A stretch of 64,000 nucleotides of DNA from Curtobacterium poinsettiae (GTDB lineage Bacteria > Actinomycetota > Actinomycetes > Actinomycetales > Microbacteriaceae). Positions 1 to 64,000 of this stretch are shown piece by piece. The stretch is taken from contig NZ_CP106879.1 of the NCBI RefSeq assembly GCF_025677645.1, positions 62,001-126,000 of the forward strand, given 5' to 3'. The position numbers and the translations under genes are program-made. Position 1 is the stretch's first letter. Every line of letters begins with the position of its first letter. The notes beneath the pieces were generated by a model. The model saw only the letters and a program-made list of their open reading frames with translations. It did not search any database and had not been told where the DNA came from.

Positions 1-695
1 ATCTCGGCGTAGGTGAGTCCGAGGTTCGCCTCGTCGGTCTGCCCGGGCAGCTCGTCGAGCAGGTCAGCGGTGGGCGCCTTCTCGTACAGGCGGGCCGGTG
101 CGCCGAGGTGCTCGAGCAGCTGCCGCCCCTGGCTCTTCGACAGCCCGGTGAGCGGGGTGAGGTCGACGCCGCCGTCGCCGTACTTGGTGAAGAAGCCCGT
201 GACGGCCTCGGCCGCGTGGTCCGTGCCGACCACCAGCAGGCCGCGCTGCCCGGCGACCGCGTACTGGGCGACCATGCGCATGCGCGCCTTGACGTTGCCC
301 TTCACGAAGTCGCTCAGCTCGACGCCCGAGGCCGCGGTGTCCTCCATGACCCCGTCGACCCCGTGCTCGATGTTCACGGTGATGCCCGGGTCGGCCGCGA
401 TGAACCGCAGGGCGAGCTGGGCGTCGTCCTCGTCGGCCTGCACGCGGTAGGGCATGCGGACGGTCGTGAACTCGGCCGGGTGCCCCTCGGCGCGGAGCGA
501 CTCGACCGCGAGCTGGGTCAGGCGGCCGGCCAGGGTGGAGTCCTGCCCGCCGCTGATGGCCAGGAGGTACCCCTTCGCCCCGGTCGTCAGCAGGTAGTCG
601 CGCAGGAACCCGACACGACGGGCGACCTCCTGCTCCGGGTCGATGGTCGGCTGGACGTTGAGGTCCGCTGCGATGGCGGCTTGGAGTTCACGCAC
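1..695 (-). CDS. nadE: NH3-dependent NAD(+) synthetase, 3' end cut off by the window edge
   Basis: Makes NAD from deamido-NAD, ATP and ammonia in the last step of NAD synthesis. The ATP-pyrophosphatase P-loop SGGQDS is visible near residue 50, followed by the family's long conserved core ([20 protein letters not shown]) that binds deamido-NAD. There is no N-terminal glutaminase domain, so this is the short ammonia-using type. About 231 codons are present and roughly 40 C-terminal residues lie beyond the left edge. A GTG start at 693-695 is preferred; GTG at 696-698 is an alternative. A GATACT hexamer at 702-707 lies 6 nt before the start, which suggests a leaderless mRNA. It is transcribed away from the MarR gene. 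Confidence 0.93.
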
Positions 696-849
696 CACCC
701 CAGTATCGCGCCGATCCGGCCAAGTGGACCGGCGGGTTCCCGAAGACGTCCATCGGATCGACCGGGAGGTCCCGGAGCGGCGGTGACCCCATCACCACGG
801 GAAGCGGCGACCCCCGAACCCGATCCGGTCACCGCTCGGACCGGGATCG

Positions 850-878
850 TTGACAGTTCAATGCCTAACAGTTAGAGT
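850..878 (+). promoter_or_regulatory. Promoter of the MarR/MATE locus with overlapping palindrome
   Basis: A consensus -35 TTGACA (850-855) is followed after exactly 17 bp by a -10 TAGAGT (873-878). The palindrome CTAAC-A-GTTAG (865-875) overlaps the -10 and is a natural candidate operator for the MarR protein encoded immediately downstream. The ATG lies 7 nt after the -10, so the transcript should be leaderless. Operator function is inferred from position only. Confidence 0.65.
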
Positions 879-885
879 CCTGATC

Positions 886-1323
886 ATGCAGGCACCGGAC
901 TTCACGACACCGCTCCAGCTCATGCGGTGGATCGGATGGGCGCAGCGCAAGGGCGCCGAGGAGTGGGTCCGTGAACGCGACCTCACCCACGAACAGTCGT
1001 TCGTGCTCGGGTACCTGCAGGAACACCCCGGCGCCATCCAGCGGGACATCGCCGAGGCCACCCGGACCAGCGCGGCCAGCGTCTCGAGTCTCCTGCAGGG
1101 GCTCGAGCGGCGTGGCCTGATCGAACGACGACCGGACGCCATGAACGGGCGGACGAAGACGGTGCACGCCACCCAGGCGGGCATCGACCTCATCGCCGGG
1201 TTCACCGACGCGATGGTCGCCCTCGACGACTCCCTGCTCGCTCCCCTCGACGCGGACGAACGCGCCACCCTGCAGCGACTGCTGCAGAAGGTGACCGCGG
1301 AACTCGCGCCGCCGACCCGCTAG
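886..1323 (+). CDS. MarR-family transcriptional regulator
   Basis: A 145-residue protein with the MarR winged-helix layout: an N-terminal dimerisation helix, a recognition region around TRTSAASVSSLLQGLERRGL (residues ~55-75), a wing with RRPDAMNGRTK, and a C-terminal helix bundle. MarR proteins usually repress an adjacent exporter and release DNA on ligand binding, and a MATE exporter follows 208 bp downstream on the same strand. ATG 886 is chosen because an excellent promoter ends 7 nt upstream; the in-frame codon at 850 falls inside the -35 box and cannot be the start. The palindrome over the -10 suggests autoregulation. The ligand is unknown. Confidence 0.85.
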   Translation: MQAPDFTTPLQLMRWIGWAQRKGAEEWVRERDLTHEQSFVLGYLQEHPGAIQRDIAEATRTSAASVSSLLQGLERRGLIERRPDAMNGRTKTVHATQAGIDLIAGFTDAMVALDDSLLAPLDADERATLQRLLQKVTAELAPPTR

Positions 1324-1330
1324 CCGGACC

Positions 1331-1391
1331 ACCGCACCACCAGCGCCACCGCACCACCAGCGCCACCGCGCCACCCGCGCCACCGCACCGA
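1331..1391. repeat. 17-bp GC-rich tandem repeat between marR and MATE genes
   Basis: Two perfect copies of a 17-bp unit beginning ACCGCACCACC (1331-1347, 1348-1364) are followed by one degenerate copy (1365-1381) and a partial copy. The array starts a few bases after the marR stop codon. It has no hairpin potential of note and no obvious coding role. Confidence 0.7.
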
Positions 1392-1531
1392 CCCGCTCCA
1401 TGCACCACGCGCCTCCCGGCCGGATCCGCCGGCGCGCCCTCGCGACCCCGCGACCCTGTCGGTCGCGCGCTCCCCCCTGCCGTGCCGGCGTCCGTCGGCG
1501 CGCCCACCGCCATGCCCGGAAGGGAACCGTC

Positions 1532-2965
1532 ATGTCCACCACCACCACCACCACCGCTGCGGCGACGAACCGCTGGTACCTCTCCGCTGCCCCGATCGCT
1601 CGAGCCCTGGTGCACCTGTGCGTGCCGATGGCCGCCGCGATGGTCGTCAGCGCCCTGTACAACGTCATCAACGCGGGCTTCATCGGCGCCCAGCACGACA
1701 CGTCCCTGCTCGCCGCGATCACCTTCGGCACGCCGCTGCTCGGATTGGTGATGGCCGTGGGCGGGGTGTTCGGCGTCGGCGGCAGCGCCTTGATGTCCCG
1801 GTTGCTCGGCGCATCGGAACACGACCCCGACAAGGCACGGGACATCAAGCACGTCGCCTCGTTCGCGCTGTGGGGAGCGGTCGTGACCGGTGCCGTGCTC
1901 GGCGTCGTCGGACTCCTGCTGCTCCGCCCGCTCGTCGCCGTCCTCGGTGCGGACGCGGCAGCGGTCCCCGCCACGAGCGAGTACGTCGCCGTGATGCTCG
2001 CGTTCGTCCCCGTCCTCGCCGCGTCCTTCGCGCTCGAGCAGATCGTCCGCTCCGAGGGCGCCGCTCGGCAGGCGATGATCGGCCTGGTCCTGTCCACGGT
2101 CGGCAACCTGGTGTTCGACGTCCTGTTCATCCTGGGGCTGCACTGGGGCGTCGGCGGCGCCGCACTCGCGGTGGGCCTGGCCAACGTGGTCTCGATCGTC
2201 TACTGGGTCACCTGGCTGCAGCGGAACAGCGAGAACGTCAGCTTCGCGCCGAAGTGGTTCACCCTGCGTGCGGACATCCTGAAGCCCGTGTTCGGCATCG
2301 GCGTCGGCGAGCTGCTGCAGTCCGCGTTCCTCATCGTCACGACACTCGTCCTCAACAACCTCGCCGCTGCCTACGGTGACGACCCACTGGCGGCGATGGG
2401 CGTCGCGGTCCGCATCGCCCAGGTGCCGGAGTTCCTGGTGATGGGGGTGACCGTCGGCGTGCTGCCGCTGCTGGCCTACGCGTTCGGCGCGGGTGACGCC
2501 GTCCGACTGCGCTCCGGACTGCGCGCCGCGGCCCTGACCGTCGGCGGCATCGTGCTCGTCTTCTCCGGCACCGTGTTCGTGTTCCGCGAGCAGGTCTTCA
2601 CAATCTTCTCCGGTGACCACTCGGTGCTCGCGATCGGCATGACGATCCTGACGGCACAGCTCGTCGCCGCCGTCGTCAACGGGTTCACGGGACTGCTCAC
2701 CTCGCTGTTCCAGGCGACCGGGATGGTCATGCCCGCGATGGTGCTGTCGATGGCGCAGGGTGTGCTGTTCATCCCGATCGTGATCGCCGGCAACGTGTGG
2801 TTCGGGCTCGCCGGGATCATCTGGGCACTCACCGTCACCGAGGGCGTCGTGTTCGTCGCCGCCGTCGTCCTCTGGCTGGCGACGCGGGGCCGCATCGCCC
2901 GAGGCCTGGCCGAGGGCAGCCCGGCGCGCGCCGACGCCGAGCTGCAGGCCGCCCCCGTGGCGTGA
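1532..2965 (+). CDS. MATE-family multidrug exporter
   Basis: A 477-residue integral membrane protein with about 12 hydrophobic segments arranged as two related halves, as in NorM/DinF-type cation- or proton-coupled drug exporters. The first half opens with PIARALVHLCVPMAAAMVVS and the signature-like VGGVFGVGGSALMSRLLGA (~residue 75-95). The start at ATG 1532 follows a purine-rich SD (GGAAGGGAACC). The short N-terminal threonine run (STTTTTTAAAT) is unusual but cytoplasmic. It is probably controlled by the upstream MarR protein. Substrate not predictable. Confidence 0.9.
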   Translation: MSTTTTTTAAATNRWYLSAAPIARALVHLCVPMAAAMVVSALYNVINAGFIGAQHDTSLLAAITFGTPLLGLVMAVGGVFGVGGSALMSRLLGASEHDPDKARDIKHVASFALWGAVVTGAVLGVVGLLLLRPLVAVLGADAAAVPATSEYVAVMLAFVPVLAASFALEQIVRSEGAARQAMIGLVLSTVGNLVFDVLFILGLHWGVGGAALAVGLANVVSIVYWVTWLQRNSENVSFAPKWFTLRADILKPVFGIGVGELLQSAFLIVTTLVLNNLAAAYGDDPLAAMGVAVRIAQVPEFLVMGVTVGVLPLLAYAFGAGDAVRLRSGLRAAALTVGGIVLVFSGTVFVFREQVFTIFSGDHSVLAIGMTILTAQLVAAVVNGFTGLLTSLFQATGMVMPAMVLSMAQGVLFIPIVIAGNVWFGLAGIIWALTVTEGVVFVAAVVLWLATRGRIARGLAEGSPARADAELQAAPVA

Positions 2966-2998
2966 GGCGCGTCGCCCCCGGCGTCAGGCACCACGTGC

Positions 2999-3041
2999 GG
3001 ACGGGAGGCCCGGTGCCGGTCCGGCACCGGGCCTCCCGTCC
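2999..3041. repeat. Family A palindrome, copy 1 (bidirectional terminator-like)
   Basis: Two perfect complementary 21-bp arms (2999-3019 and 3021-3041) are separated by one base, with core GGGAGGCCCGGTGCC. It lies between the convergent MATE and copC-like genes. There is no T-tract on either side, so if it terminates transcription it does so by stem strength alone. Related stems occur at 4186, 6998, 46195, 50162 and 55388. Confidence 0.85.
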
Positions 3042-3073
3042 GTCCCGTGGACGCGTTCCGTGCGCCGCGCGCG

Positions 3074-3132
3074 CTTCGTGAGCAGGAACGGCCGGGTGCG
3101 CGCCTGCGACCCGACCGCTTCTGCTCACGAAG
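3074..3132. repeat. Family B palindrome, copy 1 (GTGAGCAG stem)
   Basis: Arms CTTCGTGAGCAG (3074-3085) and CTGCTCACGAAG (3121-3132) are perfectly complementary and enclose a further imperfect stem (CGGCCGGGT region with ACCCGACCG). It begins 18 bp downstream of the stop codon of the minus-strand copC-like gene. Copies at 7046 and 50235 hold the same position relative to a minus-strand stop codon. Confidence 0.8.
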
Positions 3133-3149
3133 TGGGCTGGCGCCGCGCG

Positions 3150-3749
3150 CTACGCGCTGCGGCCGCGCCGCAGCATCAGCACGACGACCGCGCCGGCCAC
3201 CAGGACGGCTCCGGCGCCGAGGCCGATCCACACGCCCGGCGCGATCCCCGGCGACGAGGACGGAGCACCGTCCGAGGCTCCGGTGGCCGTCGCGGTGGCA
3301 CTCGGTGTCGGCGTGCTGCTCGCCGTCGGGGTCGGGGTCACGCTCGCGCTCGGGGTCGACACGGGCGCTGCGGCCCGGTACTCGAATGCGAGCGTGCCCT
3401 CGATCGGATGGCCGTCGGGCGACACGTACCGCCAGAGCACCGTGTAGGCCCCCTGGTCGAGGTCGACCGCGCGGCGCATGGTCGTCCCGGAGACCGTCAC
3501 GTCACCCGTGGCGACCTCGGTGCCTGCCGAGTCCGTCACCTGGATCCGGAGTCCGGCGTCGAGGCCGGCGAGCGGCGCCTCGGAGAAGGTGAGATCGACG
3601 GACTCGAGCGGTTCGGTGACGACCGCCCCGTCCGCCGGGGTGCTGCTGGTCAGGGCCGAGTGGGCCGACGCGGGCTGGACACCGACCAGCGTCAGCAGTC
3701 CCGCCGCGACGATCGCCAGTGCCGCCGCCGTGGTTCGGGCTGTGCGCAT
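3150..3749 (-). CDS. Membrane-anchored CopC-domain protein
   Basis: A 199-residue exported protein. A signal peptide (residues ~1-29, cleavage at ASA) leaves a mature N-terminus starting with His (HSALTSSTPADG), the typical copper-ligand position of CopC domains. The CopC beta-sandwich (~30-125) keeps LTFSEAP and the C-terminal SPDGHPIEGTLAF motif. A Pro/Thr/Ser/Ala-rich linker and a single C-terminal transmembrane helix with an RRGR end follow. CopC proteins bind copper in the periplasm or on the cell surface; no CopD partner gene is adjacent. A TAGAGT -10 hexamer (3756-3761) lies 6 nt before the ATG, so it is probably leaderless. Confidence 0.85.
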   Translation of the reverse strand: MRTARTTAAALAIVAAGLLTLVGVQPASAHSALTSSTPADGAVVTEPLESVDLTFSEAPLAGLDAGLRIQVTDSAGTEVATGDVTVSGTTMRRAVDLDQGAYTVLWRYVSPDGHPIEGTLAFEYRAAAPVSTPSASVTPTPTASSTPTPSATATATGASDGAPSSSPGIAPGVWIGLGAGAVLVAGAVVVLMLRRGRSA

Positions 3750-3819
3750 GCGCAGACTCTACCGATGGTGAAGCGACGACCAGCTGGGGTCGGAACCCGA
3801 GGGTCAGCGTCGTTCGCGG

Positions 3820-3987
3820 TCAGAGCTGCTCGCCGAGGAAGTCGGCGTAGGACGGCTCCCAGCGGACATCGCCGACGCTCATCAGCTGGTGGCCCGTCCC
3901 CTCGAGGCGTTCGGCGACGAGCGCGGCGAGGTCTTCGGGCGAACGGAGTCCGTGGCGGTGCCAGTCGATCGGCATTCTGGCGGTCAT
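3820..3987 (-). CDS. Small hypothetical protein
   Basis: A 55-residue open frame starting at ATG 3987 (MTARMPIDWHRH) and ending YADFLGEQL. It has normal codon use for this genome, no signal peptide and no membrane segment. An 11-codon frame starting MRIISTKG overlaps its ATG (ATGA), so it may be translationally coupled or be the remnant of a longer gene. I recognise no family. Confidence 0.4.
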   Translation of the reverse strand: MTARMPIDWHRHGLRSPEDLAALVAERLEGTGHQLMSVGDVRWEPSYADFLGEQL

Positions 3988-4185
3988 GACGACCAGCCCT
4001 TCGTCGAGATGATGCGCATCTCGGATCCGACCGGGTCGACCCGCTGTGCCAGACCTCACAGGACGTGAGGAGCATCGTGACGACGGATCCCTGATGACCG
4101 ACCCGGTTCCTCCACGCTAGGGGCTGGGGAGCACGGCGTCGAACGCAGTGCGCTTCTCGGCCGACGGGGTCACCCGCCGACAGCG

Positions 4186-4225
4186 GACGGGAGGCTCGGT
4201 GCCAGCTGGCGCCGAGCCTCCCGTC
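4186..4225. terminator. Family A palindrome, copy 2, downstream of argG
   Basis: Twenty-base arms (4186-4205 and 4206-4225) form an almost perfect palindrome around GGGAGGCTCGGTGCCAG with one G:T mismatch. It lies 37 bp beyond the argG stop codon and is the obvious 3' end structure for that transcript. No T-tract follows. Confidence 0.7.
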
Positions 4226-4261
4226 ATCAAGGAGTCGCGCCCACGGCGCGGTTCCGCTCGA

Positions 4262-5849
<1,588 letters not shown>

Positions 5850-5862
5850 TGGCTCGTCCACT

Positions 5863-6966
5863 CTAGCGGCGGAAGCCCTGCAGGAACGCCTGCAGTTCGT
5901 CGACGAACAGGTCGGGCTGCTCGAACGGCGCGAAGTGCCCGCCGCGGTCGAGTTCGTGGTGGAACACGAGGTTCGTGGTGCGCTCGAGCCACTCGCGCGG
6001 TGCCCGCACGATGTCACCGGGGAAGATCGAGAACCCGGACGGCACCTCGACCCGTCGTTCCAATTGATCCGCCGGGATCGCCGCGTTCGCGTGGTACATC
6101 CGCATCGCCGAGCCGATCGTGGCGGTGGCCCAGTACTCGGTGAGCAGCGCCAGGACCTCGTCGCGCGTGTAGACCGACCACAGGTCCCCGTCGCAGTCGC
6201 TCCACGCCCGGAGCTTCTCGACGATCCAGGCGGCCAGCCCCGCGGGTGAGTCGTTCAGCCCGACGGCCGCGGTCTGCGGCTTCGTCCGGTGCAGCATCGC
6301 GTAGGCGCCCTCGGCAGTGCGCCAGCGGCCGGTCGCGGCGACGAACTCCCGCTCCGCTGCCGACAGCGTCGACACATCCAGCCCCGGCCAGGCGAGCCCG
6401 CCGTCGATCCGGTGCACGGCGACGACCCGATCGGGGTGGTCGAGCGCCAGGTAGCGGGCGACGTGTGTGCCGATGTCGCCGCCGGACACCGCGAACCCCT
6501 CGTACCCGAGGTCCGTCATCAGTGTCGCCCACATGTCGGCCACCTGCCGGGCGTCGAGCACCTGCGGTGGTGCCTCCGAGAAGCCGTACCCGGGCATGTC
6601 CGGCACGACGACGTCGAACCCGGCGTCGACGAGCATCGGCAGTACCTTCCGGTACCGCCACCCGGAGTCCGGCCAGCCGTGCGCGAGCAGGACCGGCAGC
6701 GCGTCGGGCTGGGAAGCGCGAGCGTGCAGCACGTGGATGCCGATGCCGTCGACGACGACACGACGAGAGGGCAGGGCGGCGAGCTCGGCACGGTGCGCGT
6801 CGAAGTCGAACCCGTCGGCCCAGTACTCGACGAGTGGGCGGAGGACGTCGAGGTCCACGCCGAGCGACCAGCCGACCCCGGCGGGCGCGTCCGGCCAGCG
6901 CGTCGCGCGCAGCCGAGCGCGCAGGTCGTCGATGGTCGCGTCGTCGATGTGCGGTGTCTCGCCCAT
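5863..6966 (-). CDS. Epoxide hydrolase (EHN-type alpha/beta hydrolase)
   Basis: A 367-residue cytoplasmic enzyme. The N-terminal ~110 residues match the epoxide-hydrolase N-terminal domain (DDLRARLRATRWPDAPAG...WSLGVDLDVLRPLVEYW). The catalytic domain follows with the oxyanion-hole motif HGWPDS, nucleophile Asp in SGGDIG, tyrosine-containing lid, and catalytic His in RGGHFAPFEQP. It should open epoxides to diols, but the physiological substrate is unknown. TAGCGT (6979-6974) is 7 nt before the ATG, so the mRNA is probably leaderless. Confidence 0.88.
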   Translation of the reverse strand: MGETPHIDDATIDDLRARLRATRWPDAPAGVGWSLGVDLDVLRPLVEYWADGFDFDAHRAELAALPSRRVVVDGIGIHVLHARASQPDALPVLLAHGWPDSGWRYRKVLPMLVDAGFDVVVPDMPGYGFSEAPPQVLDARQVADMWATLMTDLGYEGFAVSGGDIGTHVARYLALDHPDRVVAVHRIDGGLAWPGLDVSTLSAAEREFVAATGRWRTAEGAYAMLHRTKPQTAAVGLNDSPAGLAAWIVEKLRAWSDCDGDLWSVYTRDEVLALLTEYWATATIGSAMRMYHANAAIPADQLERRVEVPSGFSIFPGDIVRAPREWLERTTNLVFHHELDRGGHFAPFEQPDLFVDELQAFLQGFRR

Positions 6967-6997
6967 GCCGGCGACGCTAGTCGGCGCCGCCGACAGG

Positions 6998-7041
6998 CGG
7001 ACTGGAGGCCCGTGGCGGCGTCACCACGGGCCTCCAGTCCG
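6998..7041. repeat. Family A palindrome, copy 3
   Basis: Perfect 18-bp arms (6998-7015, 7024-7041) with core GGAGGCCCGTGG and an 8-nt loop. It stands directly next to a family B stem, between the HNH gene end and the epoxide hydrolase start, so in this place it separates two co-directional genes. Confidence 0.82.
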
Positions 7042-7045
7042 TCGC

Positions 7046-7096
7046 GTGAGCAGAAGATGCCGGGTGGCAGACGGCGACCCGGCGTCTTCTGCTCAC
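7046..7096. repeat. Family B palindrome, copy 2
   Basis: Twenty-base arms (7046-7065 and 7077-7096) starting GTGAGCAGAAG with one mismatch and an 11-nt loop. It begins 12 bp after the HNH stop codon and abuts family A copy 3, forming an A+B composite as at 2999-3132 and 50162-50285. Confidence 0.82.
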
Positions 7097-7108
7097 CGGT
7101 TGCGGCCG

Positions 7109-7603
7109 CTACGCGGCCACGAGGTACTCGTCCCACTCCGCCTGCGGGCGCTCGATGCCGCGCACGACCCACGAGGACCCGTGCGGCACCTTCGGCGGGA
7201 ACCGGAGGCGCCACCCCATCTCCTGCGGGGTGCGGTCACCCTTGGTGTTGTTGCAGGCCAGGCAGCAGGCGACGAGGTTCTCCCACGAGTCCTGCCCACC
7301 GCGCGACCGCGGCTGCACGTGGTCGATCGTGGTGGCGTGCCGGCCGCAGTAGGCACAGTGGTTGCCGTCCCGACGCAGCACACCGCGACGGGACACCGGC
7401 ACGAGCCTGGAGTGCGGGATGCGCACGTAGCGGGTGAGGATGATGACGGACGGACGGTCGTAGCTCGACGTCGACCCGGTGACCGGGTGTTCGACGTCGG
7501 CGGCGACGATGGCGGCCTTCTGGTTCATGACCAGCACGAGGGCTCGTCGGAACGAGATCACCGCGAGGGGCTCGTAACCGGCGTTGAGGACGAGAGTGCG
7601 CAT
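7109..7603 (-). CDS. HNH endonuclease-domain protein
   Basis: A 164-residue protein of the chromosomal actinobacterial HNH family. The N-terminus begins MRTLVLNAGYEPLAVISFRR; the nuclease core has CAYCGR, then HVQPRSRGGQDSWENLV and CLACNNTKGDRT, giving two CxxC zinc knuckles around the HNH catalytic residues. The role is probably DNA processing, but the biological function of this family is not established. SD GGAAGGG precedes ATG 7603. A 31-codon small ORF and a hairpin lie upstream in the same direction. Confidence 0.85.
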   Translation of the reverse strand: MRTLVLNAGYEPLAVISFRRALVLVMNQKAAIVAADVEHPVTGSTSSYDRPSVIILTRYVRIPHSRLVPVSRRGVLRRDGNHCAYCGRHATTIDHVQPRSRGGQDSWENLVACCLACNNTKGDRTPQEMGWRLRFPPKVPHGSSWVVRGIERPQAEWDEYLVAA

Positions 7604-7708
7604 GGGTTCCCTTCCGACGTGCCTGGACGGCTTCCAGGCGCTGCGGGTGCGTCGGACCGACGACGCGAACGGGTGAGGACGACCTGTTCACACCCCTGGA
7701 ACCACGAA

Positions 7709-7734
7709 GAGCACCACCCGGATGGGCAGTGCTC
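7709..7734 (-). terminator. Hairpin directly after the 31-codon small ORF
   Basis: On the minus strand GAGCACTGCCC and GGGTGGTGCTC pair (two internal mismatches) around a 4-nt loop, followed by TTCGTGG. It begins 3 nt after the small-ORF stop, the geometry expected of an attenuator or a short terminator ahead of the HNH gene. Confidence 0.45.
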
Positions 7735-7737
7735 TCG

Positions 7738-7833
7738 TCATGCAGGGGCGTGCTCGTGCACGCAGGCTGTGCTCGACCATATGTCGACGCGCGCGCGCCG
7801 ACCCATGGTGCGGGTCGTGCGGAACATCGACAT
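7738..7833 (-). CDS. 31-residue small ORF, possible leader peptide
   Basis: Starts ATG 7833 behind a strong SD (AGGAG, 6 nt spacing) and encodes a basic Arg-rich N-terminus (MSMFRTTRTMGRRARVD) followed by a C-terminal part with Cys, two His and Trp. The hairpin begins right after its stop. The layout RR-x-RVD followed by a late Cys is reminiscent of short leader peptides ahead of sulfur genes in other actinobacteria, but no sulfur gene follows; the next gene is the HNH nuclease. The coding assignment rests on the SD and the hairpin position. Confidence 0.5.
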   Translation of the reverse strand: MSMFRTTRTMGRRARVDIWSSTACVHEHAPA

Positions 7834-7887
7834 GAGGGTCTCCTGTTCGCGCCGGTGCGGACCGGTGCAGCGTCAGGTTAACCCAGA

Positions 7888-7920
7888 AACCGGCCCGGCA
7901 CGAGGGTGCGCGGGCCGGTT
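7888..7920 (-). terminator. Terminator of the NlpC/P60 gene
   Basis: AACCGGCCCG (7888-7897) pairs with CGGGCCGGTT (7911-7920), extended inward by GCAC/GTGC. On the minus strand the stem is followed by TTTCTGGGTT. It lies 36 bp past the stop codon. Confidence 0.7.
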
Positions 7921-7955
7921 CCGGTGAAGTTCACACGCCGGAGGGGCAGTGGTCG

Positions 7956-8990
7956 CTAGATGCCGAAACGGACGATGTGGTAGTCGCTGGTCCAGATCGG
8001 ACGGATCTGCACGGTGCCACCGGGCTTCGGGGCGTCCATGATCATGCCGTTCCCCATGTAGAAGCCGTCGTGCGCCTCGTTGTTGAAGATGACGACGTCA
8101 CCGGGCTGCGCCTCGGACTCGGGGATCGTGGTGCCCGCCTGGTCCTGCAGCGGCACGGAGTGCGCGAGGTTGATGCCGTACTGGGCGTACACGAACATGA
8201 TGAAGCCGGAGCAGTCGAAGCCCGACGGGTCCGCGCCACCGAAGACGTACGGGGTGCCGATGTACTGCTTGCCGGTGGCGACCACGGCCGGCAGCGAGAA
8301 CGGGGTGTCGGCGGCGGAGGAGCTGGCCGCGTACTCGGCGGCCGTGGGCCCAGTGTACGAGGAGTACTGCTTCGCGGTCGCGGCGCGGGCGGTCTCCGTC
8401 TGTTCGGCCTGCTCGGCGGCTTCCTTCGCTGCGGCGGCCTGGTCGGCGGCGGCCTGCTTCGCGGCCTTCTCGGCGTCGAGCGTCGCGGTCGACGTCGCGC
8501 CGTAGCCGTCACGGCTCGTGTCGGCCAGCGCCACGGCGTCGGAGACCGACAGCTCCTGGCTCTGCGTGGCACGGGCCTGCCGCTGGGCGTCGGCGACGGC
8601 CGTCGAGTTGCTGGAGGTCGTCGCGGCGAAGGCCGGGGCGACCGCGACCGTGCCGAACATGCCGGCGGCGACGGTGAGGACGACCGGCGCGAGGAACTTG
8701 CGCTTGCGCGACGACGAGCTGGCCTTCGCCGTGCTCGCGGCTGCGGCGGCCTGCGCGGCACGGCGACCACCGGGCAGCGGGGCGGAGCGCACCGGCACGA
8801 CCGTGCGGACCGGGCGGCCCTCGGTCTCGCGCACGGCCCGCCGGGTGAGCGGGGCGGTGGTGGCGTTCTCGGTGGTCGTCGGGTTCGCGGGCGTCTGGTC
8901 GTCCGCGGCGGTACCGGTCTGCGTCAAGAGGTGTGTCTCCAACGTCTCGTCATCACGCCGCCGTGGGTGTCCGGCGGTGTGCAACCCCAT
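7956..8990 (-). CDS. NlpC/P60-family cell-wall hydrolase
   Basis: A 344-residue protein with a ~97-residue Arg/Thr-rich cytoplasmic tail, a KRK-flanked hydrophobic export segment (98-122), an Ala/Glu/Gln-rich coiled-coil region (~165-205), and a C-terminal NlpC/P60 peptidase domain. The catalytic Cys260 is in DCSGF, with QPGDVVIF and His307 in HDGFYMGNG. Enzymes of this fold cut D-Glu-mDAP (or diamino acid) stems of peptidoglycan. The upstream start may be shorter: in-frame TTG codons exist ~16-22 residues in, and ATG 8990 has a weak SD. A 180-bp AT-richer spacer separates it from the DtxR-type gene. Confidence 0.85.
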   Translation of the reverse strand: MGLHTAGHPRRRDDETLETHLLTQTGTAADDQTPANPTTTENATTAPLTRRAVRETEGRPVRTVVPVRSAPLPGGRRAAQAAAAASTAKASSSSRKRKFLAPVVLTVAAGMFGTVAVAPAFAATTSSNSTAVADAQRQARATQSQELSVSDAVALADTSRDGYGATSTATLDAEKAAKQAAADQAAAAKEAAEQAEQTETARAATAKQYSSYTGPTAAEYAASSSAADTPFSLPAVVATGKQYIGTPYVFGGADPSGFDCSGFIMFVYAQYGINLAHSVPLQDQAGTTIPESEAQPGDVVIFNNEAHDGFYMGNGMIMDAPKPGGTVQIRPIWTSDYHIVRFGI

Positions 8991-9170
8991 CCGTTCGTCA
9001 TCGTTTCCGATCGAGGCAGGAGACGGGTTCGAGACGTCCTGCCACGGGTCACCGGCTCAGGGGCAGCGCGGCGACTCGGACGAGTGTACGGAGGCACCGT
9101 TACCGTGTCGAGACCAAACGCCCCGTGGGTAACGAATCGGTAAAGACTCTCAGGGAGGACCCGCGAAGGG

Positions 9171-9866
9171 TCAGTCGCGCTCGATGTAGACGTGCTGCGC
9201 GACCTCGATGGGCAGCTCGATGCCCGAGTCCTCGCCCTCGACGCGGACCGCGACGTAGGCGCCCGCCCGCTGCACGCTCGCGATGCGTCCGGGCATGACG
9301 CCCGCGGTGCGGAGCTGGTGCAGGAGCTCCGGTTCGAACTGCACGGGCTCGCCCAGGCGTCGGACCACGCCGGTCGTGACGGCGTCGGTGCCCTCGGTCG
9401 CGGCGACGATGTTCTGGACGCCGTCGAGGAAGCCGGCTGCCGCGGGGCCACCGATCTCGGCCAGTCCGGGGATCGGGTTGCCGTACGGCGACTCGGTCGG
9501 GTTGCCGAGCATCTCGAGCAGGCGGACCTCGACCTGCTCGCTCATGACGTGCTCCCACCGGCAGGCCTCGTCGTGCACGAAGGCCCAGTCGAGTCCGATG
9601 ACGTCGGCCAGCAGGCGTTCGGCCAGGCGGTGCTTGCGCATCACGTGGGTGGCGCGGGAACGACCTTCGTCGGTGAGCTCCAGGTGGCGGTCACCGGAGA
9701 CGACGACCAGGCCGTCGCGCTCCATGCGGGCGATGGTCTGCGAGACCGTCGGGCCCGAGTGTCCGAGGCGCTCGGAGATGCGCGCGCGCAGCGGCACGAT
9801 CGCCTCTTCCTCGAGGTCGAGGATGGTGCGAAGGTACATCTCCGTGGTGTCGACGAGATCGGTCAC
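9171..9866 (-). CDS. DtxR/MntR-family metal-dependent repressor
   Basis: A 231-residue regulator with three regions: an N-terminal winged helix (MYLRTILDLEEEAIVPLRARI, then GPTVSQTIARMERDGLV), a metal-binding/dimerisation domain with the characteristic DEACRWEHVMSEQVE (Cys, Glu and His ligands) and a C-terminal SH3-like FeoA domain. DtxR-type proteins repress iron or manganese uptake when metal-loaded. GTG 9866 is used because SD GAGAGGCGG precedes it; longer frames would run through the promoter region. It is divergent from serC. Confidence 0.88.
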   Translation of the reverse strand: MTDLVDTTEMYLRTILDLEEEAIVPLRARISERLGHSGPTVSQTIARMERDGLVVVSGDRHLELTDEGRSRATHVMRKHRLAERLLADVIGLDWAFVHDEACRWEHVMSEQVEVRLLEMLGNPTESPYGNPIPGLAEIGGPAAAGFLDGVQNIVAATEGTDAVTTGVVRRLGEPVQFEPELLHQLRTAGVMPGRIASVQRAGAYVAVRVEGEDSGIELPIEVAQHVYIERD

Positions 9867-9909
9867 GGTCCGCCTCTCATGTCTGGGCCCAGCGCCGACC
9901 ACACTACTT

Positions 9910-9925
9910 GTTCGCACCGACGAAC
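9910..9925. promoter_or_regulatory. Inverted repeat in the dtxR-like/serC intergenic region
   Basis: GTTCG-N6-CGAAC sits upstream of a TAGTGT hexamer (minus strand, 9906-9901) that could be the -10 for the DtxR-type gene. It would cover the spacer of that promoter, so it is a candidate autoregulatory site. It does not match the iron-box consensus of DtxR/IdeR. Confidence 0.3.
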
Positions 9926-10050
9926 ACCGACCGGCGCCCGGGTGCACCTGAGAAAGGGTCATCCGACGCGGTGGTCGGGTGGGCCGAACCCTCCCCGTCC
10001 GGCCGGTACACGGGCTCGGGCAGGCGGATCGTCGTCGGTAGGATCGGTGC

Positions 10051-11166
10051 ATGGCAGACATCGTCATCCCGGCCGAACTCCTCCCCACCGACGGTCGCTT
10101 CGGCTGCGGTCCGTCGAAGATCCGCGGTGCCCAGCTCGAGTCCCTCGTGACGCGCGGCGCCACGATCCTCGGCACCTCGCACCGCCAGAAGCCCGTGAAG
10201 GACCTGGTCGGCAGCGTCCGCTCCGGCCTCGCCGACCTGTTCCAGATCCCCGAGGGCTACGAGGTCGTCCTCGGCAACGGCGGTTCGACCGCGTTCTGGG
10301 ACGCCGCCGCGTTCGGCCTCATCGAACGCCGTGCCGAGAACCTGTCCTTCGGCGAATTCGGGTCGAAGTTCGCCAAGGCCGCAGCCGCCCCGTGGCTCGA
10401 GGCCCCGCACATCGTCGAGGCACCCGGTGGTTCCCTCGCCGCACTCGAGCCGGTGGAGGGCGTGGACGTCTACGCCTACCCGCACAACGAGACCTCGACG
10501 GGCGTCATGGCCCCGGTCGTCCGCGCGACCGGTGACGCCGACGCCCTCACCGTCGTCGACGCGACCAGCGCCGCCGGCGGTGCCCTGTTCGACGTCAGCG
10601 CCACCGACGTCTACTACTTCGCCCCGCAGAAGAACTTCGCCTCGGACGGCGGCCTGTGGCTCGCGCTGCTCTCCCCCGCAGCGATCGAGCGGATCGAGCG
10701 GATCGCCGCCTCCGACCGGTACATCCCGGAGTTCCTGTCGCTCAAGAACGCCGTCGACAACTCGCGCCTGGACCAGACCCTGAACACCCCCGCGATCTCC
10801 ACGCTGCTGCTCCTCGACGAGCAGGTGCGGTGGATGAACGAGTCCGGCGGCCTGGCGTGGGCGGACCTCCGCACGAAGACCTCGTCGTCGACCATCTACG
10901 ACTGGGCCGAGGCCAGCGACTCCGCGACCCCGTTCGTCTCCGACCCCGCCGCTCGGTCCCAGGTCGTCGCCACGATCGACCTCGACGACTCGATCGACGC
11001 CAAGGCCGTGGCCGCGACCCTGCGTGCGAACGGCATCGTCGACACCGAGCCGTACCGGAAGCTAGGACGCAACCAGCTGCGCGTGGCGACGTTCACCGCG
11101 ATCGACCCGGACGACGTCGCGAAGCTCGTGCGCGCGATCGACTTCACGATCGACGCCCTGCGCTGA
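10051..11166 (+). CDS. serC: Phosphoserine aminotransferase
   Basis: PLP enzyme converting 3-phosphohydroxypyruvate and glutamate to phosphoserine (serine synthesis). At 371 residues it is of the actinobacterial class: FGCGPSKIR near the N-terminus, HRQKPVKDLV, GNGGSTAFWDAA, HNETSTGVM, VDATSAAGG and the PLP-lysine motif YYFAPQKNFASDGG. TAGGAT (10039-10044) ends 6 nt before ATG, implying a leaderless transcript. The divergent neighbour is the DtxR-type repressor. Confidence 0.95.
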   Translation: MADIVIPAELLPTDGRFGCGPSKIRGAQLESLVTRGATILGTSHRQKPVKDLVGSVRSGLADLFQIPEGYEVVLGNGGSTAFWDAAAFGLIERRAENLSFGEFGSKFAKAAAAPWLEAPHIVEAPGGSLAALEPVEGVDVYAYPHNETSTGVMAPVVRATGDADALTVVDATSAAGGALFDVSATDVYYFAPQKNFASDGGLWLALLSPAAIERIERIAASDRYIPEFLSLKNAVDNSRLDQTLNTPAISTLLLLDEQVRWMNESGGLAWADLRTKTSSSTIYDWAEASDSATPFVSDPAARSQVVATIDLDDSIDAKAVAATLRANGIVDTEPYRKLGRNQLRVATFTAIDPDDVAKLVRAIDFTIDALR

Positions 11167-11190
11167 TCCCGGGGACACCCGCCGGAACCA

Positions 11191-11233
11191 GAACGGGCCC
11201 GGCACCACCGGATCGGTGGTGCCGGGCCCGTTC
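11191..11233. terminator. Bidirectional terminator between serC and DUF3027 gene
   Basis: A perfect 19-bp stem (11191-11209 with 11215-11233), loop GGATC, begins GAACGGGCCCGGCACC. It serves two convergent genes. The sequence is not a family A copy, although its central GGGCCCGG is similar. Confidence 0.8.
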
Positions 11234-11248
11234 GTCGGTCCGGGTGGA

Positions 11249-12079
11249 TCAGGCGCGGTGGAAGCCCGGGTCGGTCTCGCCGGCGTCGAGCTGGTCGACC
11301 TCGAGATCGGCGTCGGGCTCGAACGGCTGCACGCGACGGGCACGGCGACGACGGGCCGGTTGCGGGGCCTCGTCCTCGGCGGCCGATGCAGCGGCGGCGC
11401 TGTCAGTGTCGGTGTCGGTGTCGCTCACGTCGGCGAGCGCATCGACGTCCACACCCTCGATGTCGTCGTCGTCCGACTCGTCGAGGTCGTCCTCGTCCGC
11501 GTCGAACTCGTCGTCGTCGTCCTCGTCCGAGTCGTCGTCGTCCTCGTCGTCCGAGTCGTCGTAGTCCTCGTCCTCGTCCGAGTCCTCGTCGTCATCGTCG
11601 GACTCGTCGTCGTCCTCATCGTCATCCGACTCGTCGTCGTAGTCCTCGTCCGAGTCCTCGTCCGACGCGTCCCCGGTGCCGTCCTCGCCCTCGTGCTCCT
11701 GCGCCGCCCGGTACTCGGCCAGCCGCTCGGACCACGGCACCCACTCCGGCGCGACGAGCGAGCCGTCCCCGGGCATCAGCTCGACCTCGAGCACGGTCGG
11801 TTCGTCGTCGCCGACCTTGGCGACGCTGACGGTCCACCGCCACCCGGGGTAGCCGGGCAGCCGGTTGGCGAACAGGACGGACACGACGCCGTCCCCTTCG
11901 TCCACCGTGCCGACGGGGGCACCGACGGTCGACTCCGGGGTGACCTCGAGCAACGCCTCGCGCGCCAGGTCGGTGTAGTCAACTGACGCTGCGTCGATGG
12001 ACGCTGCGTCGACGGACGCTGCGTCGACGGACACTGCGTCGGGAGCCGTCTCGGCCCCTGCTGTCTCGGACTCGGTCAT
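11249..12079 (-). CDS. DUF3027-family protein with an acidic low-complexity tail
   Basis: A 276-residue cytoplasmic protein. Residues ~35-125 carry the DUF3027 core (YTDLAREALLEVTP, LPGYPGWRWTVSVAKV, APEWVPWSERL). It is followed by a run of about 75 residues that is almost only Asp/Glu/Ser/Tyr, then a basic patch (RRRRARR). The extreme N-terminus repeats SVDAA four times. The family is conserved in actinobacteria next to the long cold-shock protein, as here (4-bp gap). Function unknown; the acidic domain suggests binding to a basic partner or nucleic-acid mimicry (inference). Confidence 0.8.
   Translation of the reverse strand: MTESETAGAETAPDAVSVDAASVDAASIDAASVDYTDLAREALLEVTPESTVGAPVGTVDEGDGVVSVLFANRLPGYPGWRWTVSVAKVGDDEPTVLEVELMPGDGSLVAPEWVPWSERLAEYRAAQEHEGEDGTGDASDEDSDEDYDDESDDDEDDDESDDDDEDSDEDEDYDDSDDEDDDDSDEDDDDEFDADEDDLDESDDDDIEGVDVDALADVSDTDTDTDSAAAASAAEDEAPQPARRRRARRVQPFEPDADLEVDQLDAGETDPGFHRA
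11986..12045. repeat. 15-bp in-frame tandem repeat in the DUF3027 gene
   Basis: Four tandem 15-bp units (ACGCTGCGTCGACGG type) at 11986, 12001, 12016 and 12031 encode repeats of S-[VI]-D-A-A near the N-terminus. Two units are identical, so copy number probably varies between strains. Confidence 0.75.
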
Positions 12080-12083
12080 GGGG

Positions 12084-12461
12084 TCACGCCTCCAACTGGT
12101 CTGCGACGTGCCGCAGGATGGCGGCGATGCGATCGCCGTTCTTCGGGTAGCGGCCGTGGCGGAGGTCTCCGCTGATCCGGTCGAGTTCCTTCACCAGGTC
12201 CTCGACGATCACGGCCATGTCGTCCGCGGAGCGACGGGTCATCCGCGACAGCGACGGCTGGGGCTCGAGCAGCCGCACGGACAACGCCTGCGACCCCTTC
12301 TTGCCCTGGACGACGCCGTACTCGAGCCGCGTGCCGGCCTTGACGGTCACGACGCCGTCGGGCAGCGAGGATGCGTGCAGGAACACCTGGTCGCCGTCGT
12401 CTCCGGTGATGAAGCCGAAGCCCTTGTCGTCGTCGTAGAACTTGACCTTGCCGGTGGGCAT
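12084..12461 (-). CDS. Cold-shock-domain protein with C-terminal extension
   Basis: A 125-residue protein. The cold-shock domain (residues 1-65) has the RNA-binding motifs KVKFYDDDKGFGFI and QVFLHAS. The remaining ~60 residues form a helical extension (DDMAVIVEDLVKELDRISGDLRHGRYPKNGDRIAAILRHVADQL) found in this long actinobacterial type. It starts at ATG 12461; longer frames run into the divergent gene. It is likely co-transcribed into the DUF3027 gene. Confidence 0.85.
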   Translation of the reverse strand: MPTGKVKFYDDDKGFGFITGDDGDQVFLHASSLPDGVVTVKAGTRLEYGVVQGKKGSQALSVRLLEPQPSLSRMTRRSADDMAVIVEDLVKELDRISGDLRHGRYPKNGDRIAAILRHVADQLEA

Positions 12462-12516
12462 GCGTGGACTCCTCGAGGTCGTGGTACGGCCGTGGTGCGT
12501 CGGATATCCTGGGTCG

Positions 12517-12816
12517 ATGGCCAAGCCGACCCGATCAACCGGGAACCCGCAGGACTCCGCAGAACCCCCGGTGACGTTCAATCGTACCGAACGCGCTCTG
12601 GCGTTCATGATCGGTGGGATCATCATCCTCGGCCTGCTCTGCTTCGTCGCGATGATCATCATGTGGCTCACCGCCCCCGCCGCCCAGGGTTCGATGCCGT
12701 GGCCGGTGGTCATGGCGATCCCGCTCTACGGCTTCCCGATCGCCATGGTGCTGGTCTTCACGCTCCTCGGCATCACCTGGACGCGTCGCGCACGAGCGAA
12801 CCGGACGGCTCGCTGA
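12517..12816 (+). CDS. DUF2530-like small membrane protein
   Basis: A 99-residue protein with two transmembrane helices (about 29-52 and 65-88) and a basic C-terminus. ATG 12517 follows TATCCT (12505-12510) by 6 nt, so it is leaderless; the longer in-frame start at 12442 lies inside the neighbouring gene's start region and is unlikely. It is divergent from the cold-shock gene and 28 bp ahead of the helicase-associated gene. Function unknown. Confidence 0.7.
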   Translation: MAKPTRSTGNPQDSAEPPVTFNRTERALAFMIGGIIILGLLCFVAMIIMWLTAPAAQGSMPWPVVMAIPLYGFPIAMVLVFTLLGITWTRRARANRTAR

Positions 12817-12844
12817 CGTCCGGCCCGGACGCTGGCACCGGACG

Positions 12845-14611
12845 ATGACGACCACCGCCGACCTCGCCGCCCGACTCCGGGCGATGCCGGACGATGCGCT
12901 CGAGCGCCTCGTCGCGGCGAGGCGACTCCCCACCGCTGCACTCGCCGAGACCGGCCCGCAGCGCATCACCGACTTCTTCGACCTCGCCGAGGCGCTCCGC
13001 AGCGACGACGCCGTGGACGCCGCCGTCGAGCACCTGCCGCGCGCCACGATCCTCGCGTTGCGTGACGGCGGCGCCGTCGACGCGCTCGGCCCCGCGATCG
13101 AGCTCGGCCTCGCCGACGAGGACGGCGCGGTCGACGACGCGGTCGCCGCACGCGTGGCCGCCCACCCCGACCTCACCTCGCTCGACGAGCAGCCTGGAGG
13201 CCCGGAGCAGGTCCGACCCGCTGCTCCCGCCCTCGACGCCGCGGCGCTCGAGCGTGCGCGCACCACCGGCGCGGAGCAGGCGTTCGCGACGATGACCGTG
13301 CTCGCCGAACTGCTGCGGGCGGTCGACGCCGGCGCGGTCCGCGAACTCGTCAAGGGCGGGATCGGCATGCCGCTCGCCCGCACCCTCGCCGAGCGCATCG
13401 GCACCGACGCCGAGCTCGTCGCCGGTCGCCTGGCGCTGCTCGACGACATCGGGTTCGCCGACCCCGACACGGGGCGGTGGATCGTCACCGACGCCGGCCA
13501 CGTGTGGTTGCTCGCCGGCTGGCCGCAGCGCTGGGTGTCGCTGGTGGCCGCGTGGACGGACACGCTCCCGCCCGCCGTGCACCAGGTGCTGGAGCTGGCC
13601 GACGGGGACCTGCGCGACCTCGTGCCGCTCGGGCGTTGGGCGTACCCGGCGGGGTCCCGCTGGCTCGACGCCCTGCTGCTCGACGTTGCCGGCACCGCGG
13701 CGTCGCTCGGCCTGGCGGTCGACGGCACCGTGACGAGCACCGGTCGGGCGCTCCTCGACGGCGACGCCGAGCAGGCCGCCGACGACCTGCCGGGCACCGT
13801 CGAACGGGTCTACCTGCAGCACGACCTCACCGTCATCGCACCGGGGCCGCTCGCGCCGGTGGACGACGACGCCCTGCGCACCGTCGCCGTGCTCGAGGCA
13901 CCGGGGCTCGCGGCGCGCTACCGCATCTCCGAGGACACCCTGCGCACGGCGTTCCGGGCCGGACACTCCCGCGACGACCTGCTGTCCCTGCTCGGGCGGC
14001 TGTCGGCCACCGGGATCCCGCAGCCCCTCGCCTACCTGATCGACCAGGTGGCCGGACGCGACGGCAGCATCGTCGTCGACCGGGGACCGGGCGGCGTCGG
14101 GACCGAGGTCCGCGGCACCGCCGACCAGCTCGACCTCGTCGGGGTGGACGCCGAGCTCCGGCAGCTCGCGTGGGAGCGGCCGGACCTGACGACGCTGACC
14201 ACGCGCTACCCGCCGCACGTCGTGCACACCGCGCTCGAGGACCAGCGCTACCCGGCCGTCCTGACGACCGCAGCCCGTCCCGAGGCGCACCACGGGCCTC
14301 CCGGCCGGCGCAGCCCCACCGGACGCTCGCCGGAACAGTCGGCGCACGCACTCGTCGAACGGCTCCGCCTGACGACGCAGCGCGGCGACGCGGAGCCGGA
14401 GCAGGAGTGGCTCGGTCGGCAGATCGACCTGGCCGTGCGCGGACGCACGCCGATCCGTGTGACCGTCCGGATGCCGGACGGTTCGGAGCGGCCGTTCTCG
14501 ATCGTGCCGACCTCGGTCGCGGCCGGACGCGTCCGTGGGCGGGACACGGCAGTCGACGTCGAACGCACCCTGCCGCTGTCGCTCGTCGTGTCGGTCGAGA
14601 GCGACGCCTGA
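12845..14611 (+). CDS. Helicase-associated protein (XPB/Ssl2 N-terminal-like)
   Basis: A 588-residue cytoplasmic protein with no helicase motifs. The C-terminal half (about 330-450) resembles the helicase XPB/Ssl2 N-terminal-like domain, including VERVYLQHDLTVIAPGPL and EAPGLAARYRISEDTLR. The last ~100 residues (IRVTVRMPDGSERPFSIVP) look like the WYL-like tail of such proteins. In many actinobacteria this gene precedes the XPB-type helicase, as here (48 bp upstream). It is probably a partner or regulator of the helicase in DNA repair; the mechanism is not established. Confidence 0.8.
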   Translation: MTTTADLAARLRAMPDDALERLVAARRLPTAALAETGPQRITDFFDLAEALRSDDAVDAAVEHLPRATILALRDGGAVDALGPAIELGLADEDGAVDDAVAARVAAHPDLTSLDEQPGGPEQVRPAAPALDAAALERARTTGAEQAFATMTVLAELLRAVDAGAVRELVKGGIGMPLARTLAERIGTDAELVAGRLALLDDIGFADPDTGRWIVTDAGHVWLLAGWPQRWVSLVAAWTDTLPPAVHQVLELADGDLRDLVPLGRWAYPAGSRWLDALLLDVAGTAASLGLAVDGTVTSTGRALLDGDAEQAADDLPGTVERVYLQHDLTVIAPGPLAPVDDDALRTVAVLEAPGLAARYRISEDTLRTAFRAGHSRDDLLSLLGRLSATGIPQPLAYLIDQVAGRDGSIVVDRGPGGVGTEVRGTADQLDLVGVDAELRQLAWERPDLTTLTTRYPPHVVHTALEDQRYPAVLTTAARPEAHHGPPGRRSPTGRSPEQSAHALVERLRLTTQRGDAEPEQEWLGRQIDLAVRGRTPIRVTVRMPDGSERPFSIVPTSVAAGRVRGRDTAVDVERTLPLSLVVSVESDA

Positions 14612-14659
14612 GCCGCGCGGTCACCCGCACGCAGGTGCCGACGGCTAGGCTGGCAGGTC

Positions 14660-16357
14660 ATGAACGGACCGCTGATCGTGCAGAGCGACCGCACCGTGCT
14701 CCTCGAGGTCGCGCACCCCGACGCCGAGGACGCACGCCACGAGCTCGCGGCCTTCGCCGAGCTCGAACGCGCTCCCGAGCACGTGCACACCTACCGGATC
14801 ACCCGCCTCGGACTCTGGAACGCGCGTGCCGCGGGCCACGACGCCGAGGCCATGATCGACACCCTGGAACGCTTCGCGAAGTTCCCCGTGCCGCAGAGCG
14901 TCACGGTCGACATCCGCGACACGGTCTCGCGCTACGGACGACTCGTGATCCGTCGCGAGGAACGGCCCGACGCCCCCGTGATCGCGAACTCCCCCACCGA
15001 GGAACTCGAGCGGCTGCCGCTCCTGCTCCTCACCGCCGAGGACCCATCGGTGCTGGCCGAGGTCATCCGGTCGAAGCGCATCAAGCCGTTGCTCGGTGAC
15101 ATGCGGTCCCCGACCGAGGTCGAGCTGCAGCCGTGGGCGCGCGGACAGGTCAAGCAGGAGCTCGTCAAGCTCGGCTGGCCGGCGGAGGACCTGGCGGGCT
15201 ACACCCCGGGCCAGCCGCACCCGATCGACCTGGACACCGCCGAGTGGCACATGCGGCCGTACCAGGAGCAGGCGGTCGACACGTTCTTCGCCCAGGGTTC
15301 CGGCGTCGTCGTGCTGCCCTGTGGCGCGGGCAAGACGCTCGTCGGCGCGGGTGCGATGGCGACCGTCAAGGCGACCACGCTCATCCTCGTCACGAACACC
15401 GTCTCGGCACGGCAGTGGCGCACGGAGCTCCTCAAGCGCACGACCCTGACGCCGGAGGACATCGGCGAGTACTCGGGCAGCGTCAAGGAGATCCGGCCGG
15501 TCACGATCGCGACCTACCAGATCCTCACCGCCCGCCGGAAGGGCGAGTACACGCACCTGTCGCTCCTCGACGCCCTCGACTGGGGCCTCATCGTCTACGA
15601 CGAAGTGCACCTGCTGCCGGCGCCGGTGTTCAAGCTGACCGCCGACCTGCAGGCTCGCCGACGCCTGGGCCTGACGGCGACGCTCGTGCGCGAGGACGGC
15701 CGCGAGGGCGACGTCTTCTCGCTCATCGGGCCGAAGCGGTACGACGCCCCGTGGAAGGAGATCGAGGCGCAGGGCTACATCTCGCCGGCCTCGTGCTACG
15801 AGGTCCGCATCGACCTGCCGCACCAGGACCGCCTGGAGTACGCGGCGTCGAGCGACGACGAGCGCTACCGGCTCGCCGCGACGTTGCCGGCGAAGACCCC
15901 GGTGGTGCGGGAACTCATCGAGAAGCACCGCGGTGAGCAGATCCTGGTGATCGGGCAGTACATCGACCAGCTCGACGAACTTGCCGCGTCGCTCGATGCC
16001 GCGGAGATCACGGGAGCGACCCCCGTCGACGAACGGGAGCGGCTCTACGACGCGTTCCGGTCCGGCGAGGTCGACGTGCTCGTCGTCTCGAAGGTCGCGA
16101 ACTTCTCGATCGACCTGCCCGACGCGACGGTCGCCATCCAGGTCTCCGGCTCGTTCGGCTCCCGGCAGGAAGAAGCCCAGCGGCTCGGGCGGCTCCTCCG
16201 CCCGAACAAGGACGGCCTGCCCGCGTCGTTCTACACGCTCGTGGCCCGGGACACCGTGGACCAGGACTTCGCCCAGAACCGGCAGCGGTTCCTGGCGGAG
16301 CAGGGGTACTCGTACACGATCCTGGACGCCGACCAGGTCCAGACGCCCGTGGGCTGA
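14660..16357 (+). CDS. XPB-type DNA repair helicase
   Basis: A 565-residue SF2 DNA translocase similar to eukaryotic and archaeal XPB. Residues 1-190 form the damage-recognition-like domain. Helicase domain 1 has Walker A LPCGAGKT (219-226), DEVH at 314-317, LTAT, and the XPB-specific RED motif in VREDGRE (344-346). Domain 2 carries the QxxRLGRLLRP motif. XPB opens DNA around lesions or promoters. TAGGCT (14646-14651) is 8 nt before ATG, giving this gene its own leaderless promoter despite the close upstream gene. Confidence 0.92.
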   Translation: MNGPLIVQSDRTVLLEVAHPDAEDARHELAAFAELERAPEHVHTYRITRLGLWNARAAGHDAEAMIDTLERFAKFPVPQSVTVDIRDTVSRYGRLVIRREERPDAPVIANSPTEELERLPLLLLTAEDPSVLAEVIRSKRIKPLLGDMRSPTEVELQPWARGQVKQELVKLGWPAEDLAGYTPGQPHPIDLDTAEWHMRPYQEQAVDTFFAQGSGVVVLPCGAGKTLVGAGAMATVKATTLILVTNTVSARQWRTELLKRTTLTPEDIGEYSGSVKEIRPVTIATYQILTARRKGEYTHLSLLDALDWGLIVYDEVHLLPAPVFKLTADLQARRRLGLTATLVREDGREGDVFSLIGPKRYDAPWKEIEAQGYISPASCYEVRIDLPHQDRLEYAASSDDERYRLAATLPAKTPVVRELIEKHRGEQILVIGQYIDQLDELAASLDAAEITGATPVDERERLYDAFRSGEVDVLVVSKVANFSIDLPDATVAIQVSGSFGSRQEEAQRLGRLLRPNKDGLPASFYTLVARDTVDQDFAQNRQRFLAEQGYSYTILDADQVQTPVG

Positions 16358-16408
16358 CGTACGAACCGCTCTCAGGAAACCCCGAGGGAACGGTCAGAAG
16401 ATAGGACC

Positions 16409-17104
16409 ATGAGCGATGGCCCCAAGATCCTGATCGTCGACGACGAGCCGAACATCCGCGACCTCCTGACGACCTCGTTGCGCTTCGCCGGCTTCGCCGT
16501 GCGTGCAGTGGGCAACGGGGCACAGGCGATCTCCGCCGTGCTCGAGGAAGAGCCGGACCTCATCATCCTCGACGTGATGCTGCCCGACATGAACGGCTTC
16601 GGCGTGACCAAGCGCCTGCGTTCCTCGGGCTACACCTCGCCGATCCTGTTCCTGACGGCGAAGGACGACACCGAGGACAAGATCACCGGCCTCACCGTCG
16701 GCGGCGACGACTACGTCACCAAGCCGTTCTCGCTCGACGAGATCGTCGCCCGCATCAAGGCGATCCTCCGTCGCACCATGAACGACGAGGAAGACGCGAT
16801 CATCCGCGCCGGCGAGCTCACGATGGACCAGGACACGCACGAGGTCACGATCGGCGACGCGCAGATCGAGCTCTCGCCCACCGAGTTCAAGCTGCTCCGC
16901 TACCTCATGCTCAACCCGAACCGCGTGCTGTCGAAGGCGCAGATCCTCGACCACGTGTGGGAGTACGACTTCAACGGCGACGCGGGCATCGTCGAGAGCT
17001 ACATCTCGTACCTGCGTCGCAAGCTCGATCAGTACTCCGCCGAGCCGATCATCCAGACCAAGCGCGGCTTCGGCTACATGCTGAAGGCGTCCAAGGCTTC
17101 CTAG
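16409..17104 (+). CDS. OmpR/PhoB-type response regulator
   Basis: A 231-residue protein. The receiver domain has the DDE acidic pocket (11-13), phospho-acceptor Asp55 in LDVMLPD, and a KPF lysine. The C-terminal winged helix contains LSPTEFKLLRYLMLNPNRVL and TKRGFGYM. It resembles the mycobacterial TrcR/TcrX group but no symbol is assigned. It pairs with the histidine kinase 79 bp downstream. TAGGAC (16402-16407) almost touches the ATG, so the mapped start would be informative. Confidence 0.92.
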   Translation: MSDGPKILIVDDEPNIRDLLTTSLRFAGFAVRAVGNGAQAISAVLEEEPDLIILDVMLPDMNGFGVTKRLRSSGYTSPILFLTAKDDTEDKITGLTVGGDDYVTKPFSLDEIVARIKAILRRTMNDEEDAIIRAGELTMDQDTHEVTIGDAQIELSPTEFKLLRYLMLNPNRVLSKAQILDHVWEYDFNGDAGIVESYISYLRRKLDQYSAEPIIQTKRGFGYMLKASKAS

Positions 17105-17183
17105 GCCCGGGAGTCCTCCGGGGCTCGACTTCACGGCGGTCGTCCGGTTTCACCGGGCGGCCGCTGTCTATCGTTGGGGCAGC

Positions 17184-18881
17184 ATGCACACGCGAATGAA
17201 CCACTGGTGGGACGGGATCTCCCTGCGCACCAAGATCACCGGGATCACGGTGCTCCTCGTCGCGCTCGGACTGCTCGTCGCCGGACTCGGCACGATGACG
17301 GTGCTGTCCACCTACCTCATGCAGCAGCTCGACAACACGGTCAAGCAGACGACCGAGCAGCTCGAGGGTCAGAACATCAGTGACGGTGAGCAGTACTGCA
17401 AGTTGTCCGTCGTGGTCTCGCAGAGTGCCTACGTCGCCGCGTACGACGCCGACGGGGATCGGATCTGCCAGACGAAGGCGTCGAGCCGGCCAGACGTCCG
17501 CGAAGCCACCCTGGTCGAGGCCTCGCAGGCGAACCAGCGCATCTCGCTCTACGACAGCCAGCACAACCACGAGTGGCGCGCCCAGATCATCCCGGCGTCG
17601 CTGCAGAACCAGTCCGACGGCACCACCGAGACCGGCTACGTGCTCATCGCGGTCTCCAGCGCCGGCACCGACGAGACGATCGGCAAGTTCACCGCGATCT
17701 TCCTCGGGTTCGGTGCGTCGGTCATCCTGCTCGGCGCCATGCTCACCCGCCTGCTCGTCACCGCGACCTTCGACCCGCTGCGGGACGTCGAGGACACCGC
17801 CGCCCGGTTCGCCGCGGGTGACTTCAACCAGCGCCTCGAAGCCGACACCCCGAACACCGAGGTCGGGCGCCTCAACCGCTCCCTCAACGTCATGCTCGAG
17901 CGGATCGACTCGGCGTTCGAGGACCGCGAGCGCACCATCGCGCAGATGCGCCGGTTCGTCGGGGACGCCTCGCACGAGCTCCGCACGCCGCTGGTGTCCC
18001 TGCGCGGGTACGCCGAGCTGTACCGCATGGGTGCCCTGCGCAAGGAAGAGGACGTCGCCCAGGCGATGGAGCGCATCGAGAAGGAAGCGCAGCGGATGGG
18101 CCTGCTCGTGCAGGACCTGCTGCAGCTCGCGCGCATCGACGAGTCGAAGCCGCTCGAGCTCGGCCCGGTCGACCTCGTCGCGATCGCCCGTGACTCGGCG
18201 CTCGACACGATGGCCTCCAACCCGGACCGCGAGATCCAGGTCCTCGTCGAGGACTCCCTGACCGGCGAGAGCGTGCCCCAGGCCGTCCGTCCGTCCGCGT
18301 CGTCGTCGTCCATCGGCTCTCCGGACTCCGGCGAGGCACCGCCCGTGTCGCCCACCTCGGCGAACACCACCGGGCCGATCGCGTTCTCGCGCCAGACCAT
18401 CGCGCGTCTGCGCGCCCGTCGCACCCGTGCCATGAACATCGACGCCGGTGCCGCGCCGACCGACGAGACCACCCCGCTGCCCACGGTCGTGCTGCCGAAG
18501 CGCCCGCCGATCGTCCTGGCGGAAGAGAACAAGATCCGCCAGATCGTCACGAACCTGATGGGCAACGCCATGCGGTTCACGGCGAACGATGACCCGATCG
18601 AGATCGGCATCGGCGTGGACGACGAGCGGGGCATGGCACACCTCGACGTGATCGACCACGGTGAGGGCATCCCGCCGCAGCTGCGCGAGAAGATCTTCCA
18701 GCGCTTCTGGCGTGCGGACACCTCCCGCGCCCGCGACACCGGCGGCTCGGGCCTCGGGCTCGCCATCGTTTCCGGCATCGTCGCGGCGCACCACGGCTCG
18801 GTCGAGGTCTTCGACACCGAGGGCGGCGGCGCCACCTTCCGCGTCTGGCTCCCCCTGCTCCCCCGCGACTTCGCCGCCTGA
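17184..18881 (+). CDS. Sensor histidine kinase with a disordered insertion
   Basis: A 565-residue inner-membrane kinase. TM1 (~18-45), an extracytoplasmic sensor domain (~46-163) with two Cys, and TM2 (~168-190) are followed by a HAMP domain (FDPLRDVEDTAARFAAGDF), HisKA with phospho-acceptor His264 in DASHELRTPL, and HATPase with N-box NLMGNAMRFT and G-boxes DHGEGIPP and GSGLGLAIV. Between HisKA and the N-box lies a Ser/Pro/Thr/Ala-rich insertion of about 85 residues (~355-440), absent from ordinary kinases of this type. TATCGT (17169-17174) shortly before ATG suggests its own promoter. It phosphorylates the upstream regulator; the signal is unknown. Confidence 0.9.
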   Translation: MHTRMNHWWDGISLRTKITGITVLLVALGLLVAGLGTMTVLSTYLMQQLDNTVKQTTEQLEGQNISDGEQYCKLSVVVSQSAYVAAYDADGDRICQTKASSRPDVREATLVEASQANQRISLYDSQHNHEWRAQIIPASLQNQSDGTTETGYVLIAVSSAGTDETIGKFTAIFLGFGASVILLGAMLTRLLVTATFDPLRDVEDTAARFAAGDFNQRLEADTPNTEVGRLNRSLNVMLERIDSAFEDRERTIAQMRRFVGDASHELRTPLVSLRGYAELYRMGALRKEEDVAQAMERIEKEAQRMGLLVQDLLQLARIDESKPLELGPVDLVAIARDSALDTMASNPDREIQVLVEDSLTGESVPQAVRPSASSSSIGSPDSGEAPPVSPTSANTTGPIAFSRQTIARLRARRTRAMNIDAGAAPTDETTPLPTVVLPKRPPIVLAEENKIRQIVTNLMGNAMRFTANDDPIEIGIGVDDERGMAHLDVIDHGEGIPPQLREKIFQRFWRADTSRARDTGGSGLGLAIVSGIVAAHHGSVEVFDTEGGGATFRVWLPLLPRDFAA

Positions 18882-18887
18882 CCCGAG

Positions 18888-18999
18888 CGGTCACAACACC
18901 CCGTTCGAGGCCGCCGAGTGGTCACGATCTGTCGTCTGCATGCCTGCTGACCGACAGTTCGTGACCGGCCGGCGCACGGCCGACGACGTGTCGTGACCG
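18888..18999. repeat. Family C nested palindrome, copy 1 (112 bp)
   Basis: The outer arms CGGTCACAACACCCCG (left) and GACGTGTCGTGACCG (right) enclose inner arms CGCCGAGTGGTCAC and GTGACCGGCCGGCG and a core pair GTCACGATCTGTCG / CGACAGTTCGTGAC. It begins 7 bp after the kinase stop codon. Copies of 110 and 113 bp lie at 20061 and 50025. Confidence 0.8.
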
Positions 19000-19036
19000 C
19001 CCGACGACGAGATCTTCAGCGTGGCGATCACGGCCG

Positions 19037-19933
19037 TCAGGCTGACCGTCGACGACCTCCGACCGCTCGGACCTCGAACGCCTGGCGGAGTCGCTCGAAC
19101 AACACCGCGGGTCGGTGTGCGTCCGATGCCGTCGCGTGGATCACGAGCCAGTCGTTCACCACGAACCCGTTGTCCCGTCGTTGATCGTTTCGGAAGGTGT
19201 CGCGCTCGCGGTGGTGATCGCCGTCGTACTCCAACGCGATGCCGAACTCGGACCACGCCATGTCGACGCGGCCGAGGAACCGCCCCGCACCATCGTGCAC
19301 GTCGACGTTCAGTTCCGGCTCGGGGAACCCCGCGTCGACCACTGCCAGTCGGAGCCAGGTCTCCTGCGGCGACTCCGCCCCGGCCCGGACGAGGTCCAGC
19401 GCGCGCCGAGCAGCGAGCGCGAAGCGTGTGCCGGGGCGGATCGACGCTCGGAGGTCGTCCGCCGTCGCGAGCCCGGCCGGTCCGACGAGGTGGTCCCCGA
19501 TGGCGACGAGCGCGTCACGTGCGAGCACGCCGGCGCACTCGAACCACATCTGCGCAGGGACACTGACCAGGAACCCGCGGTGTTCCACGGTCCTCGGCTG
19601 GTCGAGGCGGTGCGCGACCACGCCCGGCCGACGCATCCGGCTCCCGTCCCTCGTGGTCGAGACGTGCACCGGGCCGACCGACCGCACCGGATGCGGCAGT
19701 GGCGCACCCCAGATCGCGGCGGCGGTCGTGTGACTGAAGAACTGATCGGGACGCATGACCAGGGCGAGGGCGTCGATGAAGTCCACCGAATCGATCGGCG
19801 CACGGACACCGTGGACCGGGGCTGCCAGGTCGGCGCGTCGGAGACGTTCCGGATCGATGCCGTGCCCCACCGCATCTGCCACGCGAAAAGTGGACCGGTC
19901 GAACGGAGCAGGGAGGCGACGGGCAGCTGACAT
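19037..19933 (-). CDS. AbiEi-like / DUF559 (PD-(D/E)XK nuclease-like) protein
   Basis: A 298-residue protein. The N-terminal half looks like the AbiEi antitoxin-type winged-helix/transcription-regulator region (LRRADLAAPVHGVRAP, FSHTTAAAIWGAPLP). The C-terminal ~110 residues match DUF559/Vsr-like nucleases: SPQETWLRLAVVDAGFPEPE, then FLGRVDMAWSEFGIALEYDGDHHR, giving the E...D...E-x-D pattern of a PD-(D/E)XK active site. ATG 19933 gives a plausible N-terminus; a longer frame continues through repeat C2 and is not credible. No AbiEii toxin is adjacent. It is flanked on both sides by family C repeats. Confidence 0.7.
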   Translation of the reverse strand: MSAARRLPAPFDRSTFRVADAVGHGIDPERLRRADLAAPVHGVRAPIDSVDFIDALALVMRPDQFFSHTTAAAIWGAPLPHPVRSVGPVHVSTTRDGSRMRRPGVVAHRLDQPRTVEHRGFLVSVPAQMWFECAGVLARDALVAIGDHLVGPAGLATADDLRASIRPGTRFALAARRALDLVRAGAESPQETWLRLAVVDAGFPEPELNVDVHDGAGRFLGRVDMAWSEFGIALEYDGDHHRERDTFRNDQRRDNGFVVNDWLVIHATASDAHRPAVLFERLRQAFEVRAVGGRRRSA

Positions 19934-20060
19934 GCCGCCATGGTCGTTGCGGGGCACGAGAGCCGACCATGTGTGCTCGGAACCTGTGGAGAACGAGGAG
20001 AGCCGGGCCTCCTGTGCGGGAGAGAGGACCCCACACAAGCGCAAGCCACAGGCACGAACC

Positions 20061-20170
20061 GGCCATGACTCCCCGCCCCCGCGCCGCCGAGCGGTCACAC
20101 CCAGTCGACTGGAACGGGCCAGACCGACAATTCGTGACCGCTCGGCGGACCTGAGCGGGGTGTTGTGACC
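20061..20170. repeat. Family C nested palindrome, copy 2 (110 bp)
   Basis: Inner arms CGCCGAGCGGTCAC (20087-20100 region) and GTGACCGCTCGGCG are perfect complements. The right outer arm CGGGGTGTTGTGACC is intact and the left outer arm is degenerate. The motif CGACAATTCGTGACC matches copies 1 and 3 (CGACAGTTCGTGACC, CGACGACTCGTGACC). Confidence 0.8.
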
Positions 20171-20191
20171 TCCCGAACACCCCCCCACACG

Positions 20192-20230
20192 CGGAAGGGC
20201 CCCACACGCGCAGCGTGCGGGGCCCTTCCG
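20192..20230 (-). terminator. groL terminator
   Basis: CGGAAGGGCCCCACACGC (20192-20209) pairs with GCGTGCGGGGCCCTTCCG (20213-20230) with a single G:T and a 3-nt loop. It starts 12 bp past the groL stop. Confidence 0.8.
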
Positions 20231-20241
20231 TCAGACGGACT

Positions 20242-21932
<1,691 letters not shown>

Positions 21933-21940
21933 CGCCGATT

Positions 21941-21967
21941 CTGGCACTCGACGGGTGTGAGTGCAAC
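21941..21967. promoter_or_regulatory. CIRCE operator 2 (HrcA site)
   Basis: A second copy TGGCACTC-N9-GAGTGCAA, 35 bp upstream of the first. The right half has one deviation from perfect symmetry. Tandem CIRCE boxes ahead of groL point to tight HrcA control. Confidence 0.85.
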
Positions 21968-22121
21968 ACAGTCGGGAGGCTCGTGACGACTTCCCAGGAC
22001 ACGTCGCGTCCGGCGGACCCCGCACCACCGCCGCGGTCGCGCTCCCCGCGCCGGTCGCGGTCCCCGCACACGACGAACGCGCCGCCCCTGGCGGGACGGC
22101 GCGTTCTGGAAGTGGTGGTGC

Positions 22122-22325
22122 TCAGGCGGGGCGGACGGACTCTGCCTGCGGGCCCTTCGACCCGGTCCCGACGTCGAACACGACGGCCTGGCCCTCCTCG
22201 AGGACCTTGTAACCCGACATGTCGATGGCCGAGTAGTGCACGAACACGTCCTGGCCCCCTCCATCCACGGTGATGAAGCCGAAGCCCTTTTCAGCGTTGA
22301 ACCACTTCACGGTTCCGTTGGCCAT
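22122..22325 (-). CDS. Cold-shock protein, CspA type
   Basis: A 67-residue single cold-shock domain with both RNA-binding motifs, [16 protein letters not shown] and [10 protein letters not shown]. It should act as an RNA chaperone. It starts at ATG 22325 behind SD AGGGAG; the roughly 150 nt upstream (with GTTGTTTCACGTCG, less GC-rich than the surroundings) could be the long 5' UTR usual for cspA mRNAs. Confidence 0.95.
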
Positions 22326-22528
22326 GATCTCTTGCTCCCTGGTACTGCAGTGCGGAACGACGTGATCGTCGTCTGCATGGGACTCTGACCGAACCCGTCC
22401 GATCAGGCAAGAGGTGTGACGTTGTTTCACGTCGATTCCGTCAGAATTCAACGTGCTCGAAACACAGCCGTCACACAATGGGCGGAAAACGCGGCGCGAC
22501 GACCGGCAGGACGCCCCGCGGCGGTCGC

Positions 22529-23134
22529 TCAGCCGGTGTAGTCGGCGCCGAGGACGACGCTCACGTCGGCGTTCGGGAACGCCGCCGACTGCTGCACCGC
22601 CGTGACGCCGAGCTGCTTCGCGATGCCCTGCGCGACCGCCGCCTGCGACGCCTGCTGGTAGTAGACGATCGTCGACGTCGACCCGGTCGTCCCGGCGTCA
22701 CCGGTGGAGGCGACCTGCCAGCCGGCGCCGGTCAGCGCCGCGCTCGCCCGGCTCGCGAGGCCCGTGGTGGTCGTGCCGTTCAGCACGACGACGGTGGTGG
22801 TGCCCTGCTGTGCCGGCGTCGCGGCCGCAGCGCTGCCCGACCCCGCGGAGCCGGAACCGGCGGACGAGGACGCCGACGGCTTGGACGTCGCCGAGGGCTT
22901 CGCGGTCGCCGACGCCGACGTGGAGGCCGAGGGCGAGTCGGATCCGTTGAACGAGTAGCTGCCGTTCAGCAGTGCGAGGACGAGCACCCCGATGCCGACG
23001 AGCACACCCGTGGCGAGTGCTGCCCAGGCGAAGGCGATCCAGCCACGGCCGCGACGCTGGGCACCGCGGTGCGCACCGACCCGCGGGCCGTCGGCGACGT
23101 CGTCGAACCGGTCTCGGGGGAATCTCGTGCTCAT
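22529..23134 (-). CDS. LytR_C-domain membrane protein
   Basis: A 201-residue protein: a cytoplasmic N-terminus rich in Arg, one transmembrane helix (~32-57), a Ser/Ala/Gly-rich linker, and an extracellular LytR C-terminal domain ([22 protein letters not shown] ... [14 protein letters not shown]). This domain occurs alone or behind LytR-CpsA-Psr enzymes that attach glycopolymers to the wall; on its own it is of unknown function. It overlaps the DUF3263 gene by ATGA. Confidence 0.8.
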
Positions 23135-23511
23135 CGTTCCTCTTCACGTCCTTCGGGAGCTGCGCCGGGCGCGACGAAGCTGCGCGTCGCCCGGGCGCTG
23201 GTGCGCGCGTGACGGAGCCGCTGCAGCCGGCTGACGAGCTGCGGGTCGTACGCGAGTGCCGCGGGCGAGTCGATCACGCGGTTCAGCACCTGGTAGTAGC
23301 GCGCCGCCGACATCTCGAACTCCACCCGGATCTCCGCTTCCTTCGTGCGGTCGTGCCGTGCCCGGTCCTGCTCGAACGTCAGCACGTGCTTCGCGAGCTC
23401 ACTGAGCTGGTCAGCACTGATCTGGTCAGCGCTGCGCTCGTCGACGCTGCGTTCGTCGGTGGGGCTGGTCACGGCGGTTCCGATCACGGTCGGGTAACGG
23501 GTCTCGCACAT
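23131..23511 (-). CDS. DUF3263-family protein
   Basis: A 126-residue soluble protein. The conserved part is HVLTFEQDRARHDRTKEAEIRVEFEMSA followed by RYYQVLNRVIDSPAALAYDPQLVSRLQRLR, a helix-turn-helix-like motif of a small actinobacterial family that sits beside LytR_C genes. ATG 23511 (MCETRYP) is preferred; a longer frame to 23565 exists. The segment SVDERSADQISADQ comes from short direct repeats in the DNA. Confidence 0.75.
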   Translation of the reverse strand: MCETRYPTVIGTAVTSPTDERSVDERSADQISADQLSELAKHVLTFEQDRARHDRTKEAEIRVEFEMSAARYYQVLNRVIDSPAALAYDPQLVSRLQRLRHARTSARATRSFVAPGAAPEGREEER

Positions 23512-23568
23512 CGTAGGGGTGGAGTCGATCCGGACCCTGGCACGGCGCTGGACTGTCGCGAACACCGG

Positions 23569-24570
23569 TCACAGGTCCGGCGCGCGGAACCAGCGCACTC
23601 GTGTCCCGAACGGGTCGGAGACGGCCACCGCGACCCCGTCGAGCGAGACCGTCGCGAAGGCGTCCGGATCGGCCCCGTCCACGTCGTCGGGCAGCGTGGC
23701 CGCCACCCCACGCAGGATCCCGGTGCGTTCGAGGGCGATCCAGTGCACGCCCCGCTCACGGATCCGGTCGACGAACCGCTGCCGGTCCGCGCCCGGCACG
23801 TAGACCAGGGTCCCGGTGGTCAGGACGACCGGTTCGACGTCGTCCGGCAGGGCGTCCAGAGCATGGTCGAGGTCATCTGGCACGACACCGACGAGCCGGT
23901 CTGGAGGCACGGCGAGCGTCGCGCGCGCAGCCTGATGCATCAGGGCGGTCCGGTCCGACGCCTCGGGTGGGACGGCCTCGACGAGCCGGTCGAACGCACC
24001 GGGGACCGACAGGTCGATCGGGTTCGGGTCGAGGGCCACACGGGCACCGACCCTGATCGGGACGGTCGCCGGTGTGGGGACGGCCCCGGAGGCGTCCGCC
24101 ACCAGCCGGACCGAGGGATCGGCGACCGCCGTGTGCATCCGCAGGACCGCGGCTCCGGAACCGACCCGGTAGTCCAGGGTCACCCGGTCCGGGATCGAAC
24201 ACAGCCCGGCGGCGGCCCCGGCGTCGACCAGGCCGAGCGGACGCGTCGACCGTTCGGCGAGCGCCGCGAACAGCGGGACGACCGGCGCGAGCCGCTGCGG
24301 GTCGTTGGCCTGCACCGTGGCGGAGGCGAGGGCCGTGACGAGCGCGGGGCGGGCCTCCAGGCCGAGCGCGCGCAGCGCACCCGGGTCCGACGGGTCCGCG
24401 CCCAGCCGCCGCGCGACGGCGAAGAACAGTTCCGGCTGCCGCTGCTGCTCGGGGACCTCGGCGAGGAGCGCGACGAGGGAGTCGTCGAGCGACCGTGCCC
24501 AGGCGGCGTACGACGGCGAGACGGCCTGGATCCGGTCCGCGAACGCGTCGTACCGGGCGCGGGTGCCCAT
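23569..24570 (-). CDS. DUF2332-family protein
   Basis: A 333-residue cytoplasmic protein of the actinobacterial DUF2332 family: LGLVDAGAAAGLCSIPDRV, RVGARVALDPNPIDLSVPG, and LTTGTLVYVPGADRQRFVDRI. The GAAAGL motif and order of strands resemble a class I methyltransferase fold, but no activity is known. It starts at ATG 24570, which overlaps the stop codon of the acetyltransferase gene (TGATG), so the two are translationally coupled. Confidence 0.8.
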   Translation of the reverse strand: MGTRARYDAFADRIQAVSPSYAAWARSLDDSLVALLAEVPEQQRQPELFFAVARRLGADPSDPGALRALGLEARPALVTALASATVQANDPQRLAPVVPLFAALAERSTRPLGLVDAGAAAGLCSIPDRVTLDYRVGSGAAVLRMHTAVADPSVRLVADASGAVPTPATVPIRVGARVALDPNPIDLSVPGAFDRLVEAVPPEASDRTALMHQAARATLAVPPDRLVGVVPDDLDHALDALPDDVEPVVLTTGTLVYVPGADRQRFVDRIRERGVHWIALERTGILRGVAATLPDDVDGADPDAFATVSLDGVAVAVSDPFGTRVRWFRAPDL

Positions 24571-25043
24571 CAGCGCCCGGGCCGGTGCATGCCCACGTGG
24601 CGGATGCCGGCCTCGTCGTACGGCTCCCCGAACCGCACGAAGCCGTACCGCTCGTACAGGGCTGCGACGTACTCCTGGGCGTGCAGGACGAACGGCTCGT
24701 GTCCGTGTTCGTCGAGCACGGCGGCGACGAGCCGGCCGGCGATCCCCTGCCCACGGTGTCCCGGGTCGGTCGCGACGCGGCCGATCACCCACGCCGGCGA
24801 CTCCTCGCCGTCCGGGTGGACCTCGTCGGCCGCCGGGCGGATGAGCCGCAGGTACCCAACCGCATCGGTGTCCGTGCCGAACCACCAGTGCTCGGTGTCG
24901 GGCTCGCGGTCACGGCCGTCGAAGTCCTCGGCGGTGACCCGTTGCTCGAGCGCGAACACGCGGTTGCGCAGGACGACGATGCCGTACAGTTCGTCCGTCG
25001 TCAGACGGGTCCAGCGGGCGTGGTGCACGGAATGCTCGGACAT
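24570..25043 (-). CDS. GNAT acetyltransferase (ElaA-like)
   Basis: A 157-residue GNAT-fold enzyme. Motif A is RVATDPGHRGQGIAGRLVAAVL (acetyl-CoA pyrophosphate loop RGQGIA). The N-terminus (LYGIVVLRNRVFALEQRV) and the YERYGFVRFGEPYDE end match the ElaA group. Substrate unknown. TAAACT (25056-25051) is 7 nt before ATG 25043, indicating a leaderless mRNA; the longer frame would run through this promoter. Confidence 0.85.
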   Translation of the reverse strand: MSEHSVHHARWTRLTTDELYGIVVLRNRVFALEQRVTAEDFDGRDREPDTEHWWFGTDTDAVGYLRLIRPAADEVHPDGEESPAWVIGRVATDPGHRGQGIAGRLVAAVLDEHGHEPFVLHAQEYVAALYERYGFVRFGEPYDEAGIRHVGMHRPGR

Positions 25044-25107
25044 CGTGGCGAGTTTAGTGAAGTGGTCGGGAGTGCCCGGAAGGCCCGGCCGGAAGCAGGA
25101 GGAACCA

Positions 25108-25515
25108 ATGGCATACAACGTCGACAAGTCCGACGCCCAGTGGCGCGAGGAGCTCTCCCCGGACCAGTACGCCGTCCTCCGCCAGGCGGGGACCGAACGA
25201 CCGTGGACCGGTGAACTCCTCGACGAGGAGCGTGCCGGCGTCTACACCTGTGCGGCCTGCAACGCGGAGCTGTTCAAGAGCGGCACGAAGTTCGACTCCG
25301 GCTGCGGCTGGCCGTCGTTCTACGAGTCGGTGAACCCGGACGCCGTGCAGCTCATCGAGGACAACTCCCTCGGCATGGCCCGCACCGAGGTCCGCTGCGC
25401 GAACTGCGGTTCGCACCTGGGCCACGTGTTCCCGGACGGGTTCGGCACCCCCACGGGTGACCGGTACTGCATGAACTCGATCTCGCTGAACTTCTCGGAG
25501 AAGTCGGGCGAGTGA
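25108..25515 (+). CDS. msrB: Peptide-methionine (R)-S-oxide reductase
   Basis: Repairs methionine-R-sulfoxide in proteins. At 135 residues it has zinc CxxC pairs (CAAC and CANC), GCGWPSF, and the catalytic Cys in RYCMNSISL. A resolving Cys is not obvious. SD GCAGGAGG precedes ATG 25108. It is followed by tRNA-Thr, the integration site of the element. Confidence 0.95.
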   Translation: MAYNVDKSDAQWREELSPDQYAVLRQAGTERPWTGELLDEERAGVYTCAACNAELFKSGTKFDSGCGWPSFYESVNPDAVQLIEDNSLGMARTEVRCANCGSHLGHVFPDGFGTPTGDRYCMNSISLNFSEKSGE

Positions 25516-25552
25516 GCCCTGGACGCCCTCACCGGTAAGATGAGCGGCGTCA

Positions 25553-25625
25553 GCCGGCATGGCGCAATTGGTAGCGCACCGTACTTGTAATACGGGGGTT
25601 GCGGGTTCAAGTCCCGCTGCCGGCC
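25553..25625 (+). tRNA. tRNA-Thr(TGT)
   Basis: A 73-nt cloverleaf: acceptor GCCGGCA/TGCCGGC, D arm GCGC/GCGC, anticodon loop CTTGTAA (TGT, reads ACA), T loop TTCAAGT. Its 3' half (25587 onward) is duplicated at 40994-41033, so the integrated element restored a functional gene on the left. Confidence 0.93.
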
Positions 25626-25626
25626 C
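25587..25626. other. attL core
   Basis: A 40-bp segment beginning GTAATACGGGGGTTGCGG, identical to 40994-41033. It runs from the anticodon loop of tRNA-Thr through its 3' end. Confidence 0.93.
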
Positions 25627-25628
25627 GA

Positions 25629-25673
25629 AAGCCCCGATCAGAAGCCGCTTACCTCGGCATTCGGTCGGGGCTT
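25629..25673. terminator. Terminator between attL and the integrase gene
   Basis: AAGCCCCGA (25629-25637) pairs with TCGGGGCTT (25665-25673); CTTCGTT follows on the plus strand. It can end the tRNA transcript and the minus-strand integrase transcript. Confidence 0.65.
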
Positions 25674-25690
25674 CTTCGTTCACCCCGCGG

Positions 25691-25704
25691 TTACCCCGCA
25701 GATT
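25691..25704. repeat. Subterminal 14-bp repeat, left copy
   Basis: TTACCCCGCAGATT occurs here and at 40879-40892, 64 bp inside attL and 101 bp inside attR respectively. The left copy includes the integrase stop codon. These are candidate arm-type binding sites for the integrase. Confidence 0.45.
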
Positions 25705-26833
25705 GCGATCCATGCGTGAGCGCCGACAGGGCTCGCGCCGCGGCCGCGCTACCCGTGTTGCGCCCCATGTAGCGGTCCTGCGTCATGGACGGGTTCTTGT
25801 GCCCGAGGTACTCCGCGACGTCGCGCGCCGAGAGGCCGGCACCGTCGAGGAGCGTCGCGACCGTCTTCCGGAAGGCGTGAAGCTTGACGCCGGGGAACCC
25901 GAGGGACTCGCGAACACGACGCCAATCGGCCTGGGTGTTGTTCGGGTCGCGGAGGTTGCCGAGGACGGACGGAAAGACGAGCGACCCGACCCCGCGGTCG
26001 GAGGCCCGGCGCTTGAGCATCTCGTCGACGTGCTCAGGGACGGCGATTCGGCGATCGGATCCTTGCGTCTTGCCGTGCTCCTGGCGGAGTAGCCCCTGTC
26101 CCCGGAGCCGAACCACGGTCGAGCGGATGTGGACCGCACCGGGGTAGACGTCTTCCCAGATCATCGCGCAGGCCTCGCCGATGCGACAGCCGGTGCCGGC
26201 CATGAACCGGAGGAGGTCGGCGAGGTCTAGGGCCTGCACCCGCTCGTCGAGGTCCGCCCGCGTCAGCAGATCCTGCAGCTGTTCCGCATTGAGCGCTGTT
26301 GCACCATCACGGCGCTGCGAGACGCGCTCGAGCTCGCGTACCGCATTCGTGCGTGCAGCGTCGTTGCGGACGGCCAGGCCGAGCATCCCGCTGAGGACAG
26401 CCCGGCACATCTTCGCGGACGCAGGGCCGTGATTCGCGATCACCTGGTCCATGAAGCGCTGCAGTCGCTCGGGGGTCGCCTCGAGCACCGCCAGCTCGCC
26501 CAGCGCCGGCAGAACGATCTTGCCCAGGGTCCGTTCGTAGGCAGCCAACGTCGTCGGCGCGACGCCTCCGGTCCGCTTGTTCTCGATGTAGCGGTCGGCC
26601 AGCCGGTTGAGCGGGGTGTGCTGGTTGATGGTCCCGCTCGTCGTCGCCTTGATCGTGGTGAGGGCTGCGAGCAGCTTCCGGCGAGCCTTGGGGCCGCTGG
26701 TGTCGAATCGCTCGACCTGGCGTAGCCGGCCGTCTTCGAAGCGGAAGCGAGTCCGCGCTCGCCAGGACCCGTCGTCCAGCTGGGCCAGGGAGATGGCTCC
26801 GTGAGCGCCGATGGGTGTTCTAGGCCTCGCCAC
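25691..26833 (-). CDS. int: Tyrosine recombinase (phage-type integrase)
   Basis: A 380-residue integrase with an N-terminal arm-binding region, a SAM-like core-binding domain (~70-165) and a catalytic domain with Arg217 (TGCRIGEA), His319-x-x-Arg322 (HAFRKT), His345 (LGHKN) and nucleophile Tyr355 (DRYMGR). It catalyses recombination between attP and the tRNA-Thr site. The GTG start (26831-26833) overlaps the upstream repressor-like gene by 14 bp, so translation is probably coupled and integration linked to repressor transcription. Confidence 0.95.
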   Translation of the reverse strand: MARPRTPIGAHGAISLAQLDDGSWRARTRFRFEDGRLRQVERFDTSGPKARRKLLAALTTIKATTSGTINQHTPLNRLADRYIENKRTGGVAPTTLAAYERTLGKIVLPALGELAVLEATPERLQRFMDQVIANHGPASAKMCRAVLSGMLGLAVRNDAARTNAVRELERVSQRRDGATALNAEQLQDLLTRADLDERVQALDLADLLRFMAGTGCRIGEACAMIWEDVYPGAVHIRSTVVRLRGQGLLRQEHGKTQGSDRRIAVPEHVDEMLKRRASDRGVGSLVFPSVLGNLRDPNNTQADWRRVRESLGFPGVKLHAFRKTVATLLDGAGLSARDVAEYLGHKNPSMTQDRYMGRNTGSAAAARALSALTHGSQSAG

Positions 26834-27557
26834 CGAGCGCTCCGTACTTCTTGATGATCGGCTCCGTTATTGCAAGCGCCGCCGCCCGGTCGACAGACTC
26901 GGCCTCAAGGGAGTCGACCCAGGCGCTGATGGGATCGAGCGAAGGCGGAGTCGTCCCGCGCGCGATGAGATCTAAGCGAATGGCTCGCAGCTTGCCCCAA
27001 GCCCCTTGCACGCCTCGCAGTTCGGCATCGATCAGGCCCTCCGGCTGATCCGCGCTCTGCAGATGCAAGCCAAGTCGGAGCAGTTGGTGGCGAATAGCCT
27101 CAGCAGCCAGGTGATGCTCTTCCAGCGCTCGCAGCAGGACAGCCACGTGTCCGACCGGGGTGTCGCTCAGGTCAGGCTCGTCTCCGACGAACAGGCTTCG
27201 CGTGACCAAGTCGACAGCATCCACGGTCGCGATTCGCCACTCAGGGCCCATCTCGACCGAGTCCTCGACCCCCACCGGCACCAGCAGTGCGAGCGGCGGA
27301 ACCTCCAGAGCGAACGCGAACAGCAGGAGTTCCGCAACGCCGATCGAGCGACGCTTGCCCGCAAGCAGGTTGTTCAGAGTGGTGGGCTTCAAGTAACCGG
27401 GATCCCCCGCCCGAAGCGAAACTGCGGCAGCGAGCTCACCAGTGGTCATGCCCGCCGCCGCTTTGTAGTGCGCGATCGCCCGAACGACCGTCTTCGTGTA
27501 CCGCACCTCCCAGGAGTCACCGGGCAGGGGTTCCGCGCTCGTCTTCATCTCGCTCAC
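26820..27557 (-). CDS. HTH repressor-like protein of the element
   Basis: A 245-residue soluble protein. Residues ~20-85 form an XRE-like helix-turn-helix (AIAHYKAAAGMTTGELAAAVSL, then TTLNNLLAGKRRSIGVAELLLFAFAL); the long C-terminal part is helical and of no known family. Position next to the integrase and divergent from the excisionase-like gene is that of an actinophage immunity repressor. GTG 27557 may be leaderless (TATCGT 27571-27566 is 8 nt upstream); ATG 27548 is an alternative. The operator-like repeats at 27584 and 27635 are its likely targets. Confidence 0.7.
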   Translation of the reverse strand: MSEMKTSAEPLPGDSWEVRYTKTVVRAIAHYKAAAGMTTGELAAAVSLRAGDPGYLKPTTLNNLLAGKRRSIGVAELLLFAFALEVPPLALLVPVGVEDSVEMGPEWRIATVDAVDLVTRSLFVGDEPDLSDTPVGHVAVLLRALEEHHLAAEAIRHQLLRLGLHLQSADQPEGLIDAELRGVQGAWGKLRAIRLDLIARGTTPPSLDPISAWVDSLEAESVDRAAALAITEPIIKKYGALGGEA

Positions 27558-27583
27558 GGAATTTGACGATACACGACACGCCT

Positions 27584-27649
27584 AAGCGGAATCCACTTGC
27601 ACACACGATGTCTCCGAGGTAAGTTCAACCAAGCAAGCGGAAATCACTT
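27584..27649. promoter_or_regulatory. Divergent control region with two operator-like repeats
   Basis: AAGCGGAATCCACTT (27584-27598, near-palindromic) and AAGCGGAAATCACTT (27635-27649) are direct copies 51 bp apart. A rightward promoter TTGCAC (27597-27602), 17 bp, TAAGTT (27620-27625) runs between them, with its -35 touching the first site and its start point next to the second. This is the layout of a phage lysogeny switch. Binding by the adjacent HTH protein is inferred. Confidence 0.6.
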
Positions 27650-27682
27650 AGGCGCTTGCAACCCTGAGCGAAAGGAGACCGC

Positions 27683-27917
27683 ATGAGCGCCACCGAGGCC
27701 AGCGGGCACGAACACCATCCGTCGCAGCGAGGACCTCCCCGACTGGGCAACTCGAGACGAGGTCGCCCAGTACACCGGCGTCGCACCGCAGACGCTCGCT
27801 CGGTGGGTCACCGAGAAGCGCGGTCCGCGGGTCACGAGATTCGGCGGCCGCGCCGTTCGATACGCACGGACAGACGTCCTCGAGTGGATCGACGCCCAGC
27901 GCAAGGCAAGCGCTTGA
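27683..27917 (+). pseudogene. Excisionase-like HTH gene interrupted by a +1 frameshift
   Basis: SD AAAGGAG and ATG 27683 open a frame beginning MSATEASG, but the recognisable protein lies in the next frame from about 27708: EDLPDWATRDEVAQYTG, then APQTLARWVTEKRGPRVTRF, RAVRYARTDVLEWIDAQRK, stop at 27915-27917. That is a MerR/Xis-like winged helix of recombination directionality factors. The second frame has no ATG, GTG or TTG before the domain and carries a stop (27684-27686) overlapping the ATG. One nucleotide change near 27704-27708 joins the frames, so this is a frameshift mutation, a sequencing error or programmed frameshifting. Confidence 0.65.
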
Positions 27918-27957
27918 GCGGGAACGCAAGCCCGACCGCGAGCCAGCGCAAGAGAAA

Positions 27958-27979
27958 AGCCCCGGCGGCAACCGGGGCT
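27958..27979 (+). terminator. Hairpin after the excisionase-like gene
   Basis: AGCCCCGG (27958-27965) pairs with CCGGGGCT (27972-27979), loop CGGCAA. No T-tract follows, so it may be a weak terminator or a processing site between early genes. Confidence 0.5.
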
Positions 27980-28015
27980 ACGTCCACCATTCACAACATC
28001 CCCGCAGGAGACACC

Positions 28016-28381
28016 ATGAACAAGACAGTCCTGACCGTAGCAGACGCCCACGACATCCGGTGGCATGAGATCGACAGCGATGCCGTCGTCCTCGTTCCGT
28101 GCACTGAACCCGGCTGCCAGAGCTACGGCACCCCGCACCTCCTCACCTGGGGTGACCTGCTGCAGCACCGGGCGTCGGAAGTGACTGCCCAGGACACCCG
28201 CGTCGAGGTCATCAAGTACGCCGCGTCCCACGAAGTCGCCGAAGCCGAGTCGTACTGGTACGCCGCCGGCTTCCTCTGCGACGACGACATCCGCCTCACC
28301 CCCGAACGTCTCGCGTTCTTCACCGCCCACTTCAACAGCGCCGTGGCGCTCGCGGCCGAGCTGAACGGGGAGTCCCGCTGA
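28016..28381 (+). CDS. Hypothetical element protein
   Basis: A 121-residue acidic protein starting MNKTVLTVADAHDIRWHE behind SD CAGGAG. It has a single CTEPGC motif (two Cys) around residue 32 and a helical C-terminus. I recognise no family. It is the first of three genes linked by TGATG overlaps, so they form a translationally coupled set read from the rightward early promoter. The same frame is open back to 27683, but the codon pattern there does not look like protein. Confidence 0.6.
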   Translation: MNKTVLTVADAHDIRWHEIDSDAVVLVPCTEPGCQSYGTPHLLTWGDLLQHRASEVTAQDTRVEVIKYAASHEVAEAESYWYAAGFLCDDDIRLTPERLAFFTAHFNSAVALAAELNGESR

Positions 28382-28857
28382 TGGACGACGTCACCAAGCT
28401 CGTCGAGCTCGAACGCACCGCCGCCGGTCGATCGGAGATCCTCATCGACGCTCAGCCCAGCCAGTTCAGCGACGGGTACTCACTCGTGCTCACGCCGTCA
28501 GAAGCGCTCCGACTGGCGCACGCGATCATCGCCCGGGTGTCCGACATCCGAACCTCCCCCCCTCGCAGCCCCCCTGCTCGCTCCGACGCTGCAGGCGGCT
28601 GCCTGATGGCCGAGGTGGCAGCAATCCGCCCGTCGGTGCCGAACCCGACCGCACTCGAGCAGGCATCCGCCGTAGAGGTCACGAACGGGTGGACGCAGGA
28701 CGAGGGCAAGCCCCGAACCCGACAACTCGACGTCGTCCTCCTCACACTCAGCGAGGACGGGACACGTGAGCACGCGAAGCACATGACGCCGGCCGAAGCC
28801 GATCGGCTCGCCGCGGAGCTCACCGCGATGGCGAACCGTGTCCGGCGGGCCAGCTGA
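28381..28857 (+). CDS. Hypothetical element protein with two related halves
   Basis: 158 residues. The first half ends SLVLTPSEALRLAHAIIARV and the second HMTPAEADRLAAELTAMANRV; both follow a beta-rich stretch and a T-P-x-E-A-x-R-L-A helix. They look like a duplicated ~70-residue domain joined by a Pro/Arg/Ser linker. An internal ATG at 28606 behind a TGATG-type context could also produce the second half alone. Function unknown. Confidence 0.6.
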   Translation: MDDVTKLVELERTAAGRSEILIDAQPSQFSDGYSLVLTPSEALRLAHAIIARVSDIRTSPPRSPPARSDAAGGCLMAEVAAIRPSVPNPTALEQASAVEVTNGWTQDEGKPRTRQLDVVLLTLSEDGTREHAKHMTPAEADRLAAELTAMANRVRRAS

Positions 28858-29159
28858 TGGACACCAGCAGCTACGAACGGTGCACACAGCGAGGCTGCAT
28901 CCGGTTCGGCCTTTGGCACACCACACGAGACAGCGGACACCGCTTCCGCACCGTCCGCACAGCGCTCGCCGCAGTGTCGATTGAGAAGCGCGATGAGGAC
29001 GGGCCCTGGACCGTCTGGCTCGCTCGAGGTGACGACAACCCCGTGCAGGTGACAGCGCCGCCCGATCCGACACCGGACGTCATCCATGCGGACCACATGG
29101 AGCTCAGGGCGGCAGTGCTCTATGCGTTGCGCGGCGCCGAGAAGTTCAACGCCGTCTGA
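28857..29159 (+). CDS. Hypothetical element protein
   Basis: A 100-residue protein overlapping the previous stop codon (TGATG). The N-terminus has CTQRGC, similar in spacing to the CTEPGC of the gene at 28016, which suggests the two are distant relatives. No membrane segment. Function unknown. Confidence 0.55.
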   Translation: MDTSSYERCTQRGCIRFGLWHTTRDSGHRFRTVRTALAAVSIEKRDEDGPWTVWLARGDDNPVQVTAPPDPTPDVIHADHMELRAAVLYALRGAEKFNAV

Positions 29160-29216
29160 CGCGAGAACGGGCGGGGCCGGCACCACCCGACCCCGCCCGA
29201 GGGAGAGAACCGAAGC

Positions 29217-29255
29217 ATGACACAGACCACCGACAGCCAGAGGGAGGCCAGATGA
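29217..29255 (+). CDS. 12-residue micro-ORF coupled to the replication-like gene
   Basis: Starts ATG 29217 after SD GGGAGAGAA and encodes MTQTTDSQREAR, with its TGA overlapping the next ATG (ATGA at 29252). It probably serves only to load ribosomes onto the downstream gene. Confidence 0.4.
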   Translation: MTQTTDSQREAR

Positions 29256-29884
29256 CCGACGCGCGTTTCCCCGAGCGCCTCCTCAGCGACCGCCGCGTGC
29301 TGCGTCTCAGCGCCGACGAATACCGCGGGTGGTCGATCGCGACGATCTGGTCGGTCTCAAACCGCACGGACGGTCTGATCCTCGTCGAGGACCTTCCTCT
29401 GGTGCCATTCATGACGAGTGCTATCGCCGAGAAGCTCGAGACGGCCGGTCTGTGGGCGAAGGCACCAGGTGGATGGCTGCTCGCCGACTTCCACCGCGAC
29501 CAGACCAGTCGCAGCGACCTCGAAGTGCTCGAACGAGCACGCAAGGCGGACCGCGAGAAGAAGCAGCGCCAGCGGTCCCAGAAGAAGGAATCCCTGGGAC
29601 TGTCCCCGGGACATGTCCCCGGGACGACACAGGACAGGACAGGCAAGGCAAGGACAGGCCAGGACAGGCCAGAACAGAACGCAGTTACCGACTGGAACAC
29701 CGCTTCGATTCCAGAGACCGACCCGAATCCGGACGCAGTCGCCCCGGGGATGTCTTCGCCACCGCTCGCTGATCTGCGCCGCTGCGCCGTCTGCGAGCGC
29801 CGTCTGTCCCCATCCTCTGGGGACTTGCTCTGCTCCGTGCAGGACGAGGCCCACTGGGCGCACGAAGCGGCCCACGCCATCTGA
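29252..29884 (+). CDS. Replication-initiator-like protein of the element
   Basis: 210 residues. The first ~90 residues (RFPERLLSDRRVLRLSADEYRGWSIATIWS ... VPFMTSAIAEKLETAGLW) resemble the winged-helix N-terminus of actinophage replisome-organiser proteins. A basic helix (ERARKADREKKQRQRSQKK) and a low-complexity linker follow, then a C-terminal zinc-ribbon-like part (CAVCERR ... CSVQDEAHW). The linker is encoded by direct repeats that could be origin iterons, as the lambda origin lies in its O gene. The function is inferred from position and pattern. Confidence 0.5.
   Translation: MTDARFPERLLSDRRVLRLSADEYRGWSIATIWSVSNRTDGLILVEDLPLVPFMTSAIAEKLETAGLWAKAPGGWLLADFHRDQTSRSDLEVLERARKADREKKQRQRSQKKESLGLSPGHVPGTTQDRTGKARTGQDRPEQNAVTDWNTASIPETDPNPDAVAPGMSSPPLADLRRCAVCERRLSPSSGDLLCSVQDEAHWAHEAAHAI
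29590..29680. repeat. Iteron-like repeats inside the replication-like gene
   Basis: Palindromic GTCCCCGGGAC occurs at 29602-29612 and 29615-29625, preceded by the degenerate TCCCTGGGAC (29591-29600), giving a 12-13 bp period. They are followed by overlapping copies of ACAGGACAGG / AAGGACAGGCC up to about 29680. A candidate replication origin. Confidence 0.5.
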
Positions 29885-29913
29885 GGGGGTAGGCACCAGA
29901 CGCGTACCCCCTC
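29883..29913 (+). terminator. Hairpin at the end of the replication-like gene
   Basis: GAGGGGGTA (29883-29891) and TACCCCCTC (29905-29913) are perfect complements with a 13-nt loop; the stem overlaps the stop codon. Confidence 0.55.
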
Positions 29914-29959
29914 TAGACCCCCTATCGATTACCGCGGCGCTCGCCGCAGGAAGAACCCC

Positions 29960-30406
29960 ATGGCACAGCAGCAGTCCGCATCAAGTGACCAGCCCCGCAG
30001 CACCTGGCAGATCGAGTTCCTGAAGCGCCTCGAGGACATCGCGAACAACTCGATGAACCCCCGCGTCTACACCGACAGCGACGGCGTCCCGACCGCGGTC
30101 GCCGGCGCAGGCACTGTTTCCGTTGCCGCTTGGTACCTGTCATCCGAGCTCGCCGCGAAGACAGACCGCCCCGACCTGTTCGCAGACACCATCGCCCGGC
30201 ACCAGATGTACGTCGAGCAGCGCATCGGCCCCGAGGCGTGGACCGAGGTTCTCGTCAGCACCGCGCTGTACCTGAACTACCACCACCTCGAGCCCGCCCT
30301 CGCACTCCTCGACAAGACCCGCACCCCGCTCCGGGCCCTCGAGCGGCAGTTCTGGGACTCGATCAGGCCTAGCGACCCCGACGACGGCCGCCCTGGTGTC
30401 GCCTGA
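29960..30406 (+). CDS. Hypothetical element protein
   Basis: A 148-residue soluble, mostly helical protein (RSTWQIEFLKRLEDIANNSMNP ... TALYLNYHHLEPALALLDKT). SD CAGGAAG precedes ATG. It overlaps the start of the following HTH gene by 11 nt. No family recognised. Confidence 0.55.
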   Translation: MAQQQSASSDQPRSTWQIEFLKRLEDIANNSMNPRVYTDSDGVPTAVAGAGTVSVAAWYLSSELAAKTDRPDLFADTIARHQMYVEQRIGPEAWTEVLVSTALYLNYHHLEPALALLDKTRTPLRALERQFWDSIRPSDPDDGRPGVA

Positions 30407-30818
30407 GCAGCGCATGCCGCGACAGCCCCAGAACCTCGTCGTCGGCGCGCACGGGCCTGAGGTCACGGTCACCGGCAGAGTCGCCGCCTACTTACTCCGG
30501 TACGCCGGCCTCGACGCTTACCGGCGACAGCACCGCGGCGAAGACCCCGAAGTCGACAACACCCTCGTCGCCCTCACCGTGGTCGCCCTCACCTGGCGCG
30601 GTTCCGCTACCGGAACGCGAGAGGCCGCGCCCCCGGAACTCGATCACACTGCGGACTGGATGAGCACCCGACAAGCGGCCGAAGCCCTCGGGCTCTCGGA
30701 CCGCGGCATCCGGAAAGCAATCCAGGAACACCGGCTGCACGCCGTTCGCGTGGGACGCGTCTGGCGCGTCGACCGCGAACAACTGGCCCACTACATCGAA
30801 CGAACGGACAAGACATGA
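30396..30818 (+). CDS. Excisionase-family HTH protein
   Basis: 140 residues. The C-terminal 50 residues are a MerR/Xis-type winged helix: DWMSTRQAAEALGLSDRGIR, KAIQEHRLHAVRVGRVWRVDREQLAHYI. The N-terminal 80 residues are of unknown type. It may be a late-gene activator or a directionality factor. GTG 30396 overlaps the previous gene; ATG 30414 is an alternative start. Its stop overlaps the next ATG (ATGA). Confidence 0.7.
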   Translation: MSPEQRMPRQPQNLVVGAHGPEVTVTGRVAAYLLRYAGLDAYRRQHRGEDPEVDNTLVALTVVALTWRGSATGTREAAPPELDHTADWMSTRQAAEALGLSDRGIRKAIQEHRLHAVRVGRVWRVDREQLAHYIERTDKT

Positions 30819-31360
30819 TCTCTGCAGAACTCGAAGCAGAAGTGCAAGGGCTGCGCGCACGCGCCGCGGACATCCAGGACAGCTACAGCCGAGAGCGGAA
30901 AGACATCGACTCGGACGTCAGCCTGTCCGAAGCCGGCAAGCAGGCCGCCTGGGACGAGGCTGAAGCCGAAGCCCGATCGTCGGCGAAGGCGCTCCGCGAG
31001 AAGGAGATCGCCCTGGTCAAGAACCGCATCCGCAGCTTGCAGACGCAGCTCGACGCGAAGATCGGCTACGGTGCGACCGACATCATCGCGTTCCGAGACG
31101 CGCAGGACCGCGCCGATCGCGTCGCGGACAAGGAGACAGCAGCCCGCCTCATGGGCCAGGCGCTCCGCAACAACGACCGCACCATGGCTCACGCGCTGTT
31201 CCGCAAGGCATCCGAGAGCGGCTGGAGTGAGGCTGCCCAACAGTTCGCGGCTGAGAACCCTGACTCCGCTGCAGCCGCGAAGGAGATCGAGAGCCTCGAG
31301 AAGCTCCTCAGCTCGGGCAGCTTCCAGCGGACGCTGTCCTACATGATCGCCCGCTACTGA
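30815..31360 (+). CDS. Coiled-coil element protein
   Basis: A 181-residue highly charged, almost entirely helical protein with heptad-like segments (MISAELEAEVQGLRARAADI, KALREKEIALVKNRIRSLQT). No membrane segment. The shape resembles phage scaffold or head-assembly accessory proteins, but I cannot assign a family. Coupled to the upstream gene by ATGA. Confidence 0.5.
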   Translation: MISAELEAEVQGLRARAADIQDSYSRERKDIDSDVSLSEAGKQAAWDEAEAEARSSAKALREKEIALVKNRIRSLQTQLDAKIGYGATDIIAFRDAQDRADRVADKETAARLMGQALRNNDRTMAHALFRKASESGWSEAAQQFAAENPDSAAAAKEIESLEKLLSSGSFQRTLSYMIARY

Positions 31361-31453
31361 CCCCAGGGGGAGGGCCCCCACCCCTGCACCTGGAAGTACC
31401 ACAGGGGATAGGCGTCGTCTCTCCCCGGCTCGAAAAAACGAAACGAGGACGCC

Positions 31454-31696
31454 GTGCCCAGGGCGCAGAAAGTGAAGATTGCCCCCGCCGTCGCAGGCAG
31501 CAGACGGGAGGTGCTCGAGGCTCTCCGCCGCCGCATCGCCGAGGAGATCGACTCCGGCGCTGTCGCGTCGCATGCTCTCGCTCGTCTCATCGCTGAGCTG
31601 TCCCGGATCGATGCCGAGCTGCGAACCCCGATCGTGGACGACGTCAACGACGAGGAAGACGTGGAGGACGGAGTGTTCGATCCCGGCACGATCTGA
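31454..31696 (+). CDS. Possible small terminase-like protein
   Basis: 80 residues starting GTG 31454. The segment SRREVLEALRRRIAEEIDSG ... LARLIAELSRIDAEL followed by an acidic tail ending VFDPGTI resembles the short actinophage small terminase subunits, which recognise packaging sites. The 90 bp upstream (GGGGGAGGGCCCCC region) look like the G-tract-rich area in which actinophage cos sites often lie. No large terminase follows, so if the call is right the element would rely on a helper. Weak similarity by eye only. Confidence 0.4.
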   Translation: MPRAQKVKIAPAVAGSRREVLEALRRRIAEEIDSGAVASHALARLIAELSRIDAELRTPIVDDVNDEEDVEDGVFDPGTI

Positions 31697-31707
31697 CACC
31701 TCGATTC

Positions 31708-31744
31708 GGAACCGCGGCCCGCACTAACAGGCGGCCGCGGTTCC
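31708..31744 (+). terminator. Rho-independent terminator after the terminase-like gene
   Basis: GGAACCGCGGCC (31708-31719) and GGCCGCGGTTCC (31733-31744) are perfect complements, followed by TTCGGTTTGT. It separates the early/packaging genes from the tail genes. Confidence 0.8.
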
Positions 31745-31773
31745 TTCGGTTTGTCCCTGGTCACGGCTAGAAT
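31745..31773 (+). promoter_or_regulatory. Candidate promoter of the tail genes
   Basis: TTCGGT (31745-31750), 17 bp, TAGAAT (31768-31773). The -10 is good and the -35 is partial. A GTG-started 24-codon frame (31778-31852, beginning MTDTTAEHVAGG) opens 4 nt downstream. Confidence 0.45.
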
Positions 31774-31814
31774 CGAGGTGACGGACACCACTGCCGAACA
31801 CGTCGCGGGTGGGT

Positions 31815-31889
31815 CAGACAGCATCGCTGTCTGGCCGGAGGACAACCCCTAGCAACTCCCGGGGGAAGCGCTAGGAAGCGTGTCCTCCG
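31815..31889 (+). promoter_or_regulatory. Structured RNA leader ending at the tape-measure start codon
   Basis: CAGACAGC-ATC-GCTGTCTG (31815-31833) forms a hairpin. CGGAGGACA (31836-31844) pairs perfectly with TGTCCTCCG (31881-31889) and encloses CCTAGC / GCTAGG (31848-31853, 31870-31875). The outer stem ends exactly one base before the TTG start at 31890, and its 5' strand contains a GGAGG sequence. This could control tape-measure translation; no known RNA family recognised. Confidence 0.5.
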
Positions 31890-34631
31890 TTGCCCAACCG
31901 CACCGTCAAGACGTCCCTAGTAGCCGAGGTTTCCGGCTACCTCTCCGGCTTCGACCAAGCTGCGAAGAAGACCCGCGAACTCGGCTCAGAGACCGAAAAG
32001 CTGGGCCAGAAGCGCGAGGCCATCGCCGGCGTCGGCACGGCAATGAGCGCGTTCGGCGCGGTCGCCGTCGCGACCGTCGGTCTTGTGGTCGCTCGGTACG
32101 CGGAGTTCGACGCCGCCATGTCGAAGGTGCAGGCCGCCACACACGCGTCCGCTGCCGAGATGTCGCAGCTCCGCGACGCCGCGATCGACGCCGGGGCGAA
32201 AACGGTCTACTCCGCCACCGAAGCCGCCGGGGCCATCGAGGAGCTCTCAAAGGCCGGCGTCCAGACCAACGAGATCCTCAACGGCGGTCTAGCAGGCGCA
32301 CTGGACCTCGCCTCGGCGGGCGAACTCAAGGTCGCCGACGCCGCGCAGATCGCAGCCACCGCTATGACGCAGTTCGGATTCCGCGGCAGCGAAGTCCCGC
32401 ACGTCGCCGACCTCCTCTCGGCCGGTGCCGGCAAGGCACAGGGTTCCGTGCAGGACCTGTCCGCAGCGCTGAATCAGGGCGGCCTCGTCGCATCGCAGGC
32501 TGGCTTCAACATCAACGAGACCACGGGCACCCTCGCTGCGTTCGCGTCCGCGGGTCTCCTTGGTTCAGACGCGGGTACGTCGTTGAAGACCGCGATCCTG
32601 GCGCTGCAGAACCCGTCGACGACCGCCGCGGCCACGATGAAGCAGTACGGCATCGACGTCTACGACTCGACCGGTCAGATGCTCTCGTTCGGCGGCATCG
32701 CCGCGCAGCTGAAGGACAAGCTCGGCACCCTGTCGGACGAGCAGCGCAACGCAGCTCTCGCGCAGATCTTCGGCAACGACGCTGTGCGCGCCGCGAACGT
32801 TCTCTACAGCGAGGGTGCTGACGGCATCGCCGAGTGGACCGGCAAGGTCAACGACCAGGGCTACGCCGCGGAGACCGCCCGCCTGAAGCTCGACAACCTC
32901 AAGGGCGACGTCGAGAAGCTCGGCGGCTCGTTCGATACTGCCCTCATCCAGTCCGGGTCGGCCGCGAACGGCGTCCTCCGCAACCTCACCCAGTCCGCCA
33001 CCTTCCTCGTCGACGTCATCGGCGACACCCCTGCACCGATCCTCGCCGCTGGTGCTGGCCTCACGGCCCTCGCCGGCGGCACCCTCCTCGTCGGTGGCGC
33101 GGCACTCGGAGCCGTACCCAAGTTCGCGGCCTTCAAGGCACAGCTCGACACCATGGGTATCAGCATGAAGACAGCAGCGCTTCGCACTGTTGGCCTCAGC
33201 GCCGGGATCGGTGCCGCTGCGGTTGGGATCGGCCTGCTGGTCAGCATGCAGGCTCAGGCCGAAGCGGCAACGGACGAGCTGACCGACACCCTCGACAAGC
33301 AGACCGGAGCACTCACCAAGTACTCGCGGGCAGCCGTCGCAAAGCGTCTCGCTGATGGCGGCGAGTTCGAAGCCGCCCGGAAGGCGGGCGTCACGCAGCG
33401 GGAGCTCACCGACGCGGTACTGCAGGGCGGGGCTGCCCTCGAGAAGGTGCAGGGCAAGCTCGGGGACCGGAACACCTTCGGTGGCATGTTCACTGGCGCG
33501 GCCTACGAGGCCGGCTGGGCCCAGCAGAACATCGCCAACGTCGCCAACTCGGTCCAGGACGCCAAGCAGAAGTTCAACGACCAGAAGAAGGCGAACGCCG
33601 AGGCCGGGAACACGGCGATGAATGTCGCTGAGCAGTACAAGGAAGAGGCCTCAAACGTCTCCGACCTGACGTCGGAGCTCAACGACCTCGTCGAGAAGAT
33701 CAGCGCGGCGAACGACGTCAATCAGGACGCCATCAGCGCGAACGCTTCGTACCAAGAGGCTCTCGCTGGCCTGTCCGACGAGGTCAAGCGGCAGCGGGAG
33801 AGCACCGAGGGCTACACGACGTCCCTCGACGAGAACACGTCGATCGGCGCGAACAATGCTTCGATGCTTTCCGATCTGGCGGACAAGGCGCAGACGTCGG
33901 CGAAGGCGCAGTTCGATGTCGATCAGTCGACGATGGGCGCGAAGGCGGCATCGGAGAAGTACGCGAGCACCCTTGCGGCGCAGCGGCAGAAGTTCATCGA
34001 GTCCGCGACCGCTGCCGGGTTCAACGCCGGCGAGGTGAAGAAGCTCGCCGACCGTGTGTTCCAGCTGCCTTCGGAGAAGGAGATCAAGATCCTCGCCGAC
34101 ACGGACAAGGCGCAGACGGACCTGATCGCGTTCATCCGCAACAACGACGGCCGCGTCATCACCGTCCGACAGCAGCTCATCACAGAGGCGATCAAGTCCG
34201 GTGCTGCACCCGGTGCCGCGAAGGCGGCCTACAACGCCCACGGCGCGGTCATGGACTTCTACGGCGACGGTGGTGTCACCGAGAACCACGTGGCACAGTT
34301 CGCTGCCGCCGGCACGATGCGCGTCTGGGCTGAGCCCGAGACCGGCGGGGAAGCGTACATCCCGCTCGCCGCGTCGAAGCGGACCCGGTCCCTCGCAATC
34401 TGGGAGGAGACCGGTCGCCGGCTGCAGGCGTTCGCGGACGGCGACGTGCGCGGCGGGACCCCGACGTACGTGCCAACGCCGCCGCAGATCGTCTACGCCC
34501 AGGCACCCGGCAGCTCGGGAGGTGGCAACTCGACCACATTCGCCCCGCAGTTCGTCTCCTCCGGCAACCAGCGGCAGGACTTCGACGATGCCTGGTTCCA
34601 GTTCAGAACCCGGATCACCGGCGGCCGCTGA
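31890..34631 (+). CDS. Phage tail tape-measure protein (TP901-type)
   Basis: 913 residues. The N-terminal ~370 residues match the TP901 tape-measure core: EFDAAMSKVQAATHASAAEM, ATEAAGAIEELSKAG, AATAMTQFGF, LAAFASAGLLGSDAGTSLKT, IFGNDAVRAANVLY. Hydrophobic segments follow (~385-410, ~430-455), then long helical regions. The protein sets tail length; at about 1.5 angstrom per residue a tail near 135 nm would be expected (inference). The TTG start follows the structured leader; AGGAA 12 nt upstream is a poor SD. The tail chaperone frameshift pair normally found upstream is absent. Confidence 0.92.
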   Translation: MPNRTVKTSLVAEVSGYLSGFDQAAKKTRELGSETEKLGQKREAIAGVGTAMSAFGAVAVATVGLVVARYAEFDAAMSKVQAATHASAAEMSQLRDAAIDAGAKTVYSATEAAGAIEELSKAGVQTNEILNGGLAGALDLASAGELKVADAAQIAATAMTQFGFRGSEVPHVADLLSAGAGKAQGSVQDLSAALNQGGLVASQAGFNINETTGTLAAFASAGLLGSDAGTSLKTAILALQNPSTTAAATMKQYGIDVYDSTGQMLSFGGIAAQLKDKLGTLSDEQRNAALAQIFGNDAVRAANVLYSEGADGIAEWTGKVNDQGYAAETARLKLDNLKGDVEKLGGSFDTALIQSGSAANGVLRNLTQSATFLVDVIGDTPAPILAAGAGLTALAGGTLLVGGAALGAVPKFAAFKAQLDTMGISMKTAALRTVGLSAGIGAAAVGIGLLVSMQAQAEAATDELTDTLDKQTGALTKYSRAAVAKRLADGGEFEAARKAGVTQRELTDAVLQGGAALEKVQGKLGDRNTFGGMFTGAAYEAGWAQQNIANVANSVQDAKQKFNDQKKANAEAGNTAMNVAEQYKEEASNVSDLTSELNDLVEKISAANDVNQDAISANASYQEALAGLSDEVKRQRESTEGYTTSLDENTSIGANNASMLSDLADKAQTSAKAQFDVDQSTMGAKAASEKYASTLAAQRQKFIESATAAGFNAGEVKKLADRVFQLPSEKEIKILADTDKAQTDLIAFIRNNDGRVITVRQQLITEAIKSGAAPGAAKAAYNAHGAVMDFYGDGGVTENHVAQFAAAGTMRVWAEPETGGEAYIPLAASKRTRSLAIWEETGRRLQAFADGDVRGGTPTYVPTPPQIVYAQAPGSSGGGNSTTFAPQFVSSGNQRQDFDDAWFQFRTRITGGR

Positions 34632-34665
34632 ACCGCAACCCCCACTCACGACAGAAAGAGACAAC

Positions 34666-35913
34666 ATGCAGCCGTACACAAAGGTCCCCTGGATGGAACT
34701 GCCCAGGCCCGACGAGGCCGAAGTCCGTCCTTCGGGCGGTGAGGGACTCTACTTCCGGCGGCGGCTCGCGCCGCTTGCCGCCGGCGCATTCGGATCCGGT
34801 ATCGCCTGGCTCGGCGACTCGATCACCCGTGGTCTCGGCGCGACCAACAAGGGCGACTCCTGGCCCGGTGTCATCGCTGGCACCAGCGTGGCCGTGGCTG
34901 GCGACAGCATCCCGACGTACGCCATGCTCCACTCAGGCGGGAAGCTGGCGAAGACGGTCAACGCCGGCGTCAGCGGCGACACCACCGCGAAGATGCTCGC
35001 GCGCGTCAAGAAGGACGTCATCGACTACAACCCCGCGGTGTGCGTTGTCCTCGGTGGCACCAACGACTCGGCGACACCGGTGCCCGTCGACGACTTCGCC
35101 GCGAACATCACGGGGATCGTCACCCAGCTCCGAGCAGCGGGCATCGTCCCGGTGCTCTGCACCATCCCGACCATCAACTCGACGGCGCAGCGGCCGGTGA
35201 TCGTGAACTACAACACGTGGCTCCGCCGGTACTGCGCCGTGCAGGGCATCCGGATGCTCGACTTCTACGCCCTCACCGTCGATCCCGCGACAGGTAACTT
35301 GCTGCAGTCCACGATGGGCAACACCGACGGCACGCACCCGGGCAACATCGGCAACGCGCTGCTCGGGAAGTACGCCGCCGACACGCTCGCACCGCTCGTG
35401 GGAGCTGCGACCATCCCCGTCGCGTCGGACAACACCGACGCACTGAACCTCGTGCCGGACGGCCTCAACTACGGATCCGTGACCAACGGGCTGGCAGCCC
35501 CGTGGGGAGTCTTCGGCTCACTCCCGACCGGCGCGACCCCATCCGTGGTCACCGACTCGCTCGTGCCCGGGAAGATGCAGCAGCTGTCACTCTCCGCCAC
35601 GACAAGCGGGGTGACGCTGTACAAGCGGATCACGCCGACCCCCGGACGGCGCATCGTGATCTCGGGCACGGTGACGAAGACCGCCGGCGCGGCCGGCCTG
35701 CGGGCCTACTTCAACACGTCCAACCAGACCGACACGTACAACCAACTCCTCGACATCACCGAGGCAGTCACCCGCGGCAAGTTCTCGACCGAGCTCGTCG
35801 TGCCCGAGAATACGAACAGCATCGACCTCAAGATGTTCGTCCAGCCCGGAACCACGACGTTCGCCGTCGGACAGCTGACTGCCTACGACCTCACCGCACA
35901 GGCGGTGCTGTAG
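34666..35913 (+). CDS. SGNH/GDSL hydrolase, probable phage tail-tip protein
   Basis: 415 residues. The SGNH hydrolase domain (~42-245) shows all blocks: Ser52 in GDSIT, Gly in NAGVSGDTT, Asn133 in GGTNDS and the DGTHP Asp/His pair. The C-terminal ~160 residues form a beta-rich jelly-roll-like module (KRITPTPGRRIVISGTVTKT ... FVQPGTTTFAVGQLTAYDL) of the carbohydrate-binding type. There is no signal peptide, so export by itself is unlikely; behind a tape-measure gene it probably acts on the host surface as part of the tail. ATG 34666, SD GAAAGAG. Confidence 0.8.
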   Translation: MQPYTKVPWMELPRPDEAEVRPSGGEGLYFRRRLAPLAAGAFGSGIAWLGDSITRGLGATNKGDSWPGVIAGTSVAVAGDSIPTYAMLHSGGKLAKTVNAGVSGDTTAKMLARVKKDVIDYNPAVCVVLGGTNDSATPVPVDDFAANITGIVTQLRAAGIVPVLCTIPTINSTAQRPVIVNYNTWLRRYCAVQGIRMLDFYALTVDPATGNLLQSTMGNTDGTHPGNIGNALLGKYAADTLAPLVGAATIPVASDNTDALNLVPDGLNYGSVTNGLAAPWGVFGSLPTGATPSVVTDSLVPGKMQQLSLSATTSGVTLYKRITPTPGRRIVISGTVTKTAGAAGLRAYFNTSNQTDTYNQLLDITEAVTRGKFSTELVVPENTNSIDLKMFVQPGTTTFAVGQLTAYDLTAQAVL

Positions 35914-36090
35914 TCCGAGGCGACGACGCCGTCGGCTGCCTCATCGCGGCCGGCGGCGTCCTAGCCAGCTGGCGCGGCCCCCGGTGGGCCAAGAGCTGGA
36001 ACGGAAGCCGGCTGCCCCATACAGTGGCGCAGACTCATCAGTGCCCGTACGCTGCCCCTGCCACAACAGCCTTGAACGAGGGGAAGCCTC

Positions 36091-36597
36091 ATGGCCGACC
36101 GAGATGACGCGACGATACTCGACGATCGACTCGCGGACAGCAGCTCGAACTGGGAACACTCCTGGTTACGCCTTGAAGCGATCGAAGCCGGCGGATCCCC
36201 GAAACGGTGGCAGCAGCTCATCAGCGCACTCGTTTGGGCCCTTGGCGGGAAGGACCTCGCGTACGTGCACTCCCGGGTGGAAGTGCTCGGCGACAGCGGT
36301 CTCATCGAGATCCATCTGTTCACCAGCACGACTTTGGTGCGGGTGAGCATCAGCCACGAACACCCCGACCCGGTTCCTGAGGTGGTCGCGCTCGACACGC
36401 TAGAAGCCATTCGGATCGTGCGAGCTCCGTCTGTGTTCAGCGATGGCCGAGGGATGGTGCCCAAGCGGGCTCGGCTCGAGCTGACCTTCGCCCATGGCGA
36501 CCCCGTCACCATCGACAACGAGCAGACCTACACCACCAGCGCGGAACACCTGCTGGACTACTACCCAACCCTGTTGAAGCACCTCGCCAAGAGCTGA
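36091..36597 (+). CDS. Cargo protein of unknown function (first of a pair)
   Basis: A 168-residue soluble protein (MADRDDATILDDRLADSSSN...) behind SD GAGGGGAAG. It has alternating beta strands (LIEIHLFTSTTLVRVSISHE) and a conserved-looking WQQLISALVWALGG helix. The region is less GC-rich than the chromosome. It ends 7 bp before the next gene, so they form a two-gene unit. No family recognised. Confidence 0.55.
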   Translation: MADRDDATILDDRLADSSSNWEHSWLRLEAIEAGGSPKRWQQLISALVWALGGKDLAYVHSRVEVLGDSGLIEIHLFTSTTLVRVSISHEHPDPVPEVVALDTLEAIRIVRAPSVFSDGRGMVPKRARLELTFAHGDPVTIDNEQTYTTSAEHLLDYYPTLLKHLAKS

Positions 36598-36604
36598 GAC
36601 GCCG

Positions 36605-37087
36605 ATGCAACTACACGAACTCCGAGCGCTGATCATCGACAGCGCCCACGAAGCTTGGACCGTCATCAGGGACGGTCCACCATTCCACCCCGACGCCGCA
36701 GGCCGTGAGCACCCGCTTCGTGCCGTGATGACGGACGACCTCGAGGTCGCGCTCGAATGGGGCCTTAGCGCCAACGACGGCAACCAGGCCACGGTAGACA
36801 AATACGACTGGGCCGAGATCGCACGTTTCAGGGACCCGGCCGTTGCCGAGGTATGGGTGGACGTGCGACTGCAAGGCGAACTCGTCGAGCGAGTGAGGCT
36901 GCTTCTGGTCGACGGCGGACGGGCGTACCTACCGTTCCCGGAGAAAATCGACGGGACCTGGATCACTCAGAAGTGGGAACGCTCGCTTGCGAGCCTCGTC
37001 ACGAGACTGCAGGGGCTGTGGGGCGGTCACGGACGATGGGGCGAGCACTACCTCCGCCAGATCCGCGCCGACCACGACACCTACTGA
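36605..37087 (+). CDS. Cargo protein of unknown function (second of a pair)
   Basis: A 160-residue soluble protein (MQLHELRALIIDSAHEAWTV...) with several Trp residues and a GLWGGHGRWGEHYLRQ end. Co-transcribed with the previous gene; its 3' end converges on the membrane-protein cluster (9-bp gap). Could be a defence, toxin-antitoxin or immunity pair, but nothing in the sequence proves it. Confidence 0.55.
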   Translation: MQLHELRALIIDSAHEAWTVIRDGPPFHPDAAGREHPLRAVMTDDLEVALEWGLSANDGNQATVDKYDWAEIARFRDPAVAEVWVDVRLQGELVERVRLLLVDGGRAYLPFPEKIDGTWITQKWERSLASLVTRLQGLWGGHGRWGEHYLRQIRADHDTY

Positions 37088-37096
37088 GGCACGCAG

Positions 37097-37678
37097 TCAC
37101 ACATCCGAGACGCCCTCCACGAGATCGTGCAACTCTGACATCGACACTCGGTCTTCCTGCTCGCCTGCCAACCATCGATCGGCATCCGCAACCCACGACC
37201 TGACCGCGGGACGTGAGTAGCGGTGCCAGAGCAAGGCCATCGCCTGTCCCTCACTCGTGTCGTCCGAACTGTGCGGGACCCTCTTCAAGCGGTCACTGAG
37301 CGTGCGGACGAGTTCCTCACTGTGCTGCCCGACAAGGGCTGCCTTGAGGTCGATTTCCTCGCGAAGTACTCCTGCGGTCTTCCCCTTCGACTCCTGGGCT
37401 CTGTCCTGCAGCCGCTCTCGGACTTCGGCTCGCGACCACTGCGTCACGAGATCGGCGAAATCGCCGCGAGCAGCGCGATCACCGGCCTCTTCGGAAGCCC
37501 TCCGGACGGCCGCCTCGCGCTCAGCTGCGCTCTGCGCAATCCGGTTGCTGTGGAGGGCGACGGCGATCGCGCCAGCTCCGACGGCGATACTCCCGAGGGC
37601 TCCGAGGGCCGGTACGCCGATGTCGTTCCACCACTCGTATGAGAACCACGGGTGCCAGTCAGTCGTTAGGAGCATCAC
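37097..37678 (-). CDS. Single-pass membrane protein of the cargo cluster
   Basis: 193 residues. A short Trp-rich N-terminus (DWHPWFSYEWWND), one transmembrane helix (~21-43), then a charged helical cytoplasmic region (AQSAAEREAAVRRASEEAGD ... ERLQDRAQES) and a C-terminal part with LLWHRYSRPAVRSW. No enzyme motif seen. It lies downstream of a strong terminator, so it has its own promoter or depends on readthrough. Confidence 0.55.
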   Translation of the reverse strand: MMLLTTDWHPWFSYEWWNDIGVPALGALGSIAVGAGAIAVALHSNRIAQSAAEREAAVRRASEEAGDRAARGDFADLVTQWSRAEVRERLQDRAQESKGKTAGVLREEIDLKAALVGQHSEELVRTLSDRLKRVPHSSDDTSEGQAMALLWHRYSRPAVRSWVADADRWLAGEQEDRVSMSELHDLVEGVSDV

Positions 37679-37818
37679 TCGTTGACCGTACTGCGATCGA
37701 ACGGCCGGGATTCAGTCTGGCTCGCTTGATCCGATAGTAGGAACTGTCGGAGGCGCAGATCGGGCTTCCGAGGCGGAGGAAGGGCCTCGGCGGCTTTGCT
37801 CATTCCCAGAAACGAAAA

Positions 37819-37846
37819 CCCCTCAGATCCGCGATGATCTGAGGGG
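37819..37846 (-). terminator. Rho-independent terminator inside the cargo cluster
   Basis: CCCCTCAGATC (37819-37829) and GATCTGAGGGG (37836-37846) are perfect complements, loop 6 nt; on the minus strand TTTTCGTTTC follows. It ends the three-gene unit 39246-37862. Confidence 0.85.
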
Positions 37847-37861
37847 GTCCGGTCCGACTGA

Positions 37862-38362
37862 CTAGACGAGTTGAGGTACTGCGCCGGTGGCGTTCCACGC
37901 ATCATCATCGCCGGTCGAGCGAGTGATGGGGCGTTCCGGGAAGAGCCACCAAGGAGTCGGTTCTGGAGCCGTATGACGCTCCGCGACCCGTGCCCAAGTG
38001 CTCGAGTAAGTAAGGCGACGCTCGTTCTCGGCCGCTCTGATGAGCGCGAGAATCCGCTCAGATCGGATGGTCGCCAGGATCCGCTCAGGATCCCGGTCCT
38101 CAACTACGACCGAGTCCGAGAACAGCGAAAAGACGGGACGCGGAACTTCCACCACACGAGCGGACGCTGCAGGCTGTCCTATCGCTTCGAGGGACTTCAA
38201 CACTCGGTTGGCTGCCTCCTCGGCCTCCTCCGTACTGCGGAGGGCACGCTCCTGTGAGCGCACGACCTTCTTGCTCGAAGGGCTAAACAGAACGACGGCG
38301 ATCGACCCGACGAGAGCCAGAACGCTCACGATCGCGGCGATCAGCACGATGATATTGGCCAT
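37862..38362 (-). CDS. Single-pass membrane protein with coiled-coil segment
   Basis: 166 residues. An N-terminal transmembrane helix (~3-27) is followed by a charged helical segment (RSQERALRSTEEAEEAANRV) and a C-terminal soluble part with DPERILATIRSERILALIRA and WWLFPERP. No known domain. It follows the 83-residue gene by 15 bp in the same transcript. Confidence 0.55.
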   Translation of the reverse strand: MANIIVLIAAIVSVLALVGSIAVVLFSPSSKKVVRSQERALRSTEEAEEAANRVLKSLEAIGQPAASARVVEVPRPVFSLFSDSVVVEDRDPERILATIRSERILALIRAAENERRLTYSSTWARVAERHTAPEPTPWWLFPERPITRSTGDDDAWNATGAVPQLV

Positions 38363-38377
38363 CCCCTACCTCCTTGC

Positions 38378-38629
38378 CTACAGTCTGTCTACCACTGCTT
38401 GAACGTGGCTGAGTTTGGAATCGATGTTCGCCAGCCGCTCAACCACCTGGGTGTTCACCTGGTCGAGGCTCTTGCTCAGGCGTTTGCTACTTCGCTCCAT
38501 AGCCTTCGACTGGTCTCGGATCAGCTGCATGCTCGAGTCCTTCTGACGTTTGAAGAGCATCACGAAGTTGATGACTGCGGTGATGCCGGCGACGCTTGCC
38601 GTCACTGCCTGAAGGATGGCGATCGTCAC
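38378..38629 (-). CDS. Small membrane protein with coiled coil
   Basis: 83 residues: a transmembrane helix (~5-27) followed by a continuous charged helix (MQLIRDQSKAMERSSKRLSK ... RLANIDSKLSHVQAVVDRL) with heptad pattern. The size and architecture resemble small membrane-tethering or holin-like proteins, but there is only one membrane helix. Overlaps the upstream gene by ATGA. Confidence 0.55.
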   Translation of the reverse strand: MTIAILQAVTASVAGITAVINFVMLFKRQKDSSMQLIRDQSKAMERSSKRLSKSLDQVNTQVVERLANIDSKLSHVQAVVDRL

Positions 38630-39246
38630 AGGTCTACCTCACGCGCCCAATCTGGCACCGTGATCGACGGGGTGACGCTCGCAGAGACTGCCCTCAGCCC
38701 TGCTCGGATCTTCACCAAGTCCTCAGTGAAATCGTCAAGTCCCGATCCGGTCAGCTGGAAGATGATGGCCTCTTGACCGCCGACCTGTTCATCGAGTTCA
38801 AGCCGAACCAGGACCACAGGGACCACCTCGACGCCGTCGGCTTGGTCACCTGTCGGCTCCACCACACGGAGATCGAGGGTCAGTGCCGCGCCGACGAGGT
38901 TGGGAAGGAACCCCTCGCGCACGCGAACGCCTTGCTGGCGACGATCAATCTGTTCCGTCGGCGTGATTATGGCTCGGAGGGCGTCGACATGCTCGTCGGA
39001 GAGTTCGTCCTTCATTACCGTCTTGACGTCGTCGATGACGGCGTCGACACCGTCCTGTGAGGCGGCTTGGTAGGCGAACCGAACTGCGGCGCGAACGCCC
39101 ACCCAGTCCTCATCGCTCAACTGCTCTGGGCGAGGAGCGTCTCGCCTGAGCGAGTCCGCCGCGGACGCACGGTTACTGGGCTCGAGAGCCTGCTTGAGCG
39201 AGGCCTGGAAGCCACCAATTCTCAGCGTAGGACGAAGGGAGCTCAT
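38626..39246 (-). CDS. Soluble partner protein of the membrane cluster
   Basis: 206 residues without membrane segments. The N-terminal half is helical (SDEDWVGVRAAVRFAYQAAS, VMKDELSDEHVDALRAIITP). The C-terminal half alternates hydrophobic strands (LTLDLRVVEP, EVVPVVLVRLELDE, AIIFQLTGS) before a final helix (LDDFTEDLVKIRAGLRAV). The strand-strand-helix pattern loosely recalls COMM-type domains, a weak impression only. First gene of the coupled unit. Confidence 0.5.
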   Translation of the reverse strand: MSSLRPTLRIGGFQASLKQALEPSNRASAADSLRRDAPRPEQLSDEDWVGVRAAVRFAYQAASQDGVDAVIDDVKTVMKDELSDEHVDALRAIITPTEQIDRRQQGVRVREGFLPNLVGAALTLDLRVVEPTGDQADGVEVVPVVLVRLELDEQVGGQEAIIFQLTGSGLDDFTEDLVKIRAGLRAVSASVTPSITVPDWAREVDL

Positions 39247-39410
39247 GGCGCGCGCCGTCCGGTCAGAGAGAGCATGGATGAACCGTACCTCACCAGCACC
39301 TGCGGGGATGCGCCAATTCGGGGGGCACGCGAGCGAGCCGATGATCGGTCAACCACGGACCACTGCAGCTCTCCTCAGGCTGACGTCCTGGCAGACAGGG
39401 CTCGCCACAA

Positions 39411-39971
39411 TCAGCAGCCCTGCGTGGTGTCAGCGCTGAGGTTGAGGCGGAGCCGGATGCGCTGCGACGCAGCGCCCGACACTTCGTCCGAGGGGAACGC
39501 CACCGCGTTCGCCTGCTCGAGCGACGCAGACTCCTTGATGGTGTTGATCGCGGGTAGGGCTTGGAAGTAGTAGTCGCGGAGGGAGTCGACGTCCTTCTGT
39601 TCGATGACCTCGGGCCAGACCACCTTCTGATCGTCGAGGCGTCTCGCCGCGTCCTGCGCCGACGTGATGAGCGGTCCCGACGACGAGTGGATGGCGTCGA
39701 GGTTCTGCGCCACCAGCGCGTCGTTGAGCGTCTTGGATGCCGCATTGACAGGACAGACGGTCTCGAGGAAGTACTTCCCGGCCTCGTCGACACTCATCGC
39801 CGCCGGTGTGGGGGTCGGAGTAGGCGTCGGGGTTGCCGTCGATGCCGTGGAAGTCAGCGTGCTCGAGGCGGTCGTTTCCTTCTGCCCGCTGCTCGAACAA
39901 CCGGAGAGCGCGACGATGAGCGCGAGAGCAGTGGCTGTTGGCGCGACGATCCTCATCATGATGAGCATCAC
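39411..39971 (-). CDS. Element-encoded lipoprotein
   Basis: 186 residues. A lipoprotein signal peptide ends in LSGC (Cys about residue 25), followed by a Thr/Pro-rich spacer (TPTPTPTPTP) and a mainly helical domain with two further Cys. Lipoproteins encoded by temperate phages and satellites often block superinfection at the cell surface; that role is inferred from context. ATG 39971 overlaps the preceding stop codon; ATG 39956 (MRIVAPTA) gives a more usual signal peptide. Confidence 0.65.
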   Translation of the reverse strand: MMLIMMRIVAPTATALALIVALSGCSSSGQKETTASSTLTSTASTATPTPTPTPTPAAMSVDEAGKYFLETVCPVNAASKTLNDALVAQNLDAIHSSSGPLITSAQDAARRLDDQKVVWPEVIEQKDVDSLRDYYFQALPAINTIKESASLEQANAVAFPSDEVSGAASQRIRLRLNLSADTTQGC

Positions 39972-40264
39972 TCTACGAGGCGCATGCCGCGTCTGAACCC
40001 GTCCGCAGGCCTCAGTATTGGGCTGACTGCATCACGCCACACCCAAACGCACTCGGCCGCCTGACCGAACCCCCACTCGACGAGCGCAGCCCGCTCCGTA
40101 TACGCGATGACTCGCCCCTCGACCTCGAGAGAGCGGTCGGGGAACGTCACCCAGGCGAGGACCGGGTCCGGCTCTGCGAGGTCGTAGACGGGCCCACCGT
40201 AGGCTGCTTCGGGCAAGCTGAGCGCTGGGCCGAGCGCCCACCTGTCACGACGTCGCTTTGCCAC
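39968..40264 (-). CDS. Hypothetical phage-type small protein
   Basis: 98 residues: AKRRRDRWALGP start, a beta-rich centre (EVEGRVIAYTERAALVEWGF) and VWVWRDAVSP. Strand-rich SH3-like pattern. It overlaps the lipoprotein gene by ATGA, so they are coupled. Function unknown. Confidence 0.5.
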   Translation of the reverse strand: MAKRRRDRWALGPALSLPEAAYGGPVYDLAEPDPVLAWVTFPDRSLEVEGRVIAYTERAALVEWGFGQAAECVWVWRDAVSPILRPADGFRRGMRLVE

Positions 40265-40299
40265 CCGGCGACGGTAGCGGAAGCCTCAGACAGGGAGGG

Positions 40300-40452
40300 C
40301 TACAGCCGCCGTGGCTCATCGGGGAGCGACTGCAGCCATCGCTCCCCCTCCTCGCGCAGGATGAGCGCCTTCTTCCTCCCCGGGTACTTCGCCACCAGCT
40401 CACCTCGCCGGATCGCCTGGATCGAGTACGCGAGTTGCCCCTGGTCTTCCAC
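40300..40452 (-). CDS. 50-residue excisionase-like HTH protein
   Basis: GTG-started frame encoding MEDQGQLAYSIQAIRRGELV, AKYPGRKKALILREEGERWL, QSLPDEPRRL. The pattern S-x-x-A-I-x-x-G-x-L-x-A-x-x-x-G-R and W-L-x-S-L-P is that of minimal MerR/Xis-type winged helices. It lies 35 bp before the gene at 40264 on the same strand and is divergent from another HTH gene. Confidence 0.5.
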   Translation of the reverse strand: MEDQGQLAYSIQAIRRGELVAKYPGRKKALILREEGERWLQSLPDEPRRL

Positions 40453-40573
40453 ACGTCGATCGTCGCCCCCTCAACGCCGACAGGCAATCGACAGATCTGA
40501 GGAGGCGCGTCGAAGACATGCGCGAACTCTTGGACGTCCCGCGTGCCGGCAGCTGCGCGCGTACGTTGCACCC

Positions 40574-40867
40574 GTGAAGGACGCACCGGACGACCGCCAC
40601 GCCCTCGACGTACCGGAGCTCGCGAAGTGGCTCAACATCTCCGAGTGGAAGGCCCGCGAACTCGGCAACGACCTGCTGTTTCCCTCGTTCCGAGTCGGCA
40701 GGGCGCACCGCTTCTGGCCGTCGGAGGTGCGGGCATACCTGTCGGAGCCGCGCGATCCGTGGAAGCAGTCACCGCAGTCGAGGGGTCGGAAGCGAGTCGG
40801 ACGGCCGCAAGCGGCGGGGTACCGAAGCCAGTGGCCCGCGCCGAAGCCGCCGCACCCGACGGAGTGA
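40574..40867 (+). CDS. Excisionase-like HTH protein beside attR
   Basis: 97 residues from GTG 40574. The winged-helix core is ALDVPELAKWLNISEWKARE followed by LLFPSFRVGRAHRFWPSEVR; the C-terminus is basic and Pro-rich. Its position 126 bp from attR and the frameshift in the other xis-like gene make it a candidate for the working directionality factor. Alternatively it is a regulator of the divergent minus-strand unit. Confidence 0.6.
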   Translation: MKDAPDDRHALDVPELAKWLNISEWKARELGNDLLFPSFRVGRAHRFWPSEVRAYLSEPRDPWKQSPQSRGRKRVGRPQAAGYRSQWPAPKPPHPTE

Positions 40868-40878
40868 CGTACCCGCAC

Positions 40879-40892
40879 TTACCCCGCAGATT
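40879..40892. repeat. Subterminal 14-bp repeat, right copy
   Basis: Second TTACCCCGCAGATT, in the same orientation as 25691-25704. Candidate integrase arm site. Confidence 0.45.
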
Positions 40893-40993
40893 CGCTGCCA
40901 CAGGGCGGAAGTTGCCGGAACCCCACGAGCAGGAAAAGCCCCGTTGAGCGCGCAAGACGCCATCTAGGGGAAGAAGCTGGAATGCTCCGTCAG

Positions 40994-41033
40994 GTAATAC
41001 GGGGGTTGCGGGTTCAAGTCCCGCTGCCGGCCC
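40994..41033. other. attR core
   Basis: Identical over 40 bp to 25587-25626. It is the displaced 3' half of tRNA-Thr and cannot form a tRNA by itself. Confidence 0.93.
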
Positions 41034-41043
41034 CACACGAAGC

Positions 41044-41075
41044 GATGCCCCGGGCGAAGTCTCGCCCGGGGCATC
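41044..41075. terminator. Original terminator of tRNA-Thr, now after attR
   Basis: GATGCCCCGGGCGA (41044-41057) and TCGCCCGGGGCATC (41062-41075) pair perfectly, loop 4 nt. Before integration this stem stood directly behind the tRNA gene. Confidence 0.75.
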
Positions 41076-41234
41076 GGCACACGGAACGCGGATCAGGGGG
41101 CGTTCCGGGCGCTGGACGCGGTAACCAGCCGGTCGTGCGACGAGGATGACACCTCACCGACCTTGGCGTCCACACCCTGACCCCACATCCGCGGGAATCC
41201 GCACGATGTGCACGAACGCGCAGCGGCCCTGTCC

Positions 41235-41279
41235 GCTCAGCGTCCGCCGGCTCAGCGTCCGCCAGCTCAGCGTCCGCCC
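41235..41279. repeat. 15-bp tandem repeat that copies the end of the AKR gene
   Basis: Three units of GCTCAGCGTCCGCC plus one base (41235, 41250, 41265). On the minus strand each unit reads GGCGGACGCTGA, i.e. the last two or three codons plus stop of the aldo/keto reductase gene, repeated after its true stop. Confidence 0.75.
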
Positions 41280-42298
41280 GTGATCTTCCGCTCTCGCTGC
41301 GCGACGCCGGCGGTGCCGTAGGGGTAGTCGTCGATGCGGGGAGCGCTGGCGTCGGTCAGTCGGGTGAGTTCGTCGTCGGTGAGCACCAGGTCCGCGGCGC
41401 CGAGGTTGTCCTCGAGTTGCGACAGGGTGCGGACGCCGAGGATCACGCTCGTGACCGCGGGCCGGGACAGCAGCCAGGCCAGTGCGACCTGCGACTTCGA
41501 CGCGTCGTGGGCGTCGGCGACCTCGGAGACGGCGTCGAGCACCTCCCACGTGCGCTCGTCGCCGTTGCGGGCTTCCCAGGCCTCCATGCCGCGCTGCGGG
41601 TTCTCGCCCAGGCGGGTGGCGCCGGACGGGGCCTCGTCGCGCTGGTACTTGCCGGAGAGCCAGCCGCCGGCCAGGGGGGACCAGGGCAGCAGGCCGATGC
41701 CGGCGTCGAGGCAGGCGGGGACGACCTCGTGCTCGATGTCGCGGACGAGCAGGTTGTACTGCGGCTGCAGGGTGACCGGCGGTGCCCAGCCGTGCGCCTT
41801 CGCCTCGTAGACGGCCTTGGTGACCTGGTAGCCGAGGTAGTTCGAGAACCCGTACGAGCCGATCTTGCCGGCGGACACGGCGTCGTCGAGGAACCGCAGG
41901 GTCTCGTCGATGGGGGTCAGGGCGTCCCACGCGTGCATCTGGTACAGGTCGATGTGGTCGACGCCGAGCCGCTCGAGCGAGGCGTCGAGGGCCACGCGCA
42001 GGTGTCGTCGGGACAGGCCGAGGTCGTTCGGGCCGTCGCCCTGCGGGAACCGGCCCTTGGTGGCGAGGACGACCTGCGCGGCCTCGGTGGGGTGTGCTGC
42101 GAGCCAGCGGCCGATGATCCGCTCGGACTCGTTGCCGGAGTAGACGTCCGCCGTGTCGACGAGCGTGCCACCGGCGGCCACGAAAGCGTCGAGGATGGCG
42201 TGTGAGGTGGGTTCGTCGGCTTCGCTGCCGAACGTCATGGTGCCGAGGGTCAGCGTCGACACCGATGTCCCGCTGTTGCCGAGGAGTCTGTAGTCCAT
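41267..42298 (-). CDS. Aldo/keto reductase
   Basis: A 343-residue NADPH-dependent oxidoreductase with the TIM-barrel AKR signature: Asp and Tyr in VDTADVYSGNESE, catalytic Lys in ATKGRF, His in YQMHAWD, and the cofactor-binding LLPWSPLAGGWLSGKY and VILGVRTLSQLEDNL motifs. Resembles the YghZ/Tas-like group. Substrate unknown. It is the first chromosomal gene after attR. Confidence 0.92.
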   Translation of the reverse strand: MDYRLLGNSGTSVSTLTLGTMTFGSEADEPTSHAILDAFVAAGGTLVDTADVYSGNESERIIGRWLAAHPTEAAQVVLATKGRFPQGDGPNDLGLSRRHLRVALDASLERLGVDHIDLYQMHAWDALTPIDETLRFLDDAVSAGKIGSYGFSNYLGYQVTKAVYEAKAHGWAPPVTLQPQYNLLVRDIEHEVVPACLDAGIGLLPWSPLAGGWLSGKYQRDEAPSGATRLGENPQRGMEAWEARNGDERTWEVLDAVSEVADAHDASKSQVALAWLLSRPAVTSVILGVRTLSQLEDNLGAADLVLTDDELTRLTDASAPRIDDYPYGTAGVAQRERKITGGR

Positions 42299-42351
42299 GG
42301 CGGGGACGGTACGCCCGGTGCCGTCCGACCGAGGGGACCCACGAGTACCCC

Positions 42352-43137
42352 TCAGCGCGGGGCGGACAGGAACCGCAGCGCCGCCTCGCGGAACGGTCGC
42401 GAGGTCGGGGCGTTGAAGTGGTTGCGCCCCGGGATCTCGAAGAACGTGGCGTCCGGTGCGGCCTCGGCGAGCCGGACCGCGCTGTCCCGGATGCCGTCCT
42501 CGCTGCCCGCGGCGATCAGGAGCGGCTGCGCCGGGGCGTTCTCCGGGGTCGGCTCGATGCTGTTCCGCATCCCCTCAACCATGGCCACGAGCGCGCCGAG
42601 GTCGTTGCCCTCGACGTTGCCCGCCATCGTCAGGTACCCGTTGGTGACACGGTCCTCGATGGGGGTGCCGTCGGCGATGTACGCCTTCGCCTGGTCGACG
42701 CGGACACGACGCATCGGGTCGGCGTCCGGGATCCCGCCGAACACCGCGCGCGAGATCCGGCCGGGCAGCCGCTCGGCGGTGTGCCAGCCGACCCGTGCGC
42801 CGAGCGAGTAGCCCAGGAACGCGACGTCGTCGAGCAGGTACGTGTCGATGACCGTGGTGACGTCGGCGACGAGCAGGTCCATCGAGTACGCACCCGGGTC
42901 GTGCGGCTTCGCGCTCGCGCCGTGTCCGCGCTGGTCGAGCGCCAGGACCCGGTACCCGGCACGGACCAGGTGTCGTGTCCAGCCCGAAGCGTGCCAGTTG
43001 AGCACCGCACCGGAGGCGAAACCGTGCACCGCGATGACGGCCGGGGCGTCCGGGTCACCGAAGTCGTAGGTCGCGAGTCGCAGCCCGTCGGGCGACATCA
43101 CGAACCGGGGGCGGGGCGCTTCGGGGACGAGTGACAT
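42352..43137 (-). CDS. Alpha/beta hydrolase
   Basis: 261 residues. Oxyanion region HGFASG, LDQRGHGAS, nucleophile Ser in GYSLGA, acid Asp in GSEDG and catalytic His in GRNHF. No membrane or signal sequence. ATG 43137 follows SD GGAGAGG. Substrate unknown. Divergent from nnrE, with start codons 35 bp apart. Confidence 0.88.
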   Translation of the reverse strand: MSLVPEAPRPRFVMSPDGLRLATYDFGDPDAPAVIAVHGFASGAVLNWHASGWTRHLVRAGYRVLALDQRGHGASAKPHDPGAYSMDLLVADVTTVIDTYLLDDVAFLGYSLGARVGWHTAERLPGRISRAVFGGIPDADPMRRVRVDQAKAYIADGTPIEDRVTNGYLTMAGNVEGNDLGALVAMVEGMRNSIEPTPENAPAQPLLIAAGSEDGIRDSAVRLAEAAPDATFFEIPGRNHFNAPTSRPFREAALRFLSAPR

Positions 43138-43171
43138 GTCCTCTCCAGCGTACCGGGGCAGTGTGGTGGCC

Positions 43172-43939
43172 ATGGACGGCTACGGCGGCGATCAGATCCG
43201 GGCGGCGGAACGCCCCCACCTCGACGCGGGGGAACCCCTGATGCAGCGGGCCGCCGAGGGGCTCGCTCGCATCGTCGGCGACCTGCTGGACGACCCGGCC
43301 GTGCGGCCGGTCGACGGGCCGGGTTCCGTCCTCGTGCTCGCCGGCAGCGGCGACAACGGCGGTGACGCGCTGTTCGCCGGTGCTCGCCTCGCAGCGGCCG
43401 GGAGGCACGTGACGGTCCTGCGCGTCGGTTCCCGTGTCCACGAGGCCGGCCTGGCAGCGGCGTTGGACGCCGGCGCGCGTCTGCTGGACGGCCCGTCCGG
43501 CGCCTCGGGACCGAACGCGGGCGGGGCGGCGGACATCCTGCGGGCCGCCGGCCGGAGCGACGGCGAGCGGCTGGCGGACGTCGCGACCGAGGCGGCACTC
43601 GAGGCCGACCTCGTGCTCGACGGCATCCTCGGCATCGGGGTGCACGGCGCGACCGCACTGCGGTCCCCCGCGCGAGAGGTCGTGGACGCCATCCGCGAGC
43701 TCGCCCGCGACCAGCGTGCGCCGTTCGTCGTCGCGGTGGACGTGCCGAGCGGCGTCGACGTGGACACGGGCGGGGTCGCCGACGACCACGTCCTGCACGC
43801 CGACGTCACCGTCACCTTCGGCGGGGTGAAGGCCGGCCTGCTGACCGGACCCGCCGCCACCCTCGCCGGGCGGATCGAACTCGTCGACGTCGGGATCGGT
43901 GCGGACCTGGCGACGATGGAGCCGCTGATCCGCACCTGA
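43172..43939 (+). CDS. nnrE: NAD(P)H-hydrate epimerase (YjeF N-terminal domain)
   Basis: 255 residues. Epimerises damaged NAD(P)HX so that the dehydratase can repair it. The YjeF_N motifs are AGSGDNGGDALFAGARLA, LVLDGILGIGVHG and AVDVPSGVDVDTG. The dehydratase domain (YjeF_C) is not fused or adjacent, unlike the usual bifunctional protein. ATG 43172 is chosen; GTG codons just upstream are possible. Confidence 0.88.
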   Translation: MDGYGGDQIRAAERPHLDAGEPLMQRAAEGLARIVGDLLDDPAVRPVDGPGSVLVLAGSGDNGGDALFAGARLAAAGRHVTVLRVGSRVHEAGLAAALDAGARLLDGPSGASGPNAGGAADILRAAGRSDGERLADVATEAALEADLVLDGILGIGVHGATALRSPAREVVDAIRELARDQRAPFVVAVDVPSGVDVDTGGVADDHVLHADVTVTFGGVKAGLLTGPAATLAGRIELVDVGIGADLATMEPLIRT

Positions 43940-43958
43940 CCCCTCGAACGTCCGTGCG

Positions 43959-45101
43959 TCAGTGGTGCTCGTACAGCACGGGCTCCGGCAGACCGTGCTC
44001 GGCGCGGACGCTGCGTGCGATGCCCTCGATCGCGACCAGGGCATCGACCACGAGCTCGGGCGTCACCGGGAACGGCATGTTGTGGATGGTCTCGCCCGCC
44101 ACCGTCGCGGCCTCGGCCACGGCGCGCAGCACGTCCCGGTCGTCCACCGTCAGGCCGATCTCGGTGAGGGTGTTCGGCAGGCCGACCTTCGTGGTGAAGA
44201 CGACGAAGTCCTCGATCTCCTCGGCCGGGGCACCCTCGAGCACCAGCTGCGCGATCGTCCCGATGTTCACCTTCTGCCCGTGCGCCAGGCCGTGCGCCTG
44301 CGGAGCCGCGGTCAGCCCGTTGTGGATCGCGTGGGCGGCGGCGAGCCCACCGGACTCGAAGCCCAGGCCCGACAGCAGCGTGTTCGCCTCGACGACCTTC
44401 TCGAGCGCCGGGGTGACGACCCGGGCCTTGACTGCCTCGATGGCCTGCAGGGCGTTCTCGTGCAGGAGCTTCCACGACAGCTCGGCGAGCGCGACACCGG
44501 TCTGGGTCTGCAGGCCGCCGGCCATGGTGTCGGCGTTGGCGCGCTTCGCGGCACGGGCCTCGACCCAGGTCGCCAGCGCGTCGCCGATGCCCGCGACCAG
44601 GAACCGCACCGGCGCGTTGGCGACGAGCCTGGTGTCGATGAGCACGAGGTCCGGGTTGTGCGGGAAGAAGCGGTACTCGATGAACTCACCCTCGGCGGTG
44701 TAGATCACGGCGAGCGCCGAGGTCGGGGCGTCCGTGGACGCGGCAGTCGGCACGCTGGCCCACCGGATGCCGGCCAGGTGTCCCGCGGCCTTCGCGGCGT
44801 CGATCGCGGAGCCACCGCCGAGCCCCACGATGACGTCGGCGTCCTTCGCGCGGATCTGTTCGACGAGTTCGTCGACGGCTTCGGGGGTGGCGAAGCGGCC
44901 GAACCCGACACGCTCCACGGCCAGGTCGGCGGACCGGAAGCTCTCGGAGACGGCGGTCTCGACGATGCCCCAGACCACGTCGTCGGCGACGATCAGGGGC
45001 CGCTTGCCGATCGGGGCGATGAACTCGCCGACGCGGGTGATCGCGTCCTTGCCCTGGACGTAGCGGGCGGGGCTCATCACGGTGCTGATGGGAGTGGCCA
45101 T
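43959..45101 (-). CDS. gldA: Glycerol dehydrogenase (iron/zinc alcohol dehydrogenase family)
   Basis: 380 residues. Oxidises glycerol to dihydroxyacetone with NAD. NAD-binding GLGGGSAIDAAKA, SVPTAASTDAPTSALAV, and metal-ligand His residues in HNGLTAAPQAHGLAHGQKV. A direct repeat GTACGACAGGT lies just upstream of the start and may be an operator. Confidence 0.9.
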   Translation of the reverse strand: MATPISTVMSPARYVQGKDAITRVGEFIAPIGKRPLIVADDVVWGIVETAVSESFRSADLAVERVGFGRFATPEAVDELVEQIRAKDADVIVGLGGGSAIDAAKAAGHLAGIRWASVPTAASTDAPTSALAVIYTAEGEFIEYRFFPHNPDLVLIDTRLVANAPVRFLVAGIGDALATWVEARAAKRANADTMAGGLQTQTGVALAELSWKLLHENALQAIEAVKARVVTPALEKVVEANTLLSGLGFESGGLAAAHAIHNGLTAAPQAHGLAHGQKVNIGTIAQLVLEGAPAEEIEDFVVFTTKVGLPNTLTEIGLTVDDRDVLRAVAEAATVAGETIHNMPFPVTPELVVDALVAIEGIARSVRAEHGLPEPVLYEHH

Positions 45102-45120
45102 CGTGCGGTTCCTTCCGGTT

Positions 45121-45142
45121 GTACGACAGGTGTACGACAGGT
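45121..45142. repeat. 11-bp tandem repeat upstream of gldA
   Basis: GTACGACAGGT twice in tandem (45121-45131, 45132-45142), 20 bp before the gldA start codon and 61 bp before the divergent peptidase promoter. Confidence 0.5.
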
Positions 45143-45215
45143 GTCGGGGTGCCCGACGCCGCCGACGGTACGCGGGGCTGCTGATCGGGAGGTGCCGATC
45201 GGTAGGTTCGGGACC

Positions 45216-46109
45216 ATGACGTTCAACGACGACTCGCAACTCCGGGGCGGCAAGGTCAAGCGGCGGGGTCGCACCACCGCGATCGGCGGAGGTGCCGTGG
45301 GCGTCGGCGCCATCGTGGTGTTCCTGATCGCGCAGTTCACCGGCTTCGACCTGAGCGGGATCGTCGGTAGCGGCAACGGCCTGACGACGATCCAGCAGGG
45401 CGGAGAGTCGGTCGACGCCGCCCCCGAGTGCCGGACCGGCCGCGACGCCAACCTGCGCGTCGAGTGCCGGATGGAGGGCGCGGCCGAGTCCCTCGACGCC
45501 TACTGGACCTCCGAGGCGCGGTCGCTCGGCATCTCGTACACGTCACCGGAGTTCTTCCTGTTCCAGGACTCCACCGACACCTCGTGTGGGCAGGCCTCGG
45601 CCGCGACCGGCCCGTTCTACTGCCCGCCGGACCGTGCGATCTTCCTGGACACCGCGTTCTACGACGACCTGCAGTCGCAGTACGGCTCGTCCGGCGGTCC
45701 GCTCGCGCAGATGTACGTCGTCGCACACGAGTGGGGCCACCACGTGCAGCAGTTGCAGGGGTCGTTCGCGAACACCGACCGCTCCGGCGCGGGTGCCTCG
45801 TCGGGCAGTGTCCGCGTCGAGCTGCAGGCGGACTGCTACGCCGGGGCCTGGGTCGGCGACGCCGCGACCACCGAGGACGCGAACGGCGAGACCTTCTTCG
45901 AACCGATCACCCGCTCGCAGATCACCGACGCCCTGTCCGCGGCGAGCGCCGTGGGCGACGACAGCATCCAGGAGCGTGCGACCGGCCGCGTCGACCCGGA
46001 CTCGTTCACGCACGGGTCGAGCGAGCAGCGACAGCGCTGGTTCCTGCGGGGCTACCAGCAGGGCGCGACGAGCTGCGACACCCTGAGCATCCCGGGTTCT
46101 GCCCTCTAG
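45216..46109 (+). CDS. Neutral zinc metallopeptidase, membrane-anchored (YpfJ-like)
   Basis: 297 residues. A cytoplasmic N-terminus (RGGKVKRRGR), one transmembrane helix (~23-45), and an extracytoplasmic peptidase domain with the zinc motif HEWGHH in YVVAHEWGHHVQ, followed by VELQADCYAGAW. Paired Cys suggest disulfides. TAGGTT (45203-45208) lies 7 nt before ATG, hence leaderless. Substrate unknown. Confidence 0.88.
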   Translation: MTFNDDSQLRGGKVKRRGRTTAIGGGAVGVGAIVVFLIAQFTGFDLSGIVGSGNGLTTIQQGGESVDAAPECRTGRDANLRVECRMEGAAESLDAYWTSEARSLGISYTSPEFFLFQDSTDTSCGQASAATGPFYCPPDRAIFLDTAFYDDLQSQYGSSGGPLAQMYVVAHEWGHHVQQLQGSFANTDRSGAGASSGSVRVELQADCYAGAWVGDAATTEDANGETFFEPITRSQITDALSAASAVGDDSIQERATGRVDPDSFTHGSSEQRQRWFLRGYQQGATSCDTLSIPGSAL

Positions 46110-46194
46110 CCGCACCGGTGACGGACGGGCGCGACCCGCTCAGCGGCGACGCGGAGCGTCGCGCGGGGCGCGCCGACCGAGCCTGCGAGGGAGG

Positions 46195-46227
46195 GGTGCC
46201 AGCTGGCACCGGGCCTTCCGTCCGTGG
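46195..46227. repeat. Family A palindrome, copy 4 (degenerate)
   Basis: GGTGCCAGCTGGCACC (46195-46210) is a perfect palindrome followed by GGGCCTTCCGTCCGT; the matching left outer arm is broken, with GACGGACGGG displaced to 46121. It lies between convergent genes. Confidence 0.55.
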
Positions 46228-46238
46228 TCAGCGCGTCG

Positions 46239-46346
46239 GCGCTCGTCGGGACATCGGCGCTCGTCGAGGCGTCAGCGCTCGTCGAGGCGTCAGCGCTCGT
46301 CCGGACGTCAGCGCTCGTCCGGACGTCAGCGCTCGTCCGGACGTCA
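46239..46346. repeat. 18-bp tandem repeat copying the end of the DsbA-like gene
   Basis: Six 18-bp units (GCGCTCGTCCGGACGTCA and variants); the last three are identical. On the minus strand each reads GAGCGC-TGA-CGTC, echoing the gene's final AAGCGC-TGA. The array begins at the stop codon and continues into the intergenic region. Confidence 0.85.
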
Positions 46347-47276
46347 GCGCTTGGTCGGTGTGGGCGACGGGGACGCGCTCGGCGTGGGCGTCGGGGTGGC
46401 GTCGGTGGCCCCGGCGGCCGTCACCACGAAGGTGCGGAAGTCGTCGTTCGTGACCGGGGAGGTCAGCTCGTAGCGCTGCCCGTTCACGAGCACGAGCGGC
46501 GTGCCGGGGAACTCCTTGAGCGTCGACCCGGGGATCGTGCCGTCGGACACCGCCGTCGTCTGCTCGTCCACCCACTTGGCGTAGTCCTGGTCGGCGATGC
46601 AGCTCCGGACGGCGCTGCGTTCCTGCAGCCCCTGCACGCCCGTGACGACGTCGGTGAGCTCGGCGTCCGTCAGGCCCGGGGTGCCCTCCTCCGGCTGCTT
46701 CGCGAAGAGCGCCTGGTTCACCGCGTAGAACTGGTTCGGGGAGTGCTCGGCCACGCAGGCGGCGGCGTTCGCGGCGCGGAGGGAGTACTTCGTACCCTGC
46801 GAGCGGTTCGACAGGATCGCGACCGGGTGGATGTCGACCGTGGCTGCACCGGAGTCGACCAGGTCCTCGATGTAGTCGCCGTTCGCCTGCTCGAACTGAC
46901 CGCAGCCCGGGCAGAGGTAGTCGACGTACAGGGTGATCCGGACGGTGCCGGCGCCGTCGGTCGCGGCGCTGCTCGGCGACGCGGAGGCCGATCCGGACGC
47001 GGCTGCCGTCACCGGCTCCAGGCCCTGCCCGATGGTGATGCCGCCCTGCGACATGGTCGACGGGCCGGGGCCGGCGGGCTTCACGGAGTCGACCAGCACG
47101 AGCGTGACGATCGTCGCGGCGGCGAGGAGCACGACCCCGAGCCCGATCTGCAGGCCGAGCCGGACACCACGCTGGCGTCGCTTCTGCTGGGTCCGGGCAC
47201 GCTGGGCTCGCTGGCGGGCGGCTTCACGGCGCTCGTTCCGCGCGGCGCGGGCGGCACCCTCGGGGCGGTTGTTCAT
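46344..47276 (-). CDS. Membrane-anchored DsbA-like thioredoxin-fold protein
   Basis: 310 residues. An Arg/Gln-rich cytoplasmic N-terminus, one transmembrane helix (~40-62), a Ser/Ala linker, then a DsbA-type domain with CPGC active site in YVDYLCPGCGQFE and the cis-Pro region GTPLVLVNGQRY. It should oxidise or isomerise disulfides outside the membrane. A Thr/Pro-rich tail ends PTPTKR. The stop codon is embedded in an 18-bp tandem array. Confidence 0.88.
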   Translation of the reverse strand: MNNRPEGAARAARNERREAARQRAQRARTQQKRRQRGVRLGLQIGLGVVLLAAATIVTLVLVDSVKPAGPGPSTMSQGGITIGQGLEPVTAAASGSASASPSSAATDGAGTVRITLYVDYLCPGCGQFEQANGDYIEDLVDSGAATVDIHPVAILSNRSQGTKYSLRAANAAACVAEHSPNQFYAVNQALFAKQPEEGTPGLTDAELTDVVTGVQGLQERSAVRSCIADQDYAKWVDEQTTAVSDGTIPGSTLKEFPGTPLVLVNGQRYELTSPVTNDDFRTFVVTAAGATDATPTPTPSASPSPTPTKR

Positions 47277-47406
47277 CGGTGCGTCGTCCTCCTGATCGGT
47301 GTCCGCTCGGCGTTCCCCTGCTCGGCGGACGGACCCGGCGATTGTAGTGGGGCGCTCTGGGAAGCCGCCGACCACGGGGAAAACACTGGCGCGCCCGGGT
47401 GAACTC

Positions 47407-47421
47407 GTGTTGTATGAACAC
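47407..47421. promoter_or_regulatory. Inverted repeat upstream of the ABC ATPase gene
   Basis: GTGTT-GTATG-AACAC in the 240-bp region between divergent genes, about 100 bp before the ATPase start. A possible operator of a sugar-responsive regulator; position-based inference. Confidence 0.3.
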
Positions 47422-47518
47422 CGACAGTCGACGGCGACTGTCCGGGGCCCCTCCGGGCACACCGCTTCACTCGGATCGTCCGGCACGTACCTGCCGGTGA
47501 AGGAAGGACCGAACGCTC

Positions 47519-48619
<1,101 letters not shown>

Positions 48620-48632
48620 CCAGCGCACTCCC

Positions 48633-48677
48633 CCGAGAGCCCGCGCCCGCCTCACAAGGGCGGACGCGGGCTCTCGG
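48633..48677 (+). terminator. Terminator of the ABC ATPase gene
   Basis: CCGAGAGCCCGCG (48633-48645) pairs with CGCGGGCTCTCGG (48665-48677), with an inner CCGCC / GGCGG pair. Confidence 0.75.
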
Positions 48678-48703
48678 CTGTCCCCGACACCAGAGGAACC
48701 ACC

Positions 48704-50011
48704 GTGCCCGACTCGATGTCCATCACCGCCGCCACCGTCGACCCCGGCCTGCTCGACCTGCCGTGGGACCTGCCGCTCGCCGACTGGCCCGACGACACGA
48801 TCGTCGCGCTGCCGAAGGGCATCTCGCGGCACCTCGTGCGGTTCGTGCACCTGAGCGGGTACGTCGCCGCGGTGAAGGAGACCGGCGAAGAGGTCGCCCG
48901 GTCCGAGTACGAGATGCTCCGGACCCTGCAGCGCATGGACGTGCCGTGCGTGGACCCGGTCGCGGTCATCACGAACCGCGTCGACGCCGACGGTGAACCA
49001 CTGCACCCCGTGCTCGTGACCCGCCACCTGCGGTTCTCCCTGCCCTACCGCGCGCTCTACTCGCAGACGTTGCGCCCCGAGACCGCCACCCGTCTGGTCG
49101 ACGCCCTCGCGCTGCTGCTCGTCCGCCTGCACGTCATCGGGTTCTACTGGGGCGACGTGTCGCTGTCGAACACGCTGTTCCGTCGCGATGCCGGAGCCTT
49201 CGCCGCGTACCTGGTCGACGCCGAGACCGGCAAGCTCTACCCCGGCGGGCTGTCGAACGGCCAGCGCGAGAACGACCTCGAGGTCGCCCGCGTGAACATC
49301 GCCGGCGAGCTGCTCGACCTCGAGGCCGGCGGCCGGCTCGACGAGAACGCCGACCCCGTCGACGTCTCGAACCGCATCGTGGCCCAGTACCGGACGCTCT
49401 GGACCGAGCTCACCGGCACCGAGCAGTTCGACATCAAGGAACGCTGGCGCATCAACGACCGCGTCGAGCGCCTGAACGGGCTCGGCTTCGACATCGAGGA
49501 GCTCTCGATCCACACGACCGAGGGCGGCTCGCAGGTCCGGATCCAGCCGAAGGTCGTCGACGCCGGGCACCACCAGCGCCGACTGCTGCGGCTCACCGGG
49601 CTCGACGCCGGCGAGAACCAGGCCCGGCGCCTGCTCAACGACCTCGACTCGTACCGCGCCCGGAACGGCCGTGACGAACTCGACGAGGAGATGGTGGCGC
49701 ACGAGTGGGTCTCACGGGTCTTCGAGCCCGTCGTCCGCTCGATCCCCCGTGACCTGCGCGGCCGGCTCGAACCCGCCGAGGTGTTCCACGAGCTGCTCGA
49801 GCACCGCTGGTTCATGTCCCAGCAAGAGGAGCGCTCCGTCTCACTGCCCGAGGCCACGACCGCCTACATCAACGACGTGCTCCGACACCGTCGTGACGAG
49901 CGCCTGCTCATCAACCCGCCGACCTCGTCGATCACCGTGCCGATCCCGGTGCTGGACGACGACGTGTCCGACGAGTCCGACGACGTCGACGACTGGCGCG
50001 CCACGGTCTGA
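48704..50011 (+). CDS. DUF4032 protein with kinase-like domain
   Basis: 435 residues, GTG start. The N-terminal ~230 residues have a protein/lipopolysaccharide-kinase-like pattern (VRFVHLSGYVAAVKETGEEV for the ATP-binding Lys; GFYWGDVSLSNTLF and YLVDAETG for the catalytic and metal-binding loops). The C-terminal DUF4032 follows (RVFEPVVRSIPRDLRGRLEP). Conserved in actinobacteria, substrate unknown. Confidence 0.8.
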   Translation: MPDSMSITAATVDPGLLDLPWDLPLADWPDDTIVALPKGISRHLVRFVHLSGYVAAVKETGEEVARSEYEMLRTLQRMDVPCVDPVAVITNRVDADGEPLHPVLVTRHLRFSLPYRALYSQTLRPETATRLVDALALLLVRLHVIGFYWGDVSLSNTLFRRDAGAFAAYLVDAETGKLYPGGLSNGQRENDLEVARVNIAGELLDLEAGGRLDENADPVDVSNRIVAQYRTLWTELTGTEQFDIKERWRINDRVERLNGLGFDIEELSIHTTEGGSQVRIQPKVVDAGHHQRRLLRLTGLDAGENQARRLLNDLDSYRARNGRDELDEEMVAHEWVSRVFEPVVRSIPRDLRGRLEPAEVFHELLEHRWFMSQQEERSVSLPEATTAYINDVLRHRRDERLLINPPTSSITVPIPVLDDDVSDESDDVDDWRATV

Positions 50012-50024
50012 CGCGGTCCCCGTT

Positions 50025-50137
50025 CGGTCACGACACCCCGCCGGGTGGACGCCGACTGGTCGCAGACCGTCGCTTGGGGCGTCGCGCAGCGACGACTCGT
50101 GACCACACGGCGGACACCATCCGACGTGTCCTGACCG
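50025..50137. repeat. Family C nested palindrome, copy 3 (113 bp)
   Basis: Left outer arm CGGTCACGACACCCCG, right outer arm CGACGTGTCCTGACCG, inner arms CGCCGACTGGTCGC and GTGACCACACGGCG. It starts 13 bp after the DUF4032 stop codon and is followed by A and B palindromes. Confidence 0.8.
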
Positions 50138-50161
50138 TTCGGGGGTCGAGAACGCGACCGC

Positions 50162-50206
50162 CTGGAGGCCCGGCCCGCGTCCCGGAGACCGGCACCGGCC
50201 CTCCAG
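50162..50206. repeat. Family A palindrome, copy 5 (imperfect)
   Basis: CTGGAGGCCCGG (50162-50173) pairs with CCGGCCCTCCAG (50195-50206) with one mismatch; the centre is diverged. Confidence 0.65.
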
Positions 50207-50234
50207 ACCGTCACGCCCAGCCCCGCGCGCCACC

Positions 50235-50285
50235 GTGAGCAGGAATGGTCGCCTCCCGCTCGGGGAGGCGACCATTCCTGCGCAC
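50235..50285. repeat. Family B palindrome, copy 3
   Basis: Arms of 23 bp (50235-50257 and 50263-50285) starting GTGAGCAGGAATGG with one mismatch and a 5-nt loop. It begins 12 bp after the rlmB stop codon. CGAAGTG follows, as in copy 1. Confidence 0.82.
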
Positions 50286-50297
50286 GAAGTGCTGCGG

Positions 50298-51308
50298 CTA
50301 CGCGGTGCGACGGCGCCGCGCGACCTCCCACAGGGTGACGCTCGCGGCGATGCCGGCGTTCAAGGACTCGGTGGCGCTCGAGATCGGGATCGACACGATG
50401 GCGTCACAGGTCTCGGTGACCAGGCGCGACAGGCCCTTGCCCTCGGAACCGACGACGATCACGATCGGCCGGTCGGCGAGCTCGAGGCCGTCGAGCTCGA
50501 CGTCGCCGTCGCCGTCCAGGCCGAGGACGAACAGGCCCATCGACTTGAGCGACTTCAGGGTCTGCGTGAGGTTCGGGGCCATCGCGACGGGCGTGCGTGC
50601 CGCGGCACCTGCCGAAGTCTTCCACGCCGACGCCGTCACGCCGACCGAACGTCGCTGCGGCACGATGACGCCGTGTCCGCCGAAGGCCGCGGTCGAGCGG
50701 ATGATCGCACCGAGGTTGCGCGGATCGGTGATGCCGTCGAGCGCGACGAGCAGCGGCACCTGGTCACGCGAGAACGCCTGCTCGACGATGTCCTCGGCGA
50801 CGGCGTACTGGTACGCGGGCACCTTGAGCGCGACACCCTGGTGCACGCTGTCGTGGCCGGTGATGCGGTCGAGCTCGGGACGCATGAGCTCGATGATCGG
50901 CACGCCGCGGTGGTTCGCGAGCGCCAGGATCTCCTTGACGCGGTCGTCGACCTCGATGCGGGACGCGATGTAGAGCGTCGACGAGGGGGTCTTCGTGCGG
51001 AGCGCCTCGAGCACCGAGTTGCGCCCGGTCACCAGCTCGGAGTCGTCGGTCTTGCGTGCCGGCGGACGGCCCGTGCGGCCCTGCGGGGTGCTCGAGGAAC
51101 CGTGACGGCCCTTGGCCGCTTCGAAGCGGTCCTTCGCGGCCTTGCGCTTGCCGGCGGGGTGGTACGGACGGTCCTCGGCCTTCGGGGTCGGCTTGCGACC
51201 CTCGAGGGCCTGTGCGCCCTGGCCGCCGGAGCCGACCTGCTTGTTGCCCTTCCGACCGGAACGGACGGCGCCGGGCCGACCCTTCTTGCTTCCCGAGACG
51301 TTCTTCAT
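50298..51308 (-). CDS. rlmB: 23S rRNA (guanosine-2'-O)-methyltransferase RlmB
   Basis: 336 residues. A long basic N-terminal extension (~1-90, Gly/Lys/Arg-rich) precedes the substrate-binding domain (LVTGRNSVLEALRTKTPS) and the SPOUT knot domain (ALDGITDPRNLGAIIRSTAAFG, VGSEGKGLSRL, IPISSATESLNAGIAASV). It methylates G2251 of 23S rRNA in the E. coli numbering. Downstream partner of cysS, 28 bp apart. Confidence 0.93.
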   Translation of the reverse strand: MKNVSGSKKGRPGAVRSGRKGNKQVGSGGQGAQALEGRKPTPKAEDRPYHPAGKRKAAKDRFEAAKGRHGSSSTPQGRTGRPPARKTDDSELVTGRNSVLEALRTKTPSSTLYIASRIEVDDRVKEILALANHRGVPIIELMRPELDRITGHDSVHQGVALKVPAYQYAVAEDIVEQAFSRDQVPLLVALDGITDPRNLGAIIRSTAAFGGHGVIVPQRRSVGVTASAWKTSAGAAARTPVAMAPNLTQTLKSLKSMGLFVLGLDGDGDVELDGLELADRPIVIVVGSEGKGLSRLVTETCDAIVSIPISSATESLNAGIAASVTLWEVARRRRTA

Positions 51309-51336
51309 GCGTAGCTCCTGTTCGGCACTGCCGTGT

Positions 51337-52746
51337 TCAGGCGATGCTCCAGCGTGTTCCGGACGGCGTGTCCTCGATCGTGATGCCCGCGGCGGCGAGG
51401 TCGTCGCGCACGCGGTCGGCCGCGGTGAAGTCCCGTGCTGCCCTGGCGTCCGCGCGCTCCTGCACGAGGCGTTCGACGAGGGCGGCGAGCGGGCCTGCCG
51501 AGGTGTCGTGGCCACCGCCCGACCAGTGGGCGGCTCGCGGGTCGATGCCGAGCACCTCCACCATCGCAGCCACCTGATGGTACGCGGTCCCGAGCGTTTC
51601 CGCATCGTCGGCGTCCAGGGCGGCGTTGCCGGTGCGCACGGTCTCGTGCAGCACGGCCAAGGCCTGGGGCACGGAGAGGTCGTCGTCCATGGCTGCGGCG
51701 AAGGCCTCGGGCACGGCCGGGGCGTCGGCGAGGTGGACGCCCTCGAGCCGGGTCTCGGCGCGCTCGAGGAACCCGGCGATGCGGTCGTACGCCGCCTCGG
51801 CCTCGGCCAGGGACCCCTCGTGGTGGTCGATCGACGAGCGGTAGTGGGCGGCACCGAGGAAGTAGCGGACGACGGCGGGACGGGCGGATCCGAGGAAGTC
51901 CGCGGCGAAGATCGAGTTGCCGAGCGACTTCGACATCTTCTGCCCCTCGACCGTCACCAGCCCGTTGTGCAGCCAGTACGACGCGAACGGGTCCCCGGCG
52001 GCCGTGGACTGCGCCAGCTCGTTCTCGTGGTGCGGGAAGCGCAGGTCGAGCCCGCCGCCGTGGATGTCGAACGCGGGGCCGAGGTACCGGCGCGACATCG
52101 CCGAGCACTCGATGTGCCAGCCCGGGCGGCCGGCGCCCCACGGGGAGTCCCAGTTGGCCGTCGACGGCTCGCCGGGCTTCGCACCTTTCCAGAGCGCGAA
52201 GTCACGGGCGTCGCGCTTGCCACGCGGATCGGCGTCGGCGGCCTCGACCATGTCCTCGCGCCGCTGCCGGGTGAGCGCTCCGTAGTCGGCCCAGCTGCCG
52301 GTGTCGAAGTAGACGTCACCCGAGCCGTCGTCGGCGGCGTAGGCGTGCCCGCGGTCGATGAGGCGCTGGATGATCTCGTGCATCTGCGGCACGCTCGCCG
52401 TGGCCCGCGGTTCGTACGTGGGGGGCAGGATGCCGAGGGCGTTGTACGCGGCCGTGAACTCGAGCTCGACCCGGTAGGCGCGGGCGAACCACTCCTCGTC
52501 CGTGCCGGCGGCCAGGTCGAGGACCTTGTCGTCGATGTCGGTGACGTTGCGCACCAGGGTCACCCGGTACCCGCGGTGGGTGAGCCACCGGCGCCAGATG
52601 TCGTAGACGAGCGCGGACCGCAGGTGCCCGATGTGCGGCGACGACTGCACCGTCGGACCACAGACGTAGACGCTCACGTGTCCGTCGACCAGGGGCACGA
52701 GGTCGACGACGGCTGCGGCGCGGGAGTCGTAGAGGCGAACGGTCAC
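51337..52746 (-). CDS. cysS: Cysteine-tRNA ligase
   Basis: 469 residues, class I. HIGH-type motif SPHIGHLRS and KMSKS ([11 protein letters not shown]) with zinc ligands Cys28 (YVCGPTVQ) and in WHIECSAMS. It charges tRNA-Cys. It is the full cysS rather than MshC, since it keeps the C-terminal anticodon-binding domain. Part of the carD-ispDF-cysS-rlmB run. Confidence 0.95.
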
Positions 52747-52778
52747 GCCTCAACCCTAATCGGCGCGGGGCTGCGGTT

Positions 52779-54005
52779 TCAGGAGGGACGCACGAGTGCC
52801 GTGGCGATCGCCGCGAGCCCGTCGCCACGGCCGGTGAACCCGAGCCCGTCGGTCGTCGTGCCGGACACGGCGACGGGCGCGCCGACGACCGCGGACAGGG
52901 CGTCCTGCATCTCGTCGCGGCGACGACCGATGCGCGGCCGGTTGCCGATGACCTGCACGGTGACGGACACCGGCACGAGCCCGGCGTCCGCGAGCAGCGC
53001 GACCGCGCCGCGGACGAACACGTCGCCCGTGGCGCCGGCGTACTGCGGATCAGCGGTGCCGAAGCGTCCGCCGATGTCGCCGAGGCCCCCGGCGGAGAGC
53101 AGGGCGTCGCACACCGCGTGCGCCACCGCGTCACCGTCGCTGTGCCCGGAGAGGCCGGGTTCGCCGGGGAAGTCGAGCAGCCCGACACGGCAGGGCGAGG
53201 CGTCGTCGAAGGCGTGCACGTCGACGCCGAGCCCGAGGCGGACCGCGGCGACAGCGTCCGCCGGGTTGGCACCGGCCGCCGCTCCGGCAGCCGCACCAGC
53301 ACCAGCACCAGCACCAGCCTCGGTCCGCGCCCGCAGGATCGACTCGGCCCGGCCCAGGTCCCACGGCGTCGTGATCTTGAAGGCGTCGGCGTCACCCGGC
53401 ACGAACCGGACGGTGCCCCCGACGGCTTGGAACACCCCGGCGTCGTCCGTCTCGGACTGCGACGACACCGCGTAGGCCTGCCGCAGTGCCGCGAGCGGGA
53501 AGCCCTGCGGCGTCTGCACCCCGACGAGCGCCGCACGGTCGACGGTCTCGACGACGACGTCACCGTCGACCCGCTTCACCGTGTCCGTGACGGGGAGCGC
53601 CGGCACGACACCCGCACCGTCACCGGCGGCGACGGCCTCGAACACCCGCGAGAACTGTGCGGCGGGCGTGAGGCACCGCGCCGCGTCGTGCACGAGCACC
53701 GTGGTGACGGAGTCCGGCAGGACGGCCAGGCCGGCCTCGACGGAACCGTGGCGATCCGTGCCTCCTGGGACGACGGCCGTGTACGCGGCAGCCGCACCCG
53801 CGACGGAACCGACCACCTGCCGACACTCGTCCAGGTGCGACGCCGGTGCGACCACGACGACGAGCGTCGGCGACGGCAACGCGAACAGGGGTTCGAGCGC
53901 CCGTGCGAGCATCAGCGAACCGGCCACGGGCACGAACGCCTTCGCGGTCCCGATGCCGAGCCGGGTGCCGGAGCCCGCCGCAACGACGACGACCGCCCGG
54001 TCCAC
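52779..54005 (-). CDS. ispDF: Bifunctional IspD/IspF isoprenoid enzyme
   Basis: 408 residues. The N-terminal IspD (CDP-ME synthesis; [48 protein letters not shown]) is fused through a Gly/Ala linker ([17 protein letters not shown]) to IspF (cyclisation to MEc[28 protein letters not shown]). Two steps of the MEP pathway in one chain. GTG start at 54003-54005. Downstream of carD by 61 bp. Confidence 0.94.
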
Positions 54006-54066
54006 CCCTTCGGGGAACCGTGCGGTCGTCGTTCGTGCTGTCGCGTTCAGTGCGCTGTCGTCAGGC

Positions 54067-54549
54067 TCAGGAAGCCAGGACCTCGTCGAGGACGGTCGAT
54101 GCCTTGTCCTCGTCGGTCTTCTCGGCCAGCGCGAGCTCGGAGATCAGGATCTGCCGGGCCTTGGCCAGCATCCGCTTCTCACCCGCGGAGAGCCCGCGGT
54201 CCTGATCGCGCCGCCAGAGGTCGCGGACGACCTCGGACACCTTGATGACGTCACCGGAAGCGAGCTTCTCGAGGTTCGCCTTGTAGCGGCGTGACCAGTT
54301 GGTGGGCTCTTCCGTGAACGGCGCCCGGAGGACCTCGAAGACCTTGTCGAGTCCTTCCTTGCCGATCACGTCGCGGACGCCGACCAGGTCGACGTTGTCC
54401 GCCGGGACCTCGATCGTCAGGTCACCCTGCGTCACCCGCAGTTTCAGGTAGACCTTTTCCTCGCCCTTGATGACGCGAGTCTTGACTTCAGAGATGGTTG
54501 CCGCCCCGTGATGGGGGTAGACGACGGTCTCGCCGACCTCGAATTGCAT
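54067..54549 (-). CDS. carD: CarD-family RNA polymerase-binding regulator
   Basis: 160 residues. The N-terminal RNAP-interaction domain ([17 protein letters not shown]) and C-terminal helical DNA-binding domain with the wedge Trp ([20 protein letters not shown]) match mycobacterial CarD, which stabilises open complexes at rRNA and other promoters. First gene of the carD-ispDF-cysS-rlmB series. Confidence 0.95.
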
Positions 54550-54575
54550 GTATCAGGCTCCGTTCCCAGACGTCC

Positions 54576-54581
54576 AGTTTA
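54576..54581 (-). promoter_or_regulatory. -10 element of the carD promoter
   Basis: On the minus strand TAAACT, about 27 nt before the carD ATG, in a short AT-rich stretch (GGTAAACTGG). No good -35 at 17 bp. Confidence 0.45.
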
Positions 54582-54690
54582 CCACAAGGGCCGTTCCGGT
54601 AAGGGGACCCTCAACGCTCACCCCTCCCGGTGATCGCTAGGATGGGCGCGGGGACCGCCCGGTCTCCATCGTGACTTACGGAGGAATCTC

Positions 54691-55347
54691 TTGCGACCTC
54701 GGGTACTCGTGTCCGTCGCCGTTGCGGCAACCATCGCGCTCGGCGCCACCGGGTGCGAGTTCATGTCGCCGGCCCACACCGTCGACATCAAGCAGATCAC
54801 CGACGGCGTGGACGTCTCGACCGGCAAGGTCGACGTGCGGAACGCCCTGCTGATCTCGGACGACGGTGCGAGCGCCCGCTTCATCGGCACGCTCGTGAAC
54901 AACGACGACCAGGACGACTACACCGTCTCGATCGAGATCGGCGGCGACACCCAGACCGTCGACGTGCCGGCGAACACCCACGTCGACCTCGCCATGGCCG
55001 CGGGTGCGGGCAGCGACGACGAGTCGAGCGTGCAGGAGGGCGACACCACGCAGGGCACCACCGCCGGTGACGCCGAGCCGATCGTGTTCGACAACGCGGA
55101 TGCGGAGCCCGGTTCGCTCGTGAAGGTCTACTTCAGCTACCCCGACGCCGAGGGCACCTCGGCCAACGTGCCGGTGCTGACGAGCTCGCAGGAGGAGTAC
55201 CAGACCCTCGCGCCGAGCCCGACCCCGACGCCCACCTCGACGTCCCCGTCCGAGAGCGGCGCACAGTCGACCGGCGAGGCCGTGCCCGGCACGCAGCCGA
55301 CCGACTCGCAGACGGATTCGTCCGAGGGCGACAACGGCACCGACTGA
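54691..55347 (+). CDS. Lipoprotein of unknown function
   Basis: 218 residues from TTG 54691 with SD GGAGGAA. The lipobox GATGC puts the lipidated Cys at residue 22. The mature part has an Ig-like beta pattern (VDVRNALLISDDGASARFIGTLVNND) and a Thr/Ser/Pro-rich tail. The fold recalls copper-chaperone-like secreted proteins, but no metal motif is present. Close to carD and regX3 in this lineage. Confidence 0.75.
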   Translation: MRPRVLVSVAVAATIALGATGCEFMSPAHTVDIKQITDGVDVSTGKVDVRNALLISDDGASARFIGTLVNNDDQDDYTVSIEIGGDTQTVDVPANTHVDLAMAAGAGSDDESSVQEGDTTQGTTAGDAEPIVFDNADAEPGSLVKVYFSYPDAEGTSANVPVLTSSQEEYQTLAPSPTPTPTSTSPSESGAQSTGEAVPGTQPTDSQTDSSEGDNGTD

Positions 55348-55387
55348 CCCCGACGGGCGCGGCTGACACCGCGCCCGGACCGTTCGC

Positions 55388-55434
55388 ACAGGAGGCCCGG
55401 TGCGAGTCCCACGGACTCGCACCGGGCCTCCTGT
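55388..55434. terminator. Family A palindrome, copy 6
   Basis: Perfect 22-bp arms (55388-55409 and 55413-55434), core GGAGGCCCGGTGCGAG, loop 3 nt, between the convergent lipoprotein and regX3 genes. Confidence 0.85.
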
Positions 55435-55443
55435 CCGTGCGTC

Positions 55444-55474
55444 TCAGGCCGTCTGCATCAGGCCGTCTGCATCA
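55444..55474. repeat. 14-bp tandem repeat copying the regX3 stop region
   Basis: TCAGGCCGTCTGCA occurs at 55444-55457 and 55458-55471, followed by TCAGGCC at 55472. On the minus strand this is GGCCTGA repeated after the true stop codon. Confidence 0.7.
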
Positions 55475-56152
55475 GGCCTCGATGCGGTACCCGAGACCGC
55501 GCACCGTCACCAGGATCTCGGGGGTCGACGGGACCCGCTCGATCTTCGAGCGGATGCGCTTGATGTGCACGTCGAGGGTCTTGGTGTCGCCGAAGTAGTC
55601 GGAACCCCACACCCGGTCGATGAGCTGCCCGCGGGTCAGCACTCGGCCGGCGTTCCGGAGCAGCAGCTCGAGGAGCTCGAACTCCTTGAGCGGCATCGGG
55701 GTCTCGGACCCGTCGACCGACACCGTGTGCCGCTCGACGTCCATGCGGATGCCACCGACCTGCAGGATGCCGCTGTCCGCCGGGTCGTCCTCGGTGCGGC
55801 GACGGAGCACGGCACGGATCCGGGCGAGGAGCTCCCGGGTCGAGTACGGCTTCGTCACGTAGTCGTCGGCGCCGAGCTCGAGCCCGACGACGATGTCCAC
55901 CTCCGAGTCCTTCGCGGTCAGCATGATGATCGGTGCGTTCGAGCGGGTCCGGATCTGCCGGCACACCTCGGTGCCGCTCAGGCCCGGCAGCATGAGGTCG
56001 AGGAGCACCAGGTCGGGGTTCTCCGCGTCGAACTTCGACAGCGCGGTCACACCGTCGGCAGCGACGGAGGTCTCGTACCCCTCACGCTGCAGCAGGAACT
56101 CCAGGGGCTCGCTCAGGGCCGGCTCGTCGTCGACGATGAGGATCTTGGTCAC
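55472..56152 (-). CDS. regX3: Response regulator RegX3 (phosphate two-component system)
   Basis: 226 residues. Receiver domain with DDE pocket (8-10) and phospho-acceptor Asp52 (LLDLMLPG), then a PhoB-type winged helix (PLKEFELLELLLRNAGRVLT, RGLGYRIEA). It pairs with senX3 (ATGA overlap) and lies across from phoU, the arrangement of the actinobacterial phosphate-starvation system. Confidence 0.92.
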   Translation of the reverse strand: MTKILIVDDEPALSEPLEFLLQREGYETSVAADGVTALSKFDAENPDLVLLDLMLPGLSGTEVCRQIRTRSNAPIIMLTAKDSEVDIVVGLELGADDYVTKPYSTRELLARIRAVLRRRTEDDPADSGILQVGGIRMDVERHTVSVDGSETPMPLKEFELLELLLRNAGRVLTRGQLIDRVWGSDYFGDTKTLDVHIKRIRSKIERVPSTPEILVTVRGLGYRIEA

Positions 56153-57315
56153 GATGGCTGCTCTTCCAGTTGCTCTTCGAGTGCTGTGGTCAGTTCGGGA
56201 TCTGCCTCGGGCAGACGGATGGTGAAGGTCGAGCCCTTGCCGGGCTGCGACCAGACGCGCACGTCACCACCGTGGTTGCTGACGACGTGCTTGACGATCG
56301 CGAGCCCGAGGCCGGTGCCCCCGGTGGCGCGCGACCGCGCGGGATCGACACGGTAGAACCGTTCGAAGACGCGGTCGAGGTCGGCCTCGGGGATGCCGAC
56401 GCCCTGGTCGGTGACGGCGATCTCGACGAATCCCTTCGACGACCGGACGCCCACGCCGACGCGGGTGTTGTCCGGCGAGTACTTCACCGCGTTGGCGATG
56501 AGGTTCGACACCGCGACCTGCAGCAGCCCCCGGTCGCCCATCACCCGCAGCTTCGACTTCTTGGCGCGGATGATCTCGATCGAGCGGGCTCGGGCGACGA
56601 CCTCGTTCGCATCGATCGCAGCCTGCACGATCTTGTCGATGCCGGTCTCCTCGCTGTTCTCGAGGGCGTCGACCGACTGCAGCCGGGACAGCTCGATGAT
56701 GTCCTTCGTCAGCGCCCCGAGCCGCTCGGACTCGGTGATGAGCTGCGCGGCGAACTTCTTCACGTGCACGGGGTCGTCGGCGGCCAGGACGAGGGTCTCG
56801 GACAGCAGGCCGATGGCGCCGATCGGCGTCTTCAGCTCGTGCGAGATGTTGGCGACGAAGTCGCGGCGGACCTCGTCGATGCGCCGGCTCTCGGTCAGGT
56901 CGTCCGCCGTGAGCAGGACGTACCGGTTGCCGAGCTGGGCGGCACGGAAGCTGAGGTAGCCGATGAGCTCCCCGTGGCGGCCGCGCGGCAGCTCGAGGTC
57001 CTCCGACCCCATCTCCCCGCTCTTGCGCACCCGGTCGATGAGCTCGAGCAGCTCGTGGTGCACCAGGCGTCGGCGCACGACGAGCCCGGCGGTGAGGGCC
57101 TGGGGGGATGCCGCGACGACGGTGTTCGACGGGTCGATGACGACCGCCGGGTTGTGCATCGTCGCGATGACCGCTGCGACGCCGTCCGGCAGGGTCCGCT
57201 CCGCCACGTCGGCAGCACGTGCCGTGCGCTCGGCGGTGATGATCAGCACCACGACGCCCGCGCCGAAGACCCCGCCGAGGAGCATCGACAGTGGCACGAG
57301 CCACGCGTTGTCCAT
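56149..57315 (-). CDS. senX3: Sensor histidine kinase SenX3
   Basis: 388 residues. One N-terminal membrane helix (~4-26), a PAS-like domain (~45-140), HisKA with His159 in NISHELKTPIGAI, and HATPase with NLIANAVKYSPD, DQGVGIP and GTGLGLAIV. No extracytoplasmic sensor, as usual for SenX3, which senses through the Pst/PhoU complex. TACACT (57327-57322) is 6 nt before ATG, so it is leaderless. Confidence 0.92.
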   Translation of the reverse strand: MDNAWLVPLSMLLGGVFGAGVVVLIITAERTARAADVAERTLPDGVAAVIATMHNPAVVIDPSNTVVAASPQALTAGLVVRRRLVHHELLELIDRVRKSGEMGSEDLELPRGRHGELIGYLSFRAAQLGNRYVLLTADDLTESRRIDEVRRDFVANISHELKTPIGAIGLLSETLVLAADDPVHVKKFAAQLITESERLGALTKDIIELSRLQSVDALENSEETGIDKIVQAAIDANEVVARARSIEIIRAKKSKLRVMGDRGLLQVAVSNLIANAVKYSPDNTRVGVGVRSSKGFVEIAVTDQGVGIPEADLDRVFERFYRVDPARSRATGGTGLGLAIVKHVVSNHGGDVRVWSQPGKGSTFTIRLPEADPELTTALEEQLEEQPS

Positions 57316-57354
57316 GCCGCCAGTGTAGGGATGGTCATGCGGGGTTCCGGTACC

Positions 57355-57416
57355 GTTCACCGTCTGCGGAAGGCCAGAACGCGAAGCGTTCAGCCCCGCG
57401 TCACCGTTCGTTCACC
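57355..57416. promoter_or_regulatory. Pho-box-like direct repeats between senX3 and phoU
   Basis: GTTCAGC (57388), CGTCACC (57399) and GTTCACC (57410) follow an 11-bp period, and another GTTCACC at 57355 lies exactly 33 bp (3 x 11) further upstream. The actinobacterial PHO box is built of 11-bp GTTCACC direct repeats, so RegX3 binding here is likely. Confidence 0.65.
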
Positions 57417-57461
57417 TGGGCTGACGACACTCGTCCGGTACGCAGAGAGAGGTACTCCCCC

Positions 57462-58130
57462 ATGCGCGAAGTCTTCCAGCAGGAACTCCAGGACGTCCAG
57501 GAGCGACTGACCGAGATCGCCGGGCTCGTCGAGTCCGCCATCACCCGAGCCACCCAGGCCTTCAGCGACTCCGACGTCGCCCTCGCCGAAGAGGTGATCG
57601 CCGACGACGAGAAGATCGACCTCGCTGCGAACAGCCTCGACGAGATCGCGATCGACATCCTCGCCCGCCAGGCACCGGTTGCCCGTGACCTGCGCGTCGT
57701 CGTCACCGCCCTGCGCGTCAGCTCCTCGCTCGAGCGCATGGGCGACATGGCCGAGCACATCGCGCAGCTCGCCCGCCAGCGCTTCCCCGAGAAGGTCGTG
57801 CCGAAGGGCCTGCGCAGCACCTTCAAGGAGATGGGCCGGCACGACGTCGCGATGGCGCAGAAGCTCACGCGGCTGCTCGCCACCGAGGACATCGCGCTGT
57901 CGGCCGAGATCCGCGACGAAGACGACGCCGTCGACGAGCTGCACGCCAGCGTCTTCGACTTCGTGCTCGGCGAGGCCTGGAAGGGCGGTCCGATCGACAC
58001 CGTCGACGCCACGCTGGCCTCTCGCTACCACGAGCGCTTCGCCGACCACGCGGTCTCGATCGCGAAGAAGGTCGAGTACCTGGCGACCGGCGACTGGACC
58101 GGCGCGTCCACCTCGACCGCGGCGGTCTGA
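57462..58130 (+). CDS. phoU: PhoU phosphate-signalling protein
   Basis: 222 residues, two three-helix bundles. Signature stretches REVFQQELQDVQERLTEIAG and VSSSLERMGDMAEHIAQLAR (metal-cluster motif E-x-x-x-D in each repeat; second HERFADHAVSIAKKVEYLATG). Negative regulator linking Pst transport to SenX3. Preceded by Pho-box-like repeats. Confidence 0.93.
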   Translation: MREVFQQELQDVQERLTEIAGLVESAITRATQAFSDSDVALAEEVIADDEKIDLAANSLDEIAIDILARQAPVARDLRVVVTALRVSSSLERMGDMAEHIAQLARQRFPEKVVPKGLRSTFKEMGRHDVAMAQKLTRLLATEDIALSAEIRDEDDAVDELHASVFDFVLGEAWKGGPIDTVDATLASRYHERFADHAVSIAKKVEYLATGDWTGASTSTAAV

Positions 58131-58161
58131 CCCGGCCCGATCGGTCTGCGAGGATCGTGGC

Positions 58162-58710
58162 ATGGCCCAGGTCGCGATCATCGTCAACGGCATGCCCGGT
58201 TCCGGCAAGAGCAGCATCGGCGCGGCACTCGCCGAGGTGCTCGGCTGCCCGTTCCTGTCGAAGGACCGCATCAAGGAGCCCCTCGCCGACGTCGTCGGCC
58301 CGATGATCGCCTCGCGTCCGCTCGGTGGCATCGCGATGGACACGATGTGGTCCATGGCGCGGGCCGTGGAGAACGGGGTCGTCCTCGACGCGGTGTGGCT
58401 GCCGTCCCGTGACCGGGACCGCCTGGAGGCCGGACTCGCGTCCGCCGGGTCGCCTCGCGCCGTCGAGGTGTGGTGCGACACGGACCGCGCCACCGCCGAG
58501 CAGCGGCTGCGCGACCGGTACGAACCGGGCACCGTGCCGGTGCGGCACGAGGTGCACGGGGACCTGGCCGACGTGCTGGCCTTCTGGGACGAACACGGCG
58601 AGGACGCCCGCCCCGTCGGGCTGCCCGGCGTCCCGGTGATCCGGGTCGACACGACGAAGCCCTACGACGTCGGGGGTCTGGTGCAGGAGATCGCGTCGCA
58701 CTTCGTCTGA
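58162..58710 (+). CDS. P-loop kinase of unknown substrate
   Basis: 182 residues. Walker A GMPGSGKSS, a SKDRIKEPLAD region and a C-terminal RLRDRYEPGTVPVRH lid, as in AAA-type/gluconokinase-like small-molecule kinases. No Walker B typical of UMP/CMP kinases was identified. 31 bp downstream of phoU, possibly co-transcribed. Substrate unknown. Confidence 0.75.
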   Translation: MAQVAIIVNGMPGSGKSSIGAALAEVLGCPFLSKDRIKEPLADVVGPMIASRPLGGIAMDTMWSMARAVENGVVLDAVWLPSRDRDRLEAGLASAGSPRAVEVWCDTDRATAEQRLRDRYEPGTVPVRHEVHGDLADVLAFWDEHGEDARPVGLPGVPVIRVDTTKPYDVGGLVQEIASHFV

Positions 58711-58753
58711 CCGTCACACTCCGCGTGGTCGGGTCTCGCCCGCCCGGACACAG

Positions 58754-58788
58754 CGAAGGCCGCAGCCCCGTCGGGACTGCGGCCTTCG
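58754..58788. terminator. Bidirectional terminator between the kinase and gpm genes
   Basis: CGAAGGCCGCAGCCCC (58754-58769) pairs with GGGACTGCGGCCTTCG (58773-58788) with one mismatch; TCGTTCG follows. Confidence 0.75.
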
Positions 58789-58803
58789 TCGTTCGCGTGG
58801 GTG

Positions 58804-59550
58804 CTACTTCTTGGCGCCCTGGGCGGCCACGGCGGCGGCGCCGGCAGCGGCGGCTTCGGGGTCCAGGTAGTACGCCGGCTTCGTCGGACGGAAGTCGTCG
58901 TCGAGCTCGTACACCAGCGGGATGCCCGTCGGGATGTTCAGGCCGGCGATGTCGTCGTCGGAGATGCCGTCGAGGTGCTTCACGAGCGCACGCAGCGAGT
59001 TGCCGTGGGCCGTCACCAGCACGGTCTTGCCGGCGGCGAGGTCCTTCGTGATGTCCGACTCCCAGTACGGCAGCAGACGGTCGATCACGAGCTTGAGTGA
59101 CTCGGTGCGGGGCAGCTGGTCGCCGAGTTCGGCGTAGCGGCGGTCACCGAACTGCGACCACTCGGCGTCGTCGGCGATGGGGGGCGGCGGGACGTCGAAC
59201 GAGCGGCGCCACTCCATGAACTGCTGCTCGCCGTACTCGGCGAGGGTCTGGGCCTTGTCCTTGCCCTGCAGGTCGCCGTAGTGGCGCTCGTTGAGGCGCC
59301 AGTCGCGCTTCACCGGCAGCCAGGCCAGGTCGGCCTGCAGCAGCGCGATGTCCGCCGTCTGGATCGCCCGGGTCAGGAGCGAGGTGTACAGGACGTCGGG
59401 GACGATGCCGGACTCGGCGATGAGGCCGCCGGCGCGCTTCGCCTCCTTCTCGCCCAGCTCGCTGAGCCGGACGTCGACCCAACCGGTGAACAGGTTCTTC
59501 TGGTTCCAGTCACTGTTGCCGTGACGGAGCAGGACGAGCGTGGAGGTCAT
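58804..59550 (-). CDS. gpmA: 2,3-bisphosphoglycerate-dependent phosphoglycerate mutase
   Basis: 248 residues. Phosphohistidine motif [10 protein letters not shown] at the N-terminus, [12 protein letters not shown], and second His in [12 protein letters not shown]. Interconverts 3- and 2-phosphoglycerate in glycolysis. The C-terminus is Ala-rich. TAGACT (59563-59558) is 7 nt before ATG, with GGAGG in between, so either leaderless or SD-driven translation is possible. Confidence 0.95.
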
Positions 59551-59594
59551 GCCTCCGAGTCTACCGAGCGGTACCGGCCCCGTACCCTTGACGC

Positions 59595-60368
59595 ATGCCC
59601 ATCGGGAACGTGACGCGCGGGACGACCGGGTACAACCGGCTCCGCCGCGTCGACCGGTGGATCGCGACCCTGCCGGTGCTGCGCCGGACGGACGACCCGC
59701 TCGTCGCCGACGTCGGCTACGGGGCGTCGCCGACCACCACCCTCGAACTGCGCGACCGGCTGGCCGCCGTCCGACCCGACGTCGAGGTGACGGGAATCGA
59801 GATCGAGCCCTCGCGGGTCGCACTCGCGAACGCCGGGACCCGCGACGGCGTGACGTTCCGTCTGGGGGGCTTCGAGACGCCGACGCCCGGGCAGCGCCGA
59901 CCAGCCGTCATCCGCGCGTTCAACGTGCTGCGGCAGTACGACGAGTCCGCGGTGATCGGGTCGTGGCGGATCATGCAGGACCGGCTGCAGCCCGGTGGTG
60001 CGCTCGTCGAGGGGACCTGCAACGAGGTCGGCCGGGTGGCCTCGTGGGTGACGCTCGACGACGTCGCGCCGCGGACCTTCACGGTGTCGCTCCGGCTCGC
60101 CGGGCTCGACGTGCCCTCGATCGTCGCCGAGCGGCTGCCGAAGGCCCTGATCCACCGCAACGTCCCCGGCGAACGGGTGCACGCCTTCCTGCGGGACCTC
60201 GACCTGTCGTGGGCGGTCGCCGCACCGCTCGGCACGTACGGGCCCCGGCAGCGGTGGATCGCCACGGTGCGCGGGATGCGTGACCGCGGCTGGCCGGTGC
60301 TGCACGGGGTGACGCGCTGGCGGCTCGGCGAGCTCAGCGTCCCGTGGTCGGCCGTCGAGCCCGCCTGA
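59595..60368 (+). CDS. Class I SAM-dependent methyltransferase-like protein
   Basis: 257 residues. SAM motif [17 protein letters not shown], acidic motif [13 protein letters not shown], and a later [14 protein letters not shown] motif. The N-terminus [15 protein letters not shown] is basic. Substrate unknown. TACCCT (59583-59588) lies 6 nt before ATG (leaderless). Confidence 0.8.
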
Positions 60369-60382
60369 CCCTCCGACGCAAG

Positions 60383-60442
60383 ACACCGGTGTTCGCGCTC
60401 CGAACACGCGCAAACCGCGGTGCGACCGGCGAACACCGGTGT
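60383..60442. repeat. Family D inverted repeat (ACACCGGTGT)
   Basis: ACACCGGTGTTCGC (60383-60396) and GCGAACACCGGTGT (60429-60442) are perfect complements, and each arm is itself partly palindromic. It lies between convergent genes. Confidence 0.65.
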
Positions 60443-60463
60443 TCTGCAATCGTCGACGGGGAG

Positions 60464-61546
60464 CTAGGAGCGTCTGACGGCTCCGAGGCGGGGCAGGCGC
60501 GGGACGTTCGCCGTCGCACCGGCCTCGGGCGGGACGATGGTCTCCTGCGCCGCGGTCACCACGACGTCGTCGGCCTCGAGCCGCAGGGTCGCGGTGGGGT
60601 CGAGGGAGCGCTTCACCACGGCGAGCCCGATCGGACCGAGCTCGTGGTGGATCGCCGACGCCGACAGTCGACCGACCTGCTTGTCGTCGAGCAGCACGGG
60701 CGTGCCCGGCGCCGGCAGCACGCCGTCGGACCCGTCGAGGTGCAGCAGCACGGCCCGTCGCGGCGGGTGCCCGAGGTTGTGGACCTTCGCGACGGTCTCC
60801 TGCCCCCGGTAGCAGCCCTTCGACAGGTGCACCGCGGAACGGAGCCAGTCGAGCTCGTGCGGGATCGTCCGTTCGTCGACGTCGGACAGGGTCGGGCGCC
60901 AAGCGGCGATCCGCAGGGCCTCGTACGCGAGCAGCCCCGCGACGGGGACGTCCGACGCGGCGATCGCGGCCGCGGTACCGGGGGTGACCACGGCGATGCG
61001 GAGGGTCCAGTCGGAGCCGGGGTGGGCCTCCAGATCGGCGTAGCCCCATCCGCCCGGCGTGACGGCACCCCACGGGTCGACCCACTCGGCGACGGGCGGT
61101 TCCGGCAGTTCCACGGACGCGAACGGGGCGTCCGCGCCGAACCAGCCGAGGGTGACGAAGTCGGCGGAGCGGTCGGCGACCTCGACCCGGAGCATGAAGC
61201 GCATCGAGTCCAGCCAGCCGGCGAGCGGCGCAGCGTCAGCGCGCTCGGTGAGCAGCCAGACCGTCGCACCGTCGTCGACGACGCGCGCTGCATGCTCGAC
61301 GCGTCCGGCCTGGTCGAGCACGAGCGTCTCGGTGCTCACACCGGTCGGCAACCCGCTGAGCTGCTGCGAGGTGATCGAGTTGAGCCACGACAGTCGGTCC
61401 GGTCCGGAGACGGTGACGACACCGAGTCCGAGCTCGACGACGGCGCGCCCACGGGTCAGCAGGCGCTGCTCCCCGATCGGGTTGCCGAAGTGTGCGGCGA
61501 CGGAGTCGGCCGCGACGAAGCCGTCACGCGCGGCGAACACCGACAT
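60464..61546 (-). CDS. YgfZ/GcvT-domain folate-binding protein
   Basis: 360 residues. The YgfZ signature KGCYRGQE is present, with SITSQQLSGLPTGVS near the N-terminus and GcvT-like beta domains. YgfZ proteins bind tetrahydrofolate and support Fe-S cluster enzyme assembly. ATG 61546 overlaps the stop of the nitrobindin-like gene (TGATG), so the two are coupled. Confidence 0.9.
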   Translation of the reverse strand: MSVFAARDGFVAADSVAAHFGNPIGEQRLLTRGRAVVELGLGVVTVSGPDRLSWLNSITSQQLSGLPTGVSTETLVLDQAGRVEHAARVVDDGATVWLLTERADAAPLAGWLDSMRFMLRVEVADRSADFVTLGWFGADAPFASVELPEPPVAEWVDPWGAVTPGGWGYADLEAHPGSDWTLRIAVVTPGTAAAIAASDVPVAGLLAYEALRIAAWRPTLSDVDERTIPHELDWLRSAVHLSKGCYRGQETVAKVHNLGHPPRRAVLLHLDGSDGVLPAPGTPVLLDDKQVGRLSASAIHHELGPIGLAVVKRSLDPTATLRLEADDVVVTAAQETIVPPEAGATANVPRLPRLGAVRRS

Positions 61547-62148
61547 CAGTCGACCTTCGCGAGCTGCCCCGAGGCGTGCGAGGTGAGTTCGCGACCGAGC
61601 GCGGCGATGTCCCACGCCCAGAAGAGCTTGCCCTCGACCAGTCCGTACAGGCGGGTCGCGGCGGAGTAGTCCTTCGCGTTCGGCGAGCGCATCACGGCGT
61701 CGGTCGACAGGTCGATCCGGCCCTTCAGCACGCGGCCGACGTAGAGCTCGTTGACGCCCGTCGGGTGGATGATCGCGGCTTCGACGTCGAAGCCGTCGGT
61801 GGTGTTGCGGAGCGCCTCGACGCTCTCGACCGTGCTGAACGGCGTCGGGCCCTCACCCAGGAGCATCGCTGGACCCCGGTCACCGGGCTCCGTCGGACGG
61901 TCGATCCGCCAGTAGCCCATCTCGGCCGCGAGCGGGGTGTGGTCGTCGTCGAGCAGCCAGGTGGTCGACGAGTAGTTCAGGTACGGCAGGCCGTCGTGGC
62001 TGAAGCTGACGCGCTGGCCGAACTCGTAGTTCCGGACCGCGTCGTCGTCACCGACCGGGTACTCGACCACGCCGGTGCCCTCCCACACGCCGACCAGCCA
62101 CGACAGCGGGACCAGTTCGGGGGCGAGGCCCTCGGGCAGCTCGATCAA
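61546..62148 (-). CDS. Nitrobindin-like heme-binding beta-barrel (FABP family)
   Basis: 200 residues, TTG start. The N-terminal GxWxGxG motif (LVGVWEGTGVVEYP) and the C-terminal His in TSHASGQLAKVD match nitrobindin-like proteins that bind ferric heme and react with nitrogen oxides. Start codon overlaps the stop of the 38-residue membrane protein gene. Confidence 0.88.
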   Translation of the reverse strand: MIELPEGLAPELVPLSWLVGVWEGTGVVEYPVGDDDAVRNYEFGQRVSFSHDGLPYLNYSSTTWLLDDDHTPLAAEMGYWRIDRPTEPGDRGPAMLLGEGPTPFSTVESVEALRNTTDGFDVEAAIIHPTGVNELYVGRVLKGRIDLSTDAVMRSPNAKDYSAATRLYGLVEGKLFWAWDIAALGRELTSHASGQLAKVD

Positions 62149-62261
62149 CGCTGACCCTTGAACAGCTTCACGACGACGACCACCGAGATGAACGCGATCG
62201 CGAGCGACGCCAGGCCGAGGAGGCCGACGTAGAAGAGCTCGAGCGCAAGCAGCGAATCCAT
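62145..62261 (-). CDS. 38-residue single-pass membrane protein
   Basis: MDSLLALELFYVGLLGLASL continues with a second hydrophobic run and a basic KLFKGQR end, giving one long membrane helix. TAGACT (62273-62268) is 6 nt before ATG 62261, a perfect leaderless promoter, and its stop overlaps the next start (TTGA), so it leads the nitrobindin-ygfZ operon. Function unknown. Confidence 0.65.
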   Translation of the reverse strand: MDSLLALELFYVGLLGLASLAIAFISVVVVVKLFKGQR

Positions 62262-62284
62262 GCTCGGAGTCTACGCGGCTCGGC

Positions 62285-62575
62285 TCAACGCGCCAGGAGC
62301 ACCACCGCGGTGACGAGGACCACGACGAACGCGCCGGACGACGCGATGCTGATGCGCTCGACCAGGCCGTCCTTGGTGGCGGTGATGAGCTGCAGCACGA
62401 AGCTGACCATCACGCAGGCGACGAAGACGAGCAGCAGCCAGGCGAACGCGTCGCGCTCGGCCAGGGTCAGCACGAGCACGGCCCCGACGACCGCCAGCAC
62501 CCAGACCGGCAGGACGGACGTCAGCCGCAGGCGACGCTGGTCGGTGGGGGGCACGGGCTCGGTCACGCGCTCCAT
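62285..62575 (-). CDS. Small integral membrane protein
   Basis: 96 residues (ATG 62575; ATG 62578 also possible). Three hydrophobic helices: LPVWVLAVVGAVLVLTL, FAWLLLVFVACVMVSFVLQL and GAFVVVLVTAVVLLAR. Arg-rich N-terminus. No family assigned; small membrane proteins are common at this place beside glnR. Confidence 0.65.
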   Translation of the reverse strand: MERVTEPVPPTDQRRLRLTSVLPVWVLAVVGAVLVLTLAERDAFAWLLLVFVACVMVSFVLQLITATKDGLVERISIASSGAFVVVLVTAVVLLAR

Positions 62576-62695
62576 CATGGCAGGGGTGACGCCCGGCGCG
62601 CGCTTGCGGCTTGCCGCGCAAACCGTCCGGCCGGATGAGGACTTCCCGAGCATCACTAGGATGTGTCCACGACGTCATCCACCTCCGGAGGTCCT

Positions 62696-63379
62696 GTGGC
62701 ACAGCTCCTGGTACTCACCTCGACCGCGCCCGGAGACGTCCTGCCGAGCCTGGGCCTCCTGAGCCACCGGATCCGCCACGTGCCGGCCGAGGCCGCACAG
62801 CTGGTGAACGCCCCGCAGAGCGACCTGATGTTCGTGGACGCCCGCACCGACCTGGTCAGCGCGAAGGCCCTGTGCAAGATCCTCGCCTCGTCGGGGTCGA
62901 CCACGCCGATCGTGCTCGTCGTCACCGAGGGCGGGCTGACCGCGGTGAACAGCGACTGGAACGTCGACGACGTCGTGCTCGAGAGCGCCGGCCCGGCCGA
63001 GATCGACGCCCGCATCCGGCTGTCGGCCGGTCGTGCGGCGAAGGGCCAGACGAGCTCGAAGATCCAGGCATCCGGTGTCGTCATCGACGAGGCCAGCTAC
63101 TCGGCCAAGGTGCGCGGCCGGCCCCTCGACCTGACGTTCAAGGAATTCGAGCTCCTGCGCTTCTTCGCCACCCACCCGTCACGCGTCTTCACCCGCGAGC
63201 AGCTGCTCAGCGAGGTCTGGGGCTACGACTACTTCGGTGGCACCCGCACGGTCGACGTGCACGTCCGACGGCTGCGCGCCAAGCTCGGCGACCTCGAGTC
63301 GCTCATCGGCACCGTGCGCAACGTCGGGTACCGCTTCAACGTCTACGACGACGAGGCCGAGCGCCTGATGGGGCAGTAG
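62696..63379 (+). CDS. glnR: GlnR-type orphan response regulator
   Basis: 227 residues. An atypical receiver domain ([20 protein letters not shown]; Asp in LMFVDAR but no full acidic pocket) and an OmpR-type winged helix ([43 protein letters not shown]). No kinase is nearby. GlnR controls nitrogen genes in actinobacteria and commonly precedes mshD, as here. GTG 62696 has SD GGAGG; TAGGAT (62657-62662) supplies the promoter. Confidence 0.82.
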
Positions 63380-64000
63380 TGCTGCCCGACCTCGGCAGCT
63401 TCGTCGCCCCCGGCGAGGCTCCCCCGTTCTCCGACCAGACCCTGGTGGACGTCCGCGCGGGGCGCGCGACCGTCCTGACCGTCGATCACGGGGTCGCGGT
63501 GGTCCGTGACGGTGAGCTCGAGATGGTTGTCGCCCAGGAGGCCCGTGGCCAGGGCATCGGCACGGCCCTGGTGTCCCAGGCACTCGCGCTGGGCGGCGGG
63601 GCCGCTCCTCGGCTCGCCTGGGCGCACGGGGACCACCCGGCAGCACGGGCGCTGGCCGACCGGTTCAGCTGGCGTGCGGTCCGCACGCTGCTGCAGCTCC
63701 GAGCGCCGATCGACGAGGCCGGCGCCCCGGCTGTCGACGTGCCGGCCGGGTACAGCCTGTCCGCGTTCCGCCCCGGCACCGACGACGAGACCGACTGGCT
63801 CGCGCTCAACGCCGCCGCCTTCGCGCACCACCCCGAGCAGGGGCGGATGACGCTCGACGACCTGCACGCACGCGAGGCCGACGCCTGGTTCTCCGGCGAC
63901 GACCTGCTGCTGCTCCGAGACGCCTCCGGGCAGCTCGCCGGCTCGTGCTGGCTCAAGGTCGACGACGGCATCGGCGAGTTCTACGCCGTCGCCGTGCGGC
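63379..64000 (+). CDS. mshD: Mycothiol synthase, cut by the right window edge
   Basis: Acetylates Cys-GlcN-Ins in the last step of mycothiol synthesis. The N-terminal GNAT domain has VAQEARGQGIGTALVSQALA; the second begins GYSLSAFRPGTDDETDWLALN and contains FAHHPEQGRMTLDDL, a mycothiol-synthase signature. GTG 63379 overlaps the glnR stop (TAGTG). About 207 codons are present, and roughly 90 are missing. Confidence 0.92.
   Translation, partial: MLPDLGSFVAPGEAPPFSDQTLVDVRAGRATVLTVDHGVAVVRDGELEMVVAQEARGQGIGTALVSQALALGGGAAPRLAWAHGDHPAARALADRFSWRAVRTLLQLRAPIDEAGAPAVDVPAGYSLSAFRPGTDDETDWLALNAAAFAHHPEQGRMTLDDLHAREADAWFSGDDLLLLRDASGQLAGSCWLKVDDGIGEFYAVAVR

What the first reader, a model, noticed from the sequence alone, without database searches (positions are those of the whole stretch)
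25587..41033. Phage-derived element with tail genes but no head genes: satellite candidate
Seen: a 40-bp identical att repeat at tRNA-Thr, integrase, repressor-like gene, a replication-like gene, a possible small terminase, a 913-residue tape measure and an SGNH tail protein, but no capsid, portal, large terminase, tail tube or lysis gene in 15.4 kb. Known: most described capsid-encoding satellites lack tails; the reverse, an element that carries tail-determining genes and lacks a head, is little described. Inference: it either redirects a helper's assembly to make hybrid tails or is a decayed prophage. Independent terminators, a promoter and intact long ORFs in the tail block argue for retained function.
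Basis: partly seen in the sequence, partly recalled or inferred. Interest (0 to 1): 0.85.

Follow-up and report, generated by a model that had tools for sequence, protein, structure and literature searches.

The report
Headless phage satellite with tail ruler
This 15.4-kb piece of Curtobacterium DNA belongs to a family of inserted elements, found in several bacterial genera, that carry a phage tail-length gene without recognisable head, motor or tail-tube genes; it is predicted to be a phage parasite that would borrow a helper phage's particles and build their tails around its own ruler protein.

Summary
In detail: att repeat, integrase, replication gene, TerS-like gene, full-length 913-aa tape measure protein (TMP), no recognisable head genes. 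Prophage decay is not the best reading. Nine headless TMP loci lie in 7 of 66 Curtobacterium genomes; 20 more loci in 19 other Microbacteriaceae genomes share a marker protein (o9; no match in 50,697 phage records). Nine of those 20 also carry a TMP, one of a clearly different type in the same slot. Of the structural and packaging proteins of reference phages, these loci match almost only specifiers: TerS, HNH, scaffold-like protein, TMP. The window also has a candidate cos site (31361-31427) resembling the joined genome ends of Arthrobacter phage Pitbull. One satellite TMP pair shows strong purifying selection (dN/dS 0.065); satellite and phage TMPs interleave in a tree (at least 6 switches). 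Best reading: an actinobacterial phage satellite that would make chimeric tails, as Vibrio PLEs do (Mathur et al. 2026). The principle is known; this family, with siphoviral TMPs, cos-like sites and TMP exchange, looks new. Nothing was tested experimentally.

The parts
25553..25626 (+). tRNA-Thr(TGT); its 3' 40 bp (25587-25626) is attL
   Evidence: ARAGORN; repeat
40994..41033 (+). attR, identical 40-bp copy
   Evidence: empty sites in relatives
25691..26833 (-). tyrosine integrase (96% identical to that of satellite L005)
   Evidence: dN/dS 0.080 vs L005
26820..27557 (-). HTH repressor-like protein (weak)
   Evidence: HTH_31, 0.028; position
28016..29159 (+). three small early genes shared with satellite L005 (in part with other satellites)
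29252..29884 (+). replication-initiation-like protein
   Evidence: phrog_2447 7.5e-13
29960..30406 (+). conserved satellite protein o7
30414..30818 (+). HTH_17 protein, 85-93% identical in L004/L005, no match in phage records
30815..31360 (+). o9: satellite marker protein, all-helical model (mean pLDDT 90), no confident fold match
31361..31427 (+). candidate cos site; cut expected between 31409 and 31410 by analogy with phage Pitbull
31454..31696 (+). small terminase subunit-like (TerS), 93% identical in L005; shares a VEDG motif near its end with the G010 prophage (VEDGVFD) and Pitbull (VEDGKFE) proteins
   Evidence: dN/dS 0.071 vs L005
31775..31889 (+). conserved, folding leader upstream of the TMP gene (110 of 115 columns identical in 3 satellites)
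31890..34631 (+). tail tape measure protein, 913 aa, TTG start
34660..35913 (+). SGNH/GDSL hydrolase, 97% identical in satellite L004; possibly a tail or receptor enzyme (inferred)
36091..40264 (.). variable cargo genes without PADLOC match; no Pfam match above the curated cut-off among the seven scanned
40361..40867 (+). excisionase-like HTH protein (weak)
   Evidence: phrog_66, 0.0079; HTH_17, 0.0084; relatives in L004/L005

Best explanation
The element is most likely an integrated phage satellite that would be packaged by a helper cos-type siphovirus and would build that helper's tails around its own tape measure protein. Shown by sequence: it is bounded by att repeats; it has an integrase, a replication-initiation-like gene, a TerS-like gene, a cos-like site and a full-length TMP; it has no recognisable TerL, portal, capsid, tail tube, baseplate or lysis gene; and it belongs to a family with a similar layout at different att sites. 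Inferred: a helper infection lifts repression, the element excises and replicates, its TerS and cos direct the helper's terminase to satellite DNA, the DNA enters helper heads (perhaps altered by o9), and satellite TMP replaces helper TMP while helper tube, chaperones and tip are borrowed. Such a TMP would also pass with the DNA into the next cell, so it may set tail length, membrane entry or both. Exchange with phage TMPs suggests the gene is swapped to fit available helpers.
For: Recurrence: 9 headless TMP loci in 7 of 66 Curtobacterium genomes; o9 in 21 of 398 Microbacteriaceae genomes, 15 of 85 genera, giving 20 loci outside Curtobacterium, 8 with a PF10145 TMP just downstream (one in a broken frame) and 1 with a 1224-aa TMP of another type in the same slot. 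Mobility: att-like repeats for 10 of 29 loci, spans 8.9-16.9 kb, at tRNA-Thr, Ser, Val, Arg, Lys and two non-tRNA sites; empty sites. Selective content: tblastn of phage structural/packaging proteins against 29 loci found only TerS, scaffold-like, HNH and TMP; TerL, portal and capsid models hit no satellite locus in the genomes searched. cos: Pitbull termini and the G010 site both pick 31361-31427 as best place in 64 kb (62, next 34; 73, next 35); in 14 of 29 loci the best Pitbull match lies in the o9-TMP interval, 0.70 expected, 8 shuffles 0-1. Selection: G007 and G000b TMPs, both 1279 aa, dN/dS 0.065. Exchange: satellite TMPs are not one clade (p-AU 3.2e-5; at least 6 switches forced). Precedent: PLE chimeric tails (PMC12987554).
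Against: No expression, excision, packaging or virion data. No resident helper seen: the TerL (phrog_9), portal (PF04860, phrog_104) and capsid (phrog_10) models give 0 hits in G000. The window has no recognisable tail chaperone, which PLEs encode. TerS is weak by profile (1e-3). No att repeat was found for 19 of 29 loci; L003's 19 bp is borderline and G161's right repeat lies inside a predicted integrase gene. TMP is optional: 11 of 20 o9 loci outside Curtobacterium lack an intact or broken full TMP (G183 has a fragment), and G300's is broken. Strong purifying selection was shown for one TMP pair; window TMP pairs (dN/dS 0.27-0.40) are diverged and similar to a phage-phage pair (0.27). Seven of the 14 cos placements score 40 or less, near chance level though in the expected place; termini of three other phages placed 2, 3 and 6 loci, four inner Pitbull stretches 0, 2, 2, 2 (over TerS and HNH genes). 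Absence of head genes rests on similarity to the reference phages and models used.
Confidence: 0.72

Rival explanations
1. Decayed prophages: each element is what is left of a full siphophage after deletion of head, lysis and most tail genes.
For: TMPs are clearly of phage origin; G300 has a broken TMP and G183 a fragment; no experiment shows activity.
Against: The same selective set recurs in many genera and at different att sites; o9 and HTH match no phage record; one TMP pair and single TerS, SGNH and integrase pairs show dN/dS 0.065-0.085, HTH 0.18, o9 0.22; a TMP of another type fills the same slot in G222.
Confidence: 0.1
2. Satellite, but the TMP is an interference weapon: it poisons helper tail assembly and is not built into satellite particles.
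For: Satellites are known to block tails (Tai, PMC11364771, passages; Rta of PLE11, PMC12987554); a TMP without its chaperone could jam assembly (inference).
Against: TMPs keep both ends (five aligned), lie in the length range of phage TMPs (893-1293 aa in 16 vs 898-1344 aa in 6) and sit beside phage lineages in the tree; Tai and Rta are different proteins.
Confidence: 0.13
3. The TMP sits on a satellite mainly to change host entry (TMP and SGNH as injection and receptor factors), with tail length unimportant.
For: The SGNH gene follows the TMP and is 97% identical in L004; TMP lengths are not systematically shorter than those of near phages.
Against: No host-range data; SGNH-like genes were recognised in only 3 of the 9 Curtobacterium elements (window, L004, L003); not truly exclusive of the main reading.
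Confidence: 0.25
4. Tailocin or injection-machine remnant.
For: A tail gene without head genes.
Against: No tube, baseplate, sheath or lysis gene recognised; integrase, replication gene, TerS and cos-like site are present.
Confidence: 0.01

Closest known systems
PLE satellites of Vibrio cholerae (Mathur et al. 2026, PMC12987554; abstract, section 8 and passages read)
   Same: Satellite without its own head genes that encodes its own TMP; there the TMP was shown in virions and its deletion cut transfer.
   Different: PLEs serve the contractile-tailed lytic phage ICP1 and also encode a tail chaperone (some a baseplate hub). Here TMPs are siphoviral PF10145 proteins (36-58% identical to Pitbull's in best segments), there is a cos-like site, and the window has no recognisable chaperone.
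cf-PICIs with putative tmp genes (Extended Data Fig. 10 legend of PMC12987554, passage seen)
   Same: Satellites with predicted TMPs outside Vibrionaceae.
   Different: cf-PICIs encode capsid and packaging genes; these elements show none.
AH14b, 16.8-kb satellite of Pseudomonas phage AH14a (PMC4936722; passages read)
   Same: Small integrated satellite that carries a helper-like tail assembly gene (tail assembly protein I).
   Different: The TMP is reported on the helper AH14a, not in the passages on AH14b.
cos-type PICIs (features recalled; PMC6092414 and PMC5052747 seen only in a search listing)
   Same: Size, integrase, regulator, replication gene, TerS, cos packaging.
   Different: Mathur et al. 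[quoted passage not shown] PICI core proteins were not compared here.
Mulch/Flayer satellites of Streptomyces (PMC10690885; passages read)
   Same: Actinobacterial phage satellites.
   Different: They encode capsids and packaging, and 'tape measure' does not occur in the paper's text; these have a TMP and no capsid.
Curtobacterium prophages (Evseev et al. 2023, PMC9862828; abstract and passages read)
   Same: Same host genus; siphoviral prophages with TMPs, i.e. likely helper types.
   Different: That survey analysed 64 of 70 regions, those with MCP and TerL, so headless elements fell outside it; 'satellite' does not occur in its main text.

Membership tests
phage satellite (general) | Integrated, att-bounded, 7-20 kb element with integrase, regulation and replication genes | tested here: met
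   (regulator weak)
phage satellite (general) | Lacks the genes for an autonomous virion | tested here: met
phage satellite (general) | Recurrent lineage distinct from phages | tested here: met
phage satellite (general) | Mobilised and packaged by a helper phage | not testable with these tools
   only indirect: cos candidate and TerS
PLE | Homologous PLE backbone in Vibrio and ICP1-type helper | not tested
   host is Curtobacterium; no PLE sequence was compared
PLE-like function: chimeric tails | Satellite-encoded TMP gene | tested here: met
PLE-like function: chimeric tails | Satellite-encoded tail assembly chaperone | tested here: not met
   none recognised in the window element; G318 has a weak candidate (25% to an L006 gene placed like a chaperone)
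PLE-like function: chimeric tails | Satellite TMP in virions | not testable with these tools
   needs particles
cf-PICI | Own capsid, portal and TerL genes | tested here: not met
PICI (cos type; definition recalled) | TerS with a helper-like cos site | tested here: met
   (sequence similarity only)
PICI (cos type; definition recalled) | Homologous PICI core proteins | not tested
   no PICI reference set was searched
decayed prophage | Relics of head genes, or related full prophages with the same backbone | tested here: not met

The most novel reading that the evidence does not exclude
A widespread actinobacterial satellite superfamily that carries only the rulers and selectors of a virion and none of the bricks: cos, TerS and HNH choose the DNA, o9 and a shortened scaffold set the head, and a swappable tape measure protein sets the tail and entry. 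The TMP slot works as a helper adaptor, refilled from phage to phage.
Probability: 0.45. Interest if true: 0.82.

Novelty: new variant of a known kind. Interest (0 to 1): 0.7.

Why it matters
Tail remodelling by satellites was shown in 2026 for one Vibrio family. A second family in another phylum, with siphoviral TMPs, many sequenced members and natural pairs with and without the TMP, makes the question of what a satellite gains from its own TMP directly testable. The tree suggests that TMPs move between satellites and phages repeatedly, which would make satellites a reservoir of tail genes.

Tried and rejected
Tail shortening as the main purpose: satellite TMPs (893-1293 aa, 16 measured) are not consistently shorter than those of phages (898-1344 aa, 6 measured); near pairs: window 913 vs 926, L005 907 vs 898, G057b 1175 vs 1344, G000b 1279 vs 995 and 1032.

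o9: good model but no PDB or BFVD match at E <= 0.001; no confirmed relative in IMG/VR by a single-protein scan; of 17 database relatives most are unnamed or hypothetical, and one on a 1-kb contig bears the name 'phage tail sheath gpL-like'. Rfam on the element: the tRNA and a match on its opposite strand below that family's gathering score. PADLOC on 8 window cargo proteins: none. Consensus promoter/terminator scan of 31300-32000: none. A PHROG scan of 125 ORFs of the other 8 Curtobacterium satellites shows only 25 of 80 matched families; none shown is TerL, portal or capsid, but rarer matches could be hidden; integrases, proteins over 500 aa (the TMPs) and ORFs under 55 aa were left out. blastn of the cos candidate against phage records gave 15 weak records (E 0.6-7): 6 Mycobacterium records (3 phages) match within about 50 bases of their right end, the other 9 do not lie at such an end as far as listed. 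For the region upstream of the other TerS type (L006, phrog_1496) no convincing satellite match appeared. Four weaker TMP hits in Curtobacterium (G006, G026, G029, G034) and IMG/VR loci L103, L104, L107 were not classified. Nine paper runs list no paper whose title or abstract start describes this family; most listed papers were not opened, preprints on bioRxiv and most subscription journals are not in that library.

Full report
OBSERVATION. The element is real. Identical 40-bp repeats lie at 25587-25626 and 40994-41033, the first at the end of tRNA-Thr. The two flanks joined give a full-length match in 24 of 66 Curtobacterium genomes, i.e. empty sites, and are split by the element in the window's genome. 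Protein scans confirm integrase, replication-initiation-like gene, TerS-like gene, TMP and SGNH hydrolase, and show no head, TerL, tube or lysis family among the 20 ORFs scanned. The repressor-like and TerS calls are weak by profile alone.

A FAMILY, NOT A SINGLE REMNANT. The TMP was searched in 66 Curtobacterium genomes; 14 have a match. I examined the context of 13 loci in 10 of these genomes. Nine are headless: the window (G000a), a second one in the same genome (G000b), G003/L003, G007, G009/L005, G015/L004, G015b, G042 and G057b. Four belong to full prophages or their fragments: G057a/L006, G010, G044 and G011 (on a short contig; TerL and portal hits lie on another contig). The other four genomes have weaker matches and were not examined. 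Protein o9 (30815-31360), present in 6 of the 9, was then searched as a profile: 21 of 398 Microbacteriaceae genomes, 15 of 85 genera. That gave 20 loci outside Curtobacterium in 19 genomes. Eight have a PF10145 TMP just downstream (G327, G076, G318, G099, G069, G338, G172b, G300, the last in a broken frame). One (G222) has a 1224-aa TMP of another type in the same slot: no BLAST match to the window TMP and no PF10145 match, best PHROG phrog_58, though some PHROG TMP families are shared. G183 has a fragment. Six others carry a DNA invertase conserved at 78-90% (one of them scanned by PHROGs). A search of 396 genomes of the order gave 8 with o9, of which two clear matches and one weak one lie in other families. 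o9 (E <= 0.01) and the HTH protein (E <= 0.001) match none of 50,697 phage records, and the replication protein matches 9 weakly.

MOBILITY. Direct repeats bounding the element were found for 10 of 29 loci, with spans of 8.9-16.9 kb, at tRNA-Thr (2), tRNA-Ser (3), tRNA-Val, tRNA-Arg, tRNA-Lys and two non-tRNA sites. L003's 19-bp repeat is borderline, and G161's right repeat lies inside a predicted integrase gene.

WHAT IS KEPT AND WHAT IS MISSING. Structural and packaging proteins of L006, G010, G044 and Arthrobacter phage Anekin, and a set from Arthrobacter phage Pitbull, were compared by tblastn with all 29 loci. Four kinds hit: TerS, scaffold-like (L004, L005, G318), an HNH endonuclease (G000b, G327, G318, G099, and away from the slot in G172a) and TMP. 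In these two searches no locus matched TerL, portal, protease, capsid, tail tube, chaperone, minor tail, endolysin or holin. By an earlier blastp, G318 also has a gene 25% identical to the L006 gene that lies between major tail protein and TMP. Profile searches found TerL (18 genomes), portal (two models) and capsid (one model; 19 genomes each) in no satellite locus; the genomes of ten o9 loci without PF10145 TMP were not in those searches. The L004 scaffold-like protein (123 aa) matches the C-terminal part of phage scaffold profiles; that of L005 is 80% identical to it. The window has no scaffold-like gene: its o9 is followed directly by the cos candidate.

A COS SITE. Between o9 and TerS lie 67 bases (31361-31427) that resemble the sequence upstream of TerS in the G010 prophage and the joined genome ends of phage Pitbull. 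In the whole 64-kb window this is the best place for both queries (scores 62 and 73; next 34 and 35; best of 30 shuffled queries 41 and 46). Over 29 loci the best Pitbull match falls in the o9-TMP interval 14 times, with 0.70 expected, and the G010 site 12 times; 8 shuffles gave 0-1. Seven of the 14 scores are 40 or less. Four inner Pitbull stretches gave 0, 2, 2 and 2, explained by TerS and HNH genes; termini of three other phages gave 2, 3 and 6. By analogy with Pitbull the cut would be between 31409 and 31410. The window's TerS shares an RxxLxAxRxRIA core and a VEDG motif near its end with the G010 and Pitbull proteins.

TMP EVOLUTION. In a tree of 30 TMP N-terminal regions, 17 satellite and 10 phage rows need 8 switches of label (shuffled mean 8.3); at least 6 are forced by well-supported branches; three rows were unclassified. 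A single satellite clade is rejected (p-AU 3.2e-5). Near pairs are satellite G057b with the G044 prophage, G000b/G007 with L102/G011, and L005 with IMG/VR phage L100. G007 and G000b, in different species and with different flanks, both encode 1279 aa with dN/dS 0.065. Pairs with the window TMP give 0.27-0.40, other satellite-phage pairs 0.25-0.47 and a phage-phage pair 0.27; single TerS, SGNH and integrase pairs give 0.07-0.09, HTH 0.18, o9 0.22. Lengths show no systematic shortening.

A CONSERVED LEADER. The 115 columns before the TMP start are 110 of 115 identical in window, L004 and L005, against 29 of 80 just upstream and 60-72% identity at third positions of the first 43 TMP codons. It folds better than shuffles in the window (z -4.0; -4.1), less so in L004 (-2.6) and L005 (-1.5), and occurs in 3 of 66 genomes, those of the three satellites. 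It may regulate TMP translation (inference).

MECHANISM. Shown: gene content, att sites, cos similarity, selection. Inferred: induction by a helper, packaging through TerS/cos, use of helper heads and tail parts, and replacement of helper TMP. The closest experimental precedent is the PLE: TMP of PLE11 is in its virions, tails are about 10 nm shorter, and tmp deletion cuts transfer (PMC12987554, section 8 read). That paper also reports putative tmp genes in cf-PICIs (legend passage). Membership in PLE or cf-PICI is not claimed.

LIMITS. No experiment; helper unknown; the window genome has no hit of the TerL, portal and capsid models searched. TMP is optional within the wider family. Head-gene absence rests on the reference phages and models used; the PHROG scan of the other satellites shows only 25 of 80 families.

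Noticed in passing
window genome G000:C1 about 3.406-3.422 Mb (L040/L041): A second headless TMP satellite in the same genome, at tRNA-Ser, 16.4 kb, with a 1279-aa TMP, o9, a phrog_1496-type TerS and an HNH match.
   Followed up: partly
window 31775-31889: Highly conserved, folding leader before the TMP start; no Rfam match there.
   Followed up: partly
L083, L084, L086, L087, L089, L090: Six o9 loci carry a DNA invertase/serine recombinase 78-90% identical across genera and no TMP of the searched kind.
   Followed up: no
L076 and L077 (G338, G141): Closely similar o9-type backbones with matching left flanks in two related genomes, one with a TMP and one without.
   Followed up: no
L004:15389-16288: Satellite cargo protein matching PADLOC candidate defence family PDC-S45 (1.2e-85).
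   Followed up: no
L085:11314-12696 and L078:6991-8841: Proteins with tail-spike-like matches (phrog_7458, 7.8e-5 and 6.4e-6) at or beside the TMP slot in two satellites.
   Followed up: no
window 36091-40264: Cargo block of small proteins, several with membrane-like N-termini by eye, without strong family matches.
   Followed up: partly
L079:34-1146: A further integrase (56% identical to that of G000b) overlaps the right repeat of the G161 satellite: possible tandem element, or an uncertain right end.
   Followed up: no
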